Shown: in pieces, positions 1 to 62,727 of the stretch
Numbering within the stretch: the first letter of the stretch is position 1
Layout: each line of letters begins with the position of its first letter
Assembly (NCBI GenBank): GCA_017552435.1
Contig: JAFZPZ010000113.1
Coordinates: 1 to 62,727 of the forward strand
Direction: 5' to 3'
Origin: Bacteroidaceae bacterium
GTDB lineage: Bacteria > Bacteroidota > Bacteroidia > Bacteroidales > Bacteroidaceae
Length of the DNA: 62,727 nt
Translations under genes and position numbers: made by a program
Notes under the pieces: generated by a model
What the model saw: only the letters and a program-made list of their open reading frames with translations
The model's database searches: none
What the model was told of the DNA's origin: nothing

Positions 1-75
1 CACGTAGAGGTACTTGCCCGCATCGTTCTTGTTGAACCTCACCAGTCTCTCGACTGCTTTCACTTTAAGTGCCAT
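1..75 (-). CDS. HU-like DNA-binding protein, N-terminal part only
   Basis: An ATG at 73-75 (minus strand) opens a frame that runs off the window edge after 25 codons. It begins MALKVKAVERLV and continues with a KNDAGKYLYV segment, which resembles the start of Bacteroidetes HU-like nucleoid proteins (HU fold with an N-terminal extension). Family knowledge suggests DNA binding and compaction. The catalogued body of the protein lies outside the window, so the assignment rests on the N-terminus alone. An ISL3-type element lies directly upstream and may have displaced its promoter. Confidence 0.5.
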   Translation of the reverse strand, partial: MALKVKAVERLVRFNKNDAGKYLYV

Positions 76-151
76 AATTGAATTTAAAATTTTAAGGATG
101 TAAAACTTTTTCCTATTCCTTAAAACCTCTTCCTTGATCCGTGTTTTTGCG

Positions 152-1445
152 CCCTAACTAGGAAAATCTTCCTCGTGCACTAGGAAAATATTTTTCCCTG
201 GTTATGCCGCAAAAAGTGATGCGTATGTCTGTTTTTATCATGTAGAGAAAGGATTTTGAGTTCAAAGAATTTCTCGTCTCTGTATCCATAAGCCTGTCTT
301 TTCATTGTTTTGATTTTGTTGTTTATACCTTCAAGTTTTCCAGTAGAGATGTGGTAGTCATACCATGCGATGATTCCACTTTTGAAAGCCATCAGCGTGT
401 TGGCAAACTTTGTCAAGAGCGGTACTTTGGAGTCTCTGGCCTGCCTTACCCAGTCCATTAGGACTTTTTTGCCCTGTTCCTTGTCTATCTGCATCCATAT
501 CTCCCGAAGTGACTCCTTGAGATAGTATCCTTTCATGAGAGGCGCGTTCATCTCAAGTGCATTCTCTAGCCTGTTCCTGTGGCATGAGTCATATATGTCC
601 TCTCCGTTGCAGAGCAGCAGCCATCGGGTTCCTTTAAGGACCTTGCGCTTCATGAGGTCGGCCTCCTGGCTGTATGCCTGCCTGCGCAGCTTGTCCAGCG
701 TGTCGTTCATCAGCTTGACTATGTGGAAATGATCAAAGACGAGCGTTGCATTCGGCGCATTCTCTCTTACGGATGATATGAAGGCAGCAGACAGGTCCGT
801 AGCCACAGCCTTTATCACGGCCTTTGCCTTTCGAATCTTCTTCCAGAACTTATCAAGCGCATCTGCACCTTTACCGTCGCCGACGTACACTACCTGCCCT
901 GTCAGAAGGTCCGCCACGATTGTCTTATAGACATGTCCCTTGCGCACGGCAAACTCGTCTATTCCGATATACTCAAGCCTGCTCAGGTCCGGATTGCCGT
1001 AATGGCGCTGGAGATACCGCTTCTGGATGTCCTTGACCGTATCCCACGAGACGTTCAGGAACAGGGCAACATCTTTGATGGTGCCTATACGCGACAAGTC
1101 AACGACGTAGCGGGCAAACTTGTTCGTGTAACTTCGCTTGCCTGTCACAAAATGAATCTTCTCCTGACGGATACATCCGCATGACTTGCATTCTATACGC
1201 TGTACTTTCATTCGCAATATCGTCTCTCTATGGCCAACCGGAACGCTCCTTATATCCCTGTATGTACTGCCAGAACGGATAATCTTGCGACTTTTACACT
1301 CCGGACAGCACAAATTCTCCTTCTGAGTCTGAATATAATGAATATTTTGATTACCTTTGTACTCAGTTTTGGTACATTCTTGGTGACGCACACCAAATGC
1401 ATGATACAGATAGCTGGGATTCATCTTACTATTCTTTAGTTAGGG
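152..1445 (-). mobile_element. ISL3-family insertion sequence
   Basis: The transposase gene is closely bracketed by a 9-bp identical inverted repeat, CCCTAACTA, at 152-160 and (as its complement) at 1437-1445. The ends lie 28 bp beyond the stop codon and 21 bp beyond the start codon, a layout normal for a single-gene IS of about 1.3 kb. No matching 8-bp target duplication is seen (144-151 against 1446-1453), so the element may be old, or the true ends may lie a little further out. The boundaries are tentative. Confidence 0.5.
180..1424 (-). CDS. ISL3-family transposase
   Basis: The 414-residue protein has the usual layout of ISL3 transposases. A cysteine-rich zinc-finger region (CCPECK near residue 39, CKSCGC near 79) is followed by a helix-turn-helix segment around residues 110-140. 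The DDE catalytic core then follows: first Asp in GIDEFAVRKG (about 155), second Asp in ATDLSAAF (about 209), and the Glu in GKLEGINNKIK (about 365). The length is that of an intact family member and no frameshift is seen, so the enzyme is probably functional. It would catalyse cut-and-paste movement of its own element. No passenger gene is present. Confidence 0.93.
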   Translation of the reverse strand: MNPSYLYHAFGVRHQECTKTEYKGNQNIHYIQTQKENLCCPECKSRKIIRSGSTYRDIRSVPVGHRETILRMKVQRIECKSCGCIRQEKIHFVTGKRSYTNKFARYVVDLSRIGTIKDVALFLNVSWDTVKDIQKRYLQRHYGNPDLSRLEYIGIDEFAVRKGHVYKTIVADLLTGQVVYVGDGKGADALDKFWKKIRKAKAVIKAVATDLSAAFISSVRENAPNATLVFDHFHIVKLMNDTLDKLRRQAYSQEADLMKRKVLKGTRWLLLCNGEDIYDSCHRNRLENALEMNAPLMKGYYLKESLREIWMQIDKEQGKKVLMDWVRQARDSKVPLLTKFANTLMAFKSGIIAWYDYHISTGKLEGINNKIKTMKRQAYGYRDEKFFELKILSLHDKNRHTHHFLRHNQGKIFS

Positions 1446-1673
1446 GTAACCAAAGGTAGCAATTTAATCTTAGCTATCTTTCTTATTTTCCATTTATTTG
1501 CAGATTACCTACGCTTTTGCCGGATGAACCATAATTTTTCACTTTTCACTTTTCTTGGATGCTTTAGCACCAGGGCGCGATTGTAGTCGCGGAGCACTTT
1601 TCACTTTTTTTCGTACCTTCTTGCGCTCTTTCAGTGCTCAGACGCAGGCGGAAGACTTCGTCGAGCTACTTCT
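1446..1673. other. Intergenic stretch before pheT
   Basis: No gene is seen. The stretch holds heptamer repeats at 1536-1556 (TTTTCAC twice, then TTTTCTT), a small hairpin at 1576-1591 (CGCGA/TCGCG, 6-nt loop) and a further cactttt run near 1600. It ends where the hairpin-bearing promoter module starts. Confidence 0.6.
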
Positions 1674-1730
1674 TCGCTCGGAAATACTTAAATAAATTTG
1701 GTATTTCGCTCGCTTATTTGTACCTTTGCA
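1674..1730 (+). promoter_or_regulatory. 57-bp promoter module, copy 1 (pheT)
   Basis: The segment carries a -33 TTTG (1697-1700) and a -7 TACCTTTG (1721-1728) separated by 20 bp, the Bacteroidetes housekeeping promoter layout. A 7-bp inverted repeat, GAAATAC (1681-1687) and GTATTTC (1701-1707), encloses the -33 element. A second copy at 20122-20178 matches 54 of 57 positions, and two of the three differences preserve pairing in the stem. A further hairpin (CGATTTT 1733-1739 with AAAATCG 1743-1749) lies at the start of the transcript. Confidence 0.8.
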
Positions 1731-1782
1731 CGCGATTTTAAGAAAATCGTAAATGGGAAATGAATAAATAGTAAATGAGAAT

Positions 1783-4290
1783 ATGAATATTTCATACAAA
1801 TGGCTTAAGGAATATGTCGATACGACGCTGAGTGCACAGGAGGTTGCTGATGCCCTGACAAGTGCCGGACTCGAGGTGGATAGTGTAGAGGAGGTACAAA
1901 CCATCAAAGGTGGCCTCGAAGGCCTCTGGGTGGCCGAGGTGCTGACCTGCGAGGTACATCCCAACAGCGACCACATGCACGTCTGCACAGTGAATGTGGG
2001 TCAGGACGAACCTATTCAGGTTGTCTGCGGTGCCCCCAATGTGGCTGCCGGTCAGAAGGTGATTGCAGCTGTCGTGGGTACCAAACTCTACGATGGCGAC
2101 GAGTGCTTCACCATTAAGCGCAGCAAACTTCGTGGCGTGGAGAGCTGCGGCATGCTTTGTGCAGAAGACGAGATTGGCATCGGCAACGATCATAGCGGCA
2201 TCATCGTACTTCCACAGGATGCAAAGGTCGGCACACCTGCTGCCGAGTACTTCCATGTGGAGAGCGACTGGCTGATTGAGGTGGATATTACCCCTAACCG
2301 TGCTGATGCTTGCAGCCACTATGGCGTGGCTCGCGACCTCTATGCTTGGCTCATCCAGAACGGCTACAAGACCAGCCTGCACCGTCCCGATTGCGACAGC
2401 TTCAAGGTGGACGACGAGTCGCTGCCCATCAGCATTACCATCGACGACCCGAACCTCTGTCCGCGCTATGTCGGCGTCACTTTGACAGGCTGTGAGGTGA
2501 AGGAGAGCCCTGAGTGGCTGCAGAACAAGCTGCGCACCATCGGGCTGCGTCCCATTAACAATATTGTCGATATCACGAACTACATTATGATGGCCTACGG
2601 CCAGCCTCTGCATTGCTTCGATGCCGACATGATCGAGGGCAAGCAGGTTATCGTGAAGACCCTGCCCGAAGGTACGCCCTTCGTGACGCTGGATGGGGTA
2701 GAGCACAAGCTCAGCGACCAGGATCTGGCCATTTGCAACGCCAAGGAACCGATGTGTATCGCCGGTGTGTTTGGCGGCAAGGGTAGCGGTACCTACGACA
2801 CGACTGTCAACGTCCTGCTGGAGAGTGCCTACTTCAATCCCACCAGCATCCGCAAGAGTGCTCGCCGTCACGGCTTGAGCACCGACGCAAGCTTCCGCTT
2901 CGAACGCGGCATCGACCCCAACGGTCAGGTTTATGCCATCAAGCAGGCTGCTATCCTGGCAAAAGAACTGGCCGGCGCAAAGGTCAGCATGCAGATCGTG
3001 GATGTGCATCCGAAGCAACTGCCCGACTTCAAGGTGGCTCTGAAATACGATTATGTGGATAGCCTCATTGGCAAGCACATTCCCGCCGAGACCATCAAGA
3101 GCATCGTGACAAGCCTGGAGATGACCATCGACAAGGAGACGAGCGAAGGTCTGGAACTGACGGTTCCTGCCTACAGGGTGGATGTACAGCGTCCCTGCGA
3201 TGTAGTGGAGGACATCCTGCGCATCTACGGATATAATAATGTGGAGATTCCCTCGACGCTCAAGAACAGCCTGACCGTCAAGACGATTCACGACATGAGC
3301 CACAAGCTGCAGAACATCATCGCAGAGCAACTGGTGGGCGGCGGCTTCCGCGAAATCCTCAACAACAGCCTCCAGCGCGGTGCTTACTACGACGGCTTGG
3401 AGAGCTACAAGAGCGAGGAATCCGTCAAGCTCCTCAATCCCCTCAGCCAGGACCTCAACGCCCTGCGTCAGACGCTGCTCTTCGGAGGTCTGGAAAGCAT
3501 CGCAAGAAATGTCAGCTATCGCAACAGCGACCTGCGCTTCTTCGAGTACGGCAACTGCTACCGTTTCCAGGCAGAGAAGAAGTGTCCCGATATCATCCCA
3601 GGCGTGAGCAGCAGTCGCGACCCCGAGGTCATCAAACATGTGCTCGATGCCTATAGCGAGGACTATCACCTGGGACTTTGGCTCACAGGCAAGAGGGTTC
3701 GCGGCAGTTGGGCACATCCCGACGAAGACAGCTCGTTTGCCCAGCTCAAGGCATACGTCATCAATATATTCACACGCCTGGGCGTGCCTTTCGGTATGCT
3801 CGTCTTCGGTGAAGGTAAGAGCGACATCTACAGCACGTGTCTCAGCATCGAGAATAGGGGCGGTAAAGTGCTCGCCGAGATGGGCATTGTCAGCAGCAAG
3901 CTCACCAAGGCATTCGACATCGATGCGCCTGTCTATTTCGCGGATATCCGCTGGAACCAGATTATGCACATTATCAAGAACCAGAACGTTACCTACAAGG
4001 AAATCAGCAAGTTCCCCGCAGTAAGCCGCGACCTGGCTCTGTTGCTCGACAGCAGTGTGCCCTTCGGAGAAGTGGAGCGCATCGCCTATCAGACAGAGAA
4101 GAAACTGCTCAAGGCAGTCAAACTCTTCGATGTCTATGAGGGCAAGAATCTGCCCGAGGGCAAGAAGTCGTATGCTGTGAACTTCATCCTGCAGGACGAG
4201 ACAAAGACCCTGAATGACAAAGCCATCGATGCTGTCATGCAGAAGCTCATCAACAACCTCAAGCAACAGCTCGGAGCAGAGCTGCGATAA
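1783..4290 (+). CDS. pheT: Phenylalanine--tRNA ligase beta subunit
   Basis: The beta subunit of the cytoplasmic phenylalanyl-tRNA synthetase (alpha2beta2) binds and edits tRNA-Phe. The 835-residue protein shows the expected order: an N-terminal EMAP/OB tRNA-binding domain (about 45-150, with the VCGAPNV motif), B3/B4 editing region (about 210-380, with RFERGIDP near its end), B5 domain (about 410-485), synthetase-like core, and a C-terminal FDX-ACB anticodon-binding domain (about 740-830). The start is an ATG about 48 nt after the predicted transcription start. pheS is not adjacent, so the subunits are encoded apart. A yebC-family gene follows. Confidence 0.97.
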   Translation: MNISYKWLKEYVDTTLSAQEVADALTSAGLEVDSVEEVQTIKGGLEGLWVAEVLTCEVHPNSDHMHVCTVNVGQDEPIQVVCGAPNVAAGQKVIAAVVGTKLYDGDECFTIKRSKLRGVESCGMLCAEDEIGIGNDHSGIIVLPQDAKVGTPAAEYFHVESDWLIEVDITPNRADACSHYGVARDLYAWLIQNGYKTSLHRPDCDSFKVDDESLPISITIDDPNLCPRYVGVTLTGCEVKESPEWLQNKLRTIGLRPINNIVDITNYIMMAYGQPLHCFDADMIEGKQVIVKTLPEGTPFVTLDGVEHKLSDQDLAICNAKEPMCIAGVFGGKGSGTYDTTVNVLLESAYFNPTSIRKSARRHGLSTDASFRFERGIDPNGQVYAIKQAAILAKELAGAKVSMQIVDVHPKQLPDFKVALKYDYVDSLIGKHIPAETIKSIVTSLEMTIDKETSEGLELTVPAYRVDVQRPCDVVEDILRIYGYNNVEIPSTLKNSLTVKTIHDMSHKLQNIIAEQLVGGGFREILNNSLQRGAYYDGLESYKSEESVKLLNPLSQDLNALRQTLLFGGLESIARNVSYRNSDLRFFEYGNCYRFQAEKKCPDIIPGVSSSRDPEVIKHVLDAYSEDYHLGLWLTGKRVRGSWAHPDEDSSFAQLKAYVINIFTRLGVPFGMLVFGEGKSDIYSTCLSIENRGGKVLAEMGIVSSKLTKAFDIDAPVYFADIRWNQIMHIIKNQNVTYKEISKFPAVSRDLALLLDSSVPFGEVERIAYQTEKKLLKAVKLFDVYEGKNLPEGKKSYAVNFILQDETKTLNDKAIDAVMQKLINNLKQQLGAELR

Positions 4291-4292
4291 TT

Positions 4293-4327
4293 ATCAATTG
4301 TCAATTATAAATCATCAATTATAAACT
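4293..4327 (+). repeat. Heptamer array between pheT and yebC
   Basis: Five consecutive heptamers (atcaatt, gtcaatt, ataaatc, atcaatt, ataaact) fill the whole gap from just after the pheT stop to the next ATG. The phase is strictly 7 bp and no Shine-Dalgarno sequence is present. Confidence 0.8.
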
Positions 4328-5068
4328 ATGGGAAGAGCATTTGAATACCGTAAAGCTACAAAGCTGAAGAGATGGGGCCACATGGCCAAGACATTCACCC
4401 GCCTGGGCAAGCAGATTGCCATTGCTGTGAAGGCAGGAGGTCCGGAACCCGAGAACAACCCCGCATTGCGTAGTGTTATCGCCGTCTGCAAGCGCGAGAA
4501 CATGCCAAAGGACAACATCGAACGTGCCATCAAGAACGCGATGGGTAAGGACCAGAGCGACTACAAGAGCGTGACTTACGAAGGATACGGCCCTCACGGA
4601 ATCGCCGTCTTTGTGGATACCCTGACCGACAACACGACCCGCACTGTTGCCGACGTTCGCAGCGTCTTCAACAAGTTCTCCGGCAACATGGGTACGACTG
4701 GTTCCTTGGCATTCCTTTTTGACCACAAGTGTGTCTTTACCTTCAAGAAGAAGGACGGCATGGACATGGACGAATTCATCCTGGACATGATTGACTGCGG
4801 TGTGGAGGAAGAGTACGACGAGGAGTACGACGAGGAAAAGGACGTGACCACCATCACCATCTATGGCGAGCCAACCAGCTTCAATGTTATTCAGAAGAAA
4901 CTCGAGGCAGACGGTTTCGAGGATGTCGGCGGTGAGTTCACCTACATCCCCAACGACGTGAAGGACGTGACACCCGAGCAGCGTGAGACCATCAACAAGA
5001 TGGTGGAGAAGCTCGAGGAGTTCGACGACGTCCAGACCGTTTATACTAATATGAAGCCCGAGGAATAA
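4328..5068 (+). CDS. YebC/PmpR/TACO1-family protein
   Basis: The 246-residue protein starts MGRAFEYRKATKLKRWG, the Bacteroidetes form of the family, and keeps the conserved ITVAVK-like and NPALRSVIA segments and the ENMPKDNIERAI motif. Members have been described as DNA-binding regulators (PmpR) and as translation factors that relieve ribosome stalling, so the biochemical role here is open. An acidic run (EEEYDEEYDEEKD, about 158-170) sits between the second and third domains. It is separated from pheT only by a heptamer array and is probably co-transcribed. Confidence 0.93.
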   Translation: MGRAFEYRKATKLKRWGHMAKTFTRLGKQIAIAVKAGGPEPENNPALRSVIAVCKRENMPKDNIERAIKNAMGKDQSDYKSVTYEGYGPHGIAVFVDTLTDNTTRTVADVRSVFNKFSGNMGTTGSLAFLFDHKCVFTFKKKDGMDMDEFILDMIDCGVEEEYDEEYDEEKDVTTITIYGEPTSFNVIQKKLEADGFEDVGGEFTYIPNDVKDVTPEQRETINKMVEKLEEFDDVQTVYTNMKPEE

Positions 5069-5088
5069 GCGAGGGCAGAACCAAATTT

Positions 5089-5126
5089 ATGGGGCTTATA
5101 GGGCTAATATGCCTTATAAGCCCCAT
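5089..5126. terminator. Terminator hairpin between yebC-family gene and dnaB
   Basis: A 12-bp perfect stem (ATGGGGCTTATA at 5089-5100 with TATAAGCCCCAT at 5115-5126) lies between two convergent genes. A third related arm (GCCTTATAAAGCCCC, 5138-5152) follows. The position suggests termination in both directions. Confidence 0.75.
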
Positions 5127-5160
5127 ATGATTTATGAGCCTTATAAAGCCCCTATATTAT

Positions 5161-6732
5161 TCAGAATTGGTCTTCCTGGGGCGCGCTTTTTAAATCGGCA
5201 AATGGATCGTCGGCTCCGATTGCGTTGGCCAGGCGATCATTTTCCTCCATCTCTTCTGCCGTCATCTTTGGCGAGACGAAGCGTCCACCCATATCGCTTT
5301 CCTGCGTGCCAGGCAGGGGAATAGAGGACTCGATATCCGAGAAGCGGGCAAACTCGCTGCGGAATGCCAACTTGATGTCACCTACGGAACCGTTACGGTG
5401 TTTTGCTATGATGAACATCGCTTTCCCATGCCAATCGTAGCCTTTGTCGTCTACGAACAACTTATAGTATTCAGGACGATGAATAAAGCAAACGATGTCG
5501 GCATCCTGCTCGATGGCACCCGATTCACGCAAGTCACTCAGAACGGGTTGTTTCCCCTCGAATCCTTCACGGCTCTCCACACCACGGTTCAACTGGCTCA
5601 GGGCAATGACGGGGATGTTGAGTTCCTTGGCAAGCCCCTTCAAAGCACGACTCACAGCACTCACCTCTTCCTGACGGTTATTGGTGGTCAGACCGCTGGC
5701 AACCATCAGTTGCAGATAGTCTATCATGATGGCCTTAACGCCATGTTCGCGCACTAGCCGTCGAGCTTTTGTCCGTAGCTCGAAGACGCTGAGTGCAGGC
5801 GTGTCGTCAATGTATATAGGAGCATTATAGAGCTGGCGTACGCGTTTGTCGAGCTGTCCCCATTCGTAGGGTGCCAACTGTCCGCTACGCAGCTTTTCGC
5901 CACTCAACTCGCTGACGTTAATCATGAGACGCTGCACAAGTTGCTGGTTGCTCATCTCAAGGCTGAACATAGCACAAGGAATCTTGTTATCTACCGCCAT
6001 ACGTTTTATCATGGAGAGTGCAAAGGCAGTTTTACCCATTGAGGGACGAGCCGCAATAATGATGAGGTCGCTGTTCTGCCAGCCGTTCGTAATCTTGTCG
6101 AGTTCGCGGAAGCCAGATGGAAGACCGCTGAGGCCGCCTTCTTTTGCTTGAGCTTTCTGAATGAGTTCGATAACCTGGCCGATGATTGGGTCAATCTGCG
6201 TGAAGTCTTTTTTCAGGTTCTTCTGCGAGATGGAGAAGAGCATTCCCTCTGTCTCTTGCATTAGGTCGGCCACATCGATTGTGGCATCGAAGGCTTTTGT
6301 CTGTACGATGCTGGCAAAGGTGATGAGCTGTCGTTGCAGGGACTTCTGCGCAATAATCTTAGCGTGATATTCGATGTGGGCAGAGCTGGCAACCTGAGCA
6401 TTGATTTGCATCAGATAGACTTCACCGCCGGATGCTTCGAGATTGTCGGTGGACTTGAGCTGCTCTATGACAGTCATGATATCAACAGGCTTTTGCTCGG
6501 CATTGAGTGTCTGAATAGCCTGATAGATGAGCTGATGGCGATGGTCGTAGAAACTCTCAGGCCTGAGCAGTTCTGCCACCAAACCATATGAGTCTTGTTC
6601 TACCATCAGTGCACCCAGTACAGCCACCTCCATGTCGAGGCTTTGTGGCTGTTTATGTCCATATTGGTCAACCTGAGGCACTTCCACAATCTTTGTTGTG
6701 TTAGAGCTTCTTCTTCCTGTTGTTCCTGCCAT
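5161..6732 (-). CDS. dnaB: Replicative DNA helicase DnaB
   Basis: This is the hexameric replication-fork helicase. The N-terminal primase-interacting domain contains AVLGALMVEQDSYG. The RecA-like C-terminal domain holds Walker A (ARPSMGKTAF), Walker B (KAIMIDYLQLM) and the arginine-finger region (SREGFEGKQPVLSDLRESG). No intein is present. The frame remains open further upstream to 6831, but the promoter -7 box (6757-6764) places the start at the ATG at 6732, giving 523 residues, the normal family length. Unlike many bacteria it is not in the rplI operon. Confidence 0.97.
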   Translation of the reverse strand: MAGTTGRRSSNTTKIVEVPQVDQYGHKQPQSLDMEVAVLGALMVEQDSYGLVAELLRPESFYDHRHQLIYQAIQTLNAEQKPVDIMTVIEQLKSTDNLEASGGEVYLMQINAQVASSAHIEYHAKIIAQKSLQRQLITFASIVQTKAFDATIDVADLMQETEGMLFSISQKNLKKDFTQIDPIIGQVIELIQKAQAKEGGLSGLPSGFRELDKITNGWQNSDLIIIAARPSMGKTAFALSMIKRMAVDNKIPCAMFSLEMSNQQLVQRLMINVSELSGEKLRSGQLAPYEWGQLDKRVRQLYNAPIYIDDTPALSVFELRTKARRLVREHGVKAIMIDYLQLMVASGLTTNNRQEEVSAVSRALKGLAKELNIPVIALSQLNRGVESREGFEGKQPVLSDLRESGAIEQDADIVCFIHRPEYYKLFVDDKGYDWHGKAMFIIAKHRNGSVGDIKLAFRSEFARFSDIESSIPLPGTQESDMGGRFVSPKMTAEEMEENDRLANAIGADDPFADLKSAPQEDQF

Positions 6733-6756
6733 ATCTTGTTTCTTTATTTTGCGCAA

Positions 6757-6764
6757 CAAAGTTA
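6757..6764 (-). promoter_or_regulatory. dnaB promoter -7 box
   Basis: TAACTTTG on the minus strand matches the Bacteroidetes -7 consensus. It lies about 25 bp before the ATG at 6732 and excludes more upstream starts. Confidence 0.65.
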
Positions 6765-6812
6765 CGAAGAATAATTCATAATTATTACTGTTGAGCAAAA
6801 AATCATAAAACA

Positions 6813-6849
6813 GCAATCCCCGAGGACACATTTGTGCCTCGGGGATTGC
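6813..6849 (-). terminator. Terminator after the small peptide gene
   Basis: A 13-bp perfect stem (6813-6825 with 6837-6849) is followed on the minus strand by a T-rich tail (around 6790-6812). It closes the transcript of the two genes at 6872-10868 and insulates dnaB. Confidence 0.8.
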
Positions 6850-6871
6850 CTATAAGAGTTAGAGCAGATGT

Positions 6872-7027
6872 TTATTCTGCGTTCCAGATATCCCAGGATT
6901 TGTCTTCCTTGGTGAGGGCGTCGCCACCATCAACCGGATCGTCGCTAATTGCCAGGCTTTCGGCCAGCATCTGAGCGGCCATAGCCTCTTCTACCTTCAA
7001 GGCAGGAATTAAATACATCTTCTTCAT
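6872..7027 (-). CDS. 51-residue small acidic protein
   Basis: The start codon lies one base downstream of the stop of the large repeat protein, so the two are translationally linked. The peptide begins MKKMYLIPALKVEEAMA and ends with an acidic, tryptophan-containing tail (KEDKSWDIWNAE). A central acidic/glycine segment (SDDPVDGGDALTKE) divides the two parts. It has no signal peptide or membrane segment. From memory, short proteins with a basic MKKxYxxP head and an acid/Trp tail recur in Prevotella and are rarely annotated, but no function is established. A frame extending upstream (to 7114) overlaps the previous gene and is unlikely to be the start. Confidence 0.7.
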   Translation of the reverse strand: MKKMYLIPALKVEEAMAAQMLAESLAISDDPVDGGDALTKEDKSWDIWNAE

Positions 7028-7028
7028 A

Positions 7029-10000
7029 TTACTTAAGAATTTTCTTACCGTTAATAATGTTGATGCCCTTCTGCATCTTGTTGATGCGCTGACCTGCGAG
7101 GTTGTAGATTGCACCGTTCTCGACAGTCTTCTCTACATTAGCAATGCCAGTAGCTTCGCCAATAGCTTCGTCTTCTGCGAAGATGAATCCCTTGACGCCA
7201 GCAGCACTCTCGAGATAAGCCTTACCTGCCTGGATTGTACCAGTGGTAGCCTTGAAGAAGCCAACCTTATCCTCAACCTGAGCCAGAACATACTTGCCAG
7301 CAGCCTCAATATCCTCAGCAGCCCCCTTCAGGACATTGCCTTCGATATTCTCGGCAGCACCACTTGCAGCACTATAATATACAACCATGCTCTTGATGCG
7401 GACTTGGGTAGAGGTTTCATTGCTGAGTGTCACAGTTGTAGCCTCACCTTCCCATGTGGTGGTAGTTGTATTGTATTCGCCAGTGTCGAATGTGGGCGTG
7501 CAATTAGCAGAGAATGTAAACACAATTTTAGTGATAGCTGCACCACCTGCATAGATGCTTACAGAATTGCCTTTGTAGACACGAGCAGTACCACCACTAG
7601 CAGCGTAGAATGCTGGAGGATTGTTACCATCATTTTGCTGGAAGTTAAGATCAATATTTTCTACGCAAACCGTAGCAGTTGTGAGGTCATATGCATTTTC
7701 GAAGCCCAGATCGCTGAAAACTATGTTCACGTTCTCCGTGGCAGAGGCAGCAGGCTTGAAGGCATAGTAGCCAGCATCGCCCTTCAGCACTACAGGCTCC
7801 CAAGCGGGAACTGTACCCTCTACGGGATTGAGCTTCAACCATGATTCCTCGTATTCGCCTGTGAATACCTCAACGCCAGCGGGAATATTCACAGCATCGG
7901 GAATGTACATGGTAGCATAGCCAGCTTCGGTAATCTCCTTCATGACAGCGTGAGTCTGATCAAATACAGGATGTGCATCCTCACCGACATTCTGACGGAA
8001 GGCAACAGTACCCAGCTTAGCGCAGAGAGCACCGTTTGCAACTTCCTGAGCTGTAATGAGGTTGGTCTTGTCCTTGGAGTGATCATCGCCATATTGCTGA
8101 CCTTCGATGCCTTCAATATCTACCTCGTAGCAGTTGATAACAGAAGTCTGGCCGCGAGTGAAGGAACCGGTGCCGTAGATACCTTCCAATGTGGCAGTGC
8201 TCCAACAGTTCTTAACAACAGAGTTTGCATTTGACCAAGAGCAGATAGTAGCAGATTCACGAGCACCTTTGACTGCTCCCGTTACGTAGCAATTGGTGAT
8301 GTACAGCGTTGCGGAGCCACCCATGTCAACACCAAGGATGCCAGATGAGTTCTGTGCAGAACCTGTTACAGTACCTTCGTTACCCAAGTTTGAAAGATAT
8401 ACACTACCACCGCCATTGGTGCCACCAACGATACCGCAGAATGCACCGCCGCTGATAGAGCAAGAGCTGTCGAGAACAAAGTTCTTGATAACGGCACCGC
8501 CTCCGATAACACCAAACAGACCCTGATAGTCGCTGGTACTTGTGATAATCAGATTCTTGATAACGTGACCTTGACCGTCGAACTCACCAACGAACAAGCT
8601 AGCTTGTGTACCAATAGGCATGAAGCGAGTCATGTTGCCGTCCATGTTGATGTCGGCAGTCAGACGTGCCTTGACGGTAGGATACTTGGTTGCATAGTTG
8701 CTCCACCATGCGAGCTGTGCGCCATTGCCGATTTCGTACCAGCCATCGACAGGCGTCAGGAAGTCTTCCTGGAGGGTGCCGCAGACAGTACACCAGCCAT
8801 TCACATTCGTGTGGTCAGGAATGTTGGCACCGGCTTCTGAATTGGAATATGCTACATCATCACCCAGAGGTGTACCGTCGCAGCGGTATTCAGAAGCAAC
8901 ACAGTAAACAAGTGCACCTTCCTTCTTGAAAGGCATAGGCTCTGGGTCTGTGCCAATCAATTGATAGAAACGGTCGAGACCACTCTCCTTGCCATTCAGC
9001 AAGAATGCGAGTTCACCATTGGCTATACCATCTACATTCTCATAGTGGATATATTTGTCGGAGTCACCAACGGAATTACCCTTAATGGGATTTACAACAT
9101 AGCAATTCTCGGAGACTACGTTGCCATAGTTACGGGAGAGGTTGCCGGAGTTTTCTGTATCGTTATCCAAAGTCTGGTCGCCAGCACCGATGAAGTTACC
9201 GAGAACGGCACAATTGGTGAAGTACGTCTTTGTTGCAGCCCAGCCGCTGAAGCCACCAACACGTGCACATCTTGCACCACCGTCTGCACCTGGCAGCGTG
9301 AAGGTACCTGCATAGATACAGTTCTCTACTCTCTTTTCCTTGTCACCCATCCAGCCGCAGAAACCACCGGAGGTGTTGTCGCCTGCTACGGAGGAAGTGA
9401 TGTTAATGTCGGAATAGACGTTGCGGATCAAAGCCATACGACCATTTGCAGCGATGGAGCCAGCGCGTGTTCCGCTTGTTGTAATCGAACCGTGCATAAT
9501 GACGTTCTCGAAGTTACCAGTCATCTCGGGAATGAAGGCTGCATGTTCGCCTACATTGACCAGCTCGATGGTCAGGGTGTGACCTTGACCGTCGAAGTTA
9601 CCGTCCACCCAGTTGCTGGTGTTGAAGATGAACTGGCCTTCAGGAGCTTTGACTTCAATGTCATCAGCCATCTTCATGTTCAGTTTGAAGCCGTCACCGA
9701 TACGGTTCCAACCTTCTGCCAAATAGATGTCGTCTGCACTCTTGAGAAGGATGGCATTGTCTGCAACGTCAAACTCGAAGCCACCGAAGTTGAAGCAACC
9801 GCAAGCGGTACAGATGCCATACTTGTCGAATGTGTGTGCTGTGGTTATCGCATTGGTTGGGATGTTACTATAAGCAAGTGCCTCAGTAGAGGTTCCCTTA
9901 CAGTCGGTAGCACCAGTGGCATAAACAGCATTCTCAAGGCTACCAAATGCAACGGGAACGGGGAATGGATCACCACCTTCACCAAGTTTCTGAACCCAGT

Positions 10001-10868
10001 TGAACTTGCTCTGGTCGTTGTTCAGCTGGAAGCAAATCTTACCGTCAGCGAGGTCAGCGAAAGGAACAACGGTTGTGGCGTTGTTGTCGCCCCACTGCTG
10101 GGTAACATAGTTGTTGTAGTTGGCACCAGCGGGACGGTTTCCGTAGGGATTCTCATTGTAGGTCTCGAGGTTTACAACATTTAGGTTGCCGCCGTTACGT
10201 GCAACGTTTGCACTGGCACCGTTGGAGACGTCGAGGGTGCTGCCTTCGCTGACAATCAGACAGTTTGCAATGTTGATCTTGTCATTTGCCCAGCCAACGA
10301 CACCGCCGCAGTTCTGGGTTTTCTCTCCCAGAATGGCAACCTTTACAAGACAGTTCTCGATGACGGTGCCACGATATGCGATACCAACCAAGCCGCCATC
10401 TGTTGCGTCACCTTCTTTGCTGCTGTTGATGGTTACATCAGCGTAGCAGCCAAGGATGCGACCGCTGTTCCAGCCAGCAATACTTCCAGCGAACTGTGCA
10501 CTGGTGGTGATGGTACCCTGCACTTTCAGGTCCTGAATTACGGCATGAACACCTACATTGCGGAAAAGTCCTGCGCCATTCTCCTCAAAAGTCATGTCGT
10601 AGGTGATGGTGTGGCCGGCGCCGTCGAAGACTCCCTGGAAGTCCTGGCCGTCACGACCGATTCGGTAGTTCTCGGTGCCCTTGTCGATGTCGGCTGTCAG
10701 CACGGCATTGGCATAAGGATTGCTACCGTTTACGAGCTCTGCGAAAGCTTTCAGGTCTTCCGCTGTACCAATCTGATAGACTCCATTCACTTCTGAGAGA
10801 GCCCATGCAGCTGTGGAGACAACGCTCAACAGAGCGGTCATACACAGATTCAATAGTTTTTTACTCAT
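7029..10868 (-). CDS. Large secreted GLUG-like repeat protein
   Basis: The product (1279 residues) starts with a Sec signal peptide (MSKKLLNLC... ending STAAWA, about 23 residues). Three modules follow, each opening with a GTAEDLKAF- or GWYEIGNGAQL-type segment, then TADI and an FDGQGHTI motif, and continuing with Gly/Asn-rich GLUG-like turns, probably a right-handed beta-helix. Two modules end with a paired-cysteine motif (GICTACG, GWCTVCG), possibly a small metal knuckle. A C-terminal region follows, ending IYNLAGQRINKMQKGI then a Lys-rich NGKKILK tail. This tail resembles sorting tails of Bacteroidales surface proteins, possibly type IX secretion, but that is an inference. Likely role: surface adhesion or matrix contact. 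The start at 10868 fits the signal peptide; the frame is open to 10946. Confidence 0.8.
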   Translation of the reverse strand: MSKKLLNLCMTALLSVVSTAAWALSEVNGVYQIGTAEDLKAFAELVNGSNPYANAVLTADIDKGTENYRIGRDGQDFQGVFDGAGHTITYDMTFEENGAGLFRNVGVHAVIQDLKVQGTITTSAQFAGSIAGWNSGRILGCYADVTINSSKEGDATDGGLVGIAYRGTVIENCLVKVAILGEKTQNCGGVVGWANDKINIANCLIVSEGSTLDVSNGASANVARNGGNLNVVNLETYNENPYGNRPAGANYNNYVTQQWGDNNATTVVPFADLADGKICFQLNNDQSKFNWVQKLGEGGDPFPVPVAFGSLENAVYATGATDCKGTSTEALAYSNIPTNAITTAHTFDKYGICTACGCFNFGGFEFDVADNAILLKSADDIYLAEGWNRIGDGFKLNMKMADDIEVKAPEGQFIFNTSNWVDGNFDGQGHTLTIELVNVGEHAAFIPEMTGNFENVIMHGSITTSGTRAGSIAANGRMALIRNVYSDINITSSVAGDNTSGGFCGWMGDKEKRVENCIYAGTFTLPGADGGARCARVGGFSGWAATKTYFTNCAVLGNFIGAGDQTLDNDTENSGNLSRNYGNVVSENCYVVNPIKGNSVGDSDKYIHYENVDGIANGELAFLLNGKESGLDRFYQLIGTDPEPMPFKKEGALVYCVASEYRCDGTPLGDDVAYSNSEAGANIPDHTNVNGWCTVCGTLQEDFLTPVDGWYEIGNGAQLAWWSNYATKYPTVKARLTADINMDGNMTRFMPIGTQASLFVGEFDGQGHVIKNLIITSTSDYQGLFGVIGGGAVIKNFVLDSSCSISGGAFCGIVGGTNGGGSVYLSNLGNEGTVTGSAQNSSGILGVDMGGSATLYITNCYVTGAVKGARESATICSWSNANSVVKNCWSTATLEGIYGTGSFTRGQTSVINCYEVDIEGIEGQQYGDDHSKDKTNLITAQEVANGALCAKLGTVAFRQNVGEDAHPVFDQTHAVMKEITEAGYATMYIPDAVNIPAGVEVFTGEYEESWLKLNPVEGTVPAWEPVVLKGDAGYYAFKPAASATENVNIVFSDLGFENAYDLTTATVCVENIDLNFQQNDGNNPPAFYAASGGTARVYKGNSVSIYAGGAAITKIVFTFSANCTPTFDTGEYNTTTTTWEGEATTVTLSNETSTQVRIKSMVVYYSAASGAAENIEGNVLKGAAEDIEAAGKYVLAQVEDKVGFFKATTGTIQAGKAYLESAAGVKGFIFAEDEAIGEATGIANVEKTVENGAIYNLAGQRINKMQKGINIINGKKILK

Positions 10869-10943
10869 AGATTGTTTAATTTGGTTAATAAATAAGGTTT
10901 GTAAATCTATATCAATATCTATGTTTTTGGCACATATCTGCAG

Positions 10944-10951
10944 CAAAGATA
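10944..10951 (-). promoter_or_regulatory. Promoter -7 box of the secreted repeat protein
   Basis: TATCTTTG on the minus strand matches the -7 consensus. The 5' untranslated region would be about 70 nt. No well-spaced -33 TTTG was found. Confidence 0.55.
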
Positions 10952-11073
10952 CACATTATTTTTTTAATTATTCATATTCAAACAAAAAAAAGATTAAATT
11001 TTGTAAAAAATATATGTGTAAGATTGTAATTTATACAAAAAAAGTACACCTAAACCATAGCCTTGGATAGACC

Positions 11074-12147
11074 TTATTCCATTACGTCTTTGGTTCCGCC
11101 AGTTGTTTGGAAGAAGGTGACTTGGGTATTAGTTTTCTTGTCGAAGAGTGTGCTGGAGAGTATCTCTACAATACCGAACTGTGCCATCGGAGTTTCCATG
11201 TTGACGTATTCCTGACTATTGTATGTGATGTTTATCTTTGCTCGTACAGGAATGTTGTAGTAAACGCCGTGCTCCATCTTGGCACGCTTTTTTGCTGTTT
11301 CTTCCGAGGGAACTGTTGTTGGGATGGTCTCCATTACCTTTAGAGATATGATAACGGGCTCGCCAGCCAGGTTGTCTGCGTCCAACACGCCGAGTTTCTG
11401 CGAGAAACGGAAGAGAACGTCACGGTCAGTTTCCTGTTGCGGGTCATAAAAGAAAGAGAACACTTCTGTGTCGATTTGCGAAGTGCCGCTAAAGAGTGAC
11501 TCCAGGACGGAAGCCTGTTTGTCGAGTTGATCGAGCATGAGCTTGAGTTGTGCACCGTCCTTGGGCGTATTCTCTGCCTCGCCTCGGATGAGGGCATTCT
11601 TGCTCTCGCGGATGTCGTAGATTTCCTGAGCACAAAGTTCCGCCATCTTTGCGGAACTTCCAGCAGCAAGAATCTCCTGTGTCATATAAGAACGGGGATT
11701 CTCGGGAGCCTGCCCCTTTTCTGGCTTGGGGAGGTCGGGTAGGAATGATTCGTCTGCATCGCAGTTGATACTGAGTAGGATGCCATCGCGGCTCAGGCCG
11801 ACGAGTGGTGCCACGGTCTTGCTCTTTATTTTGATACTGTAGGCCTTGTCCTTGTCGGGTTTGCCGAAGGGTTCCATTGTAATGCTTTTCAGGTTCCACT
11901 GTACGCTCTCTTCTGTTGGTACATTTTGCAGACGCAAATATCGGTCGGCATATTTGTGGAAATCTCCGGGACGGATGGTCGTCTTTTCTGCAATGACGGT
12001 AACCCGGAAAGCAGTGCGCGGAAGGTAATAGGCAACACCTTCAAGAGTGCTGCCAGGAACGAAACGTTCTACTTCTGTCTGTGCTGTCGCTGTCAGGGAC
12101 AGCGCGGAAAAGAGAATAGGGATTAGAGAATAGAGATGTGTTTTCAT
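11074..12147 (-). CDS. DUF4831 family protein
   Basis: A secreted or periplasmic protein of 357 residues, with a signal peptide (MKTHLYSLIPILF... ending TATAQ). The body carries the DUF4831 pattern: GVAYYLPRTAFRVTV followed by RPGDFHKYADRYL. Its function is unknown. The codons of the signal peptide are partly made of a heptamer array (12113-12140). A small basic-protein gene lies directly upstream with a gap that consists of heptamers, so the two are probably co-transcribed. Confidence 0.85.
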   Translation of the reverse strand: MKTHLYSLIPILFSALSLTATAQTEVERFVPGSTLEGVAYYLPRTAFRVTVIAEKTTIRPGDFHKYADRYLRLQNVPTEESVQWNLKSITMEPFGKPDKDKAYSIKIKSKTVAPLVGLSRDGILLSINCDADESFLPDLPKPEKGQAPENPRSYMTQEILAAGSSAKMAELCAQEIYDIRESKNALIRGEAENTPKDGAQLKLMLDQLDKQASVLESLFSGTSQIDTEVFSFFYDPQQETDRDVLFRFSQKLGVLDADNLAGEPVIISLKVMETIPTTVPSEETAKKRAKMEHGVYYNIPVRAKINITYNSQEYVNMETPMAQFGIVEILSSTLFDKKTNTQVTFFQTTGGTKDVME

Positions 12148-12175
12148 TCTTAATTCTTAACTCTTAATTTTTAAT
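12148..12175 (-). repeat. Heptamer array before DUF4831 gene
   Basis: Four heptamers in phase (tcttaat, tcttaac, tcttaat, ttttaat) fill the gap between the upstream stop codon and this gene's ATG. A related array continues within the gene at 12113-12140. Confidence 0.8.
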
Positions 12176-12378
12176 TATTTGTGTCTGTTCGCGCGTTGAC
12201 GGCGGATGTCAGCCTTCTTCTTGGCTGCACCACTGCTGTGAGCGCCAGTGATGTATTGTTTCTTCTTCGCCTTAGTCTTGATCTTAGGCTCATCTTTCTT
12301 GGGCCCACCTTTGCCGCCACCTCGGAAAGTAATACCTTCCATGATAACGGCATCGATATCGTCTCCTCCGAACTTCAT
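12175..12378 (-). CDS. Small basic protein of unknown function
   Basis: A 67-residue protein starting MKFGGDDIDAVIM, followed by a Gly-rich turn (RGGGKGG) and a strongly basic tail rich in Lys and Arg (KTKAKKKQ, KKKADIRRQRANRHK). It has no signal peptide or membrane segment. The basic tail suggests nucleic-acid contact, which is only an inference. A frame is open to 12429, but the upstream part is encoded by a heptamer array, so the ATG at 12378 is preferred. The family was not recognised. Confidence 0.6.
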   Translation of the reverse strand: MKFGGDDIDAVIMEGITFRGGGKGGPKKDEPKIKTKAKKKQYITGAHSSGAAKKKADIRRQRANRHK

Positions 12379-12381
12379 GTT

Positions 12382-12416
12382 ATTGAATATTGAGCATTGA
12401 ACATTGAACATTGAGA
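12382..12416 (-). repeat. Heptamer array before small basic protein
   Basis: Five heptamers in phase (attgaat, attgagc, attgaac, attgaac, attgaga). The reverse complement of the attgaac type also appears inside a glycosyltransferase gene at 58917-58937. Confidence 0.8.
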
Positions 12417-12433
12417 GTTCATTCTTCACTTAT

Positions 12434-13621
12434 TTAATGATGGAACAGTCTAACGCCTGTGAACGCCATAGCGATGCCGTATTTGTCGCATGTCATAATC
12501 ACGTGGTCATCACGGACGCTTCCGCCTGCTTGCGCTATATATTGAACGCCACTCTTATGGGCGCGTTCCACATTGTCGCCAAAGGGGAAGAATGCATCGC
12601 TGCCAAGGCTGACGCCAGTGTTCTTAGCTATCCATGCTTGTTTTTCCTCGCGGCTGAGGGGCTCGGGCTTCTCTGTGAAGAACTTCTGCCATTCGCCTTC
12701 TGCCAAGACATCCATGAAATCGTCGCTGATATAGACATCGATGGTGTTATCTCTGTCGGCACGACGAATGCCGGGAATGAAAGGCAAAGCCATCACCTTC
12801 GGATTCTGACGCAGCCACCAGATATCGGCTTTGTTGCCAGCCAGACGGGTACAGTGGATGCGGCTCTGCTGACCTGCTCCGATACCGATGGCCTGACCGT
12901 CCTTGACGTAGCATACGCTGTTGCTTTGCGTATATTTGAGGGTAATCAGAGCTATAATGAGATCACGCTTGGCAGCTTCGGGGAAGTCCTTGTTGACAGT
13001 TGGAATGTTCTCGAAAAGTGCGGGGTCGTCCAGTTTTACCTCGTTTCGGCCTTGCTCGAAAGTGACGCCGAATACCTGCTTGCGTTCGATTGGCGCGGGC
13101 GTGTAATTGGGGTCAATCTGGATGATGTTATAGGTCCCCTTGCGCTTGTCTCGAAGAATTTGGAGTGCCTCCTCTGTGTAGCCGGGAGCAATGATGCCGT
13201 CGCTTACTTCGCGCTTGATGATAAGGGCTGTCGCTTCGTCGCAAGTGTCGCTCAAGGCAATGAAATCACCGTAGCTGCTCATGCGGTCTGCACCACGGGC
13301 TCGTGCATAAGCACATGCAATGGGACTGAGGGGTACCTTGATGTCATCCACGAAGTATATGCGTGCCAATGTGTCGTTCAGGGGCAGGCCGACTGCTGCT
13401 CCGGCTGGGGATACATGTTTGAAACTGGCTGCTGCAGGCAGACCTGTCGCGGCTTTGAGCTCCTTGACTAGTTGCCAGCTGTTTAACGCGTCGAGGAAGT
13501 TAATGTAGCCAGGGCGCCCGCCAAGAACTTCGATGGGAAGTGTTCCTTCTTCCATAAAGATGCGAGAAGGCTTCTGGTTGGGGTTACAGCCGTATTTGAG
13601 TTGCAGTTCTTTTTGTGCCAT
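12434..13621 (-). CDS. AICAR formyltransferase without cyclohydrolase domain
   Basis: This enzyme transfers a formyl group from 10-formyl-THF to AICAR, the penultimate step of purine synthesis. The 395-residue protein matches only the transformylase half of PurH. The catalytic Lys-His pair is in FKHVSPAGAAVG (about 68-69), and the substrate-binding segments QSRIHCTRLAG and DAFFPFGDN are present. The IMP cyclohydrolase (MGS-like) domain is missing, so the final ring closure must be supplied elsewhere. Stand-alone forms of this length are known in several phyla. A -7 TACCTTTG (13652-13659) with -33 TTTG (13679-13682) lies upstream. Confidence 0.88.
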   Translation of the reverse strand: MAQKELQLKYGCNPNQKPSRIFMEEGTLPIEVLGGRPGYINFLDALNSWQLVKELKAATGLPAAASFKHVSPAGAAVGLPLNDTLARIYFVDDIKVPLSPIACAYARARGADRMSSYGDFIALSDTCDEATALIIKREVSDGIIAPGYTEEALQILRDKRKGTYNIIQIDPNYTPAPIERKQVFGVTFEQGRNEVKLDDPALFENIPTVNKDFPEAAKRDLIIALITLKYTQSNSVCYVKDGQAIGIGAGQQSRIHCTRLAGNKADIWWLRQNPKVMALPFIPGIRRADRDNTIDVYISDDFMDVLAEGEWQKFFTEKPEPLSREEKQAWIAKNTGVSLGSDAFFPFGDNVERAHKSGVQYIAQAGGSVRDDHVIMTCDKYGIAMAFTGVRLFHH

Positions 13622-13651
13622 GTTGTGTTATTATTTTTGTTATATCGCGTA

Positions 13652-13682
13652 CAAAGGTACGATATTTAATTCAAAATTCAAA
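13652..13682 (-). promoter_or_regulatory. Promoter of the AICAR formyltransferase gene
   Basis: On the minus strand, -33 TTTG (13679-13682) and -7 TACCTTTG (13652-13659) are separated by 19 bp. The -33 element lies within a heptamer array (aattcaa repeats, 13668-13700). Confidence 0.7.
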
Positions 13683-13718
13683 ATTAAGTAATTCAAAATT
13701 CTTTTGAGAGGGGACTTT

Positions 13719-15128
13719 TTAGAAGCGGAAATAGAGAAATGGCTGGATGTCGCTTGTGTGGAGTTCGATAACAATTTGTATGACAGCCAGGAAAATGAAT
13801 AGCTTCATAAGCCAAGGCCAATGAATGAATTTTGCTTCTGCATGATGATAAAGTTTTTCTCCGGTAAATATGGACAAAGTACTGGTTGCTAGCATAATAC
13901 ACCATGTGGTGCGAGCGGAGAAAAAGGGCGCGACATAGCTTAGGTCCATGCGTGTAAAGATACCTGAGAATAGTTGCTGAACAGTATTGAGGTCCTGCGA
14001 ACGGAAGAATGCCCAACAAAAGACAACGAAGCAGAAAGTCATGATTCGGGAAATGGTAATCGTTAGATTATTATTTCGGATGTTTCTAAGGACAGGTTGG
14101 AATACTTTGTGTATTGCGAGTCCTATGCCGTGCAAGGCTCCCCAAATTAGGAACATCTGGGTGCTTCCGTGCCATATTCCTGCAGCAATCATCGTGATAA
14201 TCAGGCTGACGCAGGTACGCAGGATTCCGTGTCTGTTGCCTCCAAGGGGAATATAAACGTAGTCGCGAAACCAAGTGGATAGTGAGATGTGCCACCGATG
14301 CCAGAACTCTGTGAGGTTGCGGCTGCGGTAAGGGAAAGCAAAATTCTCGCGCAGACGGATTCCGAGCATGGCGGCGATGCCAATACTGATGTCGCTGTAA
14401 CCGCTGAAATCCAGATAGATCTGCATCGAGAAGCCAATAAGTCCCATCAGGCACTCGAAGCCTGAATATGCATCTGGCGTTGAGAATATCCAATCGTTAT
14501 ACTGGGCAATATAATCGGCAATAATTGCCTTCTTGATAATACCGAGGATAACGAGCCAGAGTCCCAGATAAAGAAGCCGCTCGCTGACAATATTCTCCCG
14601 CCTGATTTGCGGGAAGAAGGTCTTGGCTCTGGTAATAGGGCCGGCCAGTAGGAGGGGGAAGAAGGAAAGGTATAAAAGGTACTCCAGGAATGTCACTTTG
14701 AGGCAGAAGTCGCGCCTATAGATATCCACCGTGTAGCTGATGGCTTGGAAGGTATAGAAGGAAATGCCGATGGGCAGCGCAATACTCGGGAGCGAGAAAT
14801 TCGTGTCGAGCATCTGACTCAACAGTTCTGAGAAGGGGTGGCTGTATTTAAAAAAGAGAAGTGGTAGAAGGTCGAGTGCGACAATGAGGAAGAGCATCCA
14901 TTTCCTCCCGCTGCCTTTCATTTTGGACATCCATTCCGTCAGCATCCATGAAATGATGGCTGTAGCGGGTAGCAAAAGCATCATCCATTGGTTGCTCAGA
15001 TAAAAGAAACCGAGGCTGGCGAGTATGACATAGAGTATGAGCAGCTCACGCTTCGTCCTCCGCAACAACGCGAAGAAGAAGAGGAAGGCGATGAATGCTG
15101 CCCAAAACTGTATTGTCGTGAAAACCAT
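13719..15128 (-). CDS. MBOAT family O-acyltransferase (AlgI-like)
   Basis: A polytopic membrane protein of 469 residues with about ten hydrophobic segments. It has the MBOAT signature: EFWHRWHISLSTWFRDY (about 280-300) and the second conserved histidine in GIWHGSTQMF (about 335). Family members move acyl, usually acetyl, groups across the inner membrane onto cell-surface polysaccharides. The upstream SGNH protein ends 5 bp before this start, matching the AlgI/AlgX-type pairing in which MBOAT supplies the acyl group and an SGNH protein transfers it. The acceptor glycan is unknown. The start at 15128 is chosen because it begins the first membrane helix; the frame is open to 15260. Confidence 0.9.
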   Translation of the reverse strand: MVFTTIQFWAAFIAFLFFFALLRRTKRELLILYVILASLGFFYLSNQWMMLLLPATAIISWMLTEWMSKMKGSGRKWMLFLIVALDLLPLLFFKYSHPFSELLSQMLDTNFSLPSIALPIGISFYTFQAISYTVDIYRRDFCLKVTFLEYLLYLSFFPLLLAGPITRAKTFFPQIRRENIVSERLLYLGLWLVILGIIKKAIIADYIAQYNDWIFSTPDAYSGFECLMGLIGFSMQIYLDFSGYSDISIGIAAMLGIRLRENFAFPYRSRNLTEFWHRWHISLSTWFRDYVYIPLGGNRHGILRTCVSLIITMIAAGIWHGSTQMFLIWGALHGIGLAIHKVFQPVLRNIRNNNLTITISRIMTFCFVVFCWAFFRSQDLNTVQQLFSGIFTRMDLSYVAPFFSARTTWCIMLATSTLSIFTGEKLYHHAEAKFIHWPWLMKLFIFLAVIQIVIELHTSDIQPFLYFRF

Positions 15129-15133
15129 AATAT

Positions 15134-15967
15134 TCAATGGTTTAGGGGTTGCAGCGCATAGGTTTTGTAGGTGTGCTTCCTTCCGTCTGTCGGCTTTGTC
15201 ATACGGATGGGATGTGCAGTTGCGGAACTTTCCATCCATCTTGCTATGGAGTCCATCCAAATGCTTGCTGCATAGAAAGTTGGATGCATTCGGTCCCTGC
15301 CGCGTTGCAGCGTGAGTCCCCGGCTGTCGAAGTAATGGTCTTTGCCAACAATCTGTCTGGTCAGGTCGTTGATTCCTGTGTCTTCCTTCCAGGCAGGAAC
15401 ACCAATCCAGACATAGGGGGTGTCGCCCAGTTTCTTTAGTATCCGGCGAATGCTTGCCTCTCGTTCGGCAGGATCTTTGATGAATTGCTCGTTGGTTCCC
15501 AAGCTAATCATGATGAAAGTTGGGTCCACCTTATTAATAAAATACTGTAGGGTGTCGGTATTCGCCCAAATATCGGTTGTCGAGCTATACCATACAACAT
15601 TCGTCATGTTGTAGCCATTCATGAATGCATAGCAGTTCATTCGTCTGAGAAGGCCTTCTACCATCGAGTCGCCGAAGAATAGAATGCGGTGAGAGGTAGT
15701 GTCGGGGAGAGAGAGACTGGCTTCCAGGCTTTTGCTGGTTTCACTAGTCTTGCTAGTTGTACTAGTCTTACTAGTAATACTAGGTTTTTTAGACGTACTA
15801 GCTTTATTCCCCTTCTCCTTTGGGGAGTCAGAGGAGCGCCAGATGGGGGCTTTTGCCTTGCTCAGCTTCCATCCTGGCGGCGGTATCTGCACCGGACTGT
15901 AGGCATAGTATAGAACAAATGCCAATGGAAGCAGCAATATTGCTATGAGTTTCAGATAGGCCCTCAT
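15134..15967 (-). CDS. SGNH/GDSL hydrolase, O-acetylation partner
   Basis: A 277-residue protein with an N-terminal membrane anchor (about 5-25), a Pro/Ser/Thr/Lys linker (about 45-90) and an SGNH catalytic domain. Block I is LFFGDSMVEG (nucleophile Ser about 101), block III is SLGTNEQ, and block V with the Asp-His pair is RDRMHP. It likely acts in the periplasm with the adjacent MBOAT protein to acetylate a glycan. The linker is odd: it is encoded by degenerate CTAGT-centred repeats (about 15740-15800) next to a GC-rich CCCC...GGGG repeat (15809-15827), so linker length may vary between strains. Confidence 0.85.
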   Translation of the reverse strand: MRAYLKLIAILLLPLAFVLYYAYSPVQIPPPGWKLSKAKAPIWRSSDSPKEKGNKASTSKKPSITSKTSTTSKTSETSKSLEASLSLPDTTSHRILFFGDSMVEGLLRRMNCYAFMNGYNMTNVVWYSSTTDIWANTDTLQYFINKVDPTFIMISLGTNEQFIKDPAEREASIRRILKKLGDTPYVWIGVPAWKEDTGINDLTRQIVGKDHYFDSRGLTLQRGRDRMHPTFYAASIWMDSIARWMESSATAHPIRMTKPTDGRKHTYKTYALQPLNH

Positions 15968-15978
15968 CTGCCCTTAGC

Positions 15979-16006
15979 TTTTAATTTTTAATTCTTCACT
16001 CCTCAC
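15979..16006 (-). repeat. Heptamer array between zinc-ribbon gene and SGNH gene
   Basis: Four heptamers in phase (ttttaat, ttttaat, tcttcac, tcctcac). Two repeat families are joined here without losing the 7-bp phase. Confidence 0.8.
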
Positions 16007-17130
16007 TTAGTTATATTCATCCTCACGATTTTCTGCTCCTGGTTTATCAGGGCGGTTATGCGGTATTGGTTGGATGTGGGTTGGTTCGTGTCGCTACGGC
16101 TGATGGTTTCCTGCAGGCCCACTTCCACAGCAAAGCCCGTGTTTCCGTCGGGAAGGGTCTCTTTCCGGACACCCATCTGTTGCCCGATGATGTAGTGCAG
16201 CCCTATAACATCTTTCGCCATTTTCTCTCGGGCATATTGGACGATTGCTTCTGCGTTGGCGTTCTGTTTGCCGCAGAAATTCACCATCGTGTCGGGAATG
16301 GCCTGTCGTGCAGCCTCGATATCCTGATTGGCAATGGCTTTGGAGAAGAATGCTTCGAGTGTCCCGCGAATCATGGTGCGTTCGGCGGGAGTCACCTTTG
16401 CCAACAACATAGCGTTCTTTTTCTCGGCGGCTTCATTCACGTAGAGGCCCGACGGATGCTTGGAAAGATAATCTGTGATGGCTTCCTCGCTGCCGATAGC
16501 CTGTGCATCGTGCCAGTCGATGGAGTCGAGTATGTCTTCGCAGATCCGCTGACGGAGGGAGCCCGGGTGGTTCTGCAAGAAGCGCGCTACGGTTGCGCGG
16601 TTGATGCCCTGTTGCAGTTGCTGCCAATCTTTTGCTTCGACCTGAAGCTTGAGCATTCGGTCGTGTATCTCGTCGTAGTGCTTGCTTTCGGGGTAATCGT
16701 TGAGGAATTGCTGGTAGAATTCAGGGTTGGTGATGCTGGCAAGCCGCTTGTATTCAGCCAACTCCTTCTTCAGCTTTTCCTGTTTTTGGTACTGGAAAAC
16801 ACATATACCGATCAGACAGAAGAGAAACAGGGAAAAGACGGCCTTTACCAGATAACCGACTATCGCCATTTTTGATGATGCTGGTTCTGGAGTTTCCTTC
16901 TGGTTTTCTTCTACGACGGGGGTGTCCGATGTTTGACTTTGGCACTCCTCTGAAGTGGGAGCGGGGATGGGACTCTTGCATTCAGGACATTCCTCTTGGG
17001 TCACAAGGTAATAGCCGCCGCAGTTGGGGCATGTGCGGAGCTGACCGGAGATTCTTGTGCCGCAGTTGGGACAGGTGCCGGCCATCGTGGAAACCTGGCT
17101 CCTGCATTCGGGACATTTGATGATGCTCAT
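16003..17130 (-). CDS. Zinc-ribbon membrane protein
   Basis: The 375-residue protein begins with three consecutive CxxC pairs forming zinc-ribbon knuckles (CPECRSQVS..CPNCGTRIS, CPNCGGYY..CPECKSP; residues 5-55). A Pro/Glu/Ser-rich linker and one membrane helix follow (about 95-117). The rest (120-375) is a large, mostly helical extracytoplasmic part with a possible TPR-like region and a C-terminal alpha/beta segment. Function is unknown; zinc-ribbon plus single helix proteins often act as membrane scaffolds. The ATG at 17130 is preferred to a GTG at 17163 because the latter lies in a hairpin. Confidence 0.75.
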   Translation of the reverse strand: MSIIKCPECRSQVSTMAGTCPNCGTRISGQLRTCPNCGGYYLVTQEECPECKSPIPAPTSEECQSQTSDTPVVEENQKETPEPASSKMAIVGYLVKAVFSLFLFCLIGICVFQYQKQEKLKKELAEYKRLASITNPEFYQQFLNDYPESKHYDEIHDRMLKLQVEAKDWQQLQQGINRATVARFLQNHPGSLRQRICEDILDSIDWHDAQAIGSEEAITDYLSKHPSGLYVNEAAEKKNAMLLAKVTPAERTMIRGTLEAFFSKAIANQDIEAARQAIPDTMVNFCGKQNANAEAIVQYAREKMAKDVIGLHYIIGQQMGVRKETLPDGNTGFAVEVGLQETISRSDTNQPTSNQYRITALINQEQKIVRMNITK

Positions 17131-17152
17131 AATTTTATTATTATATAAGGTA

Positions 17153-17189
17153 CAAAGGGGCACAGGCTTTTTGCAGCCGTGCCCCTTTG
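17153..17189 (-). terminator. Hairpin after rplI
   Basis: An 11-bp perfect stem (CAAAGGGGCAC 17153-17163 with GTGCCCCTTTG 17179-17189) is extended by an inner GGCT/AGCC. It lies just after the rplI stop. There is no clear T-run on either side, so it may be a leaky terminator that lets some transcription into the zinc-ribbon gene. Confidence 0.65.
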
Positions 17190-17209
17190 GATTAATATGT
17201 TAACCAAAA

Positions 17210-17821
17210 TTACTCTTCAGCCTTCTCCGGAGCCTCCTCTGCTGTGGGAGCTTCTTCCTCTGCAACGGGAGCTTCTTCTACTGCGGGAACTTCTTCCTCA
17301 ACAACAGGAGCCTCTTCCTTTGCCTTTTTGGCTTTCTTCTCGGCGGGAGCTTTCTCCTCAGCGGGAGCAGCTGCGGGCTCGTTCTCTGCTATAACAGTGA
17401 AGGGCACCTGAGCGGCAACCTCCTTATGGAGCTTAACGGTAGCAACGTATTCGCCTGCAGTCTTCACGTCCTTGACGGCGATAATCTTGCGGTCGATGTT
17501 GAAACCGAGCTTCTGGAGTTCGTCGGCAATCTGCAAGCTGTTCACGCTGCCGTAGATGACACCGGTCTTGCTCACCTTGGCGCTGATGGTCAGGGAAACT
17601 GCGTTCAGCTTCTCGGCGAGAGCTTCAGCCTCAGCCTTGATCTTGGCGAGCTTAACGGCCTTCTGCTTGATTTCCTCGGCGAGAGCCTTCTTGGCACTTT
17701 CGCTGGCGATAACACCCTTGCCTGTGGGAATCAGGTAGTTGCGACCGTAGCCGGCCTTAACATTCACGATATCGTTCTTGTAACCGAGTCCGATTACGTC
17801 TTCTTTCAGTATAATTTCCAT
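17210..17821 (-). CDS. rplI: 50S ribosomal protein L9
   Basis: L9 binds 23S rRNA and extends from the large subunit. The N-terminal domain is clear (MEIILKEDVIGLGYKNDIV, GRNYLIPTGKGVIA), followed by the long helix and the C-terminal domain (to about residue 148). At 203 residues it is about 55 longer than the usual 148. The extra tail is low-complexity, first Lys/Ala/Glu then acidic repeats such as EEAPVAEEEAP. It is third in rpsF-rpsR-rplI, 16 bp after rpsR. Confidence 0.96.
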   Translation of the reverse strand: MEIILKEDVIGLGYKNDIVNVKAGYGRNYLIPTGKGVIASESAKKALAEEIKQKAVKLAKIKAEAEALAEKLNAVSLTISAKVSKTGVIYGSVNSLQIADELQKLGFNIDRKIIAVKDVKTAGEYVATVKLHKEVAAQVPFTVIAENEPAAAPAEEKAPAEKKAKKAKEEAPVVEEEVPAVEEAPVAEEEAPTAEEAPEKAEE

Positions 17822-17837
17822 AATCTTCCTCCTTGCT

Positions 17838-18107
17838 TTACTTCATCAAATCAGTTACGAAAGGCAGCAGAGCCAGGTGGCGGGCACGCTTAACGGCCTG
17901 AGCGACACGGCGCTGATACTTGAGAGAAGTACCGGTAATGCGGCGGGGCAGAATCTTACCCTGCTCGTTGAGGAACTTCTTTAGGAATTCGGGATCCTTG
18001 TAGTCGATATACTTGATACCGCTCTTCTTGAAACGGCAGTATTTCTTCTTCTTGACGTCGATAGCGGGAGCGGTCAAGTAGCGGATTTCAGATGATTGCT
18101 GTGCCAT
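17838..18107 (-). CDS. rpsR: 30S ribosomal protein S18
   Basis: A 89-residue S18 that pairs with S6 on the platform of the small subunit. It contains the expected [14 protein letters not shown] and [12 protein letters not shown] segments and the basic C-terminal [11 protein letters not shown]. It lies three bases after rpsF, the classical order. Confidence 0.97.
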
Positions 18108-18110
18108 GTC

Positions 18111-18458
18111 TTATGCCTCCTGCTCTTTAGGTTGTTTGTTACTCCTTCTCTTGGCTGCGTACTCGGCTGCGTACTTCTCCATCTTAACGGTGAGGTAGCG
18201 GAGCACTTTCTCGTCGCGACGATAAGCAATCTCAAGAGTCTTAATAGTCTCGGGTGCTGCATTGAATTCAATCAGCACATAGAATCCTGTTGTCTTCTTG
18301 TCGATGGGATAGGCGAACTTCTTCAGGCCCCAGTTCTCCTCGTTGATGATTTCTGCACCAGCATTAGTGAGAACGCCCTTGAACTTTTCTACCGCTTCCT
18401 TCATCTGTTCATCAGACAAAACGGGAGTCAAAATGAAAACGGTTTCGTATTGGTTCAT
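18111..18458 (-). CDS. rpsF: 30S ribosomal protein S6
   Basis: A 115-residue S6 with the typical start ([15 protein letters not shown]) and the [17 protein letters not shown] segment. It is the first gene of rpsF-rpsR-rplI and partners S18. A well-formed promoter lies about 50-80 bp upstream. In many bacteria S6:S18 represses its own mRNA through a leader hairpin; no obvious such hairpin was seen in the short leader here. Confidence 0.97.
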
Positions 18459-18505
18459 AATACGTTAATAAGTGAATAAATAAATATTTTTTGCATAAAG
18501 CGCGG

Positions 18506-18537
18506 CAAAGGTACGGCTTTTTTCCGGAACACACAAA
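18506..18537 (-). promoter_or_regulatory. rpsF operon promoter
   Basis: On the minus strand, -33 TTTG (18534-18537) and -7 TACCTTTG (18506-18513) are separated by 20 bp, close to the family consensus. Confidence 0.8.
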
Positions 18538-18890
18538 CTTTTCCCCAATTATTTTGCTTTAGCATTCATTTTCTCCTCCGTTAGCAAAACACATTATATA
18601 ATTAGTTGTCATCAGTATTGCCTCGACGGCGCTTCTACTATGCAATACATATTCTTACTAAGGACAAAATATTTTTGTACGGGGTATAAAGTATCCTGAT
18701 ACGGTTTATAAAACAATTATCTAGCTTTGAAAATATATTTTCATGGTTTGAAAATTTATTTTCAAAGCTTGGTTATATATTTTCAAGGCTTGAAAATAAT
18801 TTTGTATGCCGTAGAAAAGACTTTTATCTGGTATACGAAATACTTTTGAACGTGGTATCGGACAGTTTTCTGAAATCTTGCCAAGTATCT
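18538..18890. repeat. AT-rich gap with tandem palindromes
   Basis: No gene is seen. Palindromes lie close together: GTATCCTGATAC (18691-18702), TGAAAATATATTTTCA (18728-18743), TTTGAAAAT/ATTTTCAAA with 2-bp spacer (18747-18766) and ATTTTCAAG/CTTGAAAAT with 1-bp spacer (18779-18797). Three share a TTGAAAAT half-site, which suggests a repeated protein-binding site or a short mobile palindrome family. Confidence 0.6.
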
Positions 18891-18891
18891 T

Positions 18892-18922
18892 TTTGCTAAT
18901 TAGGAAAAAATGCCTACCTTTG
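18892..18922 (+). promoter_or_regulatory. Promoter of the acyltransferase gene
   Basis: -33 TTTG (18892-18895) and -7 TACCTTTG (18915-18922) are separated by 19 bp. The leader is about 35 nt. Confidence 0.75.
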
Positions 18923-18962
18923 CCCAGGAAAAGACAAATTTAGGATAATAAACACCTACAAA

Positions 18963-20105
18963 ATGGATAAACCAAGGTACGATATTCTTGATGGGCTGCG
19001 AGGTGTTGCGGCGCTGATGGTGGTTCTCTATCACGTATTTAACGACGCAAAGAGTTTCTATGTCTGGCCCACTCCTGTGAGTGAGTTCTATCACGGCTTC
19101 CTTGGCGTGGACTTCTTTTTCATCCTGTCGGGCTTCGTGATGGGCTATGCCTATGATACGCGATGGAAAGCCCCTCTCTCATCCCCCCAAGGGGGGGAGT
19201 CAGGTATGACACTATGGTCTTTCATTAAAAGAAGGTTAATCCGTCTGCACCCGATGGTGGTGATGGGCGTTCTGGTGGGGCTGGTGGCTTTCATCATTCA
19301 GGGCTGCACCAAATGGGACGGCACTACCGTCACAACGGAGGCGCTGATGCTGGTAACCCTGCTGGGCCTGTTTATGATACCATCGCCTGCCAGCCTCGAG
19401 GTTCGCGGCTATACCGAGGCCTTCCCCCTGAACGGTCCCCACTGGTCGATGTTCTTCGAGTACATAGGCAGCCTGCTCTACGGCCTGATGCTGCATCGCC
19501 TTCCCACCAAATGGCTCCGGGTTTGGGTGGCTTGCGGCATTGTGTCCATTACCGCTTATGCACTTATGCGGGAAGACGGCGGCATCGCCTACGGGTGGTC
19601 TTCCGAGCCGATGAACCTTCTGGGTGGCGCCCTCAGGATGCTCTATGCCTATCCTATGGGTCTGCTTATGGCCCGTATGTTCCGCGAACGGAACCCGAAG
19701 CCTGTTCATGGTCATGTTTTCCTGTTCTGCAGCCTTGCCCTGATGGCACTGATGGCGTTGCCTTCGCTGGGAAATAAAGATTTGAATACCATATACCAGC
19801 TTGCCTGCCTCTTGTCCTTCTTCCCGGCCCTTATCTGGTATGGGGCTCGCGGTGCTGTGTCGGGATGGCGGCAGCAGGCAGTCTCGTTCCTGGGGCGTCT
19901 GTCTTATCCCCTCTATGCCGTTCATTATCCGTTCGTTTACCTCTTTATATATTATATAGGTAGGGACGGACATCCCTACGAGGGTTACAGTCATCCCTGG
20001 GTGCCGTTGCTGATAGCTGTTGCAGCCTCCTTTGTTGCGGCAACACTCTGTCTCCTTTTTTATGATGAGCCTCTGCGTAGATGGCTGAATAGGAAGTATA
20101 AGTAA
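18963..20105 (+). CDS. Acyltransferase 3 family membrane protein (OafA-like)
   Basis: A 380-residue inner-membrane protein with about ten hydrophobic helices. The family signature is at the N-terminus: YDILDGLRGVAALMVVLYHVF, with the conserved His, then GVDFFFILSGFVMGYAYD. Members O-acetylate cell-surface sugars. The first cytoplasmic loop holds a GC-rich repeat in frame (19183-19197, encoding about SSPQGGES), absent from what I would expect of the family. No glycan gene cluster adjoins, so the acceptor is unknown. Confidence 0.92.
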   Translation: MDKPRYDILDGLRGVAALMVVLYHVFNDAKSFYVWPTPVSEFYHGFLGVDFFFILSGFVMGYAYDTRWKAPLSSPQGGESGMTLWSFIKRRLIRLHPMVVMGVLVGLVAFIIQGCTKWDGTTVTTEALMLVTLLGLFMIPSPASLEVRGYTEAFPLNGPHWSMFFEYIGSLLYGLMLHRLPTKWLRVWVACGIVSITAYALMREDGGIAYGWSSEPMNLLGGALRMLYAYPMGLLMARMFRERNPKPVHGHVFLFCSLALMALMALPSLGNKDLNTIYQLACLLSFFPALIWYGARGAVSGWRQQAVSFLGRLSYPLYAVHYPFVYLFIYYIGRDGHPYEGYSHPWVPLLIAVAASFVAATLCLLFYDEPLRRWLNRKYK

Positions 20106-20121
20106 TGTATAAGAGGTTCTC

Positions 20122-20178
20122 TCGCTCGGAAAAACTCAAATAAATTTGGTTTTTCGCTCGCTTATTTGTACCTTTGCA
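20122..20178 (+). promoter_or_regulatory. 57-bp promoter module, copy 2 (LRR lipoprotein)
   Basis: A near-identical copy of 1674-1730, with -33 TTTG (20145-20148), -7 TACCTTTG (20169-20176) and 20 bp spacing. The stem is GAAAAAC/GTTTTTC in place of GAAATAC/GTATTTC, so the pairing is preserved by a double change. Confidence 0.8.
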
Positions 20179-20207
20179 AACGGATAATTATAAAAATAAG
20201 GAAAACA

Positions 20208-21068
20208 ATGAAAAAGAACATGCTCTTCGTTGCCGTTTCGGCACTTGGTTTCAGCCTGCTTTTCGGCTTAAGCAGCTGTAGCGAATCATCCAAAAAGGAA
20301 AACAAAGTTACTGTACAGAAGGACGAGGCAGAAGAACCTGCCGGCGATATTTTCTTCTATACAAGCAAACACCGCTCTGACAAATATGTGCCCACCGAAG
20401 AGAAAATGGGCTTCGGCTCGCAGATTCAGAGTATCAATACAGAGGAATTCATGGACAATAAGAGCCTGAAAGAAGTATGGATAGCTCCGCAGATCAAGCA
20501 CATTGCCAACTATGCCTTTGCAGGTTGTACTTCGCTGGAAAAGGTACACTTTCAGGGTGAAATGCCTGTCATCAACGACGAGGCCTTCAAGGGCTGCTCT
20601 GCATTGAAGAACCTTCGTGTGGATGTCTATACAATCGGCCTGAATTCCTTCCAGGATTGCACATCGCTTGAAACGGCTCGCTTCGGCGAACATATCTATT
20701 GGATTCGTGATGGCGCTTTCGGCAATTGCAGCAAGCTGAAGAGCATCATTATGGCTATCACGATGAGTAAACTCGAGGACGGAGCCTTCGAAGGCTGTAC
20801 CTCCATCGAGGAATTCTCTATCCCCAATGACTTCAAGAACCGTATGTTCGGCCTCGTTCCGTCGGCTTCGAAGTGGAAGAAAGTCTATCTGCTCAGCACG
20901 GAATACTACGCAATGCCGAAGAACTGTACGCCTCAAAAGGGTTGCACGCTCTACGTCCCCGATGCCTTCCTTGCTAAGTTCCAGGCCGACGAGAACTGGT
21001 CGCAGTTTGGCGCCATCGAACCCCTCAGCAAGAGTAAATACTTCACAGCCGAAGGGTTCCTGAAATAG
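20208..21068 (+). CDS. BspA-like leucine-rich repeat lipoprotein
   Basis: A 286-residue surface lipoprotein. The signal peptide (MKKNMLFVAVSALGF...) ends in a lipobox, LSSC, with the lipidated Cys at about residue 24. Residues 75-220 form five or six LRR_5 (BspA/TpLRR) repeats of about 23 residues, with the recurring pattern AFAGCTSLEKVHF, AFKGCSALKNLRV, SFQDCTSLETARF. Family proteins are often adhesins. The ATG at 20208 is chosen because it starts the signal peptide and lies about 25 nt after the predicted transcription start. Confidence 0.9.
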   Translation: MKKNMLFVAVSALGFSLLFGLSSCSESSKKENKVTVQKDEAEEPAGDIFFYTSKHRSDKYVPTEEKMGFGSQIQSINTEEFMDNKSLKEVWIAPQIKHIANYAFAGCTSLEKVHFQGEMPVINDEAFKGCSALKNLRVDVYTIGLNSFQDCTSLETARFGEHIYWIRDGAFGNCSKLKSIIMAITMSKLEDGAFEGCTSIEEFSIPNDFKNRMFGLVPSASKWKKVYLLSTEYYAMPKNCTPQKGCTLYVPDAFLAKFQADENWSQFGAIEPLSKSKYFTAEGFLK

Positions 21069-21073
21069 AAACT

Positions 21074-21104
21074 AAAAAACCTCCCCGCGATGGGGAGGTT
21101 TTTT
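21074..21104. terminator. Bidirectional terminator
   Basis: A 13-bp perfect stem with A6/T6 flanks (AAAAAACCTCCCC and GGGGAGGTTTTTT, 5-nt loop) sits between the convergent LRR and ackA genes. Its core belongs to the GC-rich CCTCCCC/GGGGAGG repeat family seen elsewhere in the window. Confidence 0.9.
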
Positions 21105-21152
21105 GTTTCTCCCTTAGGGGGAGTGTGTTTTGAATTTTATAATTTTGGATTC

Positions 21153-22343
21153 TTAACAGAGCGCTTGGGTGTCGAGGGCAATCATCAGTTCCTCGTCGGT
21201 AGGAATGCAGCAAACTGTGACCTGACTGTCGTCGGCACTCAGAATGGCTTCTGTAGCGCGACAACTGCGGTTCTTTGCCTGATCCATCTTGACACCCATG
21301 TACTCAAGGCCCTTTGTGGCGCCTTCGCGCACTTCCCATTGGTTCTCGCCAGCTCCGCCAGTAAAGAGGATGATGTCAACACCTCCCATAGCTGCGGCGT
21401 ATGCTCCGATGTATTTTTTGATGCGGTAGGTGTACATCTCCTTTGCTAGACGCGCCTTGTCGTTGCCTGCAGCAATACCTGCCAGGATGTCGCGGAAGTC
21501 GCTGCTCAGCTCGCTCACGCCGGCGAGGCCCGACTTCTTGTTCAGCAGGTCGGATATGCCCTTCGTGTCGAGGTTGAACTTGTCCATCAGGTAGGTGACG
21601 GCTCCGGCATCGATATCGCCGGTACGCGTGCCCATGATAAGGCCTTCGAGGGGAGTGAGACCCATCGAGGTATCGACGCACTTGCCGTACTTGACGGCTG
21701 CAATGGAGGCTCCGTTGCCAATGTGACAAGTGATGATGCGCTTGTCCTCGGCCTTTACGCCCAGAAATTCGCAGACGCGCTGGCTAACGTAGCGGTGACT
21801 GGTTCCGTGGAAGCCGTAGCGACGCACGCCATATTCCTTGTAGAGGTTATAGGGTAGGGCGTACATGTAGGCATAGTCGGGCATCGTCTGGTGGAAAGCT
21901 GTGTCGAAGACACCCACCTGCGGAATATTGGGCAGCAAAGCCTTGACGGCATTCACACCTTTGATGTTGGCGGGATTATGCAGAGGAGCCAAGTCGTTGC
22001 AAGCCGCGAAAGCCTCCATCACTTCGGGAGTGAGGCGAACGGACTTGTTGAACTTCTCGCCGCCGTGTACCATCCTGTGACCTACGGCATCCAGCTCCTC
22101 AAGGCTTCCGAGTACGGCATACTCGCCTTTGGTCAACACCTCGAAGATGTATTGCACGCCAGCTGTGTGTTCCTTGATGGGGTGCTCCATCTTGTGCTTC
22201 TCGCCATTCAGCTTGACGGTTATAAACGAATCGGGCAGACCAATCTTCTCGATGCCGCCACTTGTGATGACGGACTGGTCGTCCATATTGTAGAGTGCAT
22301 ATTTAATGGAACTGCTGCCGCAGTTAAGAACAAGAATCTTCAT
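21153..22343 (-). CDS. ackA: Acetate kinase
   Basis: Converts acetyl phosphate and ADP to acetate and ATP, the last step of acetogenic fermentation. The 396-residue protein has the N-terminal phosphate-binding motif VLNCGSSSIKYALY, the second signature RYGFHGTSHRYVS (about 175-187) and the LFTGGAGEN segment (about 325). It follows pta, with a 34-bp gap made largely of heptamers. Confidence 0.97.
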   Translation of the reverse strand: MKILVLNCGSSSIKYALYNMDDQSVITSGGIEKIGLPDSFITVKLNGEKHKMEHPIKEHTAGVQYIFEVLTKGEYAVLGSLEELDAVGHRMVHGGEKFNKSVRLTPEVMEAFAACNDLAPLHNPANIKGVNAVKALLPNIPQVGVFDTAFHQTMPDYAYMYALPYNLYKEYGVRRYGFHGTSHRYVSQRVCEFLGVKAEDKRIITCHIGNGASIAAVKYGKCVDTSMGLTPLEGLIMGTRTGDIDAGAVTYLMDKFNLDTKGISDLLNKKSGLAGVSELSSDFRDILAGIAAGNDKARLAKEMYTYRIKKYIGAYAAAMGGVDIILFTGGAGENQWEVREGATKGLEYMGVKMDQAKNRSCRATEAILSADDSQVTVCCIPTDEELMIALDTQALC

Positions 22344-22346
22344 TCT

Positions 22347-22374
22347 AACTATGAACTATGAATTATGAACTATG
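22347..22374 (-). repeat. Heptamer array between pta and ackA
   Basis: Four heptamers in phase (aactatg, aactatg, aattatg, aactatg), directly before the ackA start. The same family occurs at 42143-42163 before an ABC ATPase gene. Confidence 0.8.
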
Positions 22375-22377
22375 AAT

Positions 22378-23385
22378 TTACTTTGCGTCCATCGCCTGGC
22401 AAGCTGTAATCGCTACCATCTTGTAAATATCATCTACAGAGCAGCCGCGGCTAAGGTCGTTGACGGGACGGGCAATACCTTGCAGGATGGGACCGATGGC
22501 TTCTGCTCCGGCGAGTCTTTGTACCAGTTTGTAGGCGATGTTGCCAACCTCCAGACAGGGAACGACGAGTACATTTGCCTTGCCAGCAATGTCGCTGCCG
22601 GGAGCTTTCTTTGCACCAACACTGGGAACGAGGGCTGCATCAGCTTGAAGTTCGCCGTCGATGTGAAGGCTTGGGTCTTTCTCTTTGGCAATCTTTGTGG
22701 CTTCGACAACCTTATCTACAACCTCGTGGCTCGCACTTCCCTTGGTGCTGAAGCTGAGCATTGCTACTCGAGGCTCTGCGAAACCGGCAACACTTTTCGC
22801 GGTTTGGGCCGTACAGATAGCAATCTGAGCAAGCTGGTTGGCATCGGGCATCGGGGTGACAGCCACATCGCCCATCACAAGCACGCCGTCTTCGCCATAT
22901 TGCTTGGCAGGGGTAATCATCAGCATTGCACCGCTGACACAACTCACACCAGGAGCGCATTTGATGATTTGAAGGGCAGGCCGCAGCGTGTCTCCGGTTG
23001 TGGAGAGGGCTCCTGAAATCTGTCCGTCGGCATCGCCGTTCTTGATAATAAGGCAACCGTAATAGAGTGGGTCAAGCACTTTCTTGCGAGCCTCCTCCTC
23101 TGTCATACCTTTGTTCTTGCGCAGGTTGTAGAGCAGCTGGACATAGGTCTCTGTCCGCTCGCTTGTTGTGGGGTCGATGATGGTGGCTTTGCCGATGTTC
23201 TTTAGCCCCAGCTTGTCTGCGAGAGCAAAGATTTCGCCTTGCGCACCAATCAGGATGATGTCTGCCAGATTGTCTGCCAATGCCCTGTCGGCAGCTGTCA
23301 GCGTTCGCTCCTCCAGACTCTCTGGCAGCACAATGCGCTGCTTGCAGGATTTGGCTCGAGCGATGATTTGTTCCATTAGTGTCAT
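22378..23385 (-). CDS. pta: Phosphate acetyltransferase
   Basis: Converts acetyl-CoA and phosphate to acetyl phosphate; with AckA it forms the acetate pathway. The protein is the short, single-domain form (335 residues, no N-terminal DRTGG/regulatory domain). It shows RIVLPESLEERTL, then SGALSTTGDTLRPALQIIK and the GKANVLVVPCLEVGNIAYK segment. The start at 23385 (MTLMEQII) is preferred; the frame stays open to 23412 through AT-rich heptameric sequence. Confidence 0.96.
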   Translation of the reverse strand: MTLMEQIIARAKSCKQRIVLPESLEERTLTAADRALADNLADIILIGAQGEIFALADKLGLKNIGKATIIDPTTSERTETYVQLLYNLRKNKGMTEEEARKKVLDPLYYGCLIIKNGDADGQISGALSTTGDTLRPALQIIKCAPGVSCVSGAMLMITPAKQYGEDGVLVMGDVAVTPMPDANQLAQIAICTAQTAKSVAGFAEPRVAMLSFSTKGSASHEVVDKVVEATKIAKEKDPSLHIDGELQADAALVPSVGAKKAPGSDIAGKANVLVVPCLEVGNIAYKLVQRLAGAEAIGPILQGIARPVNDLSRGCSVDDIYKMVAITACQAMDAK

Positions 23386-23439
23386 GTTGTTTACTATTTT
23401 ATTATTTACCATTTATTCCTTCTAAAGGGGGCCAGGGGG

Positions 23440-24219
23440 TCAAAACTTCCCCTTCATGAGTAACGTCTCCAGTTCCTCGGCCGAAAGGTGTGAGCGTAGT
23501 ATGTCTGAGTATGCCGCAGTGATGTTGCCTGTCTCTTCACTCACCACGATAGCAAGCGCATCCGTTTCCTTGCTGATACCTTTTGCGGCACGGTGGCGAA
23601 GACCGAATTCCTTGGGAATGTCCAGGTCGTGACTGATGGGTAAGATACAGGATGCGGCTGCTATTTTCCCCTTCGCGATAATCATCGCTCCATCATGCAG
23701 AGGACTGTTCTTGAAAAATATGTTTTCGATGAGTCGTTGGGTTATCTTGGCATCGACTTCTTCACCTGTACGCATGAATTCGCCAAGCGGAAGGTCGTTC
23801 TGGAGTACGATAAGTGCGCCTACCCGTTGTTTGCTCATGTTCATACAAGCCAAAACGATGGGGAAGATGGTCTCGCGTTCGTAGCGGAACTCACCTGCAT
23901 TCTTGTGCTTGTCCAGTCGAAAGAAGCGCAGGAATCGGTGTGCCTGCTGACGGGCTCCCAGATTGTAGAAGAAACGACGGATGTCCTCCTGGAAGAGAAT
24001 GATGATGGCAAGGGCGCCGACACTTACCAGCTGGTCGAGAATACCGCCCAGCAACTTCATCTCCAGTACCTTGCTGATGATAATCCAGCCACTGATGAAG
24101 AGCAGCACGCCATAGAAGATGTTGACGGAGCGCGACTGCTTCATCAGCTTGTAGCAATAGAAAAGCACTATCGCCACAAGGAAGATGTCGATGAGGTCTT
24201 TGAAGCTTATGTTGGGCAT
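23440..24219 (-). CDS. cdaA: Diadenylate cyclase CdaA
   Basis: Makes cyclic di-AMP from two ATP. The 259-residue protein has three N-terminal membrane helices (about 10-80) and the DAC domain with the DGA motif (SPLHDGAMII, about 180) and the RHR motif (GLRHRAAKGIS, about 212). It overlaps the folP gene by 13 bp. Only this cyclase is present here; no c-di-AMP phosphodiesterase or receptor was recognised, although trkA in this window belongs to a family that can respond to c-di-AMP in other phyla. Confidence 0.95.
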   Translation of the reverse strand: MPNISFKDLIDIFLVAIVLFYCYKLMKQSRSVNIFYGVLLFISGWIIISKVLEMKLLGGILDQLVSVGALAIIILFQEDIRRFFYNLGARQQAHRFLRFFRLDKHKNAGEFRYERETIFPIVLACMNMSKQRVGALIVLQNDLPLGEFMRTGEEVDAKITQRLIENIFFKNSPLHDGAMIIAKGKIAAASCILPISHDLDIPKEFGLRHRAAKGISKETDALAIVVSEETGNITAAYSDILRSHLSAEELETLLMKGKF

Positions 24220-25043
24220 CCGTTAGTTTTGTTAATAATCTTAATACACTCAATCGCTTCTCTTACTTCGTGAACACGAAGGATGTGAGCTCCTTTCTGC
24301 AGCGCTATTGTATGCAGGACCGTAGAGCCGTTGAGGGCTTCGTCTGGCGTTGTTCCAAGCAGCTTGTATATCATGCTCTTGTGACTGATGCCGACAAGCA
24401 TGGGTAGATGCAATTCGTGCAACACCTCCAGGTTCCGCATGAGCGTATAGTTCTGGTCGAGTGTCTTGCCAAAGCCAAAACCTGGGTCAAGGATGATGTC
24501 GCAGACTCCCAGTTCATGAAGAGTCTCCACTTTGCTTCCCATATCTCGCAGCAATTGTGCCATGAAAGCAGCATCGTCCGTCTCGTTGATTGTAGTGTTG
24601 TGCGTCAGCACGTAGGGGATACCCAATTCTGCCACAGTCCTGAACATGTCAGCATCAAGGTTGCCTCCGCTGATGTCGTTCACAATCTGCACACCAAATT
24701 CCTCTACGCACATCTTGGCAACCTCAGCCCGGAATGTATCGACGCTTACGATGGCTTTAGGAGCTTTATTCCGAACGATGGTCAATGCCTCGCGAAGCCG
24801 ACGCATCTCTTCCTTCTCGTCTGGCGGTGTGTAGCCAGGTCGGGTAGAGCAAGCACCGACATCCAAGATGGTTGCGCCCTCCGAGAGTATTTGTCGAGTA
24901 CGCGTTCGGATGTCTTCGGCTCCTTCGTGATGCTGATAGAAGGAGTCGGGCGTTGCATTGAGAATACCCATGATGACAGGAGCATCCAACATAAGCAGTT
25001 CGCCTCCCACATTGATGGTATATGGTGCTGTTGCAGTCAACAT
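24207..25043 (-). CDS. folP: Dihydropteroate synthase
   Basis: Condenses p-aminobenzoate with 6-hydroxymethyl-dihydropterin pyrophosphate in folate synthesis; the sulfonamide target. The 278-residue TIM-barrel protein has both signatures: MGILNATPDSFY (about 25-36) and ILDVGACSTRPGY (about 58-70), plus VSVDTFRAEVA, DPGFGFGKT and VGISHKSMI. In family terms the CS in the second signature replaces the more common ES or QS. It is read first in a two-gene unit with cdaA. Confidence 0.96.
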   Translation of the reverse strand: MLTATAPYTINVGGELLMLDAPVIMGILNATPDSFYQHHEGAEDIRTRTRQILSEGATILDVGACSTRPGYTPPDEKEEMRRLREALTIVRNKAPKAIVSVDTFRAEVAKMCVEEFGVQIVNDISGGNLDADMFRTVAELGIPYVLTHNTTINETDDAAFMAQLLRDMGSKVETLHELGVCDIILDPGFGFGKTLDQNYTLMRNLEVLHELHLPMLVGISHKSMIYKLLGTTPDEALNGSTVLHTIALQKGAHILRVHEVREAIECIKIINKTNGCPT

Positions 25044-25060
25044 TTACACATTTTATCGCG

Positions 25061-25068
25061 CAAAATTA
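25061..25068 (-). promoter_or_regulatory. folP-cdaA promoter -7 box
   Basis: TAATTTTG on the minus strand, about 20 bp upstream of the folP start. It faces the divergent murF promoter 43 bp away. Confidence 0.55.
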
Positions 25069-25091
25069 CACATTATTTACATAAAGGGCAA

Positions 25092-25128
25092 GGTTTTCCG
25101 AAAAAAGGTTTAACTTTGTACCGGAAAA
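25092..25128 (+). promoter_or_regulatory. murF promoter inside an inverted repeat
   Basis: The -7 TAACTTTG (25111-25118) is enclosed by an inverted repeat, GTTTTCCG (25093-25100) and CGGAAAAC (25121-25128). This could be an operator or a chance feature. No clear -33 TTTG is seen. Confidence 0.5.
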
Positions 25129-25164
25129 CGAAGAATCAATAACTATTTCAATGTCCATTATTCA

Positions 25165-26457
25165 ATGAAAGCAGAACTTTATTCTTTATATAGAGAGCAT
25201 CCAGTTGTAACGACTGATAGTCGTAACTGTCCTGAAGGAAGTATTTTTTTCGCCCTGAAAGGGACTACATTCGACGGTAATGCCTTTGCTGTTCAGGCAC
25301 TCGATAAGGGCTGTGCCTATGCTGTCGTTGATAATCCCGAAGTGGCAGCGCAGGACAAGCGGCTCATCCTGGTTCCTGATGTTCTGACAGCTTTACAGGA
25401 ACTGGCTGCATATCATCGCCATGTTTGGGGTGGCCCAGTGCTTCAGATAACAGGCACTAACGGCAAAACAACTACAAAAGAACTGATTGCTGCTGTCCTC
25501 TCGGAGGGTAAGCGTGTCCTATACACCGAAGGTAACCTCAACAATCATATTGGTGTGCCTCTCACCTTGTTGCGCATCAAACCAGAAGAGCATGATATCG
25601 CTGTCATCGAGACCGGAGCCAATCATCCAGGCGAGATAGCCGATCTCTGCCGCATCGTTCAGGCCGACTATGGACTCATTACCAATGTGGGGCGTGCGCA
25701 TCTGGAGGGCTTTGGCAGCTTCAAAGGGGTGATGCAAACGAAAGGCGAACTCTATGATGACCTTCATAAGCGTGGCAAGCAAATCTTCCTCAATGCCTTC
25801 GATGATAACCTTTTGCAAATGGCTCAAGGACGCGGCTTTACCTTGCAGAAAGATGCTCTGCCATACATAGAAGGGCGTGTGAGTTGTGTTACACCGTTCG
25901 TCGAGATGCAATGGAGAGCAAACGTGGATGATCCTTGGCATACTGTTCAAACCAATCTTATCGGAGCTTACAACATTGCCAATCTGCGTGCTGCAGTTAC
26001 TATAGGCCTTTATTTCGGCATCACCACCGAACAGATAGATCATGCTTTGGCTGCTTATAAACCAACCAACAGTCGCAGCGAGTTGCGTCAGGTTGGAACC
26101 AATCATCTGATTGTGGATGCATACAATGCCAATCCCTCGAGTATGTCTGCCGCCCTGACCAACTTCTCTTTTTTTGAGGATGCACACAAGATGGTGATAC
26201 TCGGCGATATGCGAGAGCTTGGTGCAGAAAGCCATAAGGAGCATAAACGCATCGTCAAGCAGCTTCAGGAAATGAAACTGGAGCGCATTTGGCTTGTGGG
26301 TGATGAGTTTGAAAAGGTCGCTTCGGCTGGTATGCGCGTCTTTAAAGACGTAGATGCTGTCAAGGTCGCCCTGAAAGAAGAGCCGATTACCAACTCTACT
26401 ATTTTAATAAAGGGCAGCAACAGCACAAAACTACATCAGTTGCCCGAGGCTATTTGA
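25165..26457 (+). CDS. murF: UDP-MurNAc-tripeptide--D-Ala-D-Ala ligase (stand-alone MurF)
   Basis: Adds D-Ala-D-Ala to UDP-MurNAc-tripeptide in peptidoglycan synthesis. The 430-residue protein has the three Mur-ligase domains. The ATP loop is intact: ITGTNGKTTTKELIAA (about 95-110). The substrate-handling NHPGEIADL and the ADP/magnesium segment VIETGANHPG are present, and the C-terminal domain includes DAYNANPSSM. A second MurF domain, fused to alanine racemase, is encoded at 49706-52072. The 3' end overlaps the convergent ABC ATPase gene by 8 bp. Confidence 0.95.
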   Translation: MKAELYSLYREHPVVTTDSRNCPEGSIFFALKGTTFDGNAFAVQALDKGCAYAVVDNPEVAAQDKRLILVPDVLTALQELAAYHRHVWGGPVLQITGTNGKTTTKELIAAVLSEGKRVLYTEGNLNNHIGVPLTLLRIKPEEHDIAVIETGANHPGEIADLCRIVQADYGLITNVGRAHLEGFGSFKGVMQTKGELYDDLHKRGKQIFLNAFDDNLLQMAQGRGFTLQKDALPYIEGRVSCVTPFVEMQWRANVDDPWHTVQTNLIGAYNIANLRAAVTIGLYFGITTEQIDHALAAYKPTNSRSELRQVGTNHLIVDAYNANPSSMSAALTNFSFFEDAHKMVILGDMRELGAESHKEHKRIVKQLQEMKLERIWLVGDEFEKVASAGMRVFKDVDAVKVALKEEPITNSTILIKGSNSTKLHQLPEAI

Positions 26458-27205
26458 TCTTCAGCGTGCATTCTTTCTCATCGAAAGTGATACCTTCTGC
26501 CTGGAGAAAACTTTGCAGGGTGCCACTTTCGGTGAGCGAAGCCGTTGTTCCTGCTTGGATTTTGCCGTCTTGAACAATCCAAAGTGCATCGCTTAGCTGG
26601 ATAGCCATCTCTACATCATGGGTGCTTAGGAAAATGATTTTGTTCGTTTCATGAGCCAGTTTCAGCATCAAGCGAAGAGTGCTGACCTTGGCGTGGAAGT
26701 CGAGGAAAACTGTCGGCTCGTCAAGCAGGATGACGGGCGTCTGCTGCGCTAAGGCTTTTGCAAGCAAGGTTTTTTGGCGTTCTCCGTCGCTCAATGTATC
26801 AATAGTGCGTTGCGTGAGATGGCTTATCCCGACCAGCTCTATTGCTTCGCCCACAATGGTTCGGTCTTCTTTACTGAGTGTTCCGAAGAATCCGGTATAG
26901 GGCGAGCGTCCCATCCCGACGAGATCAGCAACCTTCATGTATGGCACCTCGACGCGTTCCGTCAGCACGACTGAAACGGCCTTGCTACGCTCGGAAAGGG
27001 AGAAAGAGAGGAGGTCACGACCTTCAAGCAGTACCTTTCCGGAAAGGGGAGAAAGGAAGCCTGCCAAAGTGCGGAGGATGGTGCTCTTGCCTACACCGTT
27101 TGCACCAAGCAGACAGACCATCTGTCCTTCCCGGAGGGACTGGTTGATGTCGGATAAAACGGCTTTCTCGCCATAACCGACTGTGAGATGCAGCAGTTCA
27201 ATCAT
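26450..27205 (-). CDS. ABC importer ATP-binding protein (FecE/BtuD type)
   Basis: A 251-residue ATPase with Walker A LLGANGVGKSTILRTLAG (about 33-50), signature LSDGERQKTLLAKALAQ (about 138), Walker B VILLDEPTVFLD and the switch His in FLSTHDVEMA. The sequence fits the iron/siderophore/cobalamin importer subfamily, and a FecCD-type permease lies two genes upstream. The GH20 gene between them overlaps this one by 4 bp, so all are in one transcript. Confidence 0.92.
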   Translation of the reverse strand: MIELLHLTVGYGEKAVLSDINQSLREGQMVCLLGANGVGKSTILRTLAGFLSPLSGKVLLEGRDLLSFSLSERSKAVSVVLTERVEVPYMKVADLVGMGRSPYTGFFGTLSKEDRTIVGEAIELVGISHLTQRTIDTLSDGERQKTLLAKALAQQTPVILLDEPTVFLDFHAKVSTLRLMLKLAHETNKIIFLSTHDVEMAIQLSDALWIVQDGKIQAGTTASLTESGTLQSFLQAEGITFDEKECTLKIK

Positions 27206-28791
27206 TCGTAGGCCGTGCAGAATTTATAGCCGAGACGACGGTAGATTTGTTCGAGTGCGGGTAGCCTCTGTAGGAACTGCTCGTAGTTCTTTGCTTCCGG
27301 CTTGAGCCACTGCACTTCGCACATGGCAGCCAGACGCGGCAGCAGCATGTACTCGGCATGGTCGGGACTGACCACGTATTCGGTCCATAGGTTGCACTGT
27401 GCCCCTATGATGTACTTGCCCTCTTCTGGTGTCAAATCATCGGGAACAGGCTCCATGCTATACACCTTGCTCAGAGGCAGATAGCCGCCGATGGCAAGGG
27501 GCTGCCTGTCGTGATTCTTGAGCTGGTAGTAGTCGATATAGCAATTGTCGGTCGGCGTCATAACCACTTGGTGATGGAGCTTTGCCGCAGCCTTGCCGCC
27601 ATTGTAGCCTCGCCAACTCATGACGGCTGCATTCTCGCTGAGGCCACCTTCCAGCGTCTCGTCCCAACCGATAATCTGACGGCCCTTCTGTGCCAGGAAT
27701 GCCTCCATCTCCTTATTAATATAGGTCTGCAGCTGGGCTTCGTTGCTCAAACCCAACTCCTTCATCTTTGCCTGACACTTGGGACATGCCTTCCAGCGGA
27801 CACGCGGACTTTCGTCACCACCGATGTGAATCAGTTTGCTGGGGAAGATTTCGCAGAGTTCTCCATAGACGGTCTTGAGGAACTCCAGGGTCTTGGGATT
27901 GCCTGCGCAGAGCACATCGTCGGCCACACCCCATCTGCCCCAAACCTTGTAGGGACCGCCGGTACAGCCAAGCTCAGGATAGACACTCAGGGCCGCAATC
28001 ATGTGGCCGGGCAGGTCAATCTCGGGAACAATCGTAATGTAGCGCTCTGCGGCGTATGCAACAATCTCGCGCATCTCCTCCTGGGTGTAGTAACCTGTTT
28101 CTGGTGTGTCGTCATAGATGGCATTATCGGGGTCGGAGAGGCCGATGTTCTTCCCGATGATGGTGCAGGGACGTATGCTGGCCTTCTGAGCAAGTTCTGG
28201 CAAAGCCTTCACCTCGAAGCGCCAGCCCTGGTCTTCCGTCAGATGCCAATGGAAACGGTTGATGCCGTGAAGGGCGAGGATGTCAATAAACTTCTTGATA
28301 AAGGCCACAGGGAAGAAATGGCGGGCACAGTCGAGCATCGTGCCGCGATAGCAGAAGCGTGGCGAACCGCACACCCAGGCGTAGGGGAGGCGAATCTCTC
28401 CCGTCTCGTTCATAATGCTTTTGCGAAGCGTCTGGATGCCATAGAACACGCCGCTCTCGCTGGCTCCTTGAATCATAATGCCTTTCTTGTTAATGGAGAT
28501 GGCATAGTCATCGGGATTGCTGCTCTTCAGACCGAGTGCGAGGGTGATGTCGGCACCTTTCTTGTCTGTTGTTGTGGTAAGGCCAAAGTATTCTGCGGCA
28601 AATTCGGCATTGCGTTGCATCTGTGCATTGTCGGCAGGATAACCAACGGTCATGCCTTCGGATAGAACCATATACTTGCCACTCTTGTCAAAGCTGATCT
28701 GCTGTGGCAGAGGAATGACCTGATAATTGACTTCTGCAGCTGCACTCAGGCAGAATGCTGCGCAAAGGAGAAATGAAGAAAACTTATTCAT
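27202..28791 (-). CDS. Beta-N-acetylhexosaminidase, GH20
   Basis: Removes terminal GlcNAc/GalNAc from glycoconjugates by substrate-assisted catalysis. The 529-residue protein has a signal peptide (MNKFSSFLLCAAFCLSAAA), a GH20b domain (to about 140) and the TIM-barrel. The catalytic Asp-Glu pair is in LIHIGGDESPR (about 313-318), and WHLTEDQGWRFEV and WDETLEGG are also family segments. It is probably periplasmic or on the surface. It lies between the permease and ATPase genes of an ABC importer, an unusual position for a glycosidase. Confidence 0.94.
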   Translation of the reverse strand: MNKFSSFLLCAAFCLSAAAEVNYQVIPLPQQISFDKSGKYMVLSEGMTVGYPADNAQMQRNAEFAAEYFGLTTTTDKKGADITLALGLKSSNPDDYAISINKKGIMIQGASESGVFYGIQTLRKSIMNETGEIRLPYAWVCGSPRFCYRGTMLDCARHFFPVAFIKKFIDILALHGINRFHWHLTEDQGWRFEVKALPELAQKASIRPCTIIGKNIGLSDPDNAIYDDTPETGYYTQEEMREIVAYAAERYITIVPEIDLPGHMIAALSVYPELGCTGGPYKVWGRWGVADDVLCAGNPKTLEFLKTVYGELCEIFPSKLIHIGGDESPRVRWKACPKCQAKMKELGLSNEAQLQTYINKEMEAFLAQKGRQIIGWDETLEGGLSENAAVMSWRGYNGGKAAAKLHHQVVMTPTDNCYIDYYQLKNHDRQPLAIGGYLPLSKVYSMEPVPDDLTPEEGKYIIGAQCNLWTEYVVSPDHAEYMLLPRLAAMCEVQWLKPEAKNYEQFLQRLPALEQIYRRLGYKFCTAYE

Positions 28792-28810
28792 AAGGATTAT
28801 TATTATATTA

Positions 28811-29857
28811 TTATTTTTTTTGCTTCAGTATGACATGAAGGACGACAGGGGCACCGATGAGTGGCGTAATGACGCTGATGGGAATGATGCTACCATCGCG
28901 AGGAAGTGTGCTCAGGAGATTGCATGCCAAAGCCAAGTTCGCTCCGATGAACATCGTGGCAGGCATGAGGGTGCGATGCCAGGCTGTGCCGAGTGTCAGG
29001 CGAGCCAGGTGGGGCACTGCAAGTCCGATGAACGAGATAGGGCCACAGAAAGCTGTCGTAGTAGCTGTGAGCAGTCCGGTAACGAGTAGCAGCATTTGTC
29101 GTACTCGACCTATCTTTATGCCCAGGTTCTCGGCATAGCGGTCGCCAAGTAGCAGGGCATCGAGGGGCTTGATAAGCAACAAAGCCAGCAACAATCCAAT
29201 GACAGAGAGGGTGCAGAAGATGGGCAGTCGCTCCGGACCGACAGAAGAAAAGTTCCCCATGCCCCAGATGACAAAGCTGAAAACGCCTTGTTCCGTTGCC
29301 GAGTAGTTGAGCAACTGTATGACGCTGCCTGTCACATAACTGATGATGACACCCGTAATGAGTAGCATTACCTGACTGCGCAACAAACGACTCAGAATCA
29401 TGAGCAGAGCCATGATAGCCAAAGCTCCGACCATTGCAGCTACGACAACAAGCAAATGTCCTCCGAGGGTCAGGCTTCCGATAGAGGCTGTGCCGCCAAG
29501 CAGCAGCAAAACGATGGCAACGCCCAGATTGGCTCCCGAATCGATGCCCAGAATAGAGGGACCTGCAAGGGGGTTACGGAATGCCGTCTGTAACAGCAAA
29601 CCGCATGTACCCAATGCAGTACCGGTTAGCAAAGCTGTCAGCATTTGCGGTACTCGCCCCTGAAGTACAATAACGCTCCAGGCAGGATGTCCCTCCACTT
29701 CGTTGCCACAGAGAATGTGCCAGACATCGCGGACAGGAATATCGAGCGACCCCCACAGCACATTCGCTACTGCGAGCAGGACGAGGGCGAAAGATAGGAG
29801 AAGTAGAGGCCCCCTTCCGGCCTCCCCCTTTGGGTGAGGAGTCATAGGCTTAGTCAT
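28811..29857 (-). CDS. ABC importer permease, FecCD family
   Basis: A 348-residue permease with about ten membrane helices. Family motifs include LRLPRxLTAL-like QGRVPQMLTALLTG, FRNPLAGPSILGIDSGANLG and FCGPISFIGLAVPHLAR. It pairs with the ATPase at 26450. The first 18 residues (MTKPMTPHPKGEAGRG) are encoded by a GC-rich repeat (29819-29849) and heptamers lie just upstream, so the true N-terminus could be shorter. Confidence 0.93.
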   Translation of the reverse strand: MTKPMTPHPKGEAGRGPLLLLSFALVLLAVANVLWGSLDIPVRDVWHILCGNEVEGHPAWSVIVLQGRVPQMLTALLTGTALGTCGLLLQTAFRNPLAGPSILGIDSGANLGVAIVLLLLGGTASIGSLTLGGHLLVVVAAMVGALAIMALLMILSRLLRSQVMLLITGVIISYVTGSVIQLLNYSATEQGVFSFVIWGMGNFSSVGPERLPIFCTLSVIGLLLALLLIKPLDALLLGDRYAENLGIKIGRVRQMLLLVTGLLTATTTAFCGPISFIGLAVPHLARLTLGTAWHRTLMPATMFIGANLALACNLLSTLPRDGSIIPISVITPLIGAPVVLHVILKQKK

Positions 29858-29863
29858 TTTTTT

Positions 29864-29912
29864 TCTTAACTCTTAATTCTAAATTGTCAATTATCAATTG
29901 TCAATTGTCAAT
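29864..29912 (-). repeat. Seven-unit heptamer array of mixed families
   Basis: Seven phased heptamers: tcttaac, tcttaat, tctaaat, tgtcaat, tatcaat, tgtcaat, tgtcaat. Two sequence families follow each other without a phase break. All share the degenerate pattern T-N-T-N-A-A-Y. The array lies between the permease start and the end of the binding-protein gene. Confidence 0.85.
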
Positions 29913-31052
29913 TCTTTAAAATACTTGTATTCTGGCTCCACTCCCAGTTCCGGATGCAGGATGGCGATGAGGTTCTCCAGCAGGCGTTCCGGATGGAAAG
30001 GCGTTTCCTCGTAGAGCAGGCTGACGGAGGTGTCGCACCACCAAATGGGGGCTTTGATGCTTGCAAGGAGCGGCGTGTCGGAAATCATCTGCTGGCGGTC
30101 CAGCTTGCCGTGGTGTTTGATGAGCCAGATATCGGCATCGACAGCCTTGTCTATCACCTTTTCTGTACTGAGCGGGATGCCTCCATTGCCTTGGAGATGA
30201 GCAAAGAGATAGTCCGCCCCAGCATCGGCATAGAGCTTTGTGGAGGAACTTCCCGAGCCAGGCAGCGTCCATTGTCCGCTCCATGGCATCTCGGGCAGAA
30301 GGCGCGGCTTTGTCTTTGTGTTCTGAACTTTAGCGCACAGCTCCAGGTATCGTTTCTCTACGGCACTAAAGATGCTGTCTGCTTCGGCTGCTTTGCCAAA
30401 GAGACGGCCATAGAAATGTATCCATTCTGCACGTCCCAGCGGCGTGTTCTCCATGTAGTCGGCACACCAAATGATAGGGATGCCGAGTCTCTCTATTCGT
30501 CCCAGCCCGCCGCTGTTCTCGAAGGGACTCGGCAGTAAGGCATCGGGGTTCAGGTTGATGATCTGTTCTATGTTGGGCTGCATACTGTTGCCCAGATTGG
30601 CGATGCGCCCCTCGGCAACACCTTCCTTGTATTCAGGGAGGTTAAAGAACTCCAGATCGCAGATGCCGCCCACCGCATCATCTGCCCCCAGTTCGTGTAG
30701 CAGGGCACAATGCACACTTCCAAAGACCGCAGCATTATGGAGAGGAACCTGAACGAGTGAAGAGTGAAGAATTATTAGTTCCATTTTTCTCTTTGAGTTT
30801 TTTACTTTGAATAAGGCTGTACTTCGCCAACACTCCTGTTGTGTCCCAGGGGTTGCGCATTGTCACCTCTGTGTGGTCGGGATAGGTCACAATGGTCAGG
30901 TTCTTTGCGTAGCGGAGACAGAGTGTGTCGCCCGTTTCGGAGAGTCCGCGAGAGCTGTTCCCGTTACATGAAAGCAACAGGAGCGAAAGAAGTATATATA
31001 ATATAATAATGTGTGGTTGCTCTCGCATTGCGGTGGAAAAATTATTCTTCAT
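29894..31052 (-). pseudogene. Frameshifted ABC substrate-binding lipoprotein (BtuF/FepB type)
   Basis: Two overlapping frames together make one binding protein. The upstream frame (31052-30735) carries a lipoprotein signal (lipobox LLSC) and the N-terminal segment YAKNLTIVTY...MRNPWDTTGVLAKYSLI. The downstream frame (about 30784-29894) carries the rest: VQVPLHNAAVFGSVHCALLHELGA, GICDLEF, LNPDALLPSPFENSGG, and the C-terminal lobe. The switch needs a +1 step somewhere in about 30755-30790, where three heptamers (30755-30775) are embedded. As read, no single polypeptide has both signal and binding domain. Alternatives are a sequencing error, programmed frameshifting, or re-initiation at an ATG at 30784 giving a signal-less protein. 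Neighbours encode the permease and ATPase. Confidence 0.75.
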
Positions 31053-32364
31053 TGTGGACGATGACCTTTACTTTGACGATGCGGCGCTGGTCAACTTCCA
31101 GGACGTCGAAGGTGAAGCGCTTGTAGTCTATGCGTTCGCCTTGGGTGGGGAATTCGCCCTTGATTTCGAGCAAAAGGCCGGCCAGTGTCTCGGCTTCGCC
31201 TTCAATGGTTTCGAAGTAATCGTCGTCGAGACCCAGTATCTTCGTGAAGTCCGACATGAGTGTCTTTGCCTCGAAGATATAAGTGTTCTGGTTGAGGCGC
31301 TGGTAGGGCTTCTCCTCGTCGTCGTACTCGTCGTTTATCTCACCGACAATTTCCTCCAGGATATCTTCCATCGTGACGATGCCGCTTGTGCCGCCGAACT
31401 CATCGACGACAATGGCGATGTGCACTTTGTTTGCCTGAAAGTCACGCAGCAGGTCGTCCACCATCTTGGTTTCCGGCACGAAATAGGCGGGACGTATCAG
31501 CGTTTGCCAGCGGAAGCCTTGCGGTTTGCCGAGATGGGGCAGAAGGTCTTTGATGTAGAGCACGCCCTTGATGTTGTCCTGCGTGCCCTGATAGACGGGG
31601 ATGCGGCTGTAGTTGTTGGCAACGATGCAGGCCAGGACATCGCTGAAAGAAGCCTTGATGTCGAGGTCCACGATATCTACGCGGCTGGTCATGATTTCCT
31701 TTGCCATCTCGCCGCCGAAGCGGATGATGCCTTTCAGCATGCCGGCTTCTTCGGCAATATCTTTTTTGTCGGTCAGTTCCATCGCCTTTTCCAGGTCATC
31801 CACCGTCAGCATCTCTGCCTCGTGGTTTGCAAACCGTCTTGTGATGACATTGCTGCGGATGAGCAGGCGGCTCAGGGGCCAGAATACTTTACTCAAGACT
31901 TGGAGCTTGGGTGCGGCAAAGCGGCAGAAGGCGAGTGCGTGCTGGGCGCTGTATATCTTGGGGATTATCTCACCGAAGAGGAGCAGCAGGAAGGTGAGCA
32001 GTACCGTCATGACGATGAATTCCAGCCACTTTGCCTGTCCGAAGTCGATGGTCTTGTCGAAGCAGAAATACAGGAGGATGATGACGGAGACATTCACCAG
32101 ATTGTTGCTGATGAGGATGGTGGCCAGGAGTCGCTCGCTGTCGTCCAGCAGGGAAGCAACCTTTTCGTCGGCTGGGTGCTTCTCTTCGTCGATAGTGCTT
32201 CTATCGTTTGGGGTCAGGCTGAAGAACGCAATCTCGCTGGCCGATACGAATCCCGAGCACAAGAGAAGAACGAGGACGATGCCGAAAGCAATCCAGACGC
32301 CGAGGGAGGGCATATGTAGATGGATTGTATAGATGGAATCGAGAAACTCTTGGAGGTTGTACAT
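31042..32364 (-). CDS. gldE: GldE-type CNNM/CBS membrane protein
   Basis: A 440-residue protein with an N-terminal DUF21/CNNM membrane domain (about 20-200, three or four helices, CSGFVSASEIAFFSL), a CBS pair (about 215-335, containing VDIVDLD and RIPVYQGTQDNIKGVLYIKDL), and a CorC_HlyC C-terminal domain (about 350-435). It resembles CorC-type magnesium/cobalt transport proteins. The name gldE rests on the adjacent ssb gene, an arrangement known in Bacteroidetes where gldE is linked to gliding motility and lipoprotein sorting. gldD is not adjacent here; the binding-protein gene follows instead. Confidence 0.85.
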   Translation of the reverse strand: MYNLQEFLDSIYTIHLHMPSLGVWIAFGIVLVLLLCSGFVSASEIAFFSLTPNDRSTIDEEKHPADEKVASLLDDSERLLATILISNNLVNVSVIILLYFCFDKTIDFGQAKWLEFIVMTVLLTFLLLLFGEIIPKIYSAQHALAFCRFAAPKLQVLSKVFWPLSRLLIRSNVITRRFANHEAEMLTVDDLEKAMELTDKKDIAEEAGMLKGIIRFGGEMAKEIMTSRVDIVDLDIKASFSDVLACIVANNYSRIPVYQGTQDNIKGVLYIKDLLPHLGKPQGFRWQTLIRPAYFVPETKMVDDLLRDFQANKVHIAIVVDEFGGTSGIVTMEDILEEIVGEINDEYDDEEKPYQRLNQNTYIFEAKTLMSDFTKILGLDDDYFETIEGEAETLAGLLLEIKGEFPTQGERIDYKRFTFDVLEVDQRRIVKVKVIVHNEE

Positions 32365-32370
32365 TTTGTG

Positions 32371-32427
32371 GGATTAGGGATTAGAGATTAGGGATTAGAG
32401 AGTAACTCTTCATTCTTCACTTTTCAC
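32371..32427 (-). repeat. Heptamer arrays between ssb and gldE
   Basis: Units ggattag, ggattag, agattag, ggattag (32371-32398), then tcttcat, tcttcac, ttttcac (32407-32427) running into the end of ssb. The two blocks are separated by 8 bp. Confidence 0.75.
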
Positions 32428-32754
32428 TTTTGGCGTTAGCAACTCCAGCGACTCTGCCCATATCTCCGTGACGGTGCGGCGGATGCCGTTGCGGTCCTCG
32501 TAGGTGCGGGTGTGTATCTGCCCTTCGATGAAGAGCTTGTCACCCTTATGCACATATTTCTCGATTACCTCTGCCAGCCCGCGCCAGAGCACTACGCTGT
32601 GCCATTCGGTGCGCTCGGGCACTTCTGTACCGTTCTGTAGAGTATAGCCGCGTTCGGTAGTGGCGAGCCTGACACTAGCCACGCAGACACCGCGATCCAC
32701 GTACTTTATCTCCGGCTCCTGCCCGACATTGCCTATCAGCATCACTTTATTCAT
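32410..32754 (-). CDS. ssb: Single-stranded DNA-binding protein
   Basis: An OB-fold SSB of 114 residues starting MNKVMLIGNVGQEPEIKY, with RLATTERGYT and GDKLFIEGQIHTRTYEDRNG. It protects single-stranded DNA. Typical SSBs end with an acidic tip ending in PF that recruits partner proteins. This one stops after LELLTPKVKSEE and lacks both the linker and the tip, and its last codons run into a heptamer array. It may be a secondary SSB. Confidence 0.93.
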   Translation of the reverse strand: MNKVMLIGNVGQEPEIKYVDRGVCVASVRLATTERGYTLQNGTEVPERTEWHSVVLWRGLAEVIEKYVHKGDKLFIEGQIHTRTYEDRNGIRRTVTEIWAESLELLTPKVKSEE

Positions 32755-32850
32755 CTCTCATTTTACCATTTTATCATTTAACAATTGTCATTTGTTTGCA
32801 AAAATACGAAAAAGTTTTGGATTAGGTAATAGAGATTATAGATTATTTTG

Positions 32851-32858
32851 TAATTTTG
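32851..32858 (+). promoter_or_regulatory. Promoter -7 box of the EEP gene
   Basis: TAATTTTG, about 22 bp before the ATG at 32880. It lies just after heptamers (ggattag, gtaatag, agattat, agattat; 32819-32846). Confidence 0.5.
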
Positions 32859-32879
32859 TGCGAACAAACTAAACAAGAC

Positions 32880-33773
32880 ATGAAGAAACTACTTACTTGC
32901 ATTTCAGCTTTTCTCATTCTCATCATCTTTTCTGCTACTAGCTTCTCGTCCGAGAAGTTCCCCCTAAAGGGGTCTAAGTCGTCGAATTGTTCGCTTCGTT
33001 GGGGAACCTTCAATATCCGTCTGCAGAACGACGGTGACGAAAAGGCCGGTGTGGGATGGAGCGTGCGCCGCGACCGTGTGGCGGACTACATCAAACAGAA
33101 CCATATTGATATCGTTGGCATGCAGGAGGTTCTGCACCAGCAGCTCGAGGATTTACTGGAGCGTCTGCCAGAGTACGATTATGTAGGGGTGGGGCGCACC
33201 GATGGCGCAACGAAGGGAGAGTACAGCCCAGTCTTCTTCCTCAAAAAGAAGTTCAAGGTCCTGGAGAAGGGTAATTTCTGGCTGAGCGAGACCCCCGATG
33301 TGCCGGGCTCGGTGGGATGGGACGCCGCCCTCGAGCGCGTTGCTAGCTATGCGAAGCTCAAGGATAAGGCTACCGGTAAGGTTTTCATGGCTGTCAATAC
33401 GCACTTCGACCATGTCGGTGTGAAGGCTCGCCGCGAGAGTGCCAAGCTCATCATGCGGAAGATTCAGGAAATTGTCGGCAAGCAGCCAGCCGTCGTGACG
33501 GGCGACTTCAATGTCACCGAGGACGATGAGGCCTACACCACGATGACGACGAATGACTTCAAATTCAACGACGCTTACCACATGACGACCAACCATACCG
33601 GCGCCACCTACACGTGGCACAACTTCTGCAAGATTCCGCCCTCCGAGGCCGAGAAGATAGACTTCATCTTCATCACCCCCACCATCCGCGTCACCCACAC
33701 GCACATCGAGGTCCCCAACCCCGATGCCATGCTCTCCGACCACAATCCTCACTGGGCCGACCTGGAGTTCTGA
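32880..33773 (+). CDS. Endonuclease/exonuclease/phosphatase family protein
   Basis: A 297-residue exported protein of the EEP (DNase I-like) fold, a family covering phosphodiesterases, nucleases and sphingomyelinases. A signal peptide (MKKLLTCISAFLILIIFSA) precedes the catalytic domain: WGTFNIR (Asn), MQEVL (Glu), VNTHFDHVG (His), VTGDFNV (Asp, Asn) and the final SDHNPHW. Substrate is not predictable. Residues just after the signal are encoded by a GC-rich repeat (CCCCCTAAAGGGG, 32960-32972), which adds FPLKGSKSS. A long palindromic tandem repeat starts 11 bp after the stop. Confidence 0.92.
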   Translation: MKKLLTCISAFLILIIFSATSFSSEKFPLKGSKSSNCSLRWGTFNIRLQNDGDEKAGVGWSVRRDRVADYIKQNHIDIVGMQEVLHQQLEDLLERLPEYDYVGVGRTDGATKGEYSPVFFLKKKFKVLEKGNFWLSETPDVPGSVGWDAALERVASYAKLKDKATGKVFMAVNTHFDHVGVKARRESAKLIMRKIQEIVGKQPAVVTGDFNVTEDDEAYTTMTTNDFKFNDAYHMTTNHTGATYTWHNFCKIPPSEAEKIDFIFITPTIRVTHTHIEVPNPDAMLSDHNPHWADLEF

Positions 33774-33784
33774 TCGAAGGTATT

Positions 33785-34098
33785 TTCGGCGCACCGCCGA
33801 AACCTTCGCGAGAAGAAAATCCCATGTTCGGCGCACCGCCGAAACCTTCCCGAGAAGAAAATCTCACCTTCGGCGCACCACCGAAACCTTCCCGAGAAGA
33901 AAATCCCATGTTCGGCGCACCGCCGAAACCTTCCCGTGGAGAAAATCCCATGTTCGGCGCACCGCCGAAACCTTCCCGTGAAGAAAATCTCACCTTCGGC
34001 GCACCGCCGAAACCTTCCCGAGAAGAAAATCTCATGTTCGGCGCACCGCCGAAACCTTCGCGAGAAGAAAATCCCACTTTCGGCGCACCGCCGAAACC
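33785..34098. repeat. 42-bp palindromic tandem repeat, 7.5 units
   Basis: Units start at exactly 42-bp steps: 33785, 33827, 33869, 33911, 33953, 33995, 34037 and a final partial unit at 34079. Each unit opens with TTCGGCGCACCGCCGAAACC, a 7-bp-stem hairpin (TTCGGCG/CGCCGAA) with a 3-nt loop, then a purine-rich spacer with a few variable positions (CCCATG or CTCACC; CGCGAG, CCCGAG or CCCGTG). One unit has a loop-side change (CACCACCG). Because 42 is divisible by 3, several frames are open on both strands, but none has a start signal or family resemblance. Confidence 0.9.
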
Positions 34099-34156
34099 CG
34101 CTTGGCGAAGTTTTATATCTCGACATGGATGAGGATTTCAAGTGGGCAAATAAAAA

Positions 34157-34188
34157 CAAAAGAGTGTACCCGCGGATACACTCTTTTG
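34157..34188. terminator. Bidirectional terminator
   Basis: A 12-bp perfect stem (CAAAAGAGTGTA with TACACTCTTTTG), 8-nt loop, between the convergent EEP and metalloprotease genes. Flanking A- and T-runs give termination signals on both strands. Confidence 0.88.
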
Positions 34189-34210
34189 CTATTGTCTGAT
34201 TTCGGCTGTC

Positions 34211-36661
34211 TTATTTCCAGGTGAGCAATCTGCCGATCTGGTCGTAGAGGCTGGCCCAGTGGGCGCGGCTCTCGGCATCGGGGGCACTTTGGCTGGCGGT
34301 CTTTGTCTTCTTTTCCAATTGCTGCAGGGTGTAGAGCACAGCTGGACGGACGGTCTGGTTACCGTTGCCGTAGGCGCGGCTCAGGTGCATGTACATCGTG
34401 TTCTGCAGGGCCATGCGGTAGGGCGTTACCTTCTTGCCATTATCCAGCTCGGTGAAGACCATCTTCGTGAGGTCGGAGAGGTATGCCTGCGGCTTGTAGA
34501 GCTCGTTCAGGGCTTCGAGACGGTTCATCAGGTTCGTTACGACGTTCTCTCCCACGCTGTTGGTCATCAGCTGCGGGTCAACAGAGAGGACCTTTGCATA
34601 GCTCATGTCGCGGAGCCAGACGGGTTCGTTGAGCACCTGCTCGTTGATGAAGTTGAGTGCAGCCTTCTGCTTGTCGAGCGGCTGGGGTACAGAGGCGTCT
34701 GCCACTGAACCTTTGGGCTGGAAGTTGATGCGGTAGCCGCCGATGTTGCGGGTGACGTGACCCATGTAGCGGAGGAACTGGGTGCGGATGTGGTTGTACA
34801 TGACGCGGAGGTCGTTCCAGTAGAGGTCCTTTTCGTTGTCCAATGTCCACTGTGGCAGGGCCTTGACTTCGCGCTTCAGGTTAAGTATGCCGTAGTAGCT
34901 GGCCTTGACTGGGTCATCGCCCAGGTCTTCCGTCTGGCGGCGCGGGTCGCGGTATTCTCCCTCTCCGTCGCCCCACCAGAGGCGCTTGTTCTGCTGAGCG
35001 CGGACAGTCATCGGCTCCAGCATCTTGTGGTCCTCGTCCTCGTCCTTGGCGTCGAGCATCGGGGTGTAGCCCCACTGGATGGCCCATTTGTCGTAGTCGT
35101 TGATGCGTGGGAAGATGCCGATGCGGTCGATGCCGTCCTCGGGCTGTGCCACGTAGTTGAATCGTGCATAGTCCATGATACTGGGCGTGTGTCCGTGGGC
35201 TTCTACCCAGGCCTTGTCCCTGAGGCTGTCAACGGGCACGGTGGAACTGCTGCCGAAGTTGTGGCGCAGGCCGAGCGTGTGACCCACCTCGTGGCTGGAG
35301 ACGAAGCGAATGAGCTGACCCATCAGTTCCTCGTCGTAGTTCATCTTCTGAGCGGCTTCGTCGATGCTGCTGCACTGCACCATGTACCAGTTGTGAACGA
35401 GGCTCATGACGTTGTGGTACCAGCAGATGTGGCTCTCCAGAATCTCGCCGGTGCGGGGGTCGTGGACGTTTGGTCCGTAGGCATTCTCTATGGGGCTTGC
35501 CAAGTAGCGGATGCAGCTGTAGCGTGCATCCTCCATACTCATTGTGGAGTCGTTCTCGGGCCATTCCTCAGCTCGGATGGCGTTCTTGAAGCCGGCCTTC
35601 TCGAAAGCTGCCTGCCAGTCGTTGACGCCCTGGATGAGGTACTTGCGCCACTGCTTCGGCGTAGCGGGGTCAATGTAATAGACGATGGGCTTCTGTGGCT
35701 CGACGAGTTCGCCGCGCTTCATCTTCTCCACGTCTTCTGGTTTCGGCTCCAGACGCCAACGACAGACGAAACGCTTCTCCTCGACGCGCTGCTGGTCATC
35801 GCTGTAGCTGGTGTAGTCGTCGCTGAAGTAGCCTACGCGTGGGTCGTAGTAGCGGCGTATCATCTGCTTTTCGGGCAGGAGGACAAAGCTGATGTTCAGT
35901 CCGAACGTCGCCTTGCCTGTGCGTCCGACAGCTGGCATCCGCGACGTGTTGCCACCGTTGAAGGTCTTCACCATGCGCACCTCGGTGTTCATGGGGAAGG
36001 ACTTGATGTCCTCGATGTAACTCATCTCGGGAACGAGGTTCTGCAGCGAGAAACCGTCCTTGACGTACTTGGGCAAACCCAGGGCTGGGTTGTCCCCGTT
36101 GAAGAACTGGCCAACCTTTATTTTATAGACTCCGTCCTTGTGGCTCTCCACCTTGAAGGCACCGATGATGGGATTCTCGTTGCTGATGGTGATGGCGCGG
36201 TTGATGTTCTGGGCCGTATCTGCCACGTTGACGATGAGTTTGGCGCGCATGAGGAGCTGGTCGTTGGGAGCCGTCTGGAAATAGACGGTCTGCTGGTTCA
36301 CCATCTCGCCGCCGAACTTGCCAATGCTGGAGGGCGTGCTGGTGTAGCGTGTGGTGGTCAGGAACTCACGGCCAATCAGGCTGTCGGGAATCTCGAAGAA
36401 CCAGTCTTCTTTCATCTTTGTCACATGGAAGAGTCCTTTGTGATCTACGCTGGGCTTCTCCACCTTGGCGCTGTCCTTTGGCGCCTCGGCGGGCTGGTTC
36501 TTCTTTTTCTTACCGAAGAGGGTCTTTCCCTTCTTCTTGTCAGTCTTCTTGTCTTTTGCTTTTTGCTCGGTCTTTGCCTTGTTATCCTTACTGAAGGCCA
36601 TAGTGGGGGCCTGTCCCATTAGTGCTGCTGCGAGCAGCAGACTCAGATACTTTGCTTTCAT
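34211..36661 (-). CDS. Secreted zinc metalloprotease (DUF5117/DUF5118 type)
   Basis: An 816-residue exported protease. Signal peptide MKAKYLSLLLAAALMGQAPTMA is followed by a very Lys-rich linker (about 25-65). A DUF5118-like segment is next (HVTKMKEDWFFEIPDSLIG), then DUF5117. The metzincin catalytic motif is HEVGHTLGLRH (about 467-477), three His ligands plus Glu, with a downstream SIMDYARFNY Met-turn. Physiological substrates are unknown. It stands alone between a terminator and valS. Confidence 0.93.
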   Translation of the reverse strand: MKAKYLSLLLAAALMGQAPTMAFSKDNKAKTEQKAKDKKTDKKKGKTLFGKKKKNQPAEAPKDSAKVEKPSVDHKGLFHVTKMKEDWFFEIPDSLIGREFLTTTRYTSTPSSIGKFGGEMVNQQTVYFQTAPNDQLLMRAKLIVNVADTAQNINRAITISNENPIIGAFKVESHKDGVYKIKVGQFFNGDNPALGLPKYVKDGFSLQNLVPEMSYIEDIKSFPMNTEVRMVKTFNGGNTSRMPAVGRTGKATFGLNISFVLLPEKQMIRRYYDPRVGYFSDDYTSYSDDQQRVEEKRFVCRWRLEPKPEDVEKMKRGELVEPQKPIVYYIDPATPKQWRKYLIQGVNDWQAAFEKAGFKNAIRAEEWPENDSTMSMEDARYSCIRYLASPIENAYGPNVHDPRTGEILESHICWYHNVMSLVHNWYMVQCSSIDEAAQKMNYDEELMGQLIRFVSSHEVGHTLGLRHNFGSSSTVPVDSLRDKAWVEAHGHTPSIMDYARFNYVAQPEDGIDRIGIFPRINDYDKWAIQWGYTPMLDAKDEDEDHKMLEPMTVRAQQNKRLWWGDGEGEYRDPRRQTEDLGDDPVKASYYGILNLKREVKALPQWTLDNEKDLYWNDLRVMYNHIRTQFLRYMGHVTRNIGGYRINFQPKGSVADASVPQPLDKQKAALNFINEQVLNEPVWLRDMSYAKVLSVDPQLMTNSVGENVVTNLMNRLEALNELYKPQAYLSDLTKMVFTELDNGKKVTPYRMALQNTMYMHLSRAYGNGNQTVRPAVLYTLQQLEKKTKTASQSAPDAESRAHWASLYDQIGRLLTWK

Positions 36662-36710
36662 ATTATTGTTTGGTCGTTTGGGGAATTAGTCGTTTGGTCG
36701 TTTAGGGAAG

Positions 36711-39425
36711 TTACTTTCCGAGTGATTTGAGGGTTGCTTCGAGGACTGCAATCTTGCTCTGTGCGTCGGCGAGCTTCTTACGCTCCAGTTCAACGACCTG
36801 TGCGGGAGCATTCTGCACGAAACGCTCGTTCTGCAACTTCTTCTCGATGCCTGCCATGAAGCCCTGCAGACGCTTGATTTCCGTCTCGGCCTTTTCACGC
36901 TCTGCATCAGCATCAATCAGGTTGCCGATGGGTACGGCATATTCGTCGGTGCCAACGAGGAAAGCCTGTGTGCCTTCGCCCTTCTCGCTGACGGCCTCAA
37001 TCTGATTCAGACCGCCCAGCTTCTTGATGATATCGGCCAAAGCCGGAATACTCGTCGCGCCATTCTTTGCAGCACCTACAACCTGCAGGGCCAAAGGTTC
37101 GCGCTGAGAGATATTCTTGCTCTGACGAATGGCACGAACGCCGCTCACGATTTGCTTCATCTCCTCGACCTTCGCGATGAGCTCATGGTCTTCTTTCGTT
37201 GGCTCTGCTGTCTTGAAGACGGATACCATGAGGGACTCGCCTTCCTTACGGTCGGCAATGTGCTGCCACAGCTCTTCGGTGATGAAGGGCATGAAGGGAT
37301 GGATGATGTGCAGGAGCTGGTCGAAGATGTCGAGTGTGGCCTTCAGAGTGGCGGCATCGATGGGAGCCTCGTAGGCGGGTTTTATCATCTCGAGGAACCA
37401 GCCGCTAAATTCGTCGGTAAAGAGTTTGAAAGCTGCCATCAGCGCCTCGTTCAGGCGGTACTTGCTGTAGAGGTCGTTAATCTCAGCGTATGTGTCGTTG
37501 AGCTTGGCCTGCATCCATTTGATGGAAGTCACGTTGGCTTCGGGCTGGGCGATGTCGCCCGATACCTCCCAGCCCTTGACGAGACGGAAGGCGTTCCACA
37601 TCTTGTTACAGAAGGCCAGGCCCTGGGCACAAAGGGCATCGTCGTAGAGAATATCGTTGCCGGCAGGAGCGGCGAGCATCATACCCATGCGTACGCCGTC
37701 TGCGCCATATTTCTCAATGAGTTCCAATGGGTCGGGCGAGTTGCCGAGCGACTTGCTCATCTTGCGTCCGAGCTTGTCACGCACAATACCTGTGAAATAG
37801 ACATTGCGGAAGGGAATGTCACCCATGTATTCCTCACCAGCCATAATCATTCGTGCCACCCAGAAGAAGATGATGTCGGGACCGGTCACGAGGTCGCTGG
37901 TAGGGTAGTAATAGCGTATTTCCTCGTTGCCTGGATTGTTGATGCCGTCGAAGAGCGAGATAGGCCAAAGCCAGCTGCTGAACCAAGTGTCGAGGGCATC
38001 CTCGTCGCGATGTAACATATCCATCGTGATGTCCTTGCCAAACTTCTCCTGTGCCTTTGCCAAAGCCTCTTCGGGCGTAAGGGCAACTACGAAGCGCTCT
38101 TCGTCTTCTCCCTCAATGAAGTACGCAGGAATTCTATGTCCCCACCAGAGCTGACGGCTGATGCACCAGTCCTGAATGTTCTCCAGCCAGTTGCGGTAGG
38201 TGGTGACATACTTTGTGGGATGGAACTTGAGCTTGCCTTCGAGCACTGGAGGCAGGGCGATGTCGGCCATGTGCTTCATGGAGAGGAACCACTGCTTGCA
38301 AAGACGCGGCTCGACGGCTGTGTCCTGATTGCGCTCTGAGTAGCCCACCTTGTTCTCGTAGTCCTCGACCTTCTCGAGCAGGCCTGCTGCATCAAGGTCT
38401 TTCACAATCTGCTTGCGGCAATCCACGCGGTCCATACCTACATAAAGCGGACTCTGCTCGCTGATGGTGCCGTCGGGATTGAAGATGTCGATGGTCTCCA
38501 GGTTGTGCGTCTTACCGAGCTGGTAGTCGTTCACATCATGTGCAGGCGTCACCTTCAAACAGCCCGTACCGAACTCTATATCCACATAGCGGTCCTCGAT
38601 GACGGGAATGACGCGACCAACCAGAGGCACGATGACTTTTTGTCCGCGGAGCCACTGGTTCTTCGGGTCCTTAGGATTGATGCACATCGCAGTATCGCCC
38701 ATGATGGTTTCCGGGCGAGTGGTAGCCACAACAGCATAGTAGCCGCGCTCATCCTTGTGGATGACAGCGCCTTCCTCCGGAGATTCCGGAATATCCAGAT
38801 TCTCCGGATTCTCCACATAGTATTTCAAATAATACAACTTGCTCTTCTCATCGCGGTAGATAACCTCTTCGGTGGAGAGTACCGTCTGGGCCTTGGGATC
38901 CCAGTTCACCATACGCAGGCCGCGATAGATGAGTCCTTTGTCGTAGAGGTCGCAGAAGACTTTCAGCACACTCTCGCTGCGCTTCTCGTCCATCGTGAAA
39001 GCGGTGCGGTCCCAGTCGCAGCTGGCTCCAAGCTTGCGGAGTTGCTTGAGAATGATGCCTCCGTGTTCCTCTGTCCAAGCCCATGCATGCTTCAGGAACT
39101 CTTCGCGAGTCAAGTCACGCTTCTTGATGCCCTGTTCAGCTAAACGGTTTACAACCTTAGCTTCGGTCGCGATAGAGGCGTGGTCGGTACCAGGCACCCA
39201 GCAGGCATTCTTCCCGTCGAGACGGGCCTTACGAATCAGAATGTCTTGAATGGTATTGTTGAGCATGTGGCCCATGTGCAGTACACCCGTTACATTTGGT
39301 GGCGGGATAACGATAGTGTAGGGTTCCCGGCTGTCAGGTTTGCTTGCAAAAAGCTTATGATCTGTCCAATACTGATACCATTTCGCCTCGACTTCTGCGG
39401 GGCTGTATTTCGTAGCTAATTCCAT
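36711..39425 (-). CDS. valS: Valine--tRNA ligase
   Basis: Charges tRNA-Val. The 904-residue class I synthetase has the HIGH-type motif [14 protein letters not shown] (about 44-57), the CP1 editing domain (about 190-330), the KMSKS motif ([17 protein letters not shown], about 535), an anticodon-binding domain and the C-terminal coiled-coil arm (about 840-904). The start is the ATG at 39425. It lies 20 bp after the nucleoside-recognition protein gene. Confidence 0.97.
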
Positions 39426-39445
39426 GTGTGAGTTTTGTGTGTTAT

Positions 39446-40600
39446 TTATATATTAATTAGAAATGTTATTAGTACGTAAAGCCAATGTGTGATGATGCCT
39501 GCAGAAATGCCTCCGATGAAGGTGCAGGTAAAGCTGCGGGAAATGAAGTGGCGGTAACCGAGCGAGTCGAGTGTGGCTGCATCGGCACTGAGGAAACCGC
39601 TCCAGCACATGCCCATCGCGGTAAAGACGGCAATAGCGTTGCTGTCGATGATGCCTTTGCTCATCATCTCAGGAATAAGACCAAGAGCGGCTCCGACTGT
39701 ACCGAGGGCGGTGATGGGGAAAGCTACAAGTTCGCTTGCATTGAAACCGAAGAGCCATTTGAAGACAAAGCTAATCTTACCAGCCAAAAGCGGCAAGAGT
39801 TCTGTTCCCTGATAGGCTCCTCCTGTATAAATTCCCGTTTCAGGGTCCTCCCCGAATGTGAACATCATGACAAGCGTTGAGATGATAAGTACGCCTGGTA
39901 TGATGGCAAGACCGACCTCGACACCAGTCTTGCCGCCGTCGAGCAAAGCATCGAGTACACGAACGAAAAGCGTCTGTCGGGGATCGTCGGGTACGGTCTC
40001 GTAGGGAATCCGACCCCTCTCCAACTCCCCCGATGGGGAGAGGACATCCTCCTCAAGATACTCTGGATGTTCCTTGAGCACGAGCCGCTGCATCAGCCTT
40101 GTGGCAATGATGCTGCCAATGATGGCCCCGACTAATCCATAGATTGGTTCCGTGTAGAAACCGTGTCCCATCATAAAGATGATGACGAGTAAGCCCATCG
40201 CATAGCTGCCAGCAAAGTTCACGAGGCTGATGTGCTGATAGCGCTTGAAGTAGCGGGAGAACAGCGGATTCTTTGCCACAGATATTATAGCCGGCTTATC
40301 GCTGAGGAATGTCATCAGAGCTCCTGCGGAGGAGACACCGGGCAGATTGAAAAGAGGTCGCAGCACAGGTTTCAGCATCCTTTGTAGCAGATCAACTACG
40401 CCGAAGACACTGAAGATGCGGCTCAAAGCTGCTGTCAGCACGCACATCGCCATCAGGTAGAAGACGGTGTTGAGCAACAGGTCGTGTGCCGTCCGCATGA
40501 TAGTGTTGAGCATATTGGTGAAGCCCATCACCGAAGACAGATAGCCGAAAAGTATAATGGTGACTATCAGGCACGGTATGCCGCGAGGTATCTTTTTCAT
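39446..40600 (-). CDS. Nucleoside-recognition (SpmA/SpmB-like) membrane protein
   Basis: A 384-residue membrane protein with two Gate/nucleoside-recognition domains, about 45-175 and 235-380, corresponding to SpmA and SpmB joined in one chain. Recognisable segments include [23 protein letters not shown] and [16 protein letters not shown]. Role outside sporulating bacteria is unknown, possibly transport. The loop at about residues 190-205 ([11 protein letters not shown]) is encoded by a GC-rich repeat (40026-40040). Confidence 0.85.
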
Positions 40601-40606
40601 TTACTT

Positions 40607-41386
40607 TTAGAAAATCCTACCGCAAAGACGGAAGTTCAGAACAGGATAAACCTTGAACTTGCTGATAACCCTGAATGCACCACCATCCGAGTTGTCCAAG
40701 TCCTGCTTGGAGAGAGAAACACCATTATGGTCAACAACATCGGGAGTGCCCCAGAACATAACACCCAAATCAACCTTGAAGCCGACGCGTTTGTGAGGTA
40801 CTGCACGACCGTAACCAAGACCCAAATAGGGCTTGAAACCATTGGTGTTCAATGTTGCTCTTGCGTCGCCATTATCATCGGGTTTAAGTAGATAATCACC
40901 TACTTCAACGCCAATCGGTTTTGCTGCTCCAATATCGGATTTATTATACTCAGAGATTGCACTCAATTGGCCGGGTATAGTATTTCTGACTTCTACGATG
41001 CTGCCTTTTCCAAAGTATGCGCCAGCAGTGATATGAAAACTGTTTAGAGGGAAAGGATAGAAGTTGATGAGGAATTTACCGTTCACCATGTTCAGCTTAC
41101 CCTGAATGGGGACGGTTGAAAGATTAACAAGTGTGTTGCTAATTGGATCAATGAATGATCCCATGTTAAGATGAACGTCCGTGTTGTACGTGATTTTAGG
41201 CATGATGCTGAATCCTGCCTCAAAGTCAAGGAATCTGGTACATGGTACGGCAACATCTGCTCCTATACCAGGTGTTCCTACGTTTAATGCTGCAGAAAGG
41301 TGGTTGAAAATGCGAGAGTCCACCTGCGCAGTTGCACTTGTCATCGCAAAGAATGCAGTTGCTATACAAAGAAGAGTCTTTTTCAT
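40607..41386 (-). CDS. Putative outer-membrane beta-barrel protein
   Basis: A 259-residue protein with a signal peptide (MKKTLLCIATAFFAMTSATA). The body shows alternating hydrophobic strands with Gly and aromatic residues (GIGADVAVPCTRFLDFEAGFSI, YLGLGYGRAV, KVDLGVMFWG), and it ends in a strand finishing with Phe (NFRLCGRIF), typical of outer-membrane barrels. No domain family was recognised. It is 6 bp ahead of the next membrane-protein gene. Confidence 0.7.
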   Translation of the reverse strand: MKKTLLCIATAFFAMTSATAQVDSRIFNHLSAALNVGTPGIGADVAVPCTRFLDFEAGFSIMPKITYNTDVHLNMGSFIDPISNTLVNLSTVPIQGKLNMVNGKFLINFYPFPLNSFHITAGAYFGKGSIVEVRNTIPGQLSAISEYNKSDIGAAKPIGVEVGDYLLKPDDNGDARATLNTNGFKPYLGLGYGRAVPHKRVGFKVDLGVMFWGTPDVVDHNGVSLSKQDLDNSDGGAFRVISKFKVYPVLNFRLCGRIF

Positions 41387-41422
41387 AATTGTAATGTTTA
41401 AAAGCTAGTGAAAGAGGTATAG

Positions 41423-42142
41423 TTAGTCATCTATTTCAAAATAGTTTTCAAGGATAGTTTGTGCCTGCTTTTCCTTGTTGTCAATGTCTTGAATCACTTT
41501 GCCGTGTTCGAGGAGGACAATGCGTCCACTGATGTCAACGGTGTGCTGTAGGTTGTGACTGCTGACGAGAATCGTGGCCCCGGTCTCTTCATTGTATTTC
41601 TTCAGCAGGTGCTTGATAGCATTCTGACTGCTGGGATCAAGGAAGTTAAACGGCTCGTCGAGAATGAGCACTTGAGGACGGAGCAACATAGCAGCCATGA
41701 TGCCTACTTTCTGCTTGTTTCCTGCACTTAGTGTGCGGATAAGTTTCTTTTGACCAGTCAGTTCATCAGCCATGAAGTGTTGATACTGAGCGAGGAAATC
41801 CTGCAACTGTTCATCGGTGGTATCTGTGAGGCGGGCAATGAATTGGAAGTATTCATCGGGCGTGAGATAGTCGATGAGAAAACTTTCATCTACGAATGCC
41901 CCGGTCCAATCTTTCCATTCTTCAGTCTCGGCTACATTGATATCAATGCCTGTGCCAAACATTCTTACTGTGCCCGTGTCGGCCTTGATGAGGTCGAGAA
42001 TGAGTCGGAAAAGGGTACTCTTGCCTGCACCATTGTTGCCTACTAATCCCAGCAGTTCGCCGCTGTGAATTGTGAGTTCTGGTATATCGACGGCTACTTT
42101 CTCGCCGAAAGTCTTTATGAGGTTTTTTATAATAATTTCCAT
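41423..42142 (-). CDS. ABC exporter ATP-binding protein
   Basis: A 239-residue ATPase with Walker A GLVGNNGAGKSTLFRLIL (about 32-49), signature TLSAGNKQKVGIMAAML and Walker B VLILDEPFNFLDP. The permease gene (DUF5687) lies upstream, separated by 45 bp, so the two form a two-component exporter. The start at 42142 (MEIIIKNLIK) is preferred. The upstream extension to 42187 is encoded by heptamers (aactatg, aacgatg, aattatg). Confidence 0.9.
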   Translation of the reverse strand: MEIIIKNLIKTFGEKVAVDIPELTIHSGELLGLVGNNGAGKSTLFRLILDLIKADTGTVRMFGTGIDINVAETEEWKDWTGAFVDESFLIDYLTPDEYFQFIARLTDTTDEQLQDFLAQYQHFMADELTGQKKLIRTLSAGNKQKVGIMAAMLLRPQVLILDEPFNFLDPSSQNAIKHLLKKYNEETGATILVSSHNLQHTVDISGRIVLLEHGKVIQDIDNKEKQAQTILENYFEIDD

Positions 42143-42163
42143 AACTATGAACGATGAATTATG
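42143..42163 (-). repeat. Heptamer array before ABC ATPase start
   Basis: Three heptamers (aactatg, aacgatg, aattatg) abut the start codon; same family as 22347-22374. Confidence 0.75.
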
Positions 42164-42187
42164 AAGCTTTAGCTCGATGAATGTCAA

Positions 42188-43687
42188 CTATGAATTGCGT
42201 GAAGCTCTGAACCCTTCCATATTTTTATAGCGCCGGGTCATGAAGCGTTTATATACGTTGCGAAGCCAATACTGATGGGTTGCGATGCCTGCTATGCCAA
42301 GTAGAGCCAAGAATACATACCCCCAAGGGTCACCAAGCAAGGCTGTGGCAGCTTTTTCAAACCCGATTGGCAGGAAAAGGATGACCATGCTGAATATTTG
42401 TTGTGCAGTATTGCCTTGTTTGCTTGTTATTTTCTGGTTCATGGGCAGCGTATTGTTGTTATATACAGCCATTTGGAAAAGGAGAGGGTAGAGTACTCCT
42501 GCCGTGAAGAAGAAGTAGCCGACATTCATCCATACGGAAATCTTGCCGATAATCATCAGGGGCAGCAAGATGATAGGGGGAATGATGAGCAAAAGGACAT
42601 TGAAGTAGTATTTGGCTTGCAGCAGTTGCAGAATGCTCTCCCGTCTGCTCATAAGACCGTCGATGTAGTTACCCTCGTAGCACATAATTGTCACAAGCGT
42701 CATCATGCCAAGAACAATATAATTGTAGAGGCAGATGAAGGAGCGCATGAAGCTGCCGTCATATGCGGGGGTGAAATAAGAGATGGTACTCAGCAAAATC
42801 ATGAAACCAAGACCGACAAAAAACGACATCCTTACTGTCTTATTGCGCAACCTCTGTTTAATTTCGAGTTTGAAATACTCGCCAAGTTTGCCGTATCTGT
42901 TAAGGAAGTTGAATTGCGTAGCATGTTTAATCTCCTTTTCTTCTTTCTTACCAACCTCATCATATACCATACCTATCTGCAAGCGATAATTCGCCCAATA
43001 GAGGAATGCTATCAAACCACCCACATAAATGAAAGGTAACAGTTTCCATCGCAGAAAGTCATACATCAAGATGGTGCAAGGCATATCGAGAGGATTCTTA
43101 TCGGGCACTAGCATGATGGCAAGCAATGCTCCATGAATGGCTGCTGGAAGAAGTGTCCATGCCAAATGCTTCAAAATGAGAGCTCGACAGAATAGATAGG
43201 CAAAACCGTTGGCAACCAATAGCATCCACCAACCGAGCAGCCAGCCAAAGAATGCTCCCCATCCAAGAGGTATGGCAATAGTTATGAGTCCGAAAGGAAT
43301 GAGTAAGAAAAACCAAAAGAGGTTCCCCCAAGCAAAGCCTGAGCGAGTAAGATAGACGTTCATGAGAAAGGAACGGCGGATAGGCAGCAAGGAGTAGGGT
43401 TGTACATTTTGTGCCGGAGTCTCCTGAAGGCCAAAGCGCATCCAGAAGTCAATCATCAGGACATAAAGCAAGCCGCCGTCGAAGACATGGAAGGCAGCTA
43501 CACCATTGTAGCTGTGCTTCATGCCCATTGCCATCACAACGCCCAAGAAGAGCAGGATAGCAGCATAGTAGAGCCACATGAAGATCATCAGGAACTTCAT
43601 GAAGCGGTTCTTGTCGAGCATAGGATGCCGTTTGTCCTTTAGGTCGGCATTCTGGTTTATCAGTTTATAAAGCTTGTATTTGTTCAT
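42188..43687 (-). CDS. DUF5687 family ABC permease
   Basis: A 499-residue polytopic membrane protein with about ten to twelve helices. It starts MNKYKLYKLINQNADLKDK and carries a cytoplasmic domain around 245-285. DUF5687 proteins are found with ABC ATPases such as the one directly downstream, so this is the membrane part of an exporter of unknown substrate. Its start overlaps the trxB stop by 4 bp. Confidence 0.85.
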   Translation of the reverse strand: MNKYKLYKLINQNADLKDKRHPMLDKNRFMKFLMIFMWLYYAAILLFLGVVMAMGMKHSYNGVAAFHVFDGGLLYVLMIDFWMRFGLQETPAQNVQPYSLLPIRRSFLMNVYLTRSGFAWGNLFWFFLLIPFGLITIAIPLGWGAFFGWLLGWWMLLVANGFAYLFCRALILKHLAWTLLPAAIHGALLAIMLVPDKNPLDMPCTILMYDFLRWKLLPFIYVGGLIAFLYWANYRLQIGMVYDEVGKKEEKEIKHATQFNFLNRYGKLGEYFKLEIKQRLRNKTVRMSFFVGLGFMILLSTISYFTPAYDGSFMRSFICLYNYIVLGMMTLVTIMCYEGNYIDGLMSRRESILQLLQAKYYFNVLLLIIPPIILLPLMIIGKISVWMNVGYFFFTAGVLYPLLFQMAVYNNNTLPMNQKITSKQGNTAQQIFSMVILFLPIGFEKAATALLGDPWGYVFLALLGIAGIATHQYWLRNVYKRFMTRRYKNMEGFRASRNS

Positions 43688-44613
43688 TGTGCAAGGTATT
43701 TCTCAGCTTCCATTGCTGCTTTGGCACCGCTTCCGGCAGCGATGACAGCCTGGCGATAATGTGAGTCTGCCACATCTCCGGCGGCAAAGACTCCTGGTAC
43801 AGAGGTTCGGGGTGAGTCGCCTTCGGTGATGATGTAGCCATTTTCGTCGGTCTTGAGCCAAGACGTGAACAACTCGCTGTTAGGATGATGCCCGATGGCT
43901 AGGAAGAAGCCGTCGATGGGCAGGTCGTATCGTCTTTCGTCGCTTTCCCCTTTTCTATATACAAGATGTGCGCCCTCTACGCCGTTCTCGCCATAAAGGC
44001 CGAGTGTATTAGTTTCGAAGAGCACCTCGATTTTTTCGTTGTTGAAGACGCGCTCCTGCATAATCCTGCTGGCGCGAAGATAAGGTTTGCGAACAATGAG
44101 ATATACTTTCGAGGCGAGTCCTGCCAGATAAGTTGCTTCTTCGCAAGCAGTATCGCCACCACCAACGACAGCTACTACTTTCTTCCTATAGAAGAACCCA
44201 TCGCAAGTGGCGCAGGCGCTCACACCTTGCCCCATATATTTCTGCTCGTCGCTCAGACCCAGGTACTTTGCGCTTGCGCCGGTAGCAATGATGATACTGT
44301 CGGCGGTCCATTCGCTGTCATCGTCGAGAGTGATACGGAAAGGACGCACATTAAGGTCGACTTTTGTGACTACGTTCGGCAGCATCTGTGTGCCGAAGCG
44401 TTCTGCCTGCTGGCGCATGTTGCCCATCAGCTCGTTCGCATCCACACCATTTGGCCAACCTGGAAAGTTCTCAACTTCGGTTGTTATTGTCAATTGGCCA
44501 CCCGGCTGGAGTCCTTCAAGCAGGGTGGGGTTAAGGTTTGCGCGACCTGCGTATATAGCTGCGGTGTAGCCTGCCGGTCCGCTGCCTATAATTAGAAGCT
44601 TAGAATGGTTCAT
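43684..44613 (-). CDS. trxB: Thioredoxin-disulfide reductase
   Basis: NADPH-dependent flavoenzyme that reduces thioredoxin. The 309-residue protein has the FAD site GSGPAGYTAAIYAGRA (about 9-24), redox-active CATCDGF (about 135-141), the NADPH site VGGGDTACEEA (about 152-162) and the C-terminal FAD motif GVFAAGDVAD. Stop and start codons overlap by 4 bp with both neighbours, linking it to the lolA-like gene upstream and the ABC permease downstream. Confidence 0.97.
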   Translation of the reverse strand: MNHSKLLIIGSGPAGYTAAIYAGRANLNPTLLEGLQPGGQLTITTEVENFPGWPNGVDANELMGNMRQQAERFGTQMLPNVVTKVDLNVRPFRITLDDDSEWTADSIIIATGASAKYLGLSDEQKYMGQGVSACATCDGFFYRKKVVAVVGGGDTACEEATYLAGLASKVYLIVRKPYLRASRIMQERVFNNEKIEVLFETNTLGLYGENGVEGAHLVYRKGESDERRYDLPIDGFFLAIGHHPNSELFTSWLKTDENGYIITEGDSPRTSVPGVFAAGDVADSHYRQAVIAAGSGAKAAMEAEKYLAQ

Positions 44614-45248
44614 CTCATGTCATTTTTTAGTACATCCGGATAATCTTTTTCCGGAAAGTTGAAGAAATCGTCGCTTAACTGGAGGTTGCCCTTGAAACTG
44701 AGGATGCTGACGCGCTGCCAATCGTTATCTTCGCGGACTCGGATGCAGAGGGGTTGGTAGTCACTCTTGCGGATGTCGACATATACCTCTTTAACATCCA
44801 TCTTGGCGTAGCGTGCCTTGAGATAGACTTCATAGACCGCTTCGTCGCGCAACACAGTCTCTTTGACAGTCATCTTGAACCCCTTTTTGTAGATACCCAT
44901 AAAAGTATAAGGATTTATCGCTGCCATTTCTTTTCGGGAAGGCTCATCAATGTTCACTTCGTTGCTCACAGGAACAAAGCACCATCGGGTTTTGCCGTTA
45001 TACCATGTAGTTATGTCTTCGGTCTCGAGTTTCATCTTGCTTTCCTGTAGCCACATGGTGCCAGTAGAGGACGCTTTTTCTGTCGCTCCGGCAAAGATAC
45101 TTGCTTTATACTCTATTTTCACATTGCCTGCTTTGCGGATGTGATCGGCAGTAATGTCGAGTATCTTCATGGCATCCTGGGCGAATGAAAAATGAAGAAA
45201 TGAAGAAATGAAGAAATGAAGAAAAAATAGAAAGGTTATACGTTTCAT
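44610..45248 (-). CDS. LolA-like outer-membrane lipoprotein carrier
   Basis: A 212-residue periplasmic protein of the LolA/LppX fold, expected to ferry lipoproteins to the outer membrane. The mature part has TADHIRKAGNVKIEYKAS, GTMWLQESKMKLET, TTWYNGKTRWCFVP and INPYTFMGIYKKGFK. The signal peptide is odd: its hydrophobic Phe/His/Ser core is encoded by four perfect 8-bp repeats (45192-45223). Since 8 is not a multiple of 3, gain or loss of one copy would shift the frame near codon 9-19. The gene follows ftsK. Confidence 0.88.
   Translation of the reverse strand: MKRITFLFFLHFFISSFLHFSFAQDAMKILDITADHIRKAGNVKIEYKASIFAGATEKASSTGTMWLQESKMKLETEDITTWYNGKTRWCFVPVSNEVNIDEPSRKEMAAINPYTFMGIYKKGFKMTVKETVLRDEAVYEVYLKARYAKMDVKEVYVDIRKSDYQPLCIRVREDNDWQRVSILSFKGNLQLSDDFFNFPEKDYPDVLKNDMR
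45192..45223 (-). repeat. Four 8-bp repeats in the lolA-like signal peptide
   Basis: Four perfect copies of atgaagaa (plus-strand reading) within the 5' coding region. Related but imperfect 7-bp units precede them at about 45184-45191. Confidence 0.85.
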
Positions 45249-45264
45249 GATTCTTAACTCTTAA

Positions 45265-47766
45265 CTACCGTAAGTTATCCATTATCATCATTAATTGTTC
45301 TTCGCTGACACAGAGTACTTCGCGGGGTTTGCTTCCCTTAGCCGGTCCTACGACACCGGCTTTTTCAAGCTGGTCCATAAGCCTTCCTGCACGGTTATAT
45401 CCAATGCTGAACTTGCGCTGTATCATGCTTGTGCTGCCGTTCTGCTCACTTACTATCATTCTGGCAGCGTCCTCGAACATTGGGTCAAGATGCGTCATGT
45501 CCACATCCAGACTTCCTCCTTCTTCGTCACCCTCTAAAGGAACTTCTGGCAGGAGATAAGGAGAACTATAGCTTTGTTGGCAGGCAATATGATGAACAAT
45601 GTCCTCCAATTCATTCGTATCAATGAAAGCACATTGTATGCGGACAGGTTCTGAGCCGGTTATTAAAAGCATATCGCCTTTCCCGACAAGTTGATTAGCA
45701 CCAGTTCGGTCGAGAATGGTTTTACTATCGACGCCTGTCGTTACTTTGAATGCCATGCGAGCAGGAAAGTTGGCTTTGATAGTGCCGGTTATGATGTTGG
45801 TGGTGGGACGTTGAGTGGCGATAATCATATGAATACCAACGGCTCGAGCCAGTTGCGCAATACGAGCGATGGGCAATTCTATTTCTTTGCCTGCAGTCAT
45901 AATGAGGTCGCCGAACTCGTCGATGACAACCACGATGTACGGCATATAGCGATGCCCGTTTTGGGGATTGAGCTGGCGGTCGCGGAATTTCTGATTGTAT
46001 TCCTTTACGTTTCTTGCATGAGCTTTCTTCAAGAGGTCGTAACGGTTATCCATTTCGATGCAAAGGCTCCTAAGTGTTTGAATGACCTTGTTGACATCTG
46101 TAATAATGGGCTCTTCTACATCTTCATTGCCCTCAACTTGTGCCAAGAAGTGATTGACGATGGGGGCGTAAAGGTTGAACTCCACCTTCTTGGGGTCAAT
46201 CATAACCAACTTCAGTTCTGCAGGATGCTTTTTGTAGAGGAGCGAAGTGATGATGACATTCAGGCCAACGGACTTGCCCATGCCAGTTGCTCCGGCAACC
46301 AGAAGATGCGGCATTTTTGTCAGGTCGGCAATGAATACCTCGTTTGTGATGGTTTTGCCGAGTGCCAAGGGCAGTTCGTAGTCCGTCTCTTGGAACTTGC
46401 GGCTGTTTAGTATGCTCTCCATTGATACCATTTGCGGCTTTAGGTTTGGTACTTCAATACCGATAGTGCCTTTGCCCGGTATAGGCGCGATGATACGGAT
46501 GCCGAGAGCACTTAAACTTAGGGCTATGTCGTCTTCAAGATTGCGAATGGTGCTGATGCGGATACCTGGAGCAGGCGTGATTTCATAGAGCGTTATAGTG
46601 GGACCAATGGTAGCCTTCGTGTTGGGCATAATTTCCACACGGAAGTTGCTCAGAACTGTCTTGATGCGTTCTTTGTTGTTGCGTTGCTCCTCCATGTCAA
46701 TGGCATTCGAGGTGTCATCATAATGTGTGAGCAAGTCGATGGTGGGGTACTTATAGTTCTCCAGATCAAGTTTTGGATCGTATGGCTCCAGCGCTCGTCC
46801 ATCAGTAAAAACGGCTTTCTCTGGCTCATGTCCTACAACTACTGTAATGTCGTTATTGTCCTCCAAATCATTTTCAGAAATGACGCTGTCTTCCTCTTTT
46901 TTTCTAAAAAGAGTGTCGGAGGTGAGATCCTCTTCTTCAAATTCAATCGTTGTAGCTGTATCCGAAGCCTCATCACTAAACGGTGTGCGTTTTTCCTCCT
47001 CGTCCTCACTGTCCGATATCAGCGGATAGTTTATTTTTTGTTCTTCTACGTTTTTATTCTGCTCTTCTTCCTTTTTCTTGCGAACGACAAGATGTCGGAT
47101 GAATGTAATGGCTTCGTCACTGAGGTAGAACAGATAGAGCAGTGCAGAGAGGATGAAAATGAGAAGTGTACCCAAGCCTCCAACTTTTTCCATTAAGAAC
47201 TGCAGCTCGTTGTGTCCTATCATGCCGCCCCATATAATATATGTATCTTGAGCACCTGGGAAGATGCGGACGATATATGCGGCGAAGGTGGAAGCCCACG
47301 CCATGATAATCATGCAGTTAATAAACCATAGGTGAAGTCGTACTTTAGCAATTCCCATGATACGGATGCTGGTGGCGAGCATCAGTACAGGAATCAGGAT
47401 AGACGATACGCCGAAGGTGTTGTCCATCATCCAGTGTGCTACCTCGTATCCCCATCGGCCTAGCCAGTTGGCAGCTGTATAAGAGTCGCTTGTGACATAT
47501 TTTTGATCTTCTGCCCCAGTAAAGATGTGTGAAACGAGGGCAATGAGAATGGCTAGGGAGAGGGTCGCCAGCACTGCACCCCATACGAAGCGGAGGTTGT
47601 CCTTGTGCTCACCACGCACTTCAGGGTCAACATCGTCTTTGCCTGCGATGTTAGATCGGAACCAGTTCAGGGAACGAATCCACGTCGGTTGCTTTTTCGC
47701 CTTGTGTTTCCTGCCAGTTGTTTTGTTAGTGGGCTTGTATTGTCTTACGCTTTTCTTTGCGTCCAT
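45265..47766 (-). CDS. ftsK: DNA translocase FtsK/SpoIIIE
   Basis: Couples chromosome segregation with division at the septum. The 833-residue protein has four or five N-terminal helices (about 60-215), an acidic linker (about 225-330), then the RecA-like motor: Walker A LLVAGATGMGKSVGLNVI (about 475), Walker B YIVVVIDEFGDLIM (about 610), and the C-terminal winged-helix gamma domain (about 765-830, FSIGYNRAGRLMDQLEKAGVVGP). A -7 TAACTTTG lies at 47804-47811, about 40 bp upstream. Confidence 0.96.
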   Translation of the reverse strand: MDAKKSVRQYKPTNKTTGRKHKAKKQPTWIRSLNWFRSNIAGKDDVDPEVRGEHKDNLRFVWGAVLATLSLAILIALVSHIFTGAEDQKYVTSDSYTAANWLGRWGYEVAHWMMDNTFGVSSILIPVLMLATSIRIMGIAKVRLHLWFINCMIIMAWASTFAAYIVRIFPGAQDTYIIWGGMIGHNELQFLMEKVGGLGTLLIFILSALLYLFYLSDEAITFIRHLVVRKKKEEEQNKNVEEQKINYPLISDSEDEEEKRTPFSDEASDTATTIEFEEEDLTSDTLFRKKEEDSVISENDLEDNNDITVVVGHEPEKAVFTDGRALEPYDPKLDLENYKYPTIDLLTHYDDTSNAIDMEEQRNNKERIKTVLSNFRVEIMPNTKATIGPTITLYEITPAPGIRISTIRNLEDDIALSLSALGIRIIAPIPGKGTIGIEVPNLKPQMVSMESILNSRKFQETDYELPLALGKTITNEVFIADLTKMPHLLVAGATGMGKSVGLNVIITSLLYKKHPAELKLVMIDPKKVEFNLYAPIVNHFLAQVEGNEDVEEPIITDVNKVIQTLRSLCIEMDNRYDLLKKAHARNVKEYNQKFRDRQLNPQNGHRYMPYIVVVIDEFGDLIMTAGKEIELPIARIAQLARAVGIHMIIATQRPTTNIITGTIKANFPARMAFKVTTGVDSKTILDRTGANQLVGKGDMLLITGSEPVRIQCAFIDTNELEDIVHHIACQQSYSSPYLLPEVPLEGDEEGGSLDVDMTHLDPMFEDAARMIVSEQNGSTSMIQRKFSIGYNRAGRLMDQLEKAGVVGPAKGSKPREVLCVSEEQLMMIMDNLR

Positions 47767-47803
47767 TATAATATCTGCTTTTTCCTGTCACGAATTACGG
47801 GCG

Positions 47804-47811
47804 CAAAGTTA
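47804..47811 (-). promoter_or_regulatory. ftsK operon promoter -7 box
   Basis: TAACTTTG on the minus strand, divergent to the acyl-CoA ligase promoter. Confidence 0.6.
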
Positions 47812-47925
47812 CAAAAAAAAACTCAATTCGCGACCTTTTTCCTTTCTTTTTTCTATGAAAGCAGACAAAGACTCCCTTTTTACCGATTTTTTTGTTGCAG
47901 ACTTACCGTATTTGTTGCCAAAATA

Positions 47926-47957
47926 TTTGCAGCATACCATAATTTGTTGTAACTTTG
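47926..47957 (+). promoter_or_regulatory. Promoter of the acyl-CoA ligase gene
   Basis: -33 TTTG (47926-47929) and -7 TAACTTTG (47950-47957) with 20-bp spacing. The predicted transcript start near 47964 excludes any upstream start codon. Confidence 0.8.
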
Positions 47958-47981
47958 CACAAAATTAATAAAAATGTGCAA

Positions 47982-49676
47982 ATGAAACCGACAGAAGTTC
48001 TTCGTTCAACTAAGGTGCAGGCTATACCATCGTATAATCAAATGATTCGTCAGAGTATTCAGGATCATTGGTTCTTGGATTCAATGTCAGATTATGGTCT
48101 GTTTACATTACAATATAAAGATGTAGCGCGCATCATGGAAAAAATGCATATCTTGTTCGAACAGGCTGGAGTAAAGCCTGGTGACAAGATTGCACTCTGC
48201 GGGCGTAACCTGAGTCGGTGGGGTGCTGCTTTTTTCAGCATTCTGACTTATGGCGCTGTAGCTGTGCCTATCCTGCATGAGTTTCATCCATCACAGGTAC
48301 ATGACATCGTGAATCATTCCGAGTCGAAGCTCCTTTTTGTGGGCGATAAGGTGTGGCCGGGACTCAATGCTGATGATATGCCTGATTTGTTGGGTGTAAT
48401 TTCATTGGTTGACTACAGTCTTTTGGTGTGTCGGAGTGAGAAGTTAGGTTATGCGCGCGAGAATCTCAATCGTCTTTTCGGTGAGAAGTTCCCCAGTCGC
48501 TTTCTACCTGAATGCCTCAATTATTATCAGGATCAGCCTGATGAACTGGCTGTTCTGAACTATACCAGCGGGACAACAAGCAATTCGAAGGGTGTGATGA
48601 TTCCTTATCGTGCTCTTTGGAGTAACTGTGATTTCGCTTATCATGTCCTCGGTAATGAAATCAAGGCTGGCGACAAGGTGCTCAGTATGTTGCCAATGGC
48701 CCATATGTATGGCATGGCCTTCGAGTTCACCTTTGAGTTCATGGCTGGTGTACATATCAACTTCCTAACCAAAATGGCTTCTCCCACTATTCTGATGAGA
48801 GCTCTCGCAGAGGTGAAGCCGGTTATTCTCATTGTTGTTCCTCTCATCATCGAGAAAGTGGTGCGCAAGGCTGTCATGCCTAGAATTCAAGACCCGAAGG
48901 TGAGAATGCTCATGAATGTCCCGGTCATTGGTGACCGCATCCGTAAACGGATTTGCGATGGATTGACACAAGCTCTTGGTGGCAGTTTCTACGAAGTTAT
49001 CATTGGCGGAGCAGCACTCAATAAAGAAATCGAGCAGCTACTCCATGAAATAGGCTTCCGTTATACAGTGGGCTATGGCGCAACCGAATGTGCTCCCATT
49101 ATTACTTATAATGACTGGAAGGAGCAGGTGGTAGGCAGTTGTGGCAAGAATGTTATTCATCAGGAACTGCGTATTGACAGCCCCGATCCAGAACGCATTC
49201 CAGGCGAGATTCTGACTAGAGGCCTGAATGTTATGCTTGGATATTACAGGAACGAGGAAGCGACTAAAGCAGCTATTGATGCAGATGGTTGGTATCATAC
49301 AGGCGATCTTGGTGTGATAGACAGTCATGGTAATCTCTTTATTAAGGGCCGTAGTAAGAATATGTTGCTCGGCGCAAACGGGCAGAACATCTATCCCGAA
49401 GAGATAGAAGACAAACTTAGCAATATGACGCTTGTTAGTGAATGCCTCGTGGTACAGAAGGATGACAAGTTGGTAGGCTTGGTTTATCCCGACCAGGAGC
49501 AAGTGAAAAAACTTCGTCTCTCTGCAACCGACATCGAATCCATCATGGAACAGAACCGCAAGGAAATCAACCCGAACCTGCCTTCCTACTCCCAACTGTA
49601 TAGTATCAAAGTGATGGAAAACGAGTTTGAAAAGACGCCCAAAAAGAGTATCAAACGATTCCTTTATACCAATTGA
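47982..49676 (+). CDS. Long-chain acyl-CoA synthetase-like AMP-binding enzyme
   Basis: A 564-residue adenylate-forming enzyme. Motifs: VLNYTSGTTSNSKGVMI (about 196-212, ATP/AMP binding), GYGATECAPIITYND (about 365-379), and GWYHTGDLGVID (about 438-449) with KNMLLGANGQNIYPEEIE near the catalytic Lys hinge. It likely activates fatty acids to acyl-CoA or acyl-AMP. The ATG at 47982 is chosen because an upstream in-frame ATG at 47955 overlaps the promoter. Confidence 0.93.
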   Translation: MKPTEVLRSTKVQAIPSYNQMIRQSIQDHWFLDSMSDYGLFTLQYKDVARIMEKMHILFEQAGVKPGDKIALCGRNLSRWGAAFFSILTYGAVAVPILHEFHPSQVHDIVNHSESKLLFVGDKVWPGLNADDMPDLLGVISLVDYSLLVCRSEKLGYARENLNRLFGEKFPSRFLPECLNYYQDQPDELAVLNYTSGTTSNSKGVMIPYRALWSNCDFAYHVLGNEIKAGDKVLSMLPMAHMYGMAFEFTFEFMAGVHINFLTKMASPTILMRALAEVKPVILIVVPLIIEKVVRKAVMPRIQDPKVRMLMNVPVIGDRIRKRICDGLTQALGGSFYEVIIGGAALNKEIEQLLHEIGFRYTVGYGATECAPIITYNDWKEQVVGSCGKNVIHQELRIDSPDPERIPGEILTRGLNVMLGYYRNEEATKAAIDADGWYHTGDLGVIDSHGNLFIKGRSKNMLLGANGQNIYPEEIEDKLSNMTLVSECLVVQKDDKLVGLVYPDQEQVKKLRLSATDIESIMEQNRKEINPNLPSYSQLYSIKVMENEFEKTPKKSIKRFLYTN

Positions 49677-49705
49677 TGAAAGGACGTTATGTCCGGTGGA
49701 TTTTT

Positions 49706-52072
49706 TTACTTTTCCTCGAAATAGACGCGTTTCACTCGTGGCGCTATGCCGGTCAGGATTTCGTAGGGGATAGTGCCGCAGAGGGATGCCAGTTCCGATG
49801 GTGAAAGTTCATCTCCAAAGATGGTGGCTAGGTCACCTTCCTGGCAGGGGATATCAGTAACATCAATCATGCAGACATCCATGCATATATTGCCGACATA
49901 ATCGGCCTTTTTCCCTTTTACTAGGCAGAAACCTTTTCTGTTACCCAAGAGTCGGTTCAGACCATCGGCATAGCCGATTGGGATGCTGGCAATGCGGCTG
50001 TCACGCTCCAGTATGGTTCGGCGGCTGTATCCTACGCTTTCTCCTGCTTTGACATCGTGGATTTGTAGGATTGTGGTACGCAAAGTACTAATGTTATAAA
50101 TGGTTTTGTTGTTACGGCTGTTGATGCCATAGAGTCCAAGTCCGAGCCGCACCATATCGAGGTGTCTTTCGGGGAAGTGCTCGATGGCCGCACTGTTACA
50201 GATATGCCGCAGGATGGGGTAGGGAAAAGCTTCCTGAAGTTGTTGGCTCCCTGCGAGGAAACGTTTGTACTGCAGGTCGGAAAAGTCGTCGAAGTCATCC
50301 GAGTCGCTTCCAACGAAATGAGAGAAGACAGATCGCGGAATAAGGGCAGTTTGTCTGTGCAATCGTTCGATGAGTTGCGGCATATCCTTCTCAGGGTCGA
50401 ACCCGAGACGGTGCATTCCTGTGTCGAGTTTGATGTGGACTGGGAAATTTGTGATGCCTTCGTGTTCGGCAGCGTGGATGAGTGCGTCGAGCAGGCGGAA
50501 ACTATATATCTCGGGTTCTAGGTGGTATTGGAAAAGTGTACTGAAGCTACTCATCTCGGGATTCATAATCATGATACCCTGTGTGATGCCTTTTTCTCGG
50601 AGCGTCACACCTTCATCGGCCACAGCTACTGCGAGGTAGTCGACATGGTGGTCCTGCAACGTTTTTGCTACCTCCACAGCTCCGGCTCCGTAGGCATCCG
50701 CCTTGACCATGCAAACCATTTTCGTCTCGGGTTTCATGAGAGAACGGTAGTAGTTGAGGTTCTTGACGATGGCACTGAGGTTGACTTCCAGGATAGTTTC
50801 ATGCACCTTTTTCTCCAGACGGTCTGTGATGCGTTCGAAGTGGAAACTGCGTGCACCCTTGATGAGAATGAGTTGGTGTGCAAGCGTAGAAAGTGTTTCG
50901 CTTGTCAGCAACGCATCTGTGTTCGGGAAGAAACGTCGGCAACCATGCAACCCAGAAAAGCAGTCTATATGGGCGGAAATAATTCCTCCAACGGCTATCA
51001 GGTTATTGATGCCGCGTTGCTCGAGCAAGTCCGCCAGTTGGGTGTAGAGGGCATGCGGCTCAACACCGCTTTGGAGTATGTCACTAAGGATGAGCGTTCG
51101 CTGACGGCCTTCCTTCTCGGGGCGGCGGTTCATAAAGTCGAGGGCGATATCTAGGCTGCTCAAGTCGCTGTTGTAAGAGTCATTAATGAGAGTGCAGTCG
51201 TTCTGCCCATCTTTTACTTCAAGTCTCATCGCAACTGGCTCTAGGGCGCGAAGCCGCTCCTCGATAATATCATCATCAAGTCCCATTTCGTGGCATGCAG
51301 CTCGACAAAGTGCTTTATTGTCTTCGAAGGCATTTCCTGTACTATGACAAGCAATCAACTTGCCTTGGGGATTCAATTCGCGGATGCAATTTTCTATGAT
51401 GGGATTGCCTGCCGGATATATAACGACCTTTGCGTTTTTCATGAGTTGGAGTTTCTCTTGGCACTTTTCTTCCATCGAAGAGAAGTTCTCCTGGTGTGCG
51501 CTACCCAGACAGGTAAAGATGCCGATTGTGGGTTTGATGATGCGCTCCAGAGACGCCATCTCGTTCCTTTGGGAAATAGCTGCCTCGAAAAGAGCCACTT
51601 CGGTCTTCTCCCAAAGTCCCCAGACGGAGAGAGGTACACCTATTTGTGAGTTGTAGCTGCGGGGACTGCGAGTAACAGTGAAATCGGGAGCCAAGAGTTG
51701 ATAGAGCCATTCCTTGACCAGCGTTTTGCCATTGCTGCCCGTAATACCGATGATGGGAATGTTGAAGCGGGAACGATGATATGCCGCCAAAGATTGTAGC
51801 GCAGTTAGGGTATTCGGCACGAACAGGAAGTCGGCATCGGGGAAGTTGCCTTGGGGTGTTTCGCTCACAACAAAAGCACGGACGCCTCTTTGGTAGAGGT
51901 CGGCTATGTAAAGATGTCCGTTGCCGCGTTCAGTCTTGATAGCGAAGAAAACCGTCGATTCTGGGTAACAGAGGCTGCGACTGTCTGTCAAGAGCCAATC
52001 AATCTTGCGCCTTTTTAGGTCTTTTACTTCGGCATCGATGATGGATGCTATTTCAAATGTATTGTACATCAA
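49706..52072 (-). CDS. Bifunctional MurF-like ligase / alanine racemase
   Basis: A fusion typical of Bacteroidetes. Residues 1 to about 420 form a MurF-like ligase. Residues from about 430 to the end form a PLP alanine racemase, starting ILEVNLSAIVKNLNYY, with the PLP Lys in VCMVKADAYGAG (about 455) and the catalytic Tyr in GYSRRTILERD (about 680). The racemase would supply D-Ala for D-Ala-D-Ala. In the ligase half the ATP loop reads ITGSNGKTLVKE rather than the GTNGKTT of the stand-alone MurF, so ligase activity is less certain. The ATG is at 52072 or one codon later. Confidence 0.94.
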   Translation of the reverse strand: MMYNTFEIASIIDAEVKDLKRRKIDWLLTDSRSLCYPESTVFFAIKTERGNGHLYIADLYQRGVRAFVVSETPQGNFPDADFLFVPNTLTALQSLAAYHRSRFNIPIIGITGSNGKTLVKEWLYQLLAPDFTVTRSPRSYNSQIGVPLSVWGLWEKTEVALFEAAISQRNEMASLERIIKPTIGIFTCLGSAHQENFSSMEEKCQEKLQLMKNAKVVIYPAGNPIIENCIRELNPQGKLIACHSTGNAFEDNKALCRAACHEMGLDDDIIEERLRALEPVAMRLEVKDGQNDCTLINDSYNSDLSSLDIALDFMNRRPEKEGRQRTLILSDILQSGVEPHALYTQLADLLEQRGINNLIAVGGIISAHIDCFSGLHGCRRFFPNTDALLTSETLSTLAHQLILIKGARSFHFERITDRLEKKVHETILEVNLSAIVKNLNYYRSLMKPETKMVCMVKADAYGAGAVEVAKTLQDHHVDYLAVAVADEGVTLREKGITQGIMIMNPEMSSFSTLFQYHLEPEIYSFRLLDALIHAAEHEGITNFPVHIKLDTGMHRLGFDPEKDMPQLIERLHRQTALIPRSVFSHFVGSDSDDFDDFSDLQYKRFLAGSQQLQEAFPYPILRHICNSAAIEHFPERHLDMVRLGLGLYGINSRNNKTIYNISTLRTTILQIHDVKAGESVGYSRRTILERDSRIASIPIGYADGLNRLLGNRKGFCLVKGKKADYVGNICMDVCMIDVTDIPCQEGDLATIFGDELSPSELASLCGTIPYEILTGIAPRVKRVYFEEK

Positions 52073-52093
52073 GTGTGGTTTAAAGTTAAATGT

Positions 52094-53017
52094 TTAAGGT
52101 GTGTGGTAAAAGGGCTTGTGCTCCTTTGCCTTCCTTGTTGGTTCGTAGTCTTTCAAGTATTGCTGCATATTTTTATCCATGCAGTTTTCTGCCATCTTCT
52201 GCCAGATATAGCGTACTGCTGTTGGGGCGGGGTGTATCATATCATCGGCATAGAACCGATAGTCGCGGAGGTCGTCGAGTACCAGCTCGTAGGCAGGGAA
52301 ATAGCTTGCCTTTTCTGGGTAGAGGTGGCATATTTTATCGATAGTCAGGAGTAACGTTGCCTTTGCCAACTGACTTCCATGGAAGCCATACTTCTTGTAG
52401 CGATAAGGACTAACGGTAAAGACTACCTGAAGCTTCGGACATTTTTCCGAGAGGAGGTCCATCATGTTGCCCAGTGTTTCCAAACATGCCCCTACGTCAA
52501 GTGCCACCTCTTCAAAGATGCGGCTTGGCGCTTTGTGGCAATTTGTTACTGTCAGCCCATTTTCTCGCAGGCGATAGCAAACATTTGTGCCTAATGTGAT
52601 GAAGAGATAGTTGGCTGTAAGAATTGCTTCGCCAAGCTTGGAGAAAGTCCGTTGTATTGTCTCGCGGAACCTACCTTCTTCTGTGTCGCTAATGAGTGTT
52701 CCTGCCCACCAGCAGTGCCATACAGCTTCTCCAGACCCCTCTGAAGGAAGAGAAAACAAAGTGGATTCAGGGAGCGCACCCTCTCCTTGGGATAGCGCAA
52801 GTGAGAGGCTCTCCTTTACCTGGATAGCAAGGCTTGCAGGGTTGTAAGTCACGCCAAGTGGATTGCAGACAGTATTAAGCCCGTAGCTTTGAAAATATTC
52901 CCCAATGTTCTGCGCGAAGCATGAGCCAAGCAGCACGAAACGGTGGTCTTGACGCATCGGGTTTGTCCATTTCGGTACATCCACAATGGTTCGAAAAGCC
53001 GTATCTTCTGCTCTCAT
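52094..53017 (-). CDS. GSCFA domain protein
   Basis: A 307-residue protein with the defining motif VLLGSCFAQNIGEYF (about 27-41), followed by NPLGVTYNPASLA. GSCFA proteins are related to SGNH-type hydrolases/acyl-esterases. Other family segments are LGTNVCYR, TVSPYR and MIHPAPTAVRYIW. Part of the domain, about residues 70-105, is encoded by GC-rich repeat sequence (52737-52800) and seems an in-frame insertion. The frame is open to 53047, but the promoter -7 TAATTTTG (53045-53052) favours the ATG at 53017. Confidence 0.9.
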   Translation of the reverse strand: MRAEDTAFRTIVDVPKWTNPMRQDHRFVLLGSCFAQNIGEYFQSYGLNTVCNPLGVTYNPASLAIQVKESLSLALSQGEGALPESTLFSLPSEGSGEAVWHCWWAGTLISDTEEGRFRETIQRTFSKLGEAILTANYLFITLGTNVCYRLRENGLTVTNCHKAPSRIFEEVALDVGACLETLGNMMDLLSEKCPKLQVVFTVSPYRYKKYGFHGSQLAKATLLLTIDKICHLYPEKASYFPAYELVLDDLRDYRFYADDMIHPAPTAVRYIWQKMAENCMDKNMQQYLKDYEPTRKAKEHKPFYHTP

Positions 53018-53044
53018 TCTTGTCTCTTGTTGAAATTTATTGCA

Positions 53045-53082
53045 CAAAATTACATAAAACTCCGCTAAAATGTTTAACTTTG
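53045..53082. promoter_or_regulatory. Divergent promoters of GSCFA gene and dxs
   Basis: A minus-strand -7 TAATTTTG (53045-53052) and a plus-strand -7 TAACTTTG (53075-53082) lie 22 bp apart. Their outer flanks are near-symmetrical (TGCACAAA and TTTGCACA), so polymerase binding at one should interfere with the other. Confidence 0.65.
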
Positions 53083-53104
53083 CACATAAAAATTCTAATT
53101 AAGT

Positions 53105-54991
53105 GTGAAAAAAGAGCCTCAAGAGCTACTGCCAAAGATAAAGTATCCGTCTGACCTTCGGGCTTTGCCCATCGAAGTATTGCCTCAGGTTTGCAACGAA
53201 CTCCGTCAGGAAATAATACAGGAGATGGCTAATAATCCCGGTCATTTCGCTAGTGGACTTGGTGTGGTCGAGCTAACGGTGGCATTGCATTACGTTTTTG
53301 ATACGCCATACGACCGTATAGTATGGGATGTAGGACATCAGGCTGCTGGTCATAAGATTCTTACAGGTCGCCGCGATGCTTTCCCTACTTATCGTCATTT
53401 AGGCGGACTTCGTCCTTTCCCGTCGCCCGACGAGAGCGAGTACGATACCTTTGCCTGTGGACATGCCTCCAATAGTATTTCTGCAGCTTTGGGTATGGCT
53501 GTTGCGGCGCATCAACAGGGCGATGACAATCGGAAGGTTGTGGCTGTAATCGGTGATGGTAGTATGAGTGGCGGCCTTGCGTTCGAGGGACTCAATAACG
53601 CAAGTAGTACGCCCAACAACCTGCTTATCATTTTGAATGATAACAATATGAGTATCGACAGAAGTGTTGGCGGCATGAAGCATTATCTGCATCATCTGCA
53701 CACTTCCAGCCTCTACAATAAAGTTCGTTTCCGTCTTTCGAACTGGCTCGTGCGAGTGGGTTTCCTTAGCGAAAGCAGGCGGCAGAAGATACTTCGTTTC
53801 AATAACTCCATCAAGTCTTTGCTTGTGGGGCAGCAGAACATTTTCGAGGGTCTCAATATTCGATACTTCGGACCTGCTGATGGACATAATGTTATAGAGC
53901 TTGTGGGGACGCTTCGGCAGATAAAGGACATGAAAGGTCCCAAACTGTTGCATCTGCATACCATTAAAGGCAAGGGCTTCAAGGCGGCGGAGAAGAATCC
54001 TACCGTTTTCCATGCGCCTGGCAAATACGATCCGGAGACAGGTGAGCGTTTGGGCGACAATACCGAGGGTTTGCCTCCGAAGTACCAGGATGTTTTTGGC
54101 GAGACTTTACTCGAATTAGCGCGTCAGAACGACCGAATTGTCGGCATTACTCCTGCGATGGCAACAGGTTGCAGCCTTTCTATCATGATGCGCGAGATGC
54201 CCAAGCGAACCTTCGATGTGGGAATTGCCGAAGGTCATGCTGTTACCTTCGCTGGCGGTCTTGCCAAAGAGGGACTAATACCTTTCTGCAACATCTACTC
54301 TTCCTTTGCTCAGCGCGCCTTCGATCATATCATCCATGATGTAGCGCTATGTCGGTTGCATGTGGTTTTTTGCTTCGACCGTGCAGGACTTGTAGGTCAG
54401 GATGGAGCTACCCATCATGGTGCCTTCGACCTGGCTGCTCTGCGTCCTATTCCGAACCTCACCATTTCATCACCAATGAACGAGCACGAGTTGCGCTGTC
54501 TCATGTACACTGCCCAGCTTCCTGACAAAGGTCCCTTCGTCATTCGTTATCCGCGAGGTCGTGGAGTCTTTGCCGATTGGCAGTGTCCGATGCAGGAACT
54601 CCCAATAGGTCGGGGACGCAAACTCTCCGACGGAGGGGATACAGCAGTCCTCAGTCTTGGGCCTCTTGGTAATGTTGTGGCTGAGGTCGTTCGTGAACTC
54701 CGGGAAGAAGGGAAATCCGTTGCACACTATGATATGCGATTCCTGAAGCCTATTGACGAGGTCATTCTCCATGAGGTCGGTACGACATGTCGCCGCATCG
54801 TTACGGTTGAAGACGGCGTCATTCAGGGCGGATTTGGTTCTGCTGTACTCGAGTATATGGCCGACCACAATCTCCATCCCGAGGTCATCCGCCTCGGTTT
54901 GCCTGATTACTTCGTTGAACACGGTACTCCCGATGAACTCTACCACCTTGTTGAGCTCGATGCGGAGGCAATAAAGAAAGCACTCTTATGA
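53105..54991 (+). CDS. dxs: 1-deoxy-D-xylulose-5-phosphate synthase
   Basis: First enzyme of the MEP isoprenoid pathway; condenses pyruvate and glyceraldehyde-3-phosphate using thiamine diphosphate. The 628-residue protein has the transketolase-type ThDP motif [18 protein letters not shown]...NDNNMSI (about 152-182), the [18 protein letters not shown] segment and the C-terminal [11 protein letters not shown] and [16 protein letters not shown] motifs. The start is a GTG at 53105; no ATG alternative lies in the proper place. trkA overlaps by 4 bp. Confidence 0.97.
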
Positions 54992-56364
54992 AAATCGTAA
55001 TAGCAGGAGCAGGAGCTGTCGGATCACATCTTGCCGCACTCCTTTCGCGCGAAGACCAAGACATCATCCTCATCGACGAGAATCCAGAGAAGACGGCGCG
55101 CCTTCTCAATTCCGCGGATCTCGACCTCATGACGCTCAACGTCTCGCCGACATCGATTGGTGGTCTGCGTGAGGGGGGTGTGCACCAGTGCGACCTCTTT
55201 ATTGCTGTTACACCCGAGGAAACACGCAACATCACTTGTTGTATGCTTGCCCACACGCTCGGTGCACGCAAGACCATTGCACGGGTCGATACTGCCGAAT
55301 ACACGATGCCCCAATACGGCGGCCTTTTCCACCAGATGGGTGTCGATTCCATCATCTATCCCGAGGGACTTGCTGCCCGCGAGATACTGGATGGCCTCAA
55401 ACGCTCCTGGGTGCGGCAGTATTGGGAAGTAGCGGGTGGAGCTCTTGTCATGCTTGGCATCAAGTTGCGCGAGAAGGCTCGCATCACGGGTATCGCCCTT
55501 CGTGACCTTTGCGATGCTCAATCGCCTTATCGTATTGTGGCTGTCAAGCGCGGTGACGACACCATCATTCCTTCCGGTAATGATGAATTGCGTTTGGGCG
55601 ATATTGCCTATTTCATGACTACTAAGCGCCATATCCAGTATATTCGTGAGATTGTGGGCAAGGAGGACTATGCTGATGTCCGGAATGTTATGATTATGGG
55701 CGGAGGACGTACTTCTGTCCATGTGGCAGAGGGTAAGCCCGATTTCTACAATATCAAAATCATCGAGCAAAACGAGGACCGTTGTCACCGGCTCAACGAA
55801 ATACTGGAAGACAGCGATATTCGCATCATTCAGGGTGATGGACGCGACACGACGCTTCTGCTCGACGAGGGTCTTTCCGATATGCATGCTTTCTGTGCCT
55901 TAACCCCCGAGACAGAGACCAACATCCTGGCATGTCTTGCTGCCAAGCGTATGGGGGTACGCAAAACCGTAGCATTGGTCGATAATATGGACTATGTCTC
56001 AATGGCAGAAAAGCTCGATATTGGCACCATTATTAATAAGAAGATGATTGCTGCTGGACGTATCTATCAGATGATGCTCGAAACTGATGCGCACAATGTC
56101 AAATGTCTCACTGTTGCCAGTGCCGATGTGGCCGAGATAGTTGTGGGCGAAGGCAGTCCTGCCAGCGAGAAGCCCGTCAGCGAACTGCGTCTCCCTTCCG
56201 GAGTCACTTTGGGCGGCTATGTCCGCGGAGCCAATCAGGGCGCCCTTATTTACGGCAACACCCAGCTGCAACCTGGTGACAGAGTCGTTGTCTTCTGCAA
56301 AAGCGGTCTCATTAAGTTAATGGATCGTTTCTTCACCAAGAAAAGCGGCTTGCATATCTTCTGA
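54988..56364 (+). CDS. trkA: Trk potassium uptake protein TrkA
   Basis: Cytoplasmic nucleotide-binding gate of the Trk potassium channel. The 458-residue protein has two tandem RCK units, each with a Rossmann motif: [17 protein letters not shown] (about 3-19) and [13 protein letters not shown] (about 235-247), each followed by a TrkA_C domain. Its membrane partner TrkH, which I would expect next in dxs-trkA-trkH of relatives, is not in this window; hisS follows instead. Confidence 0.95.
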
Positions 56365-56437
56365 AAAGAGTGTTCTTATGTTAGAAACGAGCACACGATA
56401 ATATTTTGATTTAATTCCTAAATTCCAAATAAAGATA

Positions 56438-57799
56438 ATGTCTCAAAAACCAAGTATACCAAAAGGCACACGCGATTTCGGACCTCAGGAAATGTCGCGT
56501 CGCAATTACATCTTCAATACCATTCGCGAAGTCTATTCCCTCTATGGGTTCCAGCAGATAGAGACGCCGGCGATGGAGAATCTATCCACCCTGATGGGAA
56601 AGTACGGCGAGGAGGGCGACAAACTGCTCTTCAAGATACTGAATAGCGGGGATTTCCTGCGTGGTATCTCTGCGGAAGACCTTCAGAATGGTGCTACAGG
56701 CCACCTCGCAGCTCAACTTTGTGAGAAGGGCCTCAGATACGATTTGACTGTCCCCTTCGCCCGTTATGTGGTGCAGCATCGTGAGGAGCTGACGTTGCCT
56801 TTCCGACGCTATCAGATCCAGCCCGTATGGCGTGCCGACCGTCCGCAGAAAGGCCGCTACCGCGAGTTCTATCAATGCGATGCTGATGTGGTGGGAAGTG
56901 ACTCGCTGCTCTGTGAGGTGGAGTTGATGCAGATTATCGACGAAGTGTTCCGACGCTTTGGTATCCGCGTCTGCATCAAGATTAACAACCGCAAGATTCT
57001 CTCCGGAATTGCCGAGATGATTGGCGAGGCCGACAAGATTGTGGATATTACGGTTGCTATCGACAAGCTCGACAAGATTGGCCTGGATGCTGTGAACGAG
57101 GAACTTCGCGAGGACGGCATCAGCGAGGAAGCCATCCAGAAGCTCCAGCCCATCATCAACCTCAGCGGTACAAACGAAGAGAAGATTGCCACAATGCGAC
57201 AGGTACTTGCCGGCAGCGAGATAGGGCAAAAGGGTATCGACGAGGTGGAGTATGTGCTGAATCAATTGTCAATTGTCAATTGTCAATTAGAGTTGGACCT
57301 GACCCTTGCCCGTGGCCTCAATTACTATACCGGCTGCATCTTCGAGGTGAAGGCGCTGGATGTAGAGATTGGCTCCATCACCGGCGGCGGACGCTACGAC
57401 AACCTGACTGGTATCTTCGGTATGCCTGGTTTGAGTGGGGTAGGGATCAGCTTCGGAGCAGACCGTATCTATGATGTCCTGAACCAGCTCGACCTCTATC
57501 CCGAGGCTGTGACGACTGCCACTCAGGTGCTTTTCATCAACTTCGGAGAGAAGGAGACGGCCTATTCGCTACCCATTCTTGCCAGCCTTCGCCAGCAGGG
57601 TATCCGTTGCGAGATCTACCCCGATGCCAGCAAGATGAAGAAGCAGATGCAGTACGCCAACCAGAAGGGCATTCCCTTCGTCATCATGACAGGCGAAACA
57701 GAAATGGCGGAAGGGAAGGTAATGCTCAAGAATATGACAACTGGCGAACAGAAATTGCTAACGCCAGACACTTTGGTGTATTCAATTCAAAATAACTAA
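56438..57799 (+). CDS. hisS: Histidine--tRNA ligase
   Basis: Charges tRNA-His. The 453-residue class II synthetase has motif 1 ([14 protein letters not shown]), motif 2 ([26 protein letters not shown], about 127-152), the histidine motifs [10 protein letters not shown] (about 288-297) and GGGRYDNL (about 315-322), and a C-terminal anticodon domain. Just before the first histidine motif, codons for about [11 protein letters not shown] are a tandem heptamer array (57262-57288) of the same sequence as intergenic arrays; it keeps the reading frame. The last codons also run into a heptamer-like region. Confidence 0.96.
57262..57288 (+). repeat. In-frame heptamer array in hisS
   Basis: Three copies of TCAATTG plus TCAATT. 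Three 7-bp units equal seven codons, so the frame is kept. Confidence 0.88.
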
Positions 57800-57816
57800 A
57801 TTCAAAATTCAAAAAG

Positions 57817-57834
57817 CCTCCCCTTATGGGGAGG
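57817..57834. repeat. GC-rich palindrome between hisS and methyltransferase gene
   Basis: CCTCCCC and GGGGAGG with a 4-nt loop, followed by a ttgggaggggt tail reaching nearly to the ATG at 57849. Same core as the terminator at 21074-21104, but without the T-run, so read-through is likely. Confidence 0.7.
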
Positions 57835-57848
57835 TTGGGAGGGGTCCG

Positions 57849-58577
57849 ATGCTTCCTGCTTTATACTTGATTCCCGTTACGCTTGGCGAGACACCAATAG
57901 AACAAGTCTTGCCTTCCTATAACCATGAGGTTATCATGGGCATCCGCCACTTCATCGTGGAGGAAATCCGCTCCGCAAGACGATTCCTGAGAAAGACGGA
58001 CCGCGAGTTCCCCATTGATGACTGCACCTTCTATGAGATGGGTAAACACGCAGACGAGAAGCAGTTCAGCGCGTACTTGCAGCCGCTTCGCGAGGGGAAA
58101 CCTGTGGGAGTAATCAGCGAAGCCGGTTGTCCTGCTGTTGCCGACCCGGGTGCCGACATCGTCCGGATTGCCCAGCGGGAAGGCCTTCGGGTGGTGCCTC
58201 TGGTAGGACCGAACAGTATGATTATGGCAGTAATGAGCAGCGGCTTGGGTGGGCAGAGTTTCGCCTTCAACGGCTATCTTCCTGTCGAGCCCTCCGATCG
58301 TGCCAAACGCCTGAAAGCTCTCGAGTCAAGGGCTTGGACAGAAGGACAGACACAGCTCTTCATAGAAACGCCTTTCCGCAATCAGAAGATGTTCCAGTCA
58401 CTCCTCAGCACCCTTCGTCCGCAGACACGCCTCTGCATCGCTGCAGGCATCACAACCGCCGACGAATACATCCGCACCCTTCGCATCTCGGAATGGAAGA
58501 AAGAAGAACTCCCCCTAAAGGGGGCTGGGGGGGCTGACCTGAGCAAAGTGCCCGCCATCTTCCTGATTAACAAATAG
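57849..58577 (+). CDS. SAM-dependent methyltransferase (RsmI/tetrapyrrole methylase fold)
   Basis: A 242-residue protein with the tetrapyrrole-methylase fold of RsmI, which 2'-O-methylates 16S rRNA. Family segments are YLIPVTLGETPIEQVLP, VGVISEAGCPAVADPGADIV (about 96-115), VGPNSMIMAVMSSGLGGQSFAFNGYLP and QLFIETPFRNQKM. It is shorter and more divergent than E. coli RsmI, so the exact target is uncertain. Near the C-terminus the residues LPLKGAGGA are encoded by the GC-rich repeat CCCCCTAAAGGGGG (58512-58525). Confidence 0.85.
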   Translation: MLPALYLIPVTLGETPIEQVLPSYNHEVIMGIRHFIVEEIRSARRFLRKTDREFPIDDCTFYEMGKHADEKQFSAYLQPLREGKPVGVISEAGCPAVADPGADIVRIAQREGLRVVPLVGPNSMIMAVMSSGLGGQSFAFNGYLPVEPSDRAKRLKALESRAWTEGQTQLFIETPFRNQKMFQSLLSTLRPQTRLCIAAGITTADEYIRTLRISEWKKEELPLKGAGGADLSKVPAIFLINK

Positions 58578-58580
58578 AAT

Positions 58581-58608
58581 TATCAATTGTCAATTATCAA
58601 TTATCAAT
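58581..58608 (+). repeat. Heptamer array before glycosyltransferase gene
   Basis: Four phased heptamers (tatcaat, tgtcaat, tatcaat, tatcaat) fill the gap between a stop codon and the TTG start. Confidence 0.8.
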
Positions 58609-58609
58609 T

Positions 58610-59746
58610 TTGAAGTATTCCATCATAGTTCCCGTATATAACCGCCCGGACGAGGTGGATGAGCTGCTCCAGAGCCTCACACAGCAGACGTTCAAGGATA
58701 TGGAGGTCATTATCGTGGAGGACGGTTCCAGCCGTTCCAGCGAGGCTGTTGTGCACAAGTATGCCGGCAAGTTGCAGCTCCGCTACTATACGAAGGAGAA
58801 CAGCGGTCCCGGGCCCACGCGCAATTTTGGTGCTGAGCACAGTCAGGGCGAGTTTCTCATCTTCCTCGACAGCGATTGCGTCCTGCCTCCAGGTTACCTG
58901 CAAGCCGTCGAAGACGAATGTTCAATGTTCAATGTTCTTCCCTACGGTCAGGCGCAGGCGGAGCAATGTTCAATGGGAATCGACGCTTGGGGCGGTCCCG
59001 ACCGTGCTCACGAGAGCTTCACGCCAGTTCAGAAGGCCATCAGCTACAGCATGACTTCATTCCTGACGACTGGTGGCATCCGGGGCGGCAAGAAACAGAT
59101 GGACAAGCGGTTCTATCCACGTTCCTTCAATCTGGGCATTCGCCGCAGTCTCTACAGGCAGTTGGGCGGTTTCTCTTCGATGCGTTTTGGCGAGGACATC
59201 GACCTGAGCATCCGCATCTATGAGAGCGGAGCCAGTTGCCGCCTCTTCCCTGAAGCATGGGTCTGGCACAAGCGCAGGACTGACTTCCGGAAGTTCTTCA
59301 AGCAGGTACACAACAGCGGCATCGCCCGCATCAACTTGATGAAGCGGCATCCGGGCAGTCTGAAGCTCGTACATCTGCTGCCCGCAGTTTTCACTATCGG
59401 AGTTTTCCTGCTGCTTCTCCTGCTGCTGACGGGACTGTTTTTCACGGGTCTTGGCCTTTACGTAGGCTTCTTCGGTGGAAGTGGTTGCAACATGGGACTT
59501 GTGGTTGCCTTCTTCGGAGCCGCATTGATGGCACTTGCCCTGCTGCCGCTTCTGCTCTTCTCGCTGATTGTCTTCATAGACAGCGCCATTCGGAACAAGA
59601 GCATGAAGATAGGCTTCCTCTCTATCTGGGCAAGTTTCATCCAGCTCATCGGCTACGGAACGGGCTTCCTTCGCGCCTGGTGGTTGCGCTGCGTCTGCGG
59701 CAGAAACGAGGAATTGCAAGCGTTCAAAAATAGCTTCTATAAATAG
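58610..59746 (+). CDS. Glycosyltransferase family 2 membrane protein
   Basis: A 378-residue inverting glycosyltransferase with a GT-A domain: YSIIVPVYNRPDEVDELL, a DxD-type FLDSDCVLPPGY (about 83-94) and GEDIDLSIRIYESG (about 193). The C-terminal third has three hydrophobic helices (about 250-340). It probably adds sugars to a lipid-linked envelope glycan. The start codon is TTG at 58610, giving the usual N-terminus. Codons around 103-125 contain two heptamer arrays (58917-58937 and 58965-58975), adding ECSMFNVL and EQCSMG segments foreign to the family. Confidence 0.9.
   Translation: MKYSIIVPVYNRPDEVDELLQSLTQQTFKDMEVIIVEDGSSRSSEAVVHKYAGKLQLRYYTKENSGPGPTRNFGAEHSQGEFLIFLDSDCVLPPGYLQAVEDECSMFNVLPYGQAQAEQCSMGIDAWGGPDRAHESFTPVQKAISYSMTSFLTTGGIRGGKKQMDKRFYPRSFNLGIRRSLYRQLGGFSSMRFGEDIDLSIRIYESGASCRLFPEAWVWHKRRTDFRKFFKQVHNSGIARINLMKRHPGSLKLVHLLPAVFTIGVFLLLLLLLTGLFFTGLGLYVGFFGGSGCNMGLVVAFFGAALMALALLPLLLFSLIVFIDSAIRNKSMKIGFLSIWASFIQLIGYGTGFLRAWWLRCVCGRNEELQAFKNSFYK
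58917..58937 (+). repeat. In-frame heptamer array in glycosyltransferase
   Basis: Three perfect copies of AATGTTC (21 bp, seven codons). Another partial array follows at 58965-58975. Confidence 0.85.
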
Positions 59747-59749
59747 AAA

Positions 59750-60430
59750 ATGGAGAGCATTAAGACCTGGGCATTAGATGATAGGCCGCGCGAGAAGATG
59801 GAAGCGCATGGTGCCGGTGTGCTGAGCAATGCAGAACTGCTGGCCATTCTGGTGGGTAGCGGCGTGCCCGGCAAGAGTGCCGTAGAGATGATGCGCGAGA
59901 TACTGAACGACTATAACGACAGCCTGAAACTCCTGGGCAAGGCCACCATAGAGGACCTGACCCGCTACAAGGGTATGGGAAAGGCCAAGGCCATCACCGT
60001 GCTGGCTGCCTGTCAGCTCGCCAACCAGCGGCTGAAGGAAGAGCTGCCACAGCGCTTGCATATCGCCAGTTCTGCAGATATTTTCGAATACTTCCGTCCG
60101 CGTATGCAAGACCTTACCATCGAGGAATGTCACCTGCTTTTGCTCGACCAGGGGATGACCGTCAAAGGCTCTGTCCTCCTGAGCCGAGGCGGTATAGCGG
60201 GTGCTTCGGTCGATGTGCGTTGCCTGTTGCGGCACGCGCTTCTGGGCCAGGCCACTTCCGTCGTGCTTTGCCACAATCATCCCAGCGGACGCACCAATCC
60301 CAGCCGCGAGGATGACAACCTCACACAACAGGCTGCCGAAGCATGCAAGGTCGTTGGCATCCGGTTCATCGACCACGTCATCTTCGCAGGCAATGACTAT
60401 TACAGTTATTTAGAAAATGGAAAACTCTGA
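59750..60430 (+). CDS. radC: RadC family JAB-domain protein
   Basis: A 226-residue protein with an N-terminal helix-hairpin-helix region (about 30-95) and a JAB/MPN domain with the metal motif HNHPSGRTNPSREDD (about 175-189). Named DNA-repair protein RadC, but the repair role is doubted; the JAMM motif suggests hydrolase activity. It begins 3 bp after the glycosyltransferase gene and overlaps the next gene by 14 bp. Confidence 0.94.
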   Translation: MESIKTWALDDRPREKMEAHGAGVLSNAELLAILVGSGVPGKSAVEMMREILNDYNDSLKLLGKATIEDLTRYKGMGKAKAITVLAACQLANQRLKEELPQRLHIASSADIFEYFRPRMQDLTIEECHLLLLDQGMTVKGSVLLSRGGIAGASVDVRCLLRHALLGQATSVVLCHNHPSGRTNPSREDDNLTQQAAEACKVVGIRFIDHVIFAGNDYYSYLENGKL

Positions 60431-60737
60431 ATTGGATATGCAGGAGCGGGTTATCGAGGTACTCAAGACCGTCTTCGACCCGGAGATACCCGTCAATATA
60501 TACGACCTCGGGCTCATCTATCGCATCGAGCTCAGCGAGGGCAATACCGTGCTGGATGTCGATATGACCCTGACGGCACCCAACTGCCCCGCTGCCGACT
60601 TCATCGTCGAGGATGTGCGGCAGAAGCTGGAAAACATCATCGGCATCGAAAAGGTGCAGGTCAACCTCGTCTTCGAGCCGGAATGGGACAAGGAAATGAT
60701 GAGCGAAGAGGCAAAAATGGAGCTAGGGTTCCTGTAA
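60417..60737 (+). CDS. DUF59 / MIP18-family iron-sulfur assembly protein
   Basis: A 106-residue protein of the DUF59 family, helping iron-sulfur cluster assembly or transfer. It contains the typical VFDPEIPVNIYDLGLIY segment (about 15-31) and MTLTAPNCPAADFI (about 50-63) with the conserved reactive Cys. The ATG lies in the 3' end of radC. Confidence 0.93.
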   Translation: MENSELDMQERVIEVLKTVFDPEIPVNIYDLGLIYRIELSEGNTVLDVDMTLTAPNCPAADFIVEDVRQKLENIIGIEKVQVNLVFEPEWDKEMMSEEAKMELGFL

Positions 60738-60765
60738 CCATTGACCATTGACCATTGAACATTGA
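60738..60765 (+). repeat. Heptamer array before lpxH-like gene
   Basis: Four heptamers (ccattga, ccattga, ccattga, acattga) start immediately after a stop codon and end 3 bp before the next ATG. Confidence 0.82.
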
Positions 60766-60768
60766 GAG

Positions 60769-61551
60769 ATGAAGAACGTCTATTTTATCAGCGATGCTCA
60801 TTTGGGCAGTCTTGCCATTCAGCACCGTCGGCAGCAGGAACGGCGTCTGGTGCGTTTCCTCGATGAGATAAAGGAAAAGGCCGGAGCCATCTACATGCTC
60901 GGCGACATGTTCGACTTCTGGTTCGAGTATCAGACCGTCGTACCGAAGGGCTACACCCGTTTCCTCGGAAAAATCAGCGAACTGACCGATATGGGCATCG
61001 AGGTGCATTACTTCACCGGCAATCACGACATCTGGTGTCTGGACTATCTGGAGAAGGAATGTGGCATGATTCTGCATCATGGAGCGATTACGGTGGATAT
61101 TGGCGACCAGACCTTCTACCTGGCTCATGGCGACGGACTCGGCGACCGCGACTGGAAGTTCCGGCTCATTCGGAGCATCTTCCACAACGATCTCTGCCAG
61201 TGGGCGTTCCGCTGGCTGCATCCTGCCATCGGTGTGCGTTTCGGCCTGAATTGGGCCAAGCACAGCCGCCTGAAACACGATTCTTCCTTGCGGGGCGGTG
61301 AAGGCGGCGATCCGCCATACCAGGGCGAGGACAAGGAGCCGCTGGTGATTTTTGCCAAGCAGTATTTGCAGGAGCATCCCGATGTTGACTACTTCATCTT
61401 CGGTCACCGCCACATCGAGCTAGACCTCGCCCTCAGTCGTCAGACGCGTGTCATCATCCTTGGCGACTGGATATCGCAGTTCACCTACGCTGTTTATGAT
61501 GGCGAGCAGCTCTATCTGGAGAGTTATACCGAAGGCGAAGATATAGAGTAG
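60769..61551 (+). CDS. UDP-2,3-diacylglucosamine diphosphatase (LpxH-like)
   Basis: A metallophosphoesterase of 260 residues, predicted to hydrolyse UDP-2,3-diacylglucosamine to lipid X in lipid A synthesis. Metal motifs: YFISDAHLG (about 5-13), LGDMFDFWFEY (about 44-54), TGNHDIW (about 83-89), LAHGDGLGD (about 121-129) and FGHRHIELDL (about 216-225). Residues about 174-190 (DSSLRGGEGGDPPYQG) look like an inserted, repeat-like loop. It is the last gene before a gene-poor region. Confidence 0.9.
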   Translation: MKNVYFISDAHLGSLAIQHRRQQERRLVRFLDEIKEKAGAIYMLGDMFDFWFEYQTVVPKGYTRFLGKISELTDMGIEVHYFTGNHDIWCLDYLEKECGMILHHGAITVDIGDQTFYLAHGDGLGDRDWKFRLIRSIFHNDLCQWAFRWLHPAIGVRFGLNWAKHSRLKHDSSLRGGEGGDPPYQGEDKEPLVIFAKQYLQEHPDVDYFIFGHRHIELDLALSRQTRVIILGDWISQFTYAVYDGEQLYLESYTEGEDIE

Positions 61552-61729
61552 CTCAAGTCCGCATTCTCATAGAGTATCATACAAGCACCTACATCAGCTG
61601 CTCGCTGTATGTATGTATATACCTCAGTTCGGGATAAGAAAGTTTCATAAAGAGTTGGTAATCTGAGATTATTTTGTATAATTGTAGGTGATTACTAGTT
61701 ACTTACATTATACATCAAAAACGAATCTC

Positions 61730-61816
61730 ATGATTACCAATGAAATAATTACTGAAATTTTCTGTGCTGTGGATGAATTTTGCAAAGAATTTGATAAAGA
61801 AGTGGATAAAAATTAA
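61730..61816 (+). pseudogene. IS982-like transposase fragment
   Basis: A 28-codon frame (MITNEIITEIFCAVDEF...) resembles the N-terminus of IS982-type transposases (helical start with EIFC and DEFCKEFDK). A TAA stop interrupts it and no DDE domain follows, so it is a remnant. Confidence 0.45.
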
Positions 61817-61952
61817 AGGGAAAATTTGCAGCCCCTAAGGGAAATATTTAAAAATTAAAAGTGAAAAATTAAAAATTAAGAAAAACCGGCTTTAATATAG
61901 AGAGTACTAACGAAAAACAAATTTCCAAATATTTAACAAAACAGCAAATACT

Positions 61953-62027
61953 ATGGCAATCAAAATCAATGCAAAGGAGACACGGAGCAGTAAAATCTCC
62001 TCCGTGCTCCTGATATTTACGCGCTAA
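61953..62027 (+). pseudogene. Possible HU-like gene fragment
   Basis: A 24-codon frame begins MAIKINAKE, resembling the start of Bacteroidetes HU-like proteins (compare the gene at 1-75). It then runs into a palindrome (61975-62011) and stops. It may be a broken copy, or a tiny unrelated frame. Confidence 0.3.
61975..62011. repeat. Hairpin, 12-bp stem
   Basis: AGGAG-CACGGAG (61975-61987, with one bulged A) pairs with CTCCGTGCTCCT (62000-62011), loop 12 nt. Confidence 0.7.
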
Positions 62028-62091
62028 TAACATGCCTTTATTTGCGGATAAAGGCATGTTATTGGATGAAAAAGGCATGTTATCAGATGAT
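62026..62091. repeat. 16-bp hairpin with a competing third arm
   Basis: Arm A (62026-62041) pairs perfectly with arm B (62048-62063), loop ttgcgg. A third arm C (62071-62083, AAAGGCATGTTAT) repeats arm B as part of a 21-bp direct repeat (62050-62070 and 62071-62091), so A could pair with B or C. Confidence 0.75.
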
Positions 62092-62140
62092 AAGGTCAGA
62101 GCCTACCATTTCCCGGAAATAGTTGCTATAGGAGGCCTTT

Positions 62141-62206
62141 TAGAGTTAGTGGGTAACTATAATAGAGTTAGTGGGTAACTGTATTAGAGTTAGTGGGTAA
62201 CTCGAA
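62141..62206. repeat. Three 22-bp direct repeats
   Basis: The 18-bp core TAGAGTTAGTGGGTAACT starts at 62141, 62163 and 62185, each followed by four variable bases. Each core contains AGTTA/TAACT half-sites. Confidence 0.85.
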
Positions 62207-62362
62207 AGCCCCTGCTTTTTAACCCTCTTTCTCTTCCCGTACCAACTATATCTGTCTCCTTCGATGATTCTGGTGTAAAGCTAGGCGATCCCTTTTTGTG
62301 CATTTCCTCTCTTGTACTCAATATTTTCGCTATAATGTTATTGCTATATCGGAAATAATTCA

Positions 62363-62370
62363 TATCTTTG
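62363..62370 (+). promoter_or_regulatory. Promoter -7 box before the structured RNA
   Basis: TATCTTTG matches the -7 consensus; a TTG at 62341-62343 is a weak -33. Transcription would start near 62376, upstream of the structured element and the exported-protein gene. Confidence 0.55.
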
Positions 62371-62375
62371 TACTG

Positions 62376-62607
62376 CATTCATGCAAAATTGTACATGCCT
62401 ATGACATAAAAAAAAGATTTAGACATACATAAAGAAGCGTTAGCTTATATTCTTGTCATCTGAAATTTCGCCAAAATTAAAATGACACACAAGAGTAAAG
62501 TCTCAGCGCTCACGTCGGATCGACGTGGGCTTTTACTCGGATATAGTGTGTTGGGTGTTTGGCGATACCTCAGATGACGTAGACGAATGAAGTCCACGTT
62601 TTTTTTT
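62376..62607 (+). ncRNA. Structured RNA / leader candidate with terminator
   Basis: Five nested stems are visible: P1 62455-62463 with 62570-62578 (GTCATCTGA/TCAGATGAC), P2 62468-62475 with 62558-62565 (TCGCCAAA/TTTGGCGA), P3 62485-62490 with 62546-62551, P4 62493-62499 with 62532-62538 (GAGTAAA/TTTACTC) and P5 62511-62517 with 62521-62527 (CACGTCG/CGACGTG, 3-nt loop). A terminator hairpin and T-run follow. A promoter lies upstream. It could be a small RNA, or an attenuating leader for the gene at 62670. No Rfam family was assigned. The 5' end is inferred from the promoter. Confidence 0.65.
62577..62607 (+). terminator. Intrinsic terminator of the structured RNA
   Basis: ACGTAGAC (62577-62584) pairs with GTCCACGT (62592-62599), seven of eight positions, 7-nt loop, followed by nine T (62599-62607). 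Its 5' arm shares two bases with stem P1. Confidence 0.72.
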
Positions 62608-62669
62608 GTATATAAATGACACATTATATTATTAACTTAAATTTATTATTAACTTAAACAAACTTAATT

Positions 62670-62727
62670 ATGAAAAAAAATTACCAAAAACAATTAAGGC
62701 GACTGGCGGCAATGCTGCTGGTGGCAA
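62670..62727 (+). CDS. Start of an exported protein, cut by the window end
   Basis: The ATG at 62670 opens a frame of 19 visible codons (MKKNYQKQLRRLAAMLLVA), a basic head followed by a hydrophobic run typical of a signal peptide. The leader is AT-rich with a duplicated ttattaacttaaa segment (62628-62657). The product cannot be identified from this part. Confidence 0.6.
   Translation, partial: MKKNYQKQLRRLAAMLLVA

Follow-up and report, generated by a model that had tools for sequence, protein, structure and literature searches.

Intervening sequences (IVSs) that carry an S23-protein open reading frame (ORF) interrupt the 23S rRNA of Coxiella, Leptospira, Salmonella and other bacteria, and have the TIGR02436 protein family in common with the cassettes described here. 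The Coxiella IVS is described as 428 nt long (PMC4990558); it contains the S23p ORF and has terminal inverted repeats that form a 28-bp stem. The cassettes we describe resemble these elements in their terminal inverted arms, found at 48 of 62 testable genes of the genus, and in the predicted RNA fold of one cassette (z = -4.8). They differ in that those read here sit between protein genes rather than in a 23S rRNA helix, that their arms are tandem 7- or 8-mers varying by cassette, and that solo arrays of such units are abundant.

Other short dispersed sequences also invite comparison. The heptameric STRR sequences of cyanobacteria are tandem heptamers located between genes, as here, with a different unit family, and we know of no cassette linked to them. 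MITEs and REP elements resemble the present arrays as many-copy, ORF-less inverted-repeat derivatives, but here no transposase was identified, no target-site duplication was seen and members of the family do not share a conserved arm sequence. Avd of the diversity-generating retroelements is a related small four-helix-bundle protein; unlike in Avd systems, no RVT_1 hit was found in 97 of the 139 genomes of the genus, several of them array-rich, although this genome has one. Direct repeats of TAACTGA are known from Beggiatoaceae, cyanobacteria and five Bacteroidetes (MacGregor, 2015; PMC4679880), and the sections of that paper on their distribution describe them as short, mostly intergenic and often near start codons, with shorter gaps in Bacteroidetes relatives that have no repeats. 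The tandem heptamers here are likewise mostly intergenic (53 of 73 arrays). They are unlike TAACTGA in the BOGUAY genome, where MacGregor (2015) describes related heptamers as rarely repeated, in that 28 canonical units occur among 73 arrays, the commonest of them 7 times, and unlike the TAACTGA repeats as described there in being linked to an ORF cassette.

The window analyzed here is a 62,727-nt stretch (positions 1 to 62,727 of contig JAFZPZ010000113.1) of a Bacteroidaceae bacterium, in which a sequence-only reading had described intergenic gaps filled by 7-bp units in strict phase. Phased heptamers are present in all 11 stretches listed in that reading, with score-defined edges shifted by a few bases; the arrays at 4293-4327, 15979-16006 and 61850-61877 are imperfect or mixed. 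Inspection bears out that two families meet without a phase break at 15979 and 29864. Several arrays were also said to run from a stop codon to, or nearly to, the next start, as is true at 58578-58609 (0 bp to the stop and 0 bp to a TTG start) and at 60737-60765 (1-bp overlap with the stop, ATG 3 bp beyond the array end). The list below includes arrays absent from the earlier one, among them those in hisS and in a glycosyltransferase gene, and two repeats of 8-bp units; strand is given where one is assigned.

1536..1554, heptamer array (TTTTCAC) in a divergent gap
4289..4329, heptamer array in the pheT-yebC gap, compared with relatives
12146..12176, heptamer array (ATTCTTA) at a gene start
12381..12414, heptamer array (ATTGAAC)
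15979..16007, mixed heptamer array (TTTTAAT / TCTTCAC)
22347..22376, heptamer array (AACTATG)
29864..29913, two-family array (TCTTAAT, then TCAATTN) joined in phase
32370..32398, heptamer array (GGGATTA), 29 bp identical to a cassette arm of another genome
32407..32431, heptamer array (TCTTCAC) starting 8 bp past the preceding one
36668..36705, imperfect 8-bp array (GTTTGGTC, 64% matches)
42143..42165, short heptamer array (AACTATG), score below the scan threshold
45190..45224, 8-bp array (AAATGAAG), by inspection like the arms of cassettes L547 and L550
56438..57799, plus strand, presumed hisS, host of an in-frame array
57262..57288, plus strand, (TCAATTG)4, in frame in a variable loop of hisS
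58578..58609, 32-bp array between a stop and a start codon
58917..58937, (AATGTTC)3 in a glycosyltransferase gene, within a 45-bp in-frame insertion
60737..60765, heptamer array (ACCATTG) between a stop and a start codon
61848..61879, imperfect heptamer array (TTAAAAA)

The sequence-only reading had proposed comparing lag 7 with lags 6 and 8 and with randomized controls, and this comparison showed an excess at lag 7. The window contains 10 strict tracts at lag 7, none at lag 6 and one at lag 8, and no strict lag-7 tract arose in any of 10 order-1 Markov copies of it. In a larger sample, in which 20 further stretches from this genome were added to the window (426,164 bp in total, 12% of 3.50 Mb), we detected 73 arrays at lag 7, 0 at lag 6, 9 at lag 8 and 5 at lag 9, along with harmonics at lags 14 and 21 and 14 arrays at lag 22. 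Five order-3 Markov copies of the intergenic pool gave no lag-7 arrays; under a stricter tract rule the sample yielded 65 lag-7 tracts, compared with 1, 0 and 0 in three order-3 Markov copies made from all of it. These data confirm that the seven-base arrays of this genome are real, and extrapolation from 73 in 12% gives an estimated total of ~600. Intergenic location is a majority pattern: 20 of the 73 have most of their length within ORFs called ab initio. Of the 186 gaps in the sample that are complete and span 30 bp or more, 43 contain an array. Solo arrays of this genome (n = 135) are most often 28–34 bp long (54, with 26 at 21–27 bp and 11 longer), a mode that is weaker in 80 Bacteroidales loci (37 at 28–34 bp versus 33 at 21–27 bp); the longest arrays reach 90 bp in those loci and 106 bp in the genus. 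Among triplets, over-representation is clearest for TGA/TCA (found in 17 of 28 units versus 8 expected), and TAA is not over-represented. We rejected the idea of a three-frame stop cassette: 72 of 73 arrays have a stop on some strand, but so do 90% of letter-permuted units, and there is no coding-strand preference.

Array occupancy of homologous sites varies between related species. At the pheT-yebC site, G127 has what is by inspection a homologous array, some relatives have repeats of other kinds, and G134 has a TIGR02436 cassette. The array at 58578..58609 is missing in all eight aligned relatives, six of which have a spacer of 0–2 bp, and matches, letter for letter, a portion of one arm in cassette L546 from genome G093. 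No target-site duplication was seen in this nine-way alignment, whose relatives are only ~73–85% identical, nor at the other sites inspected. The array at 12381..12414 was not seen in this gap of seven relatives, three of which have inserts of ~480–510 bp, viewed in part. Within genes, ORF 56438..57799, which we take to be hisS from its sequence and a motif of 10 residues, has different heptamers in its variable loop in other species, and the 45-bp glycosyltransferase insertion is present relative to seven of eight relatives, the eighth having its own 24-bp insertion. By inspection, the array at 12146..12176 has a decayed likeness in G013, G012 and G024, and the unit of 36668..36705 is of the same kind as the arms of cassette L452 from this genome. 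In a collection of putatively viral contigs, one pair (L390/L399, 93.6% identical) shows one array swapped for another and a second (L340/L393, 88%) shows array presence versus absence, with no clean target-site duplication in either. Two further loci, L012:15724 and L024:2269, share 61 bp at 97%, beside promoter-like boxes judged by eye against a consensus.

TIGR02436, the family of the four-helix-bundle 23S rRNA intervening-sequence/S23 protein, has three hits in this genome (E 6e-37 to 2e-27) plus one weak partial, and the best solved-structure match of one of these proteins is 2gsc_A (XCC0516; E 4.5e-14). All three full-length genes are bounded by an inverted pair of tandem arrays; the control, run on 291 genes from this genome, gave 2, one being itself a TIGR02436 gene, with the same result under either set of limits. 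The 48 of 62 genes across the genus combine 18 of 22 in a first set with 30 of 40 in a second set scored with slightly wider limits, and are not independent events because orthologous cassettes were counted separately. From the first set, 11 of 33 loci were dropped (8 cut by contig ends, 3 without an ORF) and the partial hit L455 was left out; L037 and L158 are apparently one contig, to judge by their equal lengths, and each count took one of them. A cruder arm test gave 19 of 23 genes, the motif having missed 11 of 34 loci. Each cassette consists of an arm, an ORF of 116–136 codons (n = 22) and an inverted arm, 416–641 bp in total. Arm units are mostly 7 or 8 bp and differ from cassette to cassette; 7-bp arms are 27–34 bp long at 21 of 24 5' ends and 16 of 24 3' ends, and the G-rich array comes first in 42 of 45 cassettes. 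In orthologous cassettes, each selected for its inverted pair, both arms keep their complementarity while their sequence drifts. Where the surroundings of a cassette were read, protein ORFs lay on both sides, as for one cassette in the pheT-yebC gap of G134 and for L454 in this genome. Outside the genus, strict tandem arms occur at only 3 of 30 TIGR02436 genes, and some inverted repeat at 14 of 30.

The arrays resemble stray copies of the paired ends of this tiny one-gene mobile cassette. At least 20 bp is common to a solo array and an arm from another genome for 27 of 71 solo arrays, versus 0–4 in five position-permuted controls; unit order fits no better than shuffled units, which give 23 matches at 20 bp. 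Neighboring arrays are inverted with like units in 15 of 65 cases versus 3.7 expected, a count that includes some rows at cassettes and enters the hisS site for two species. The 13 inverted pairs have a fixed polarity, with the G-rich array first in 11, two ties and none reversed. One ORF-less inverted pair, in hisS of G020 and G027, has the unit GGGGCAA and inner sequences AGAATA/CAATCCTCT, by inspection like cassettes L472 and L474. An arm unit is common to 5 of 10 related cassette pairs without matching flanks (no flank match of 60 bp; pairs have members in common), which favors arms that travel with the cassette over arms picked up from solo arrays present at the target. The spread of one unchanged master copy was rejected, since RTGAAGA haplotypes are of many kinds among the matches listed and unit-shuffled arms fit equally well.

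Sampled stretches of ten genomes without a TIGR02436 hit contain 1 array in 148 kb, and those of ten genomes with at least six hits contain 20 in 192 kb, or 16 without the 4 that have a family gene closer than 250 bp (p = 0.001 versus hit-free genomes). An RTGAAGA array is present in 0 of 13 hit-free genomes versus 65 of 126 with a hit. With a best hit better than 1e-15 as the cut-off, the counts become 4 of 22 without the gene and 61 of 117 with it (p = 0.004), a weaker association. On the yebC tree the hit-free genomes require six changes, at least four of them forced by well-supported branches. Array-rich G034 (86 TCAATTN matches) has only weak family hits (best 3.5e-8), stretches of G012, G024, G016, G019, G035, G155, G103 and G109 are array-free despite a TIGR02436 gene, and this genome has three full-length family genes versus its estimated ~600 arrays.

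We consider it somewhat more probable than the contrary that the arrays represent arms, single or ORF-less, of small mobile elements resembling IVSs. The sequence-only reading had offered two other origins, the first being slippage with a 7-bp preference. On this view, local replication slippage makes the arrays with a step set by the length held by the polymerase, and the four-helix-bundle cassettes do no more than insert into arrays or copy them. An earlier survey, as summarized in one part of PMC4679880, placed heptanucleotides at the top among 5–11-nt repeats in most genomes and explained this by polymerase contact, and lag 7 is foremost across the 80 Bacteroidales loci (65, versus 5 at lag 6 and 11 at lag 8); genomes such as G034 also fit this account. 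Because a given site can have different units in different species, with the copies of each array nonetheless in agreement, some slippage-like homogenization is likely, and to this extent the proposal stands. As the source of the arrays, however, slippage seems rather unlikely to us. A peak at 28–34 bp instead of a fall-off, as seen in this genome, is not expected from free slippage, relatives show no seed at site 58578 by inspection, one genome uses few unit families, and related cassettes at different sites have arm units in common. The length mode, the fixed polarity of inverted pairs, the cassette arms and the near-absence of arrays from sampled stretches of TIGR02436-free genomes are predicted neither by slippage nor by the second proposed origin, selection for leaders.

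According to that second proposal, here widened, arrays serve under selection as sites of regulation or as unstructured leaders, to which S1, cold-shock proteins or other RNA-binding proteins might bind. Many arrays do lie between a stop and the next start codon, some adjoin promoter-like boxes (by eye, against a consensus), and translational regulation was suggested for TAACTGA by MacGregor (PMC4679880). A leader role is nevertheless not supported, because arrays also lie in frame in hisS and other ORFs and in divergent gaps, and because, among same-strand-gap arrays with stops on one strand only, that strand is the coding one in 7 and the other in 9 (by eye). With unit sequence variable and presence at one gene varying between species, we regard this account as improbable. 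We give slightly less credence still to spread by another mobile enzyme, a reverse transcriptase or an IS200/REP-type Y1 transposase, with cassettes as passengers. Such enzymes disperse short repeats elsewhere, a Y1 hit occurs in 62 of 139 genomes, including array-rich G091 and G027, and this genome has its one RVT_1 hit. Yet RVT_1 (PF00078) was found in only 42 of the 139 draft genomes, and in none of array-rich G091, G003 and G016, nor in G027, and Y1 (PF01797) was not found in the incomplete drafts of this genome, G016, G089 and G093.

If the arrays are indeed arms of IVS-like elements, a full element would consist of a tandem-unit arm, a TIGR02436/S23-like four-helix-bundle ORF and an inverted arm, with an RNA predicted, from one cassette, to close as one long stem around the ORF. 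ORF-less inverted pairs may be internally deleted elements, and solo arrays of 28–34 bp single arms, as their shared units, length, polarity and co-occurrence suggest. Insertion would occur at tolerated places, between stop and start codons and in protein loops; presence or absence between species is observed, and gain in this genome is inferred from it. Arm sequence would drift as the arms remain complementary, with slippage or conversion probably homogenizing the units later. A candidate mover is the four-helix-bundle protein itself, perhaps aided by a nuclease of the host, for instance RNase III, that acts on the stem. Taken to its full extent, the model is that a one-gene element with no known transposase, a ~120-residue four-helix-bundle protein and sequence-renewing complementary 7-/8-mer arms has seeded hundreds of 30-bp solo arms genus-wide, rewriting intergenic spacers and furnishing HisS and other proteins with additional frame-tolerant segments; we offer this tentatively, as a claim that may well prove too broad.

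Two old unexplained observations, that S23/IVS elements are mobile and that tandem repeats in bacteria favor 7 bp, coincide in one genus, whose 139 genomes, ranging from array-rich to apparently array-free, make both testable. The arrays in hisS and other genes suggest a possible route by which short repeats enter essential proteins.

The stretches listed in the sequence-only reading are phased heptamers on inspection of the window sequence, and the excess of lag 7 over lags 6 and 8 and over random copies, which that reading had proposed as a check, was found in both the window and a sample of its source genome. The window, which sits on contig 11 of the draft genome, contains 10 strict lag-7 tracts, none at lag 6 and one at lag 8, and ten order-1 Markov copies of the window contained no strict lag-7 tracts. 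Within the genome sample (the window plus 20 stretches; 426,164 bp, 12% of 3.50 Mb), we detected 73 lag-7 arrays at a score of 12, none at lag 6 and nine at lag 8, with harmonics of 7 at lags 14 and 21; no lag-7 array appeared when the intergenic pool was copied five times with an order-3 Markov model. Under the strict rule, the same sample contained 65 real lag-7 tracts versus 1, 0, and 0 in three order-3 Markov copies of the whole sample. The arrays had been described as filling intergenic gaps, which holds for the 53 of 73 that are mostly intergenic but not for the 20 that lie mostly within ORFs, an assignment that rests on ab initio gene calls. Of the 186 complete gaps 30 bp or longer, 43 carry an array. 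In the literature searched, the closest match for these repeats, judging from the portion of the article available, is that of MacGregor (2015; PMC4679880).

The 73 arrays comprise 28 canonical units, of which 17 contain TGA or TCA versus 8 expected by letter permutation; for other species' units the figure is 24 of 47 versus 12.5 expected. The TCAATTN family alone accounts for 94 pattern matches in this genome; the reversed pattern gives none. Array lengths show no steady fall with size: among 135 segments in this genome at score 8 (class sums are our own), 44 are 15–20 bp, 26 are 21–27 bp, 54 are 28–34 bp, and 11 exceed 34 bp, with control lags giving about 19, 4, and 2 in the first three classes. 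The mode is weaker in our first genus set (14 segments at 21–27 bp versus 22 at 28–34 bp) and in 80 Bacteroidales loci (33 versus 37), and some arrays outside this genome extend to 90–106 bp. Two longer-period repeats also occur in the window: a 42-bp repeat at 33785–34098 (7.5 copies, 91% match) that overlaps ORFs, and 21-bp and 22-bp tandem repeats at 62038–62202, near the window end.

Going by record titles, most relatives found through hisS are Bacteroidales from gut and rumen, as MAGs or isolates. Across the 80 hisS loci, lag 7 leads with 65; lag 8 has 11 and lag 6 has 5. One array is carried by Prevotella bivia (L069), an isolate, so the arrays are not solely MAG artefacts. Many Bacteroidales among these loci also show a lag-22 excess (42 segments). 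In the viral collection, at least 120 and at least 114 contig stretches match two array patterns, and one 8.4-kb IMG/VR contig (L390) contains eleven heptamer arrays and a poly-A run.

Among 65 pairs of neighbouring arrays at most 700 bp apart, 15 are inverted and alike and 12 are direct and alike, each versus 5.7% expected, with some of the direct pairs being split arrays. Where inverted pairs stand closer together than 200 bp (13 pairs), the G-rich array comes first in 11 and two are ties; these 13 include one hisS site in two species (L037 and L157) and two pairs at cassette sites (L170 and L181).

In the pheT-yebC gap of the relative G134, inverted heptamer arrays flank a small ORF that is a member of TIGR02436 (match G134:C61), the 23S-rRNA IVS/S23-like four-helix-bundle family. 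The window's genome carries three full-length genes of this family besides a weak partial match, and all three full-length genes lie between inverted tandem arrays, with these arm units:

GATTAAG
TAAATGA
the 8-mer GGTCGTTT

Inverted tandem arms were found at 18 of 22 testable genus loci in a first set, including one 12-mer arm, and at 30 of 40 in a further set, divided equally between 7-mers (15) and 8-mers (15). When 291 genes of the window's genome were put through the same arm test, two were positive with either set of limits, one of them a family gene. Cassettes total 416–641 bp with short spacers, 7-mer arms are 27–34 bp long in 21 of 24 cases on the 5′ side and 16 of 24 on the 3′ side, and G exceeds C in the 5′ arm of 42 of 45 cassettes. 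TIGR02436 matches occur in 88 of 118 phylum genomes; at 30 family loci outside the genus, strict tandem arms were found in 3, and an inverted repeat (E < 0.001), often of ragged short repeats, in 14.

Arms and solo arrays (those outside cassettes) have units in common. In this genome, 27 of 71 solo arrays have at least 20 bp in common with another genome's arm, compared to 0–4 in five controls permuting positions within units. Shuffling unit order still gives 23, so what solo arrays and arms have in common is units, not exact unit orders. Three solo arrays, including window 58578–58609, give 32-bp arm matches. Solo 8-bp-unit arrays of the same kinds as 8-bp cassette arms lie at window 36668–36705 and 45190–45224. 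We compared 80 cassette pairs with alignable interiors, from 52 cassettes. Flanks match in 70, where the arm unit is equal in 55 and different in 15 (for example GATTAAA versus GGATTAG, or AGTGGTT versus AGGAGCA); in these 15 both arms are altered jointly, although each cassette was preselected for an inverted pair. The unit is in common in 5 of the 10 pairs without matching flanks, among which members recur.

Individual sites show array turnover as well. In hisS, a variable loop just ahead of a 10-residue motif holds the array at 57262; by eye, 13 of 56 distinct hisS loops printed, from the genus and outside, contain a lag-7 segment, with units unlike between species (TCAATTG in the window; TCTTCAC, CTCTCAA, TCAATGT, AATTCTC, and others elsewhere) and an inverted pair of GGGGCAA-type arrays in G020 and G027. 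The 58578 array is missing in all eight aligned relatives, six of which have a stop-start spacing of at most 2 bp versus 32 bp in the window, and the 58917 array lies within a 45-bp in-frame insertion. By inspection, the pheT-yebC gap has a homologous array in G127 and unlike repeats in others, and a decayed form of the 12148 array is common to G013, G012, and G024. Inspection of the pheT-yebC gap also showed near-8-bp repeats of the ATAACGAA kind in G095, G144, G027, and G155, with heptamers in this genome. Two divergent gaps (L012:15724–15755 and L024:2269–2301) have 61 bp in common at 97%, with the array central. GC-rich palindromic modules (CCTCCCC...GGGGAGG kind) adjoin heptamer arrays at window 57815–57845, in G026 (L185), and elsewhere; at the place of window 12379 in G133, G127, and G013, such palindromes end inserts of ~480–510 bp, seen in partly printed form.

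Arrays and the family gene co-occur across 139 genomes of the genus, with a Spearman correlation of 0.44 between TIGR02436 match counts and four-unit RTGAAGA matches. An RTGAAGA array is present in 0 of 13 genomes without family matches versus 65 of 126 with them, and in 4 of 22 non-carriers versus 61 of 117 carriers when carriers are defined by a best match better than 1e-15. Genomes without family matches do not group as a single clade; their distribution takes 6 changes, of which starred, well-supported branches force at least 4. In yebC-flanking stretches from genomes picked by match count, ten match-free genomes had 1 array in 148,273 bp versus 20 in 192,273 bp for ten genomes with at least six matches (rate test, 0.0002; 0.001 after leaving out the 4 of 20 arrays that lie no more than 250 bp from a family gene). 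The most serious of the exceptions is G034, an array-rich genome of the genus (86 TCAATTN matches) with only weak TIGR02436 matches. As rival movers we considered the RVT_1 reverse transcriptase and Y1 transposase families; several array-rich drafts gave no match for their genes.

The nearest analogue of the cassette in the literature is the 23S rRNA IVS, for which the available part of one source (PMC4990558) describes a 28-bp stem, cleavage by RNase III and an older suggestion of an ORF serving mobility. The RNA fold of one cassette has a predicted stem closing the ORF (z −4.8). Literature mostly from outside subscription journals on four-helix-bundle, IVS, or S23 proteins and inverted-repeat or mobile themes included IVS papers alongside unrelated ones, and none of the titles or abstract openings seen tied IVS to heptamer arrays. 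The architecture, polarity, presence or absence, and co-occurrence of cassettes and arrays are direct observations. We propose that the cassette moves as one unit, that its arms may stay behind after loss of the interior, and that slippage or conversion would homogenise their units.
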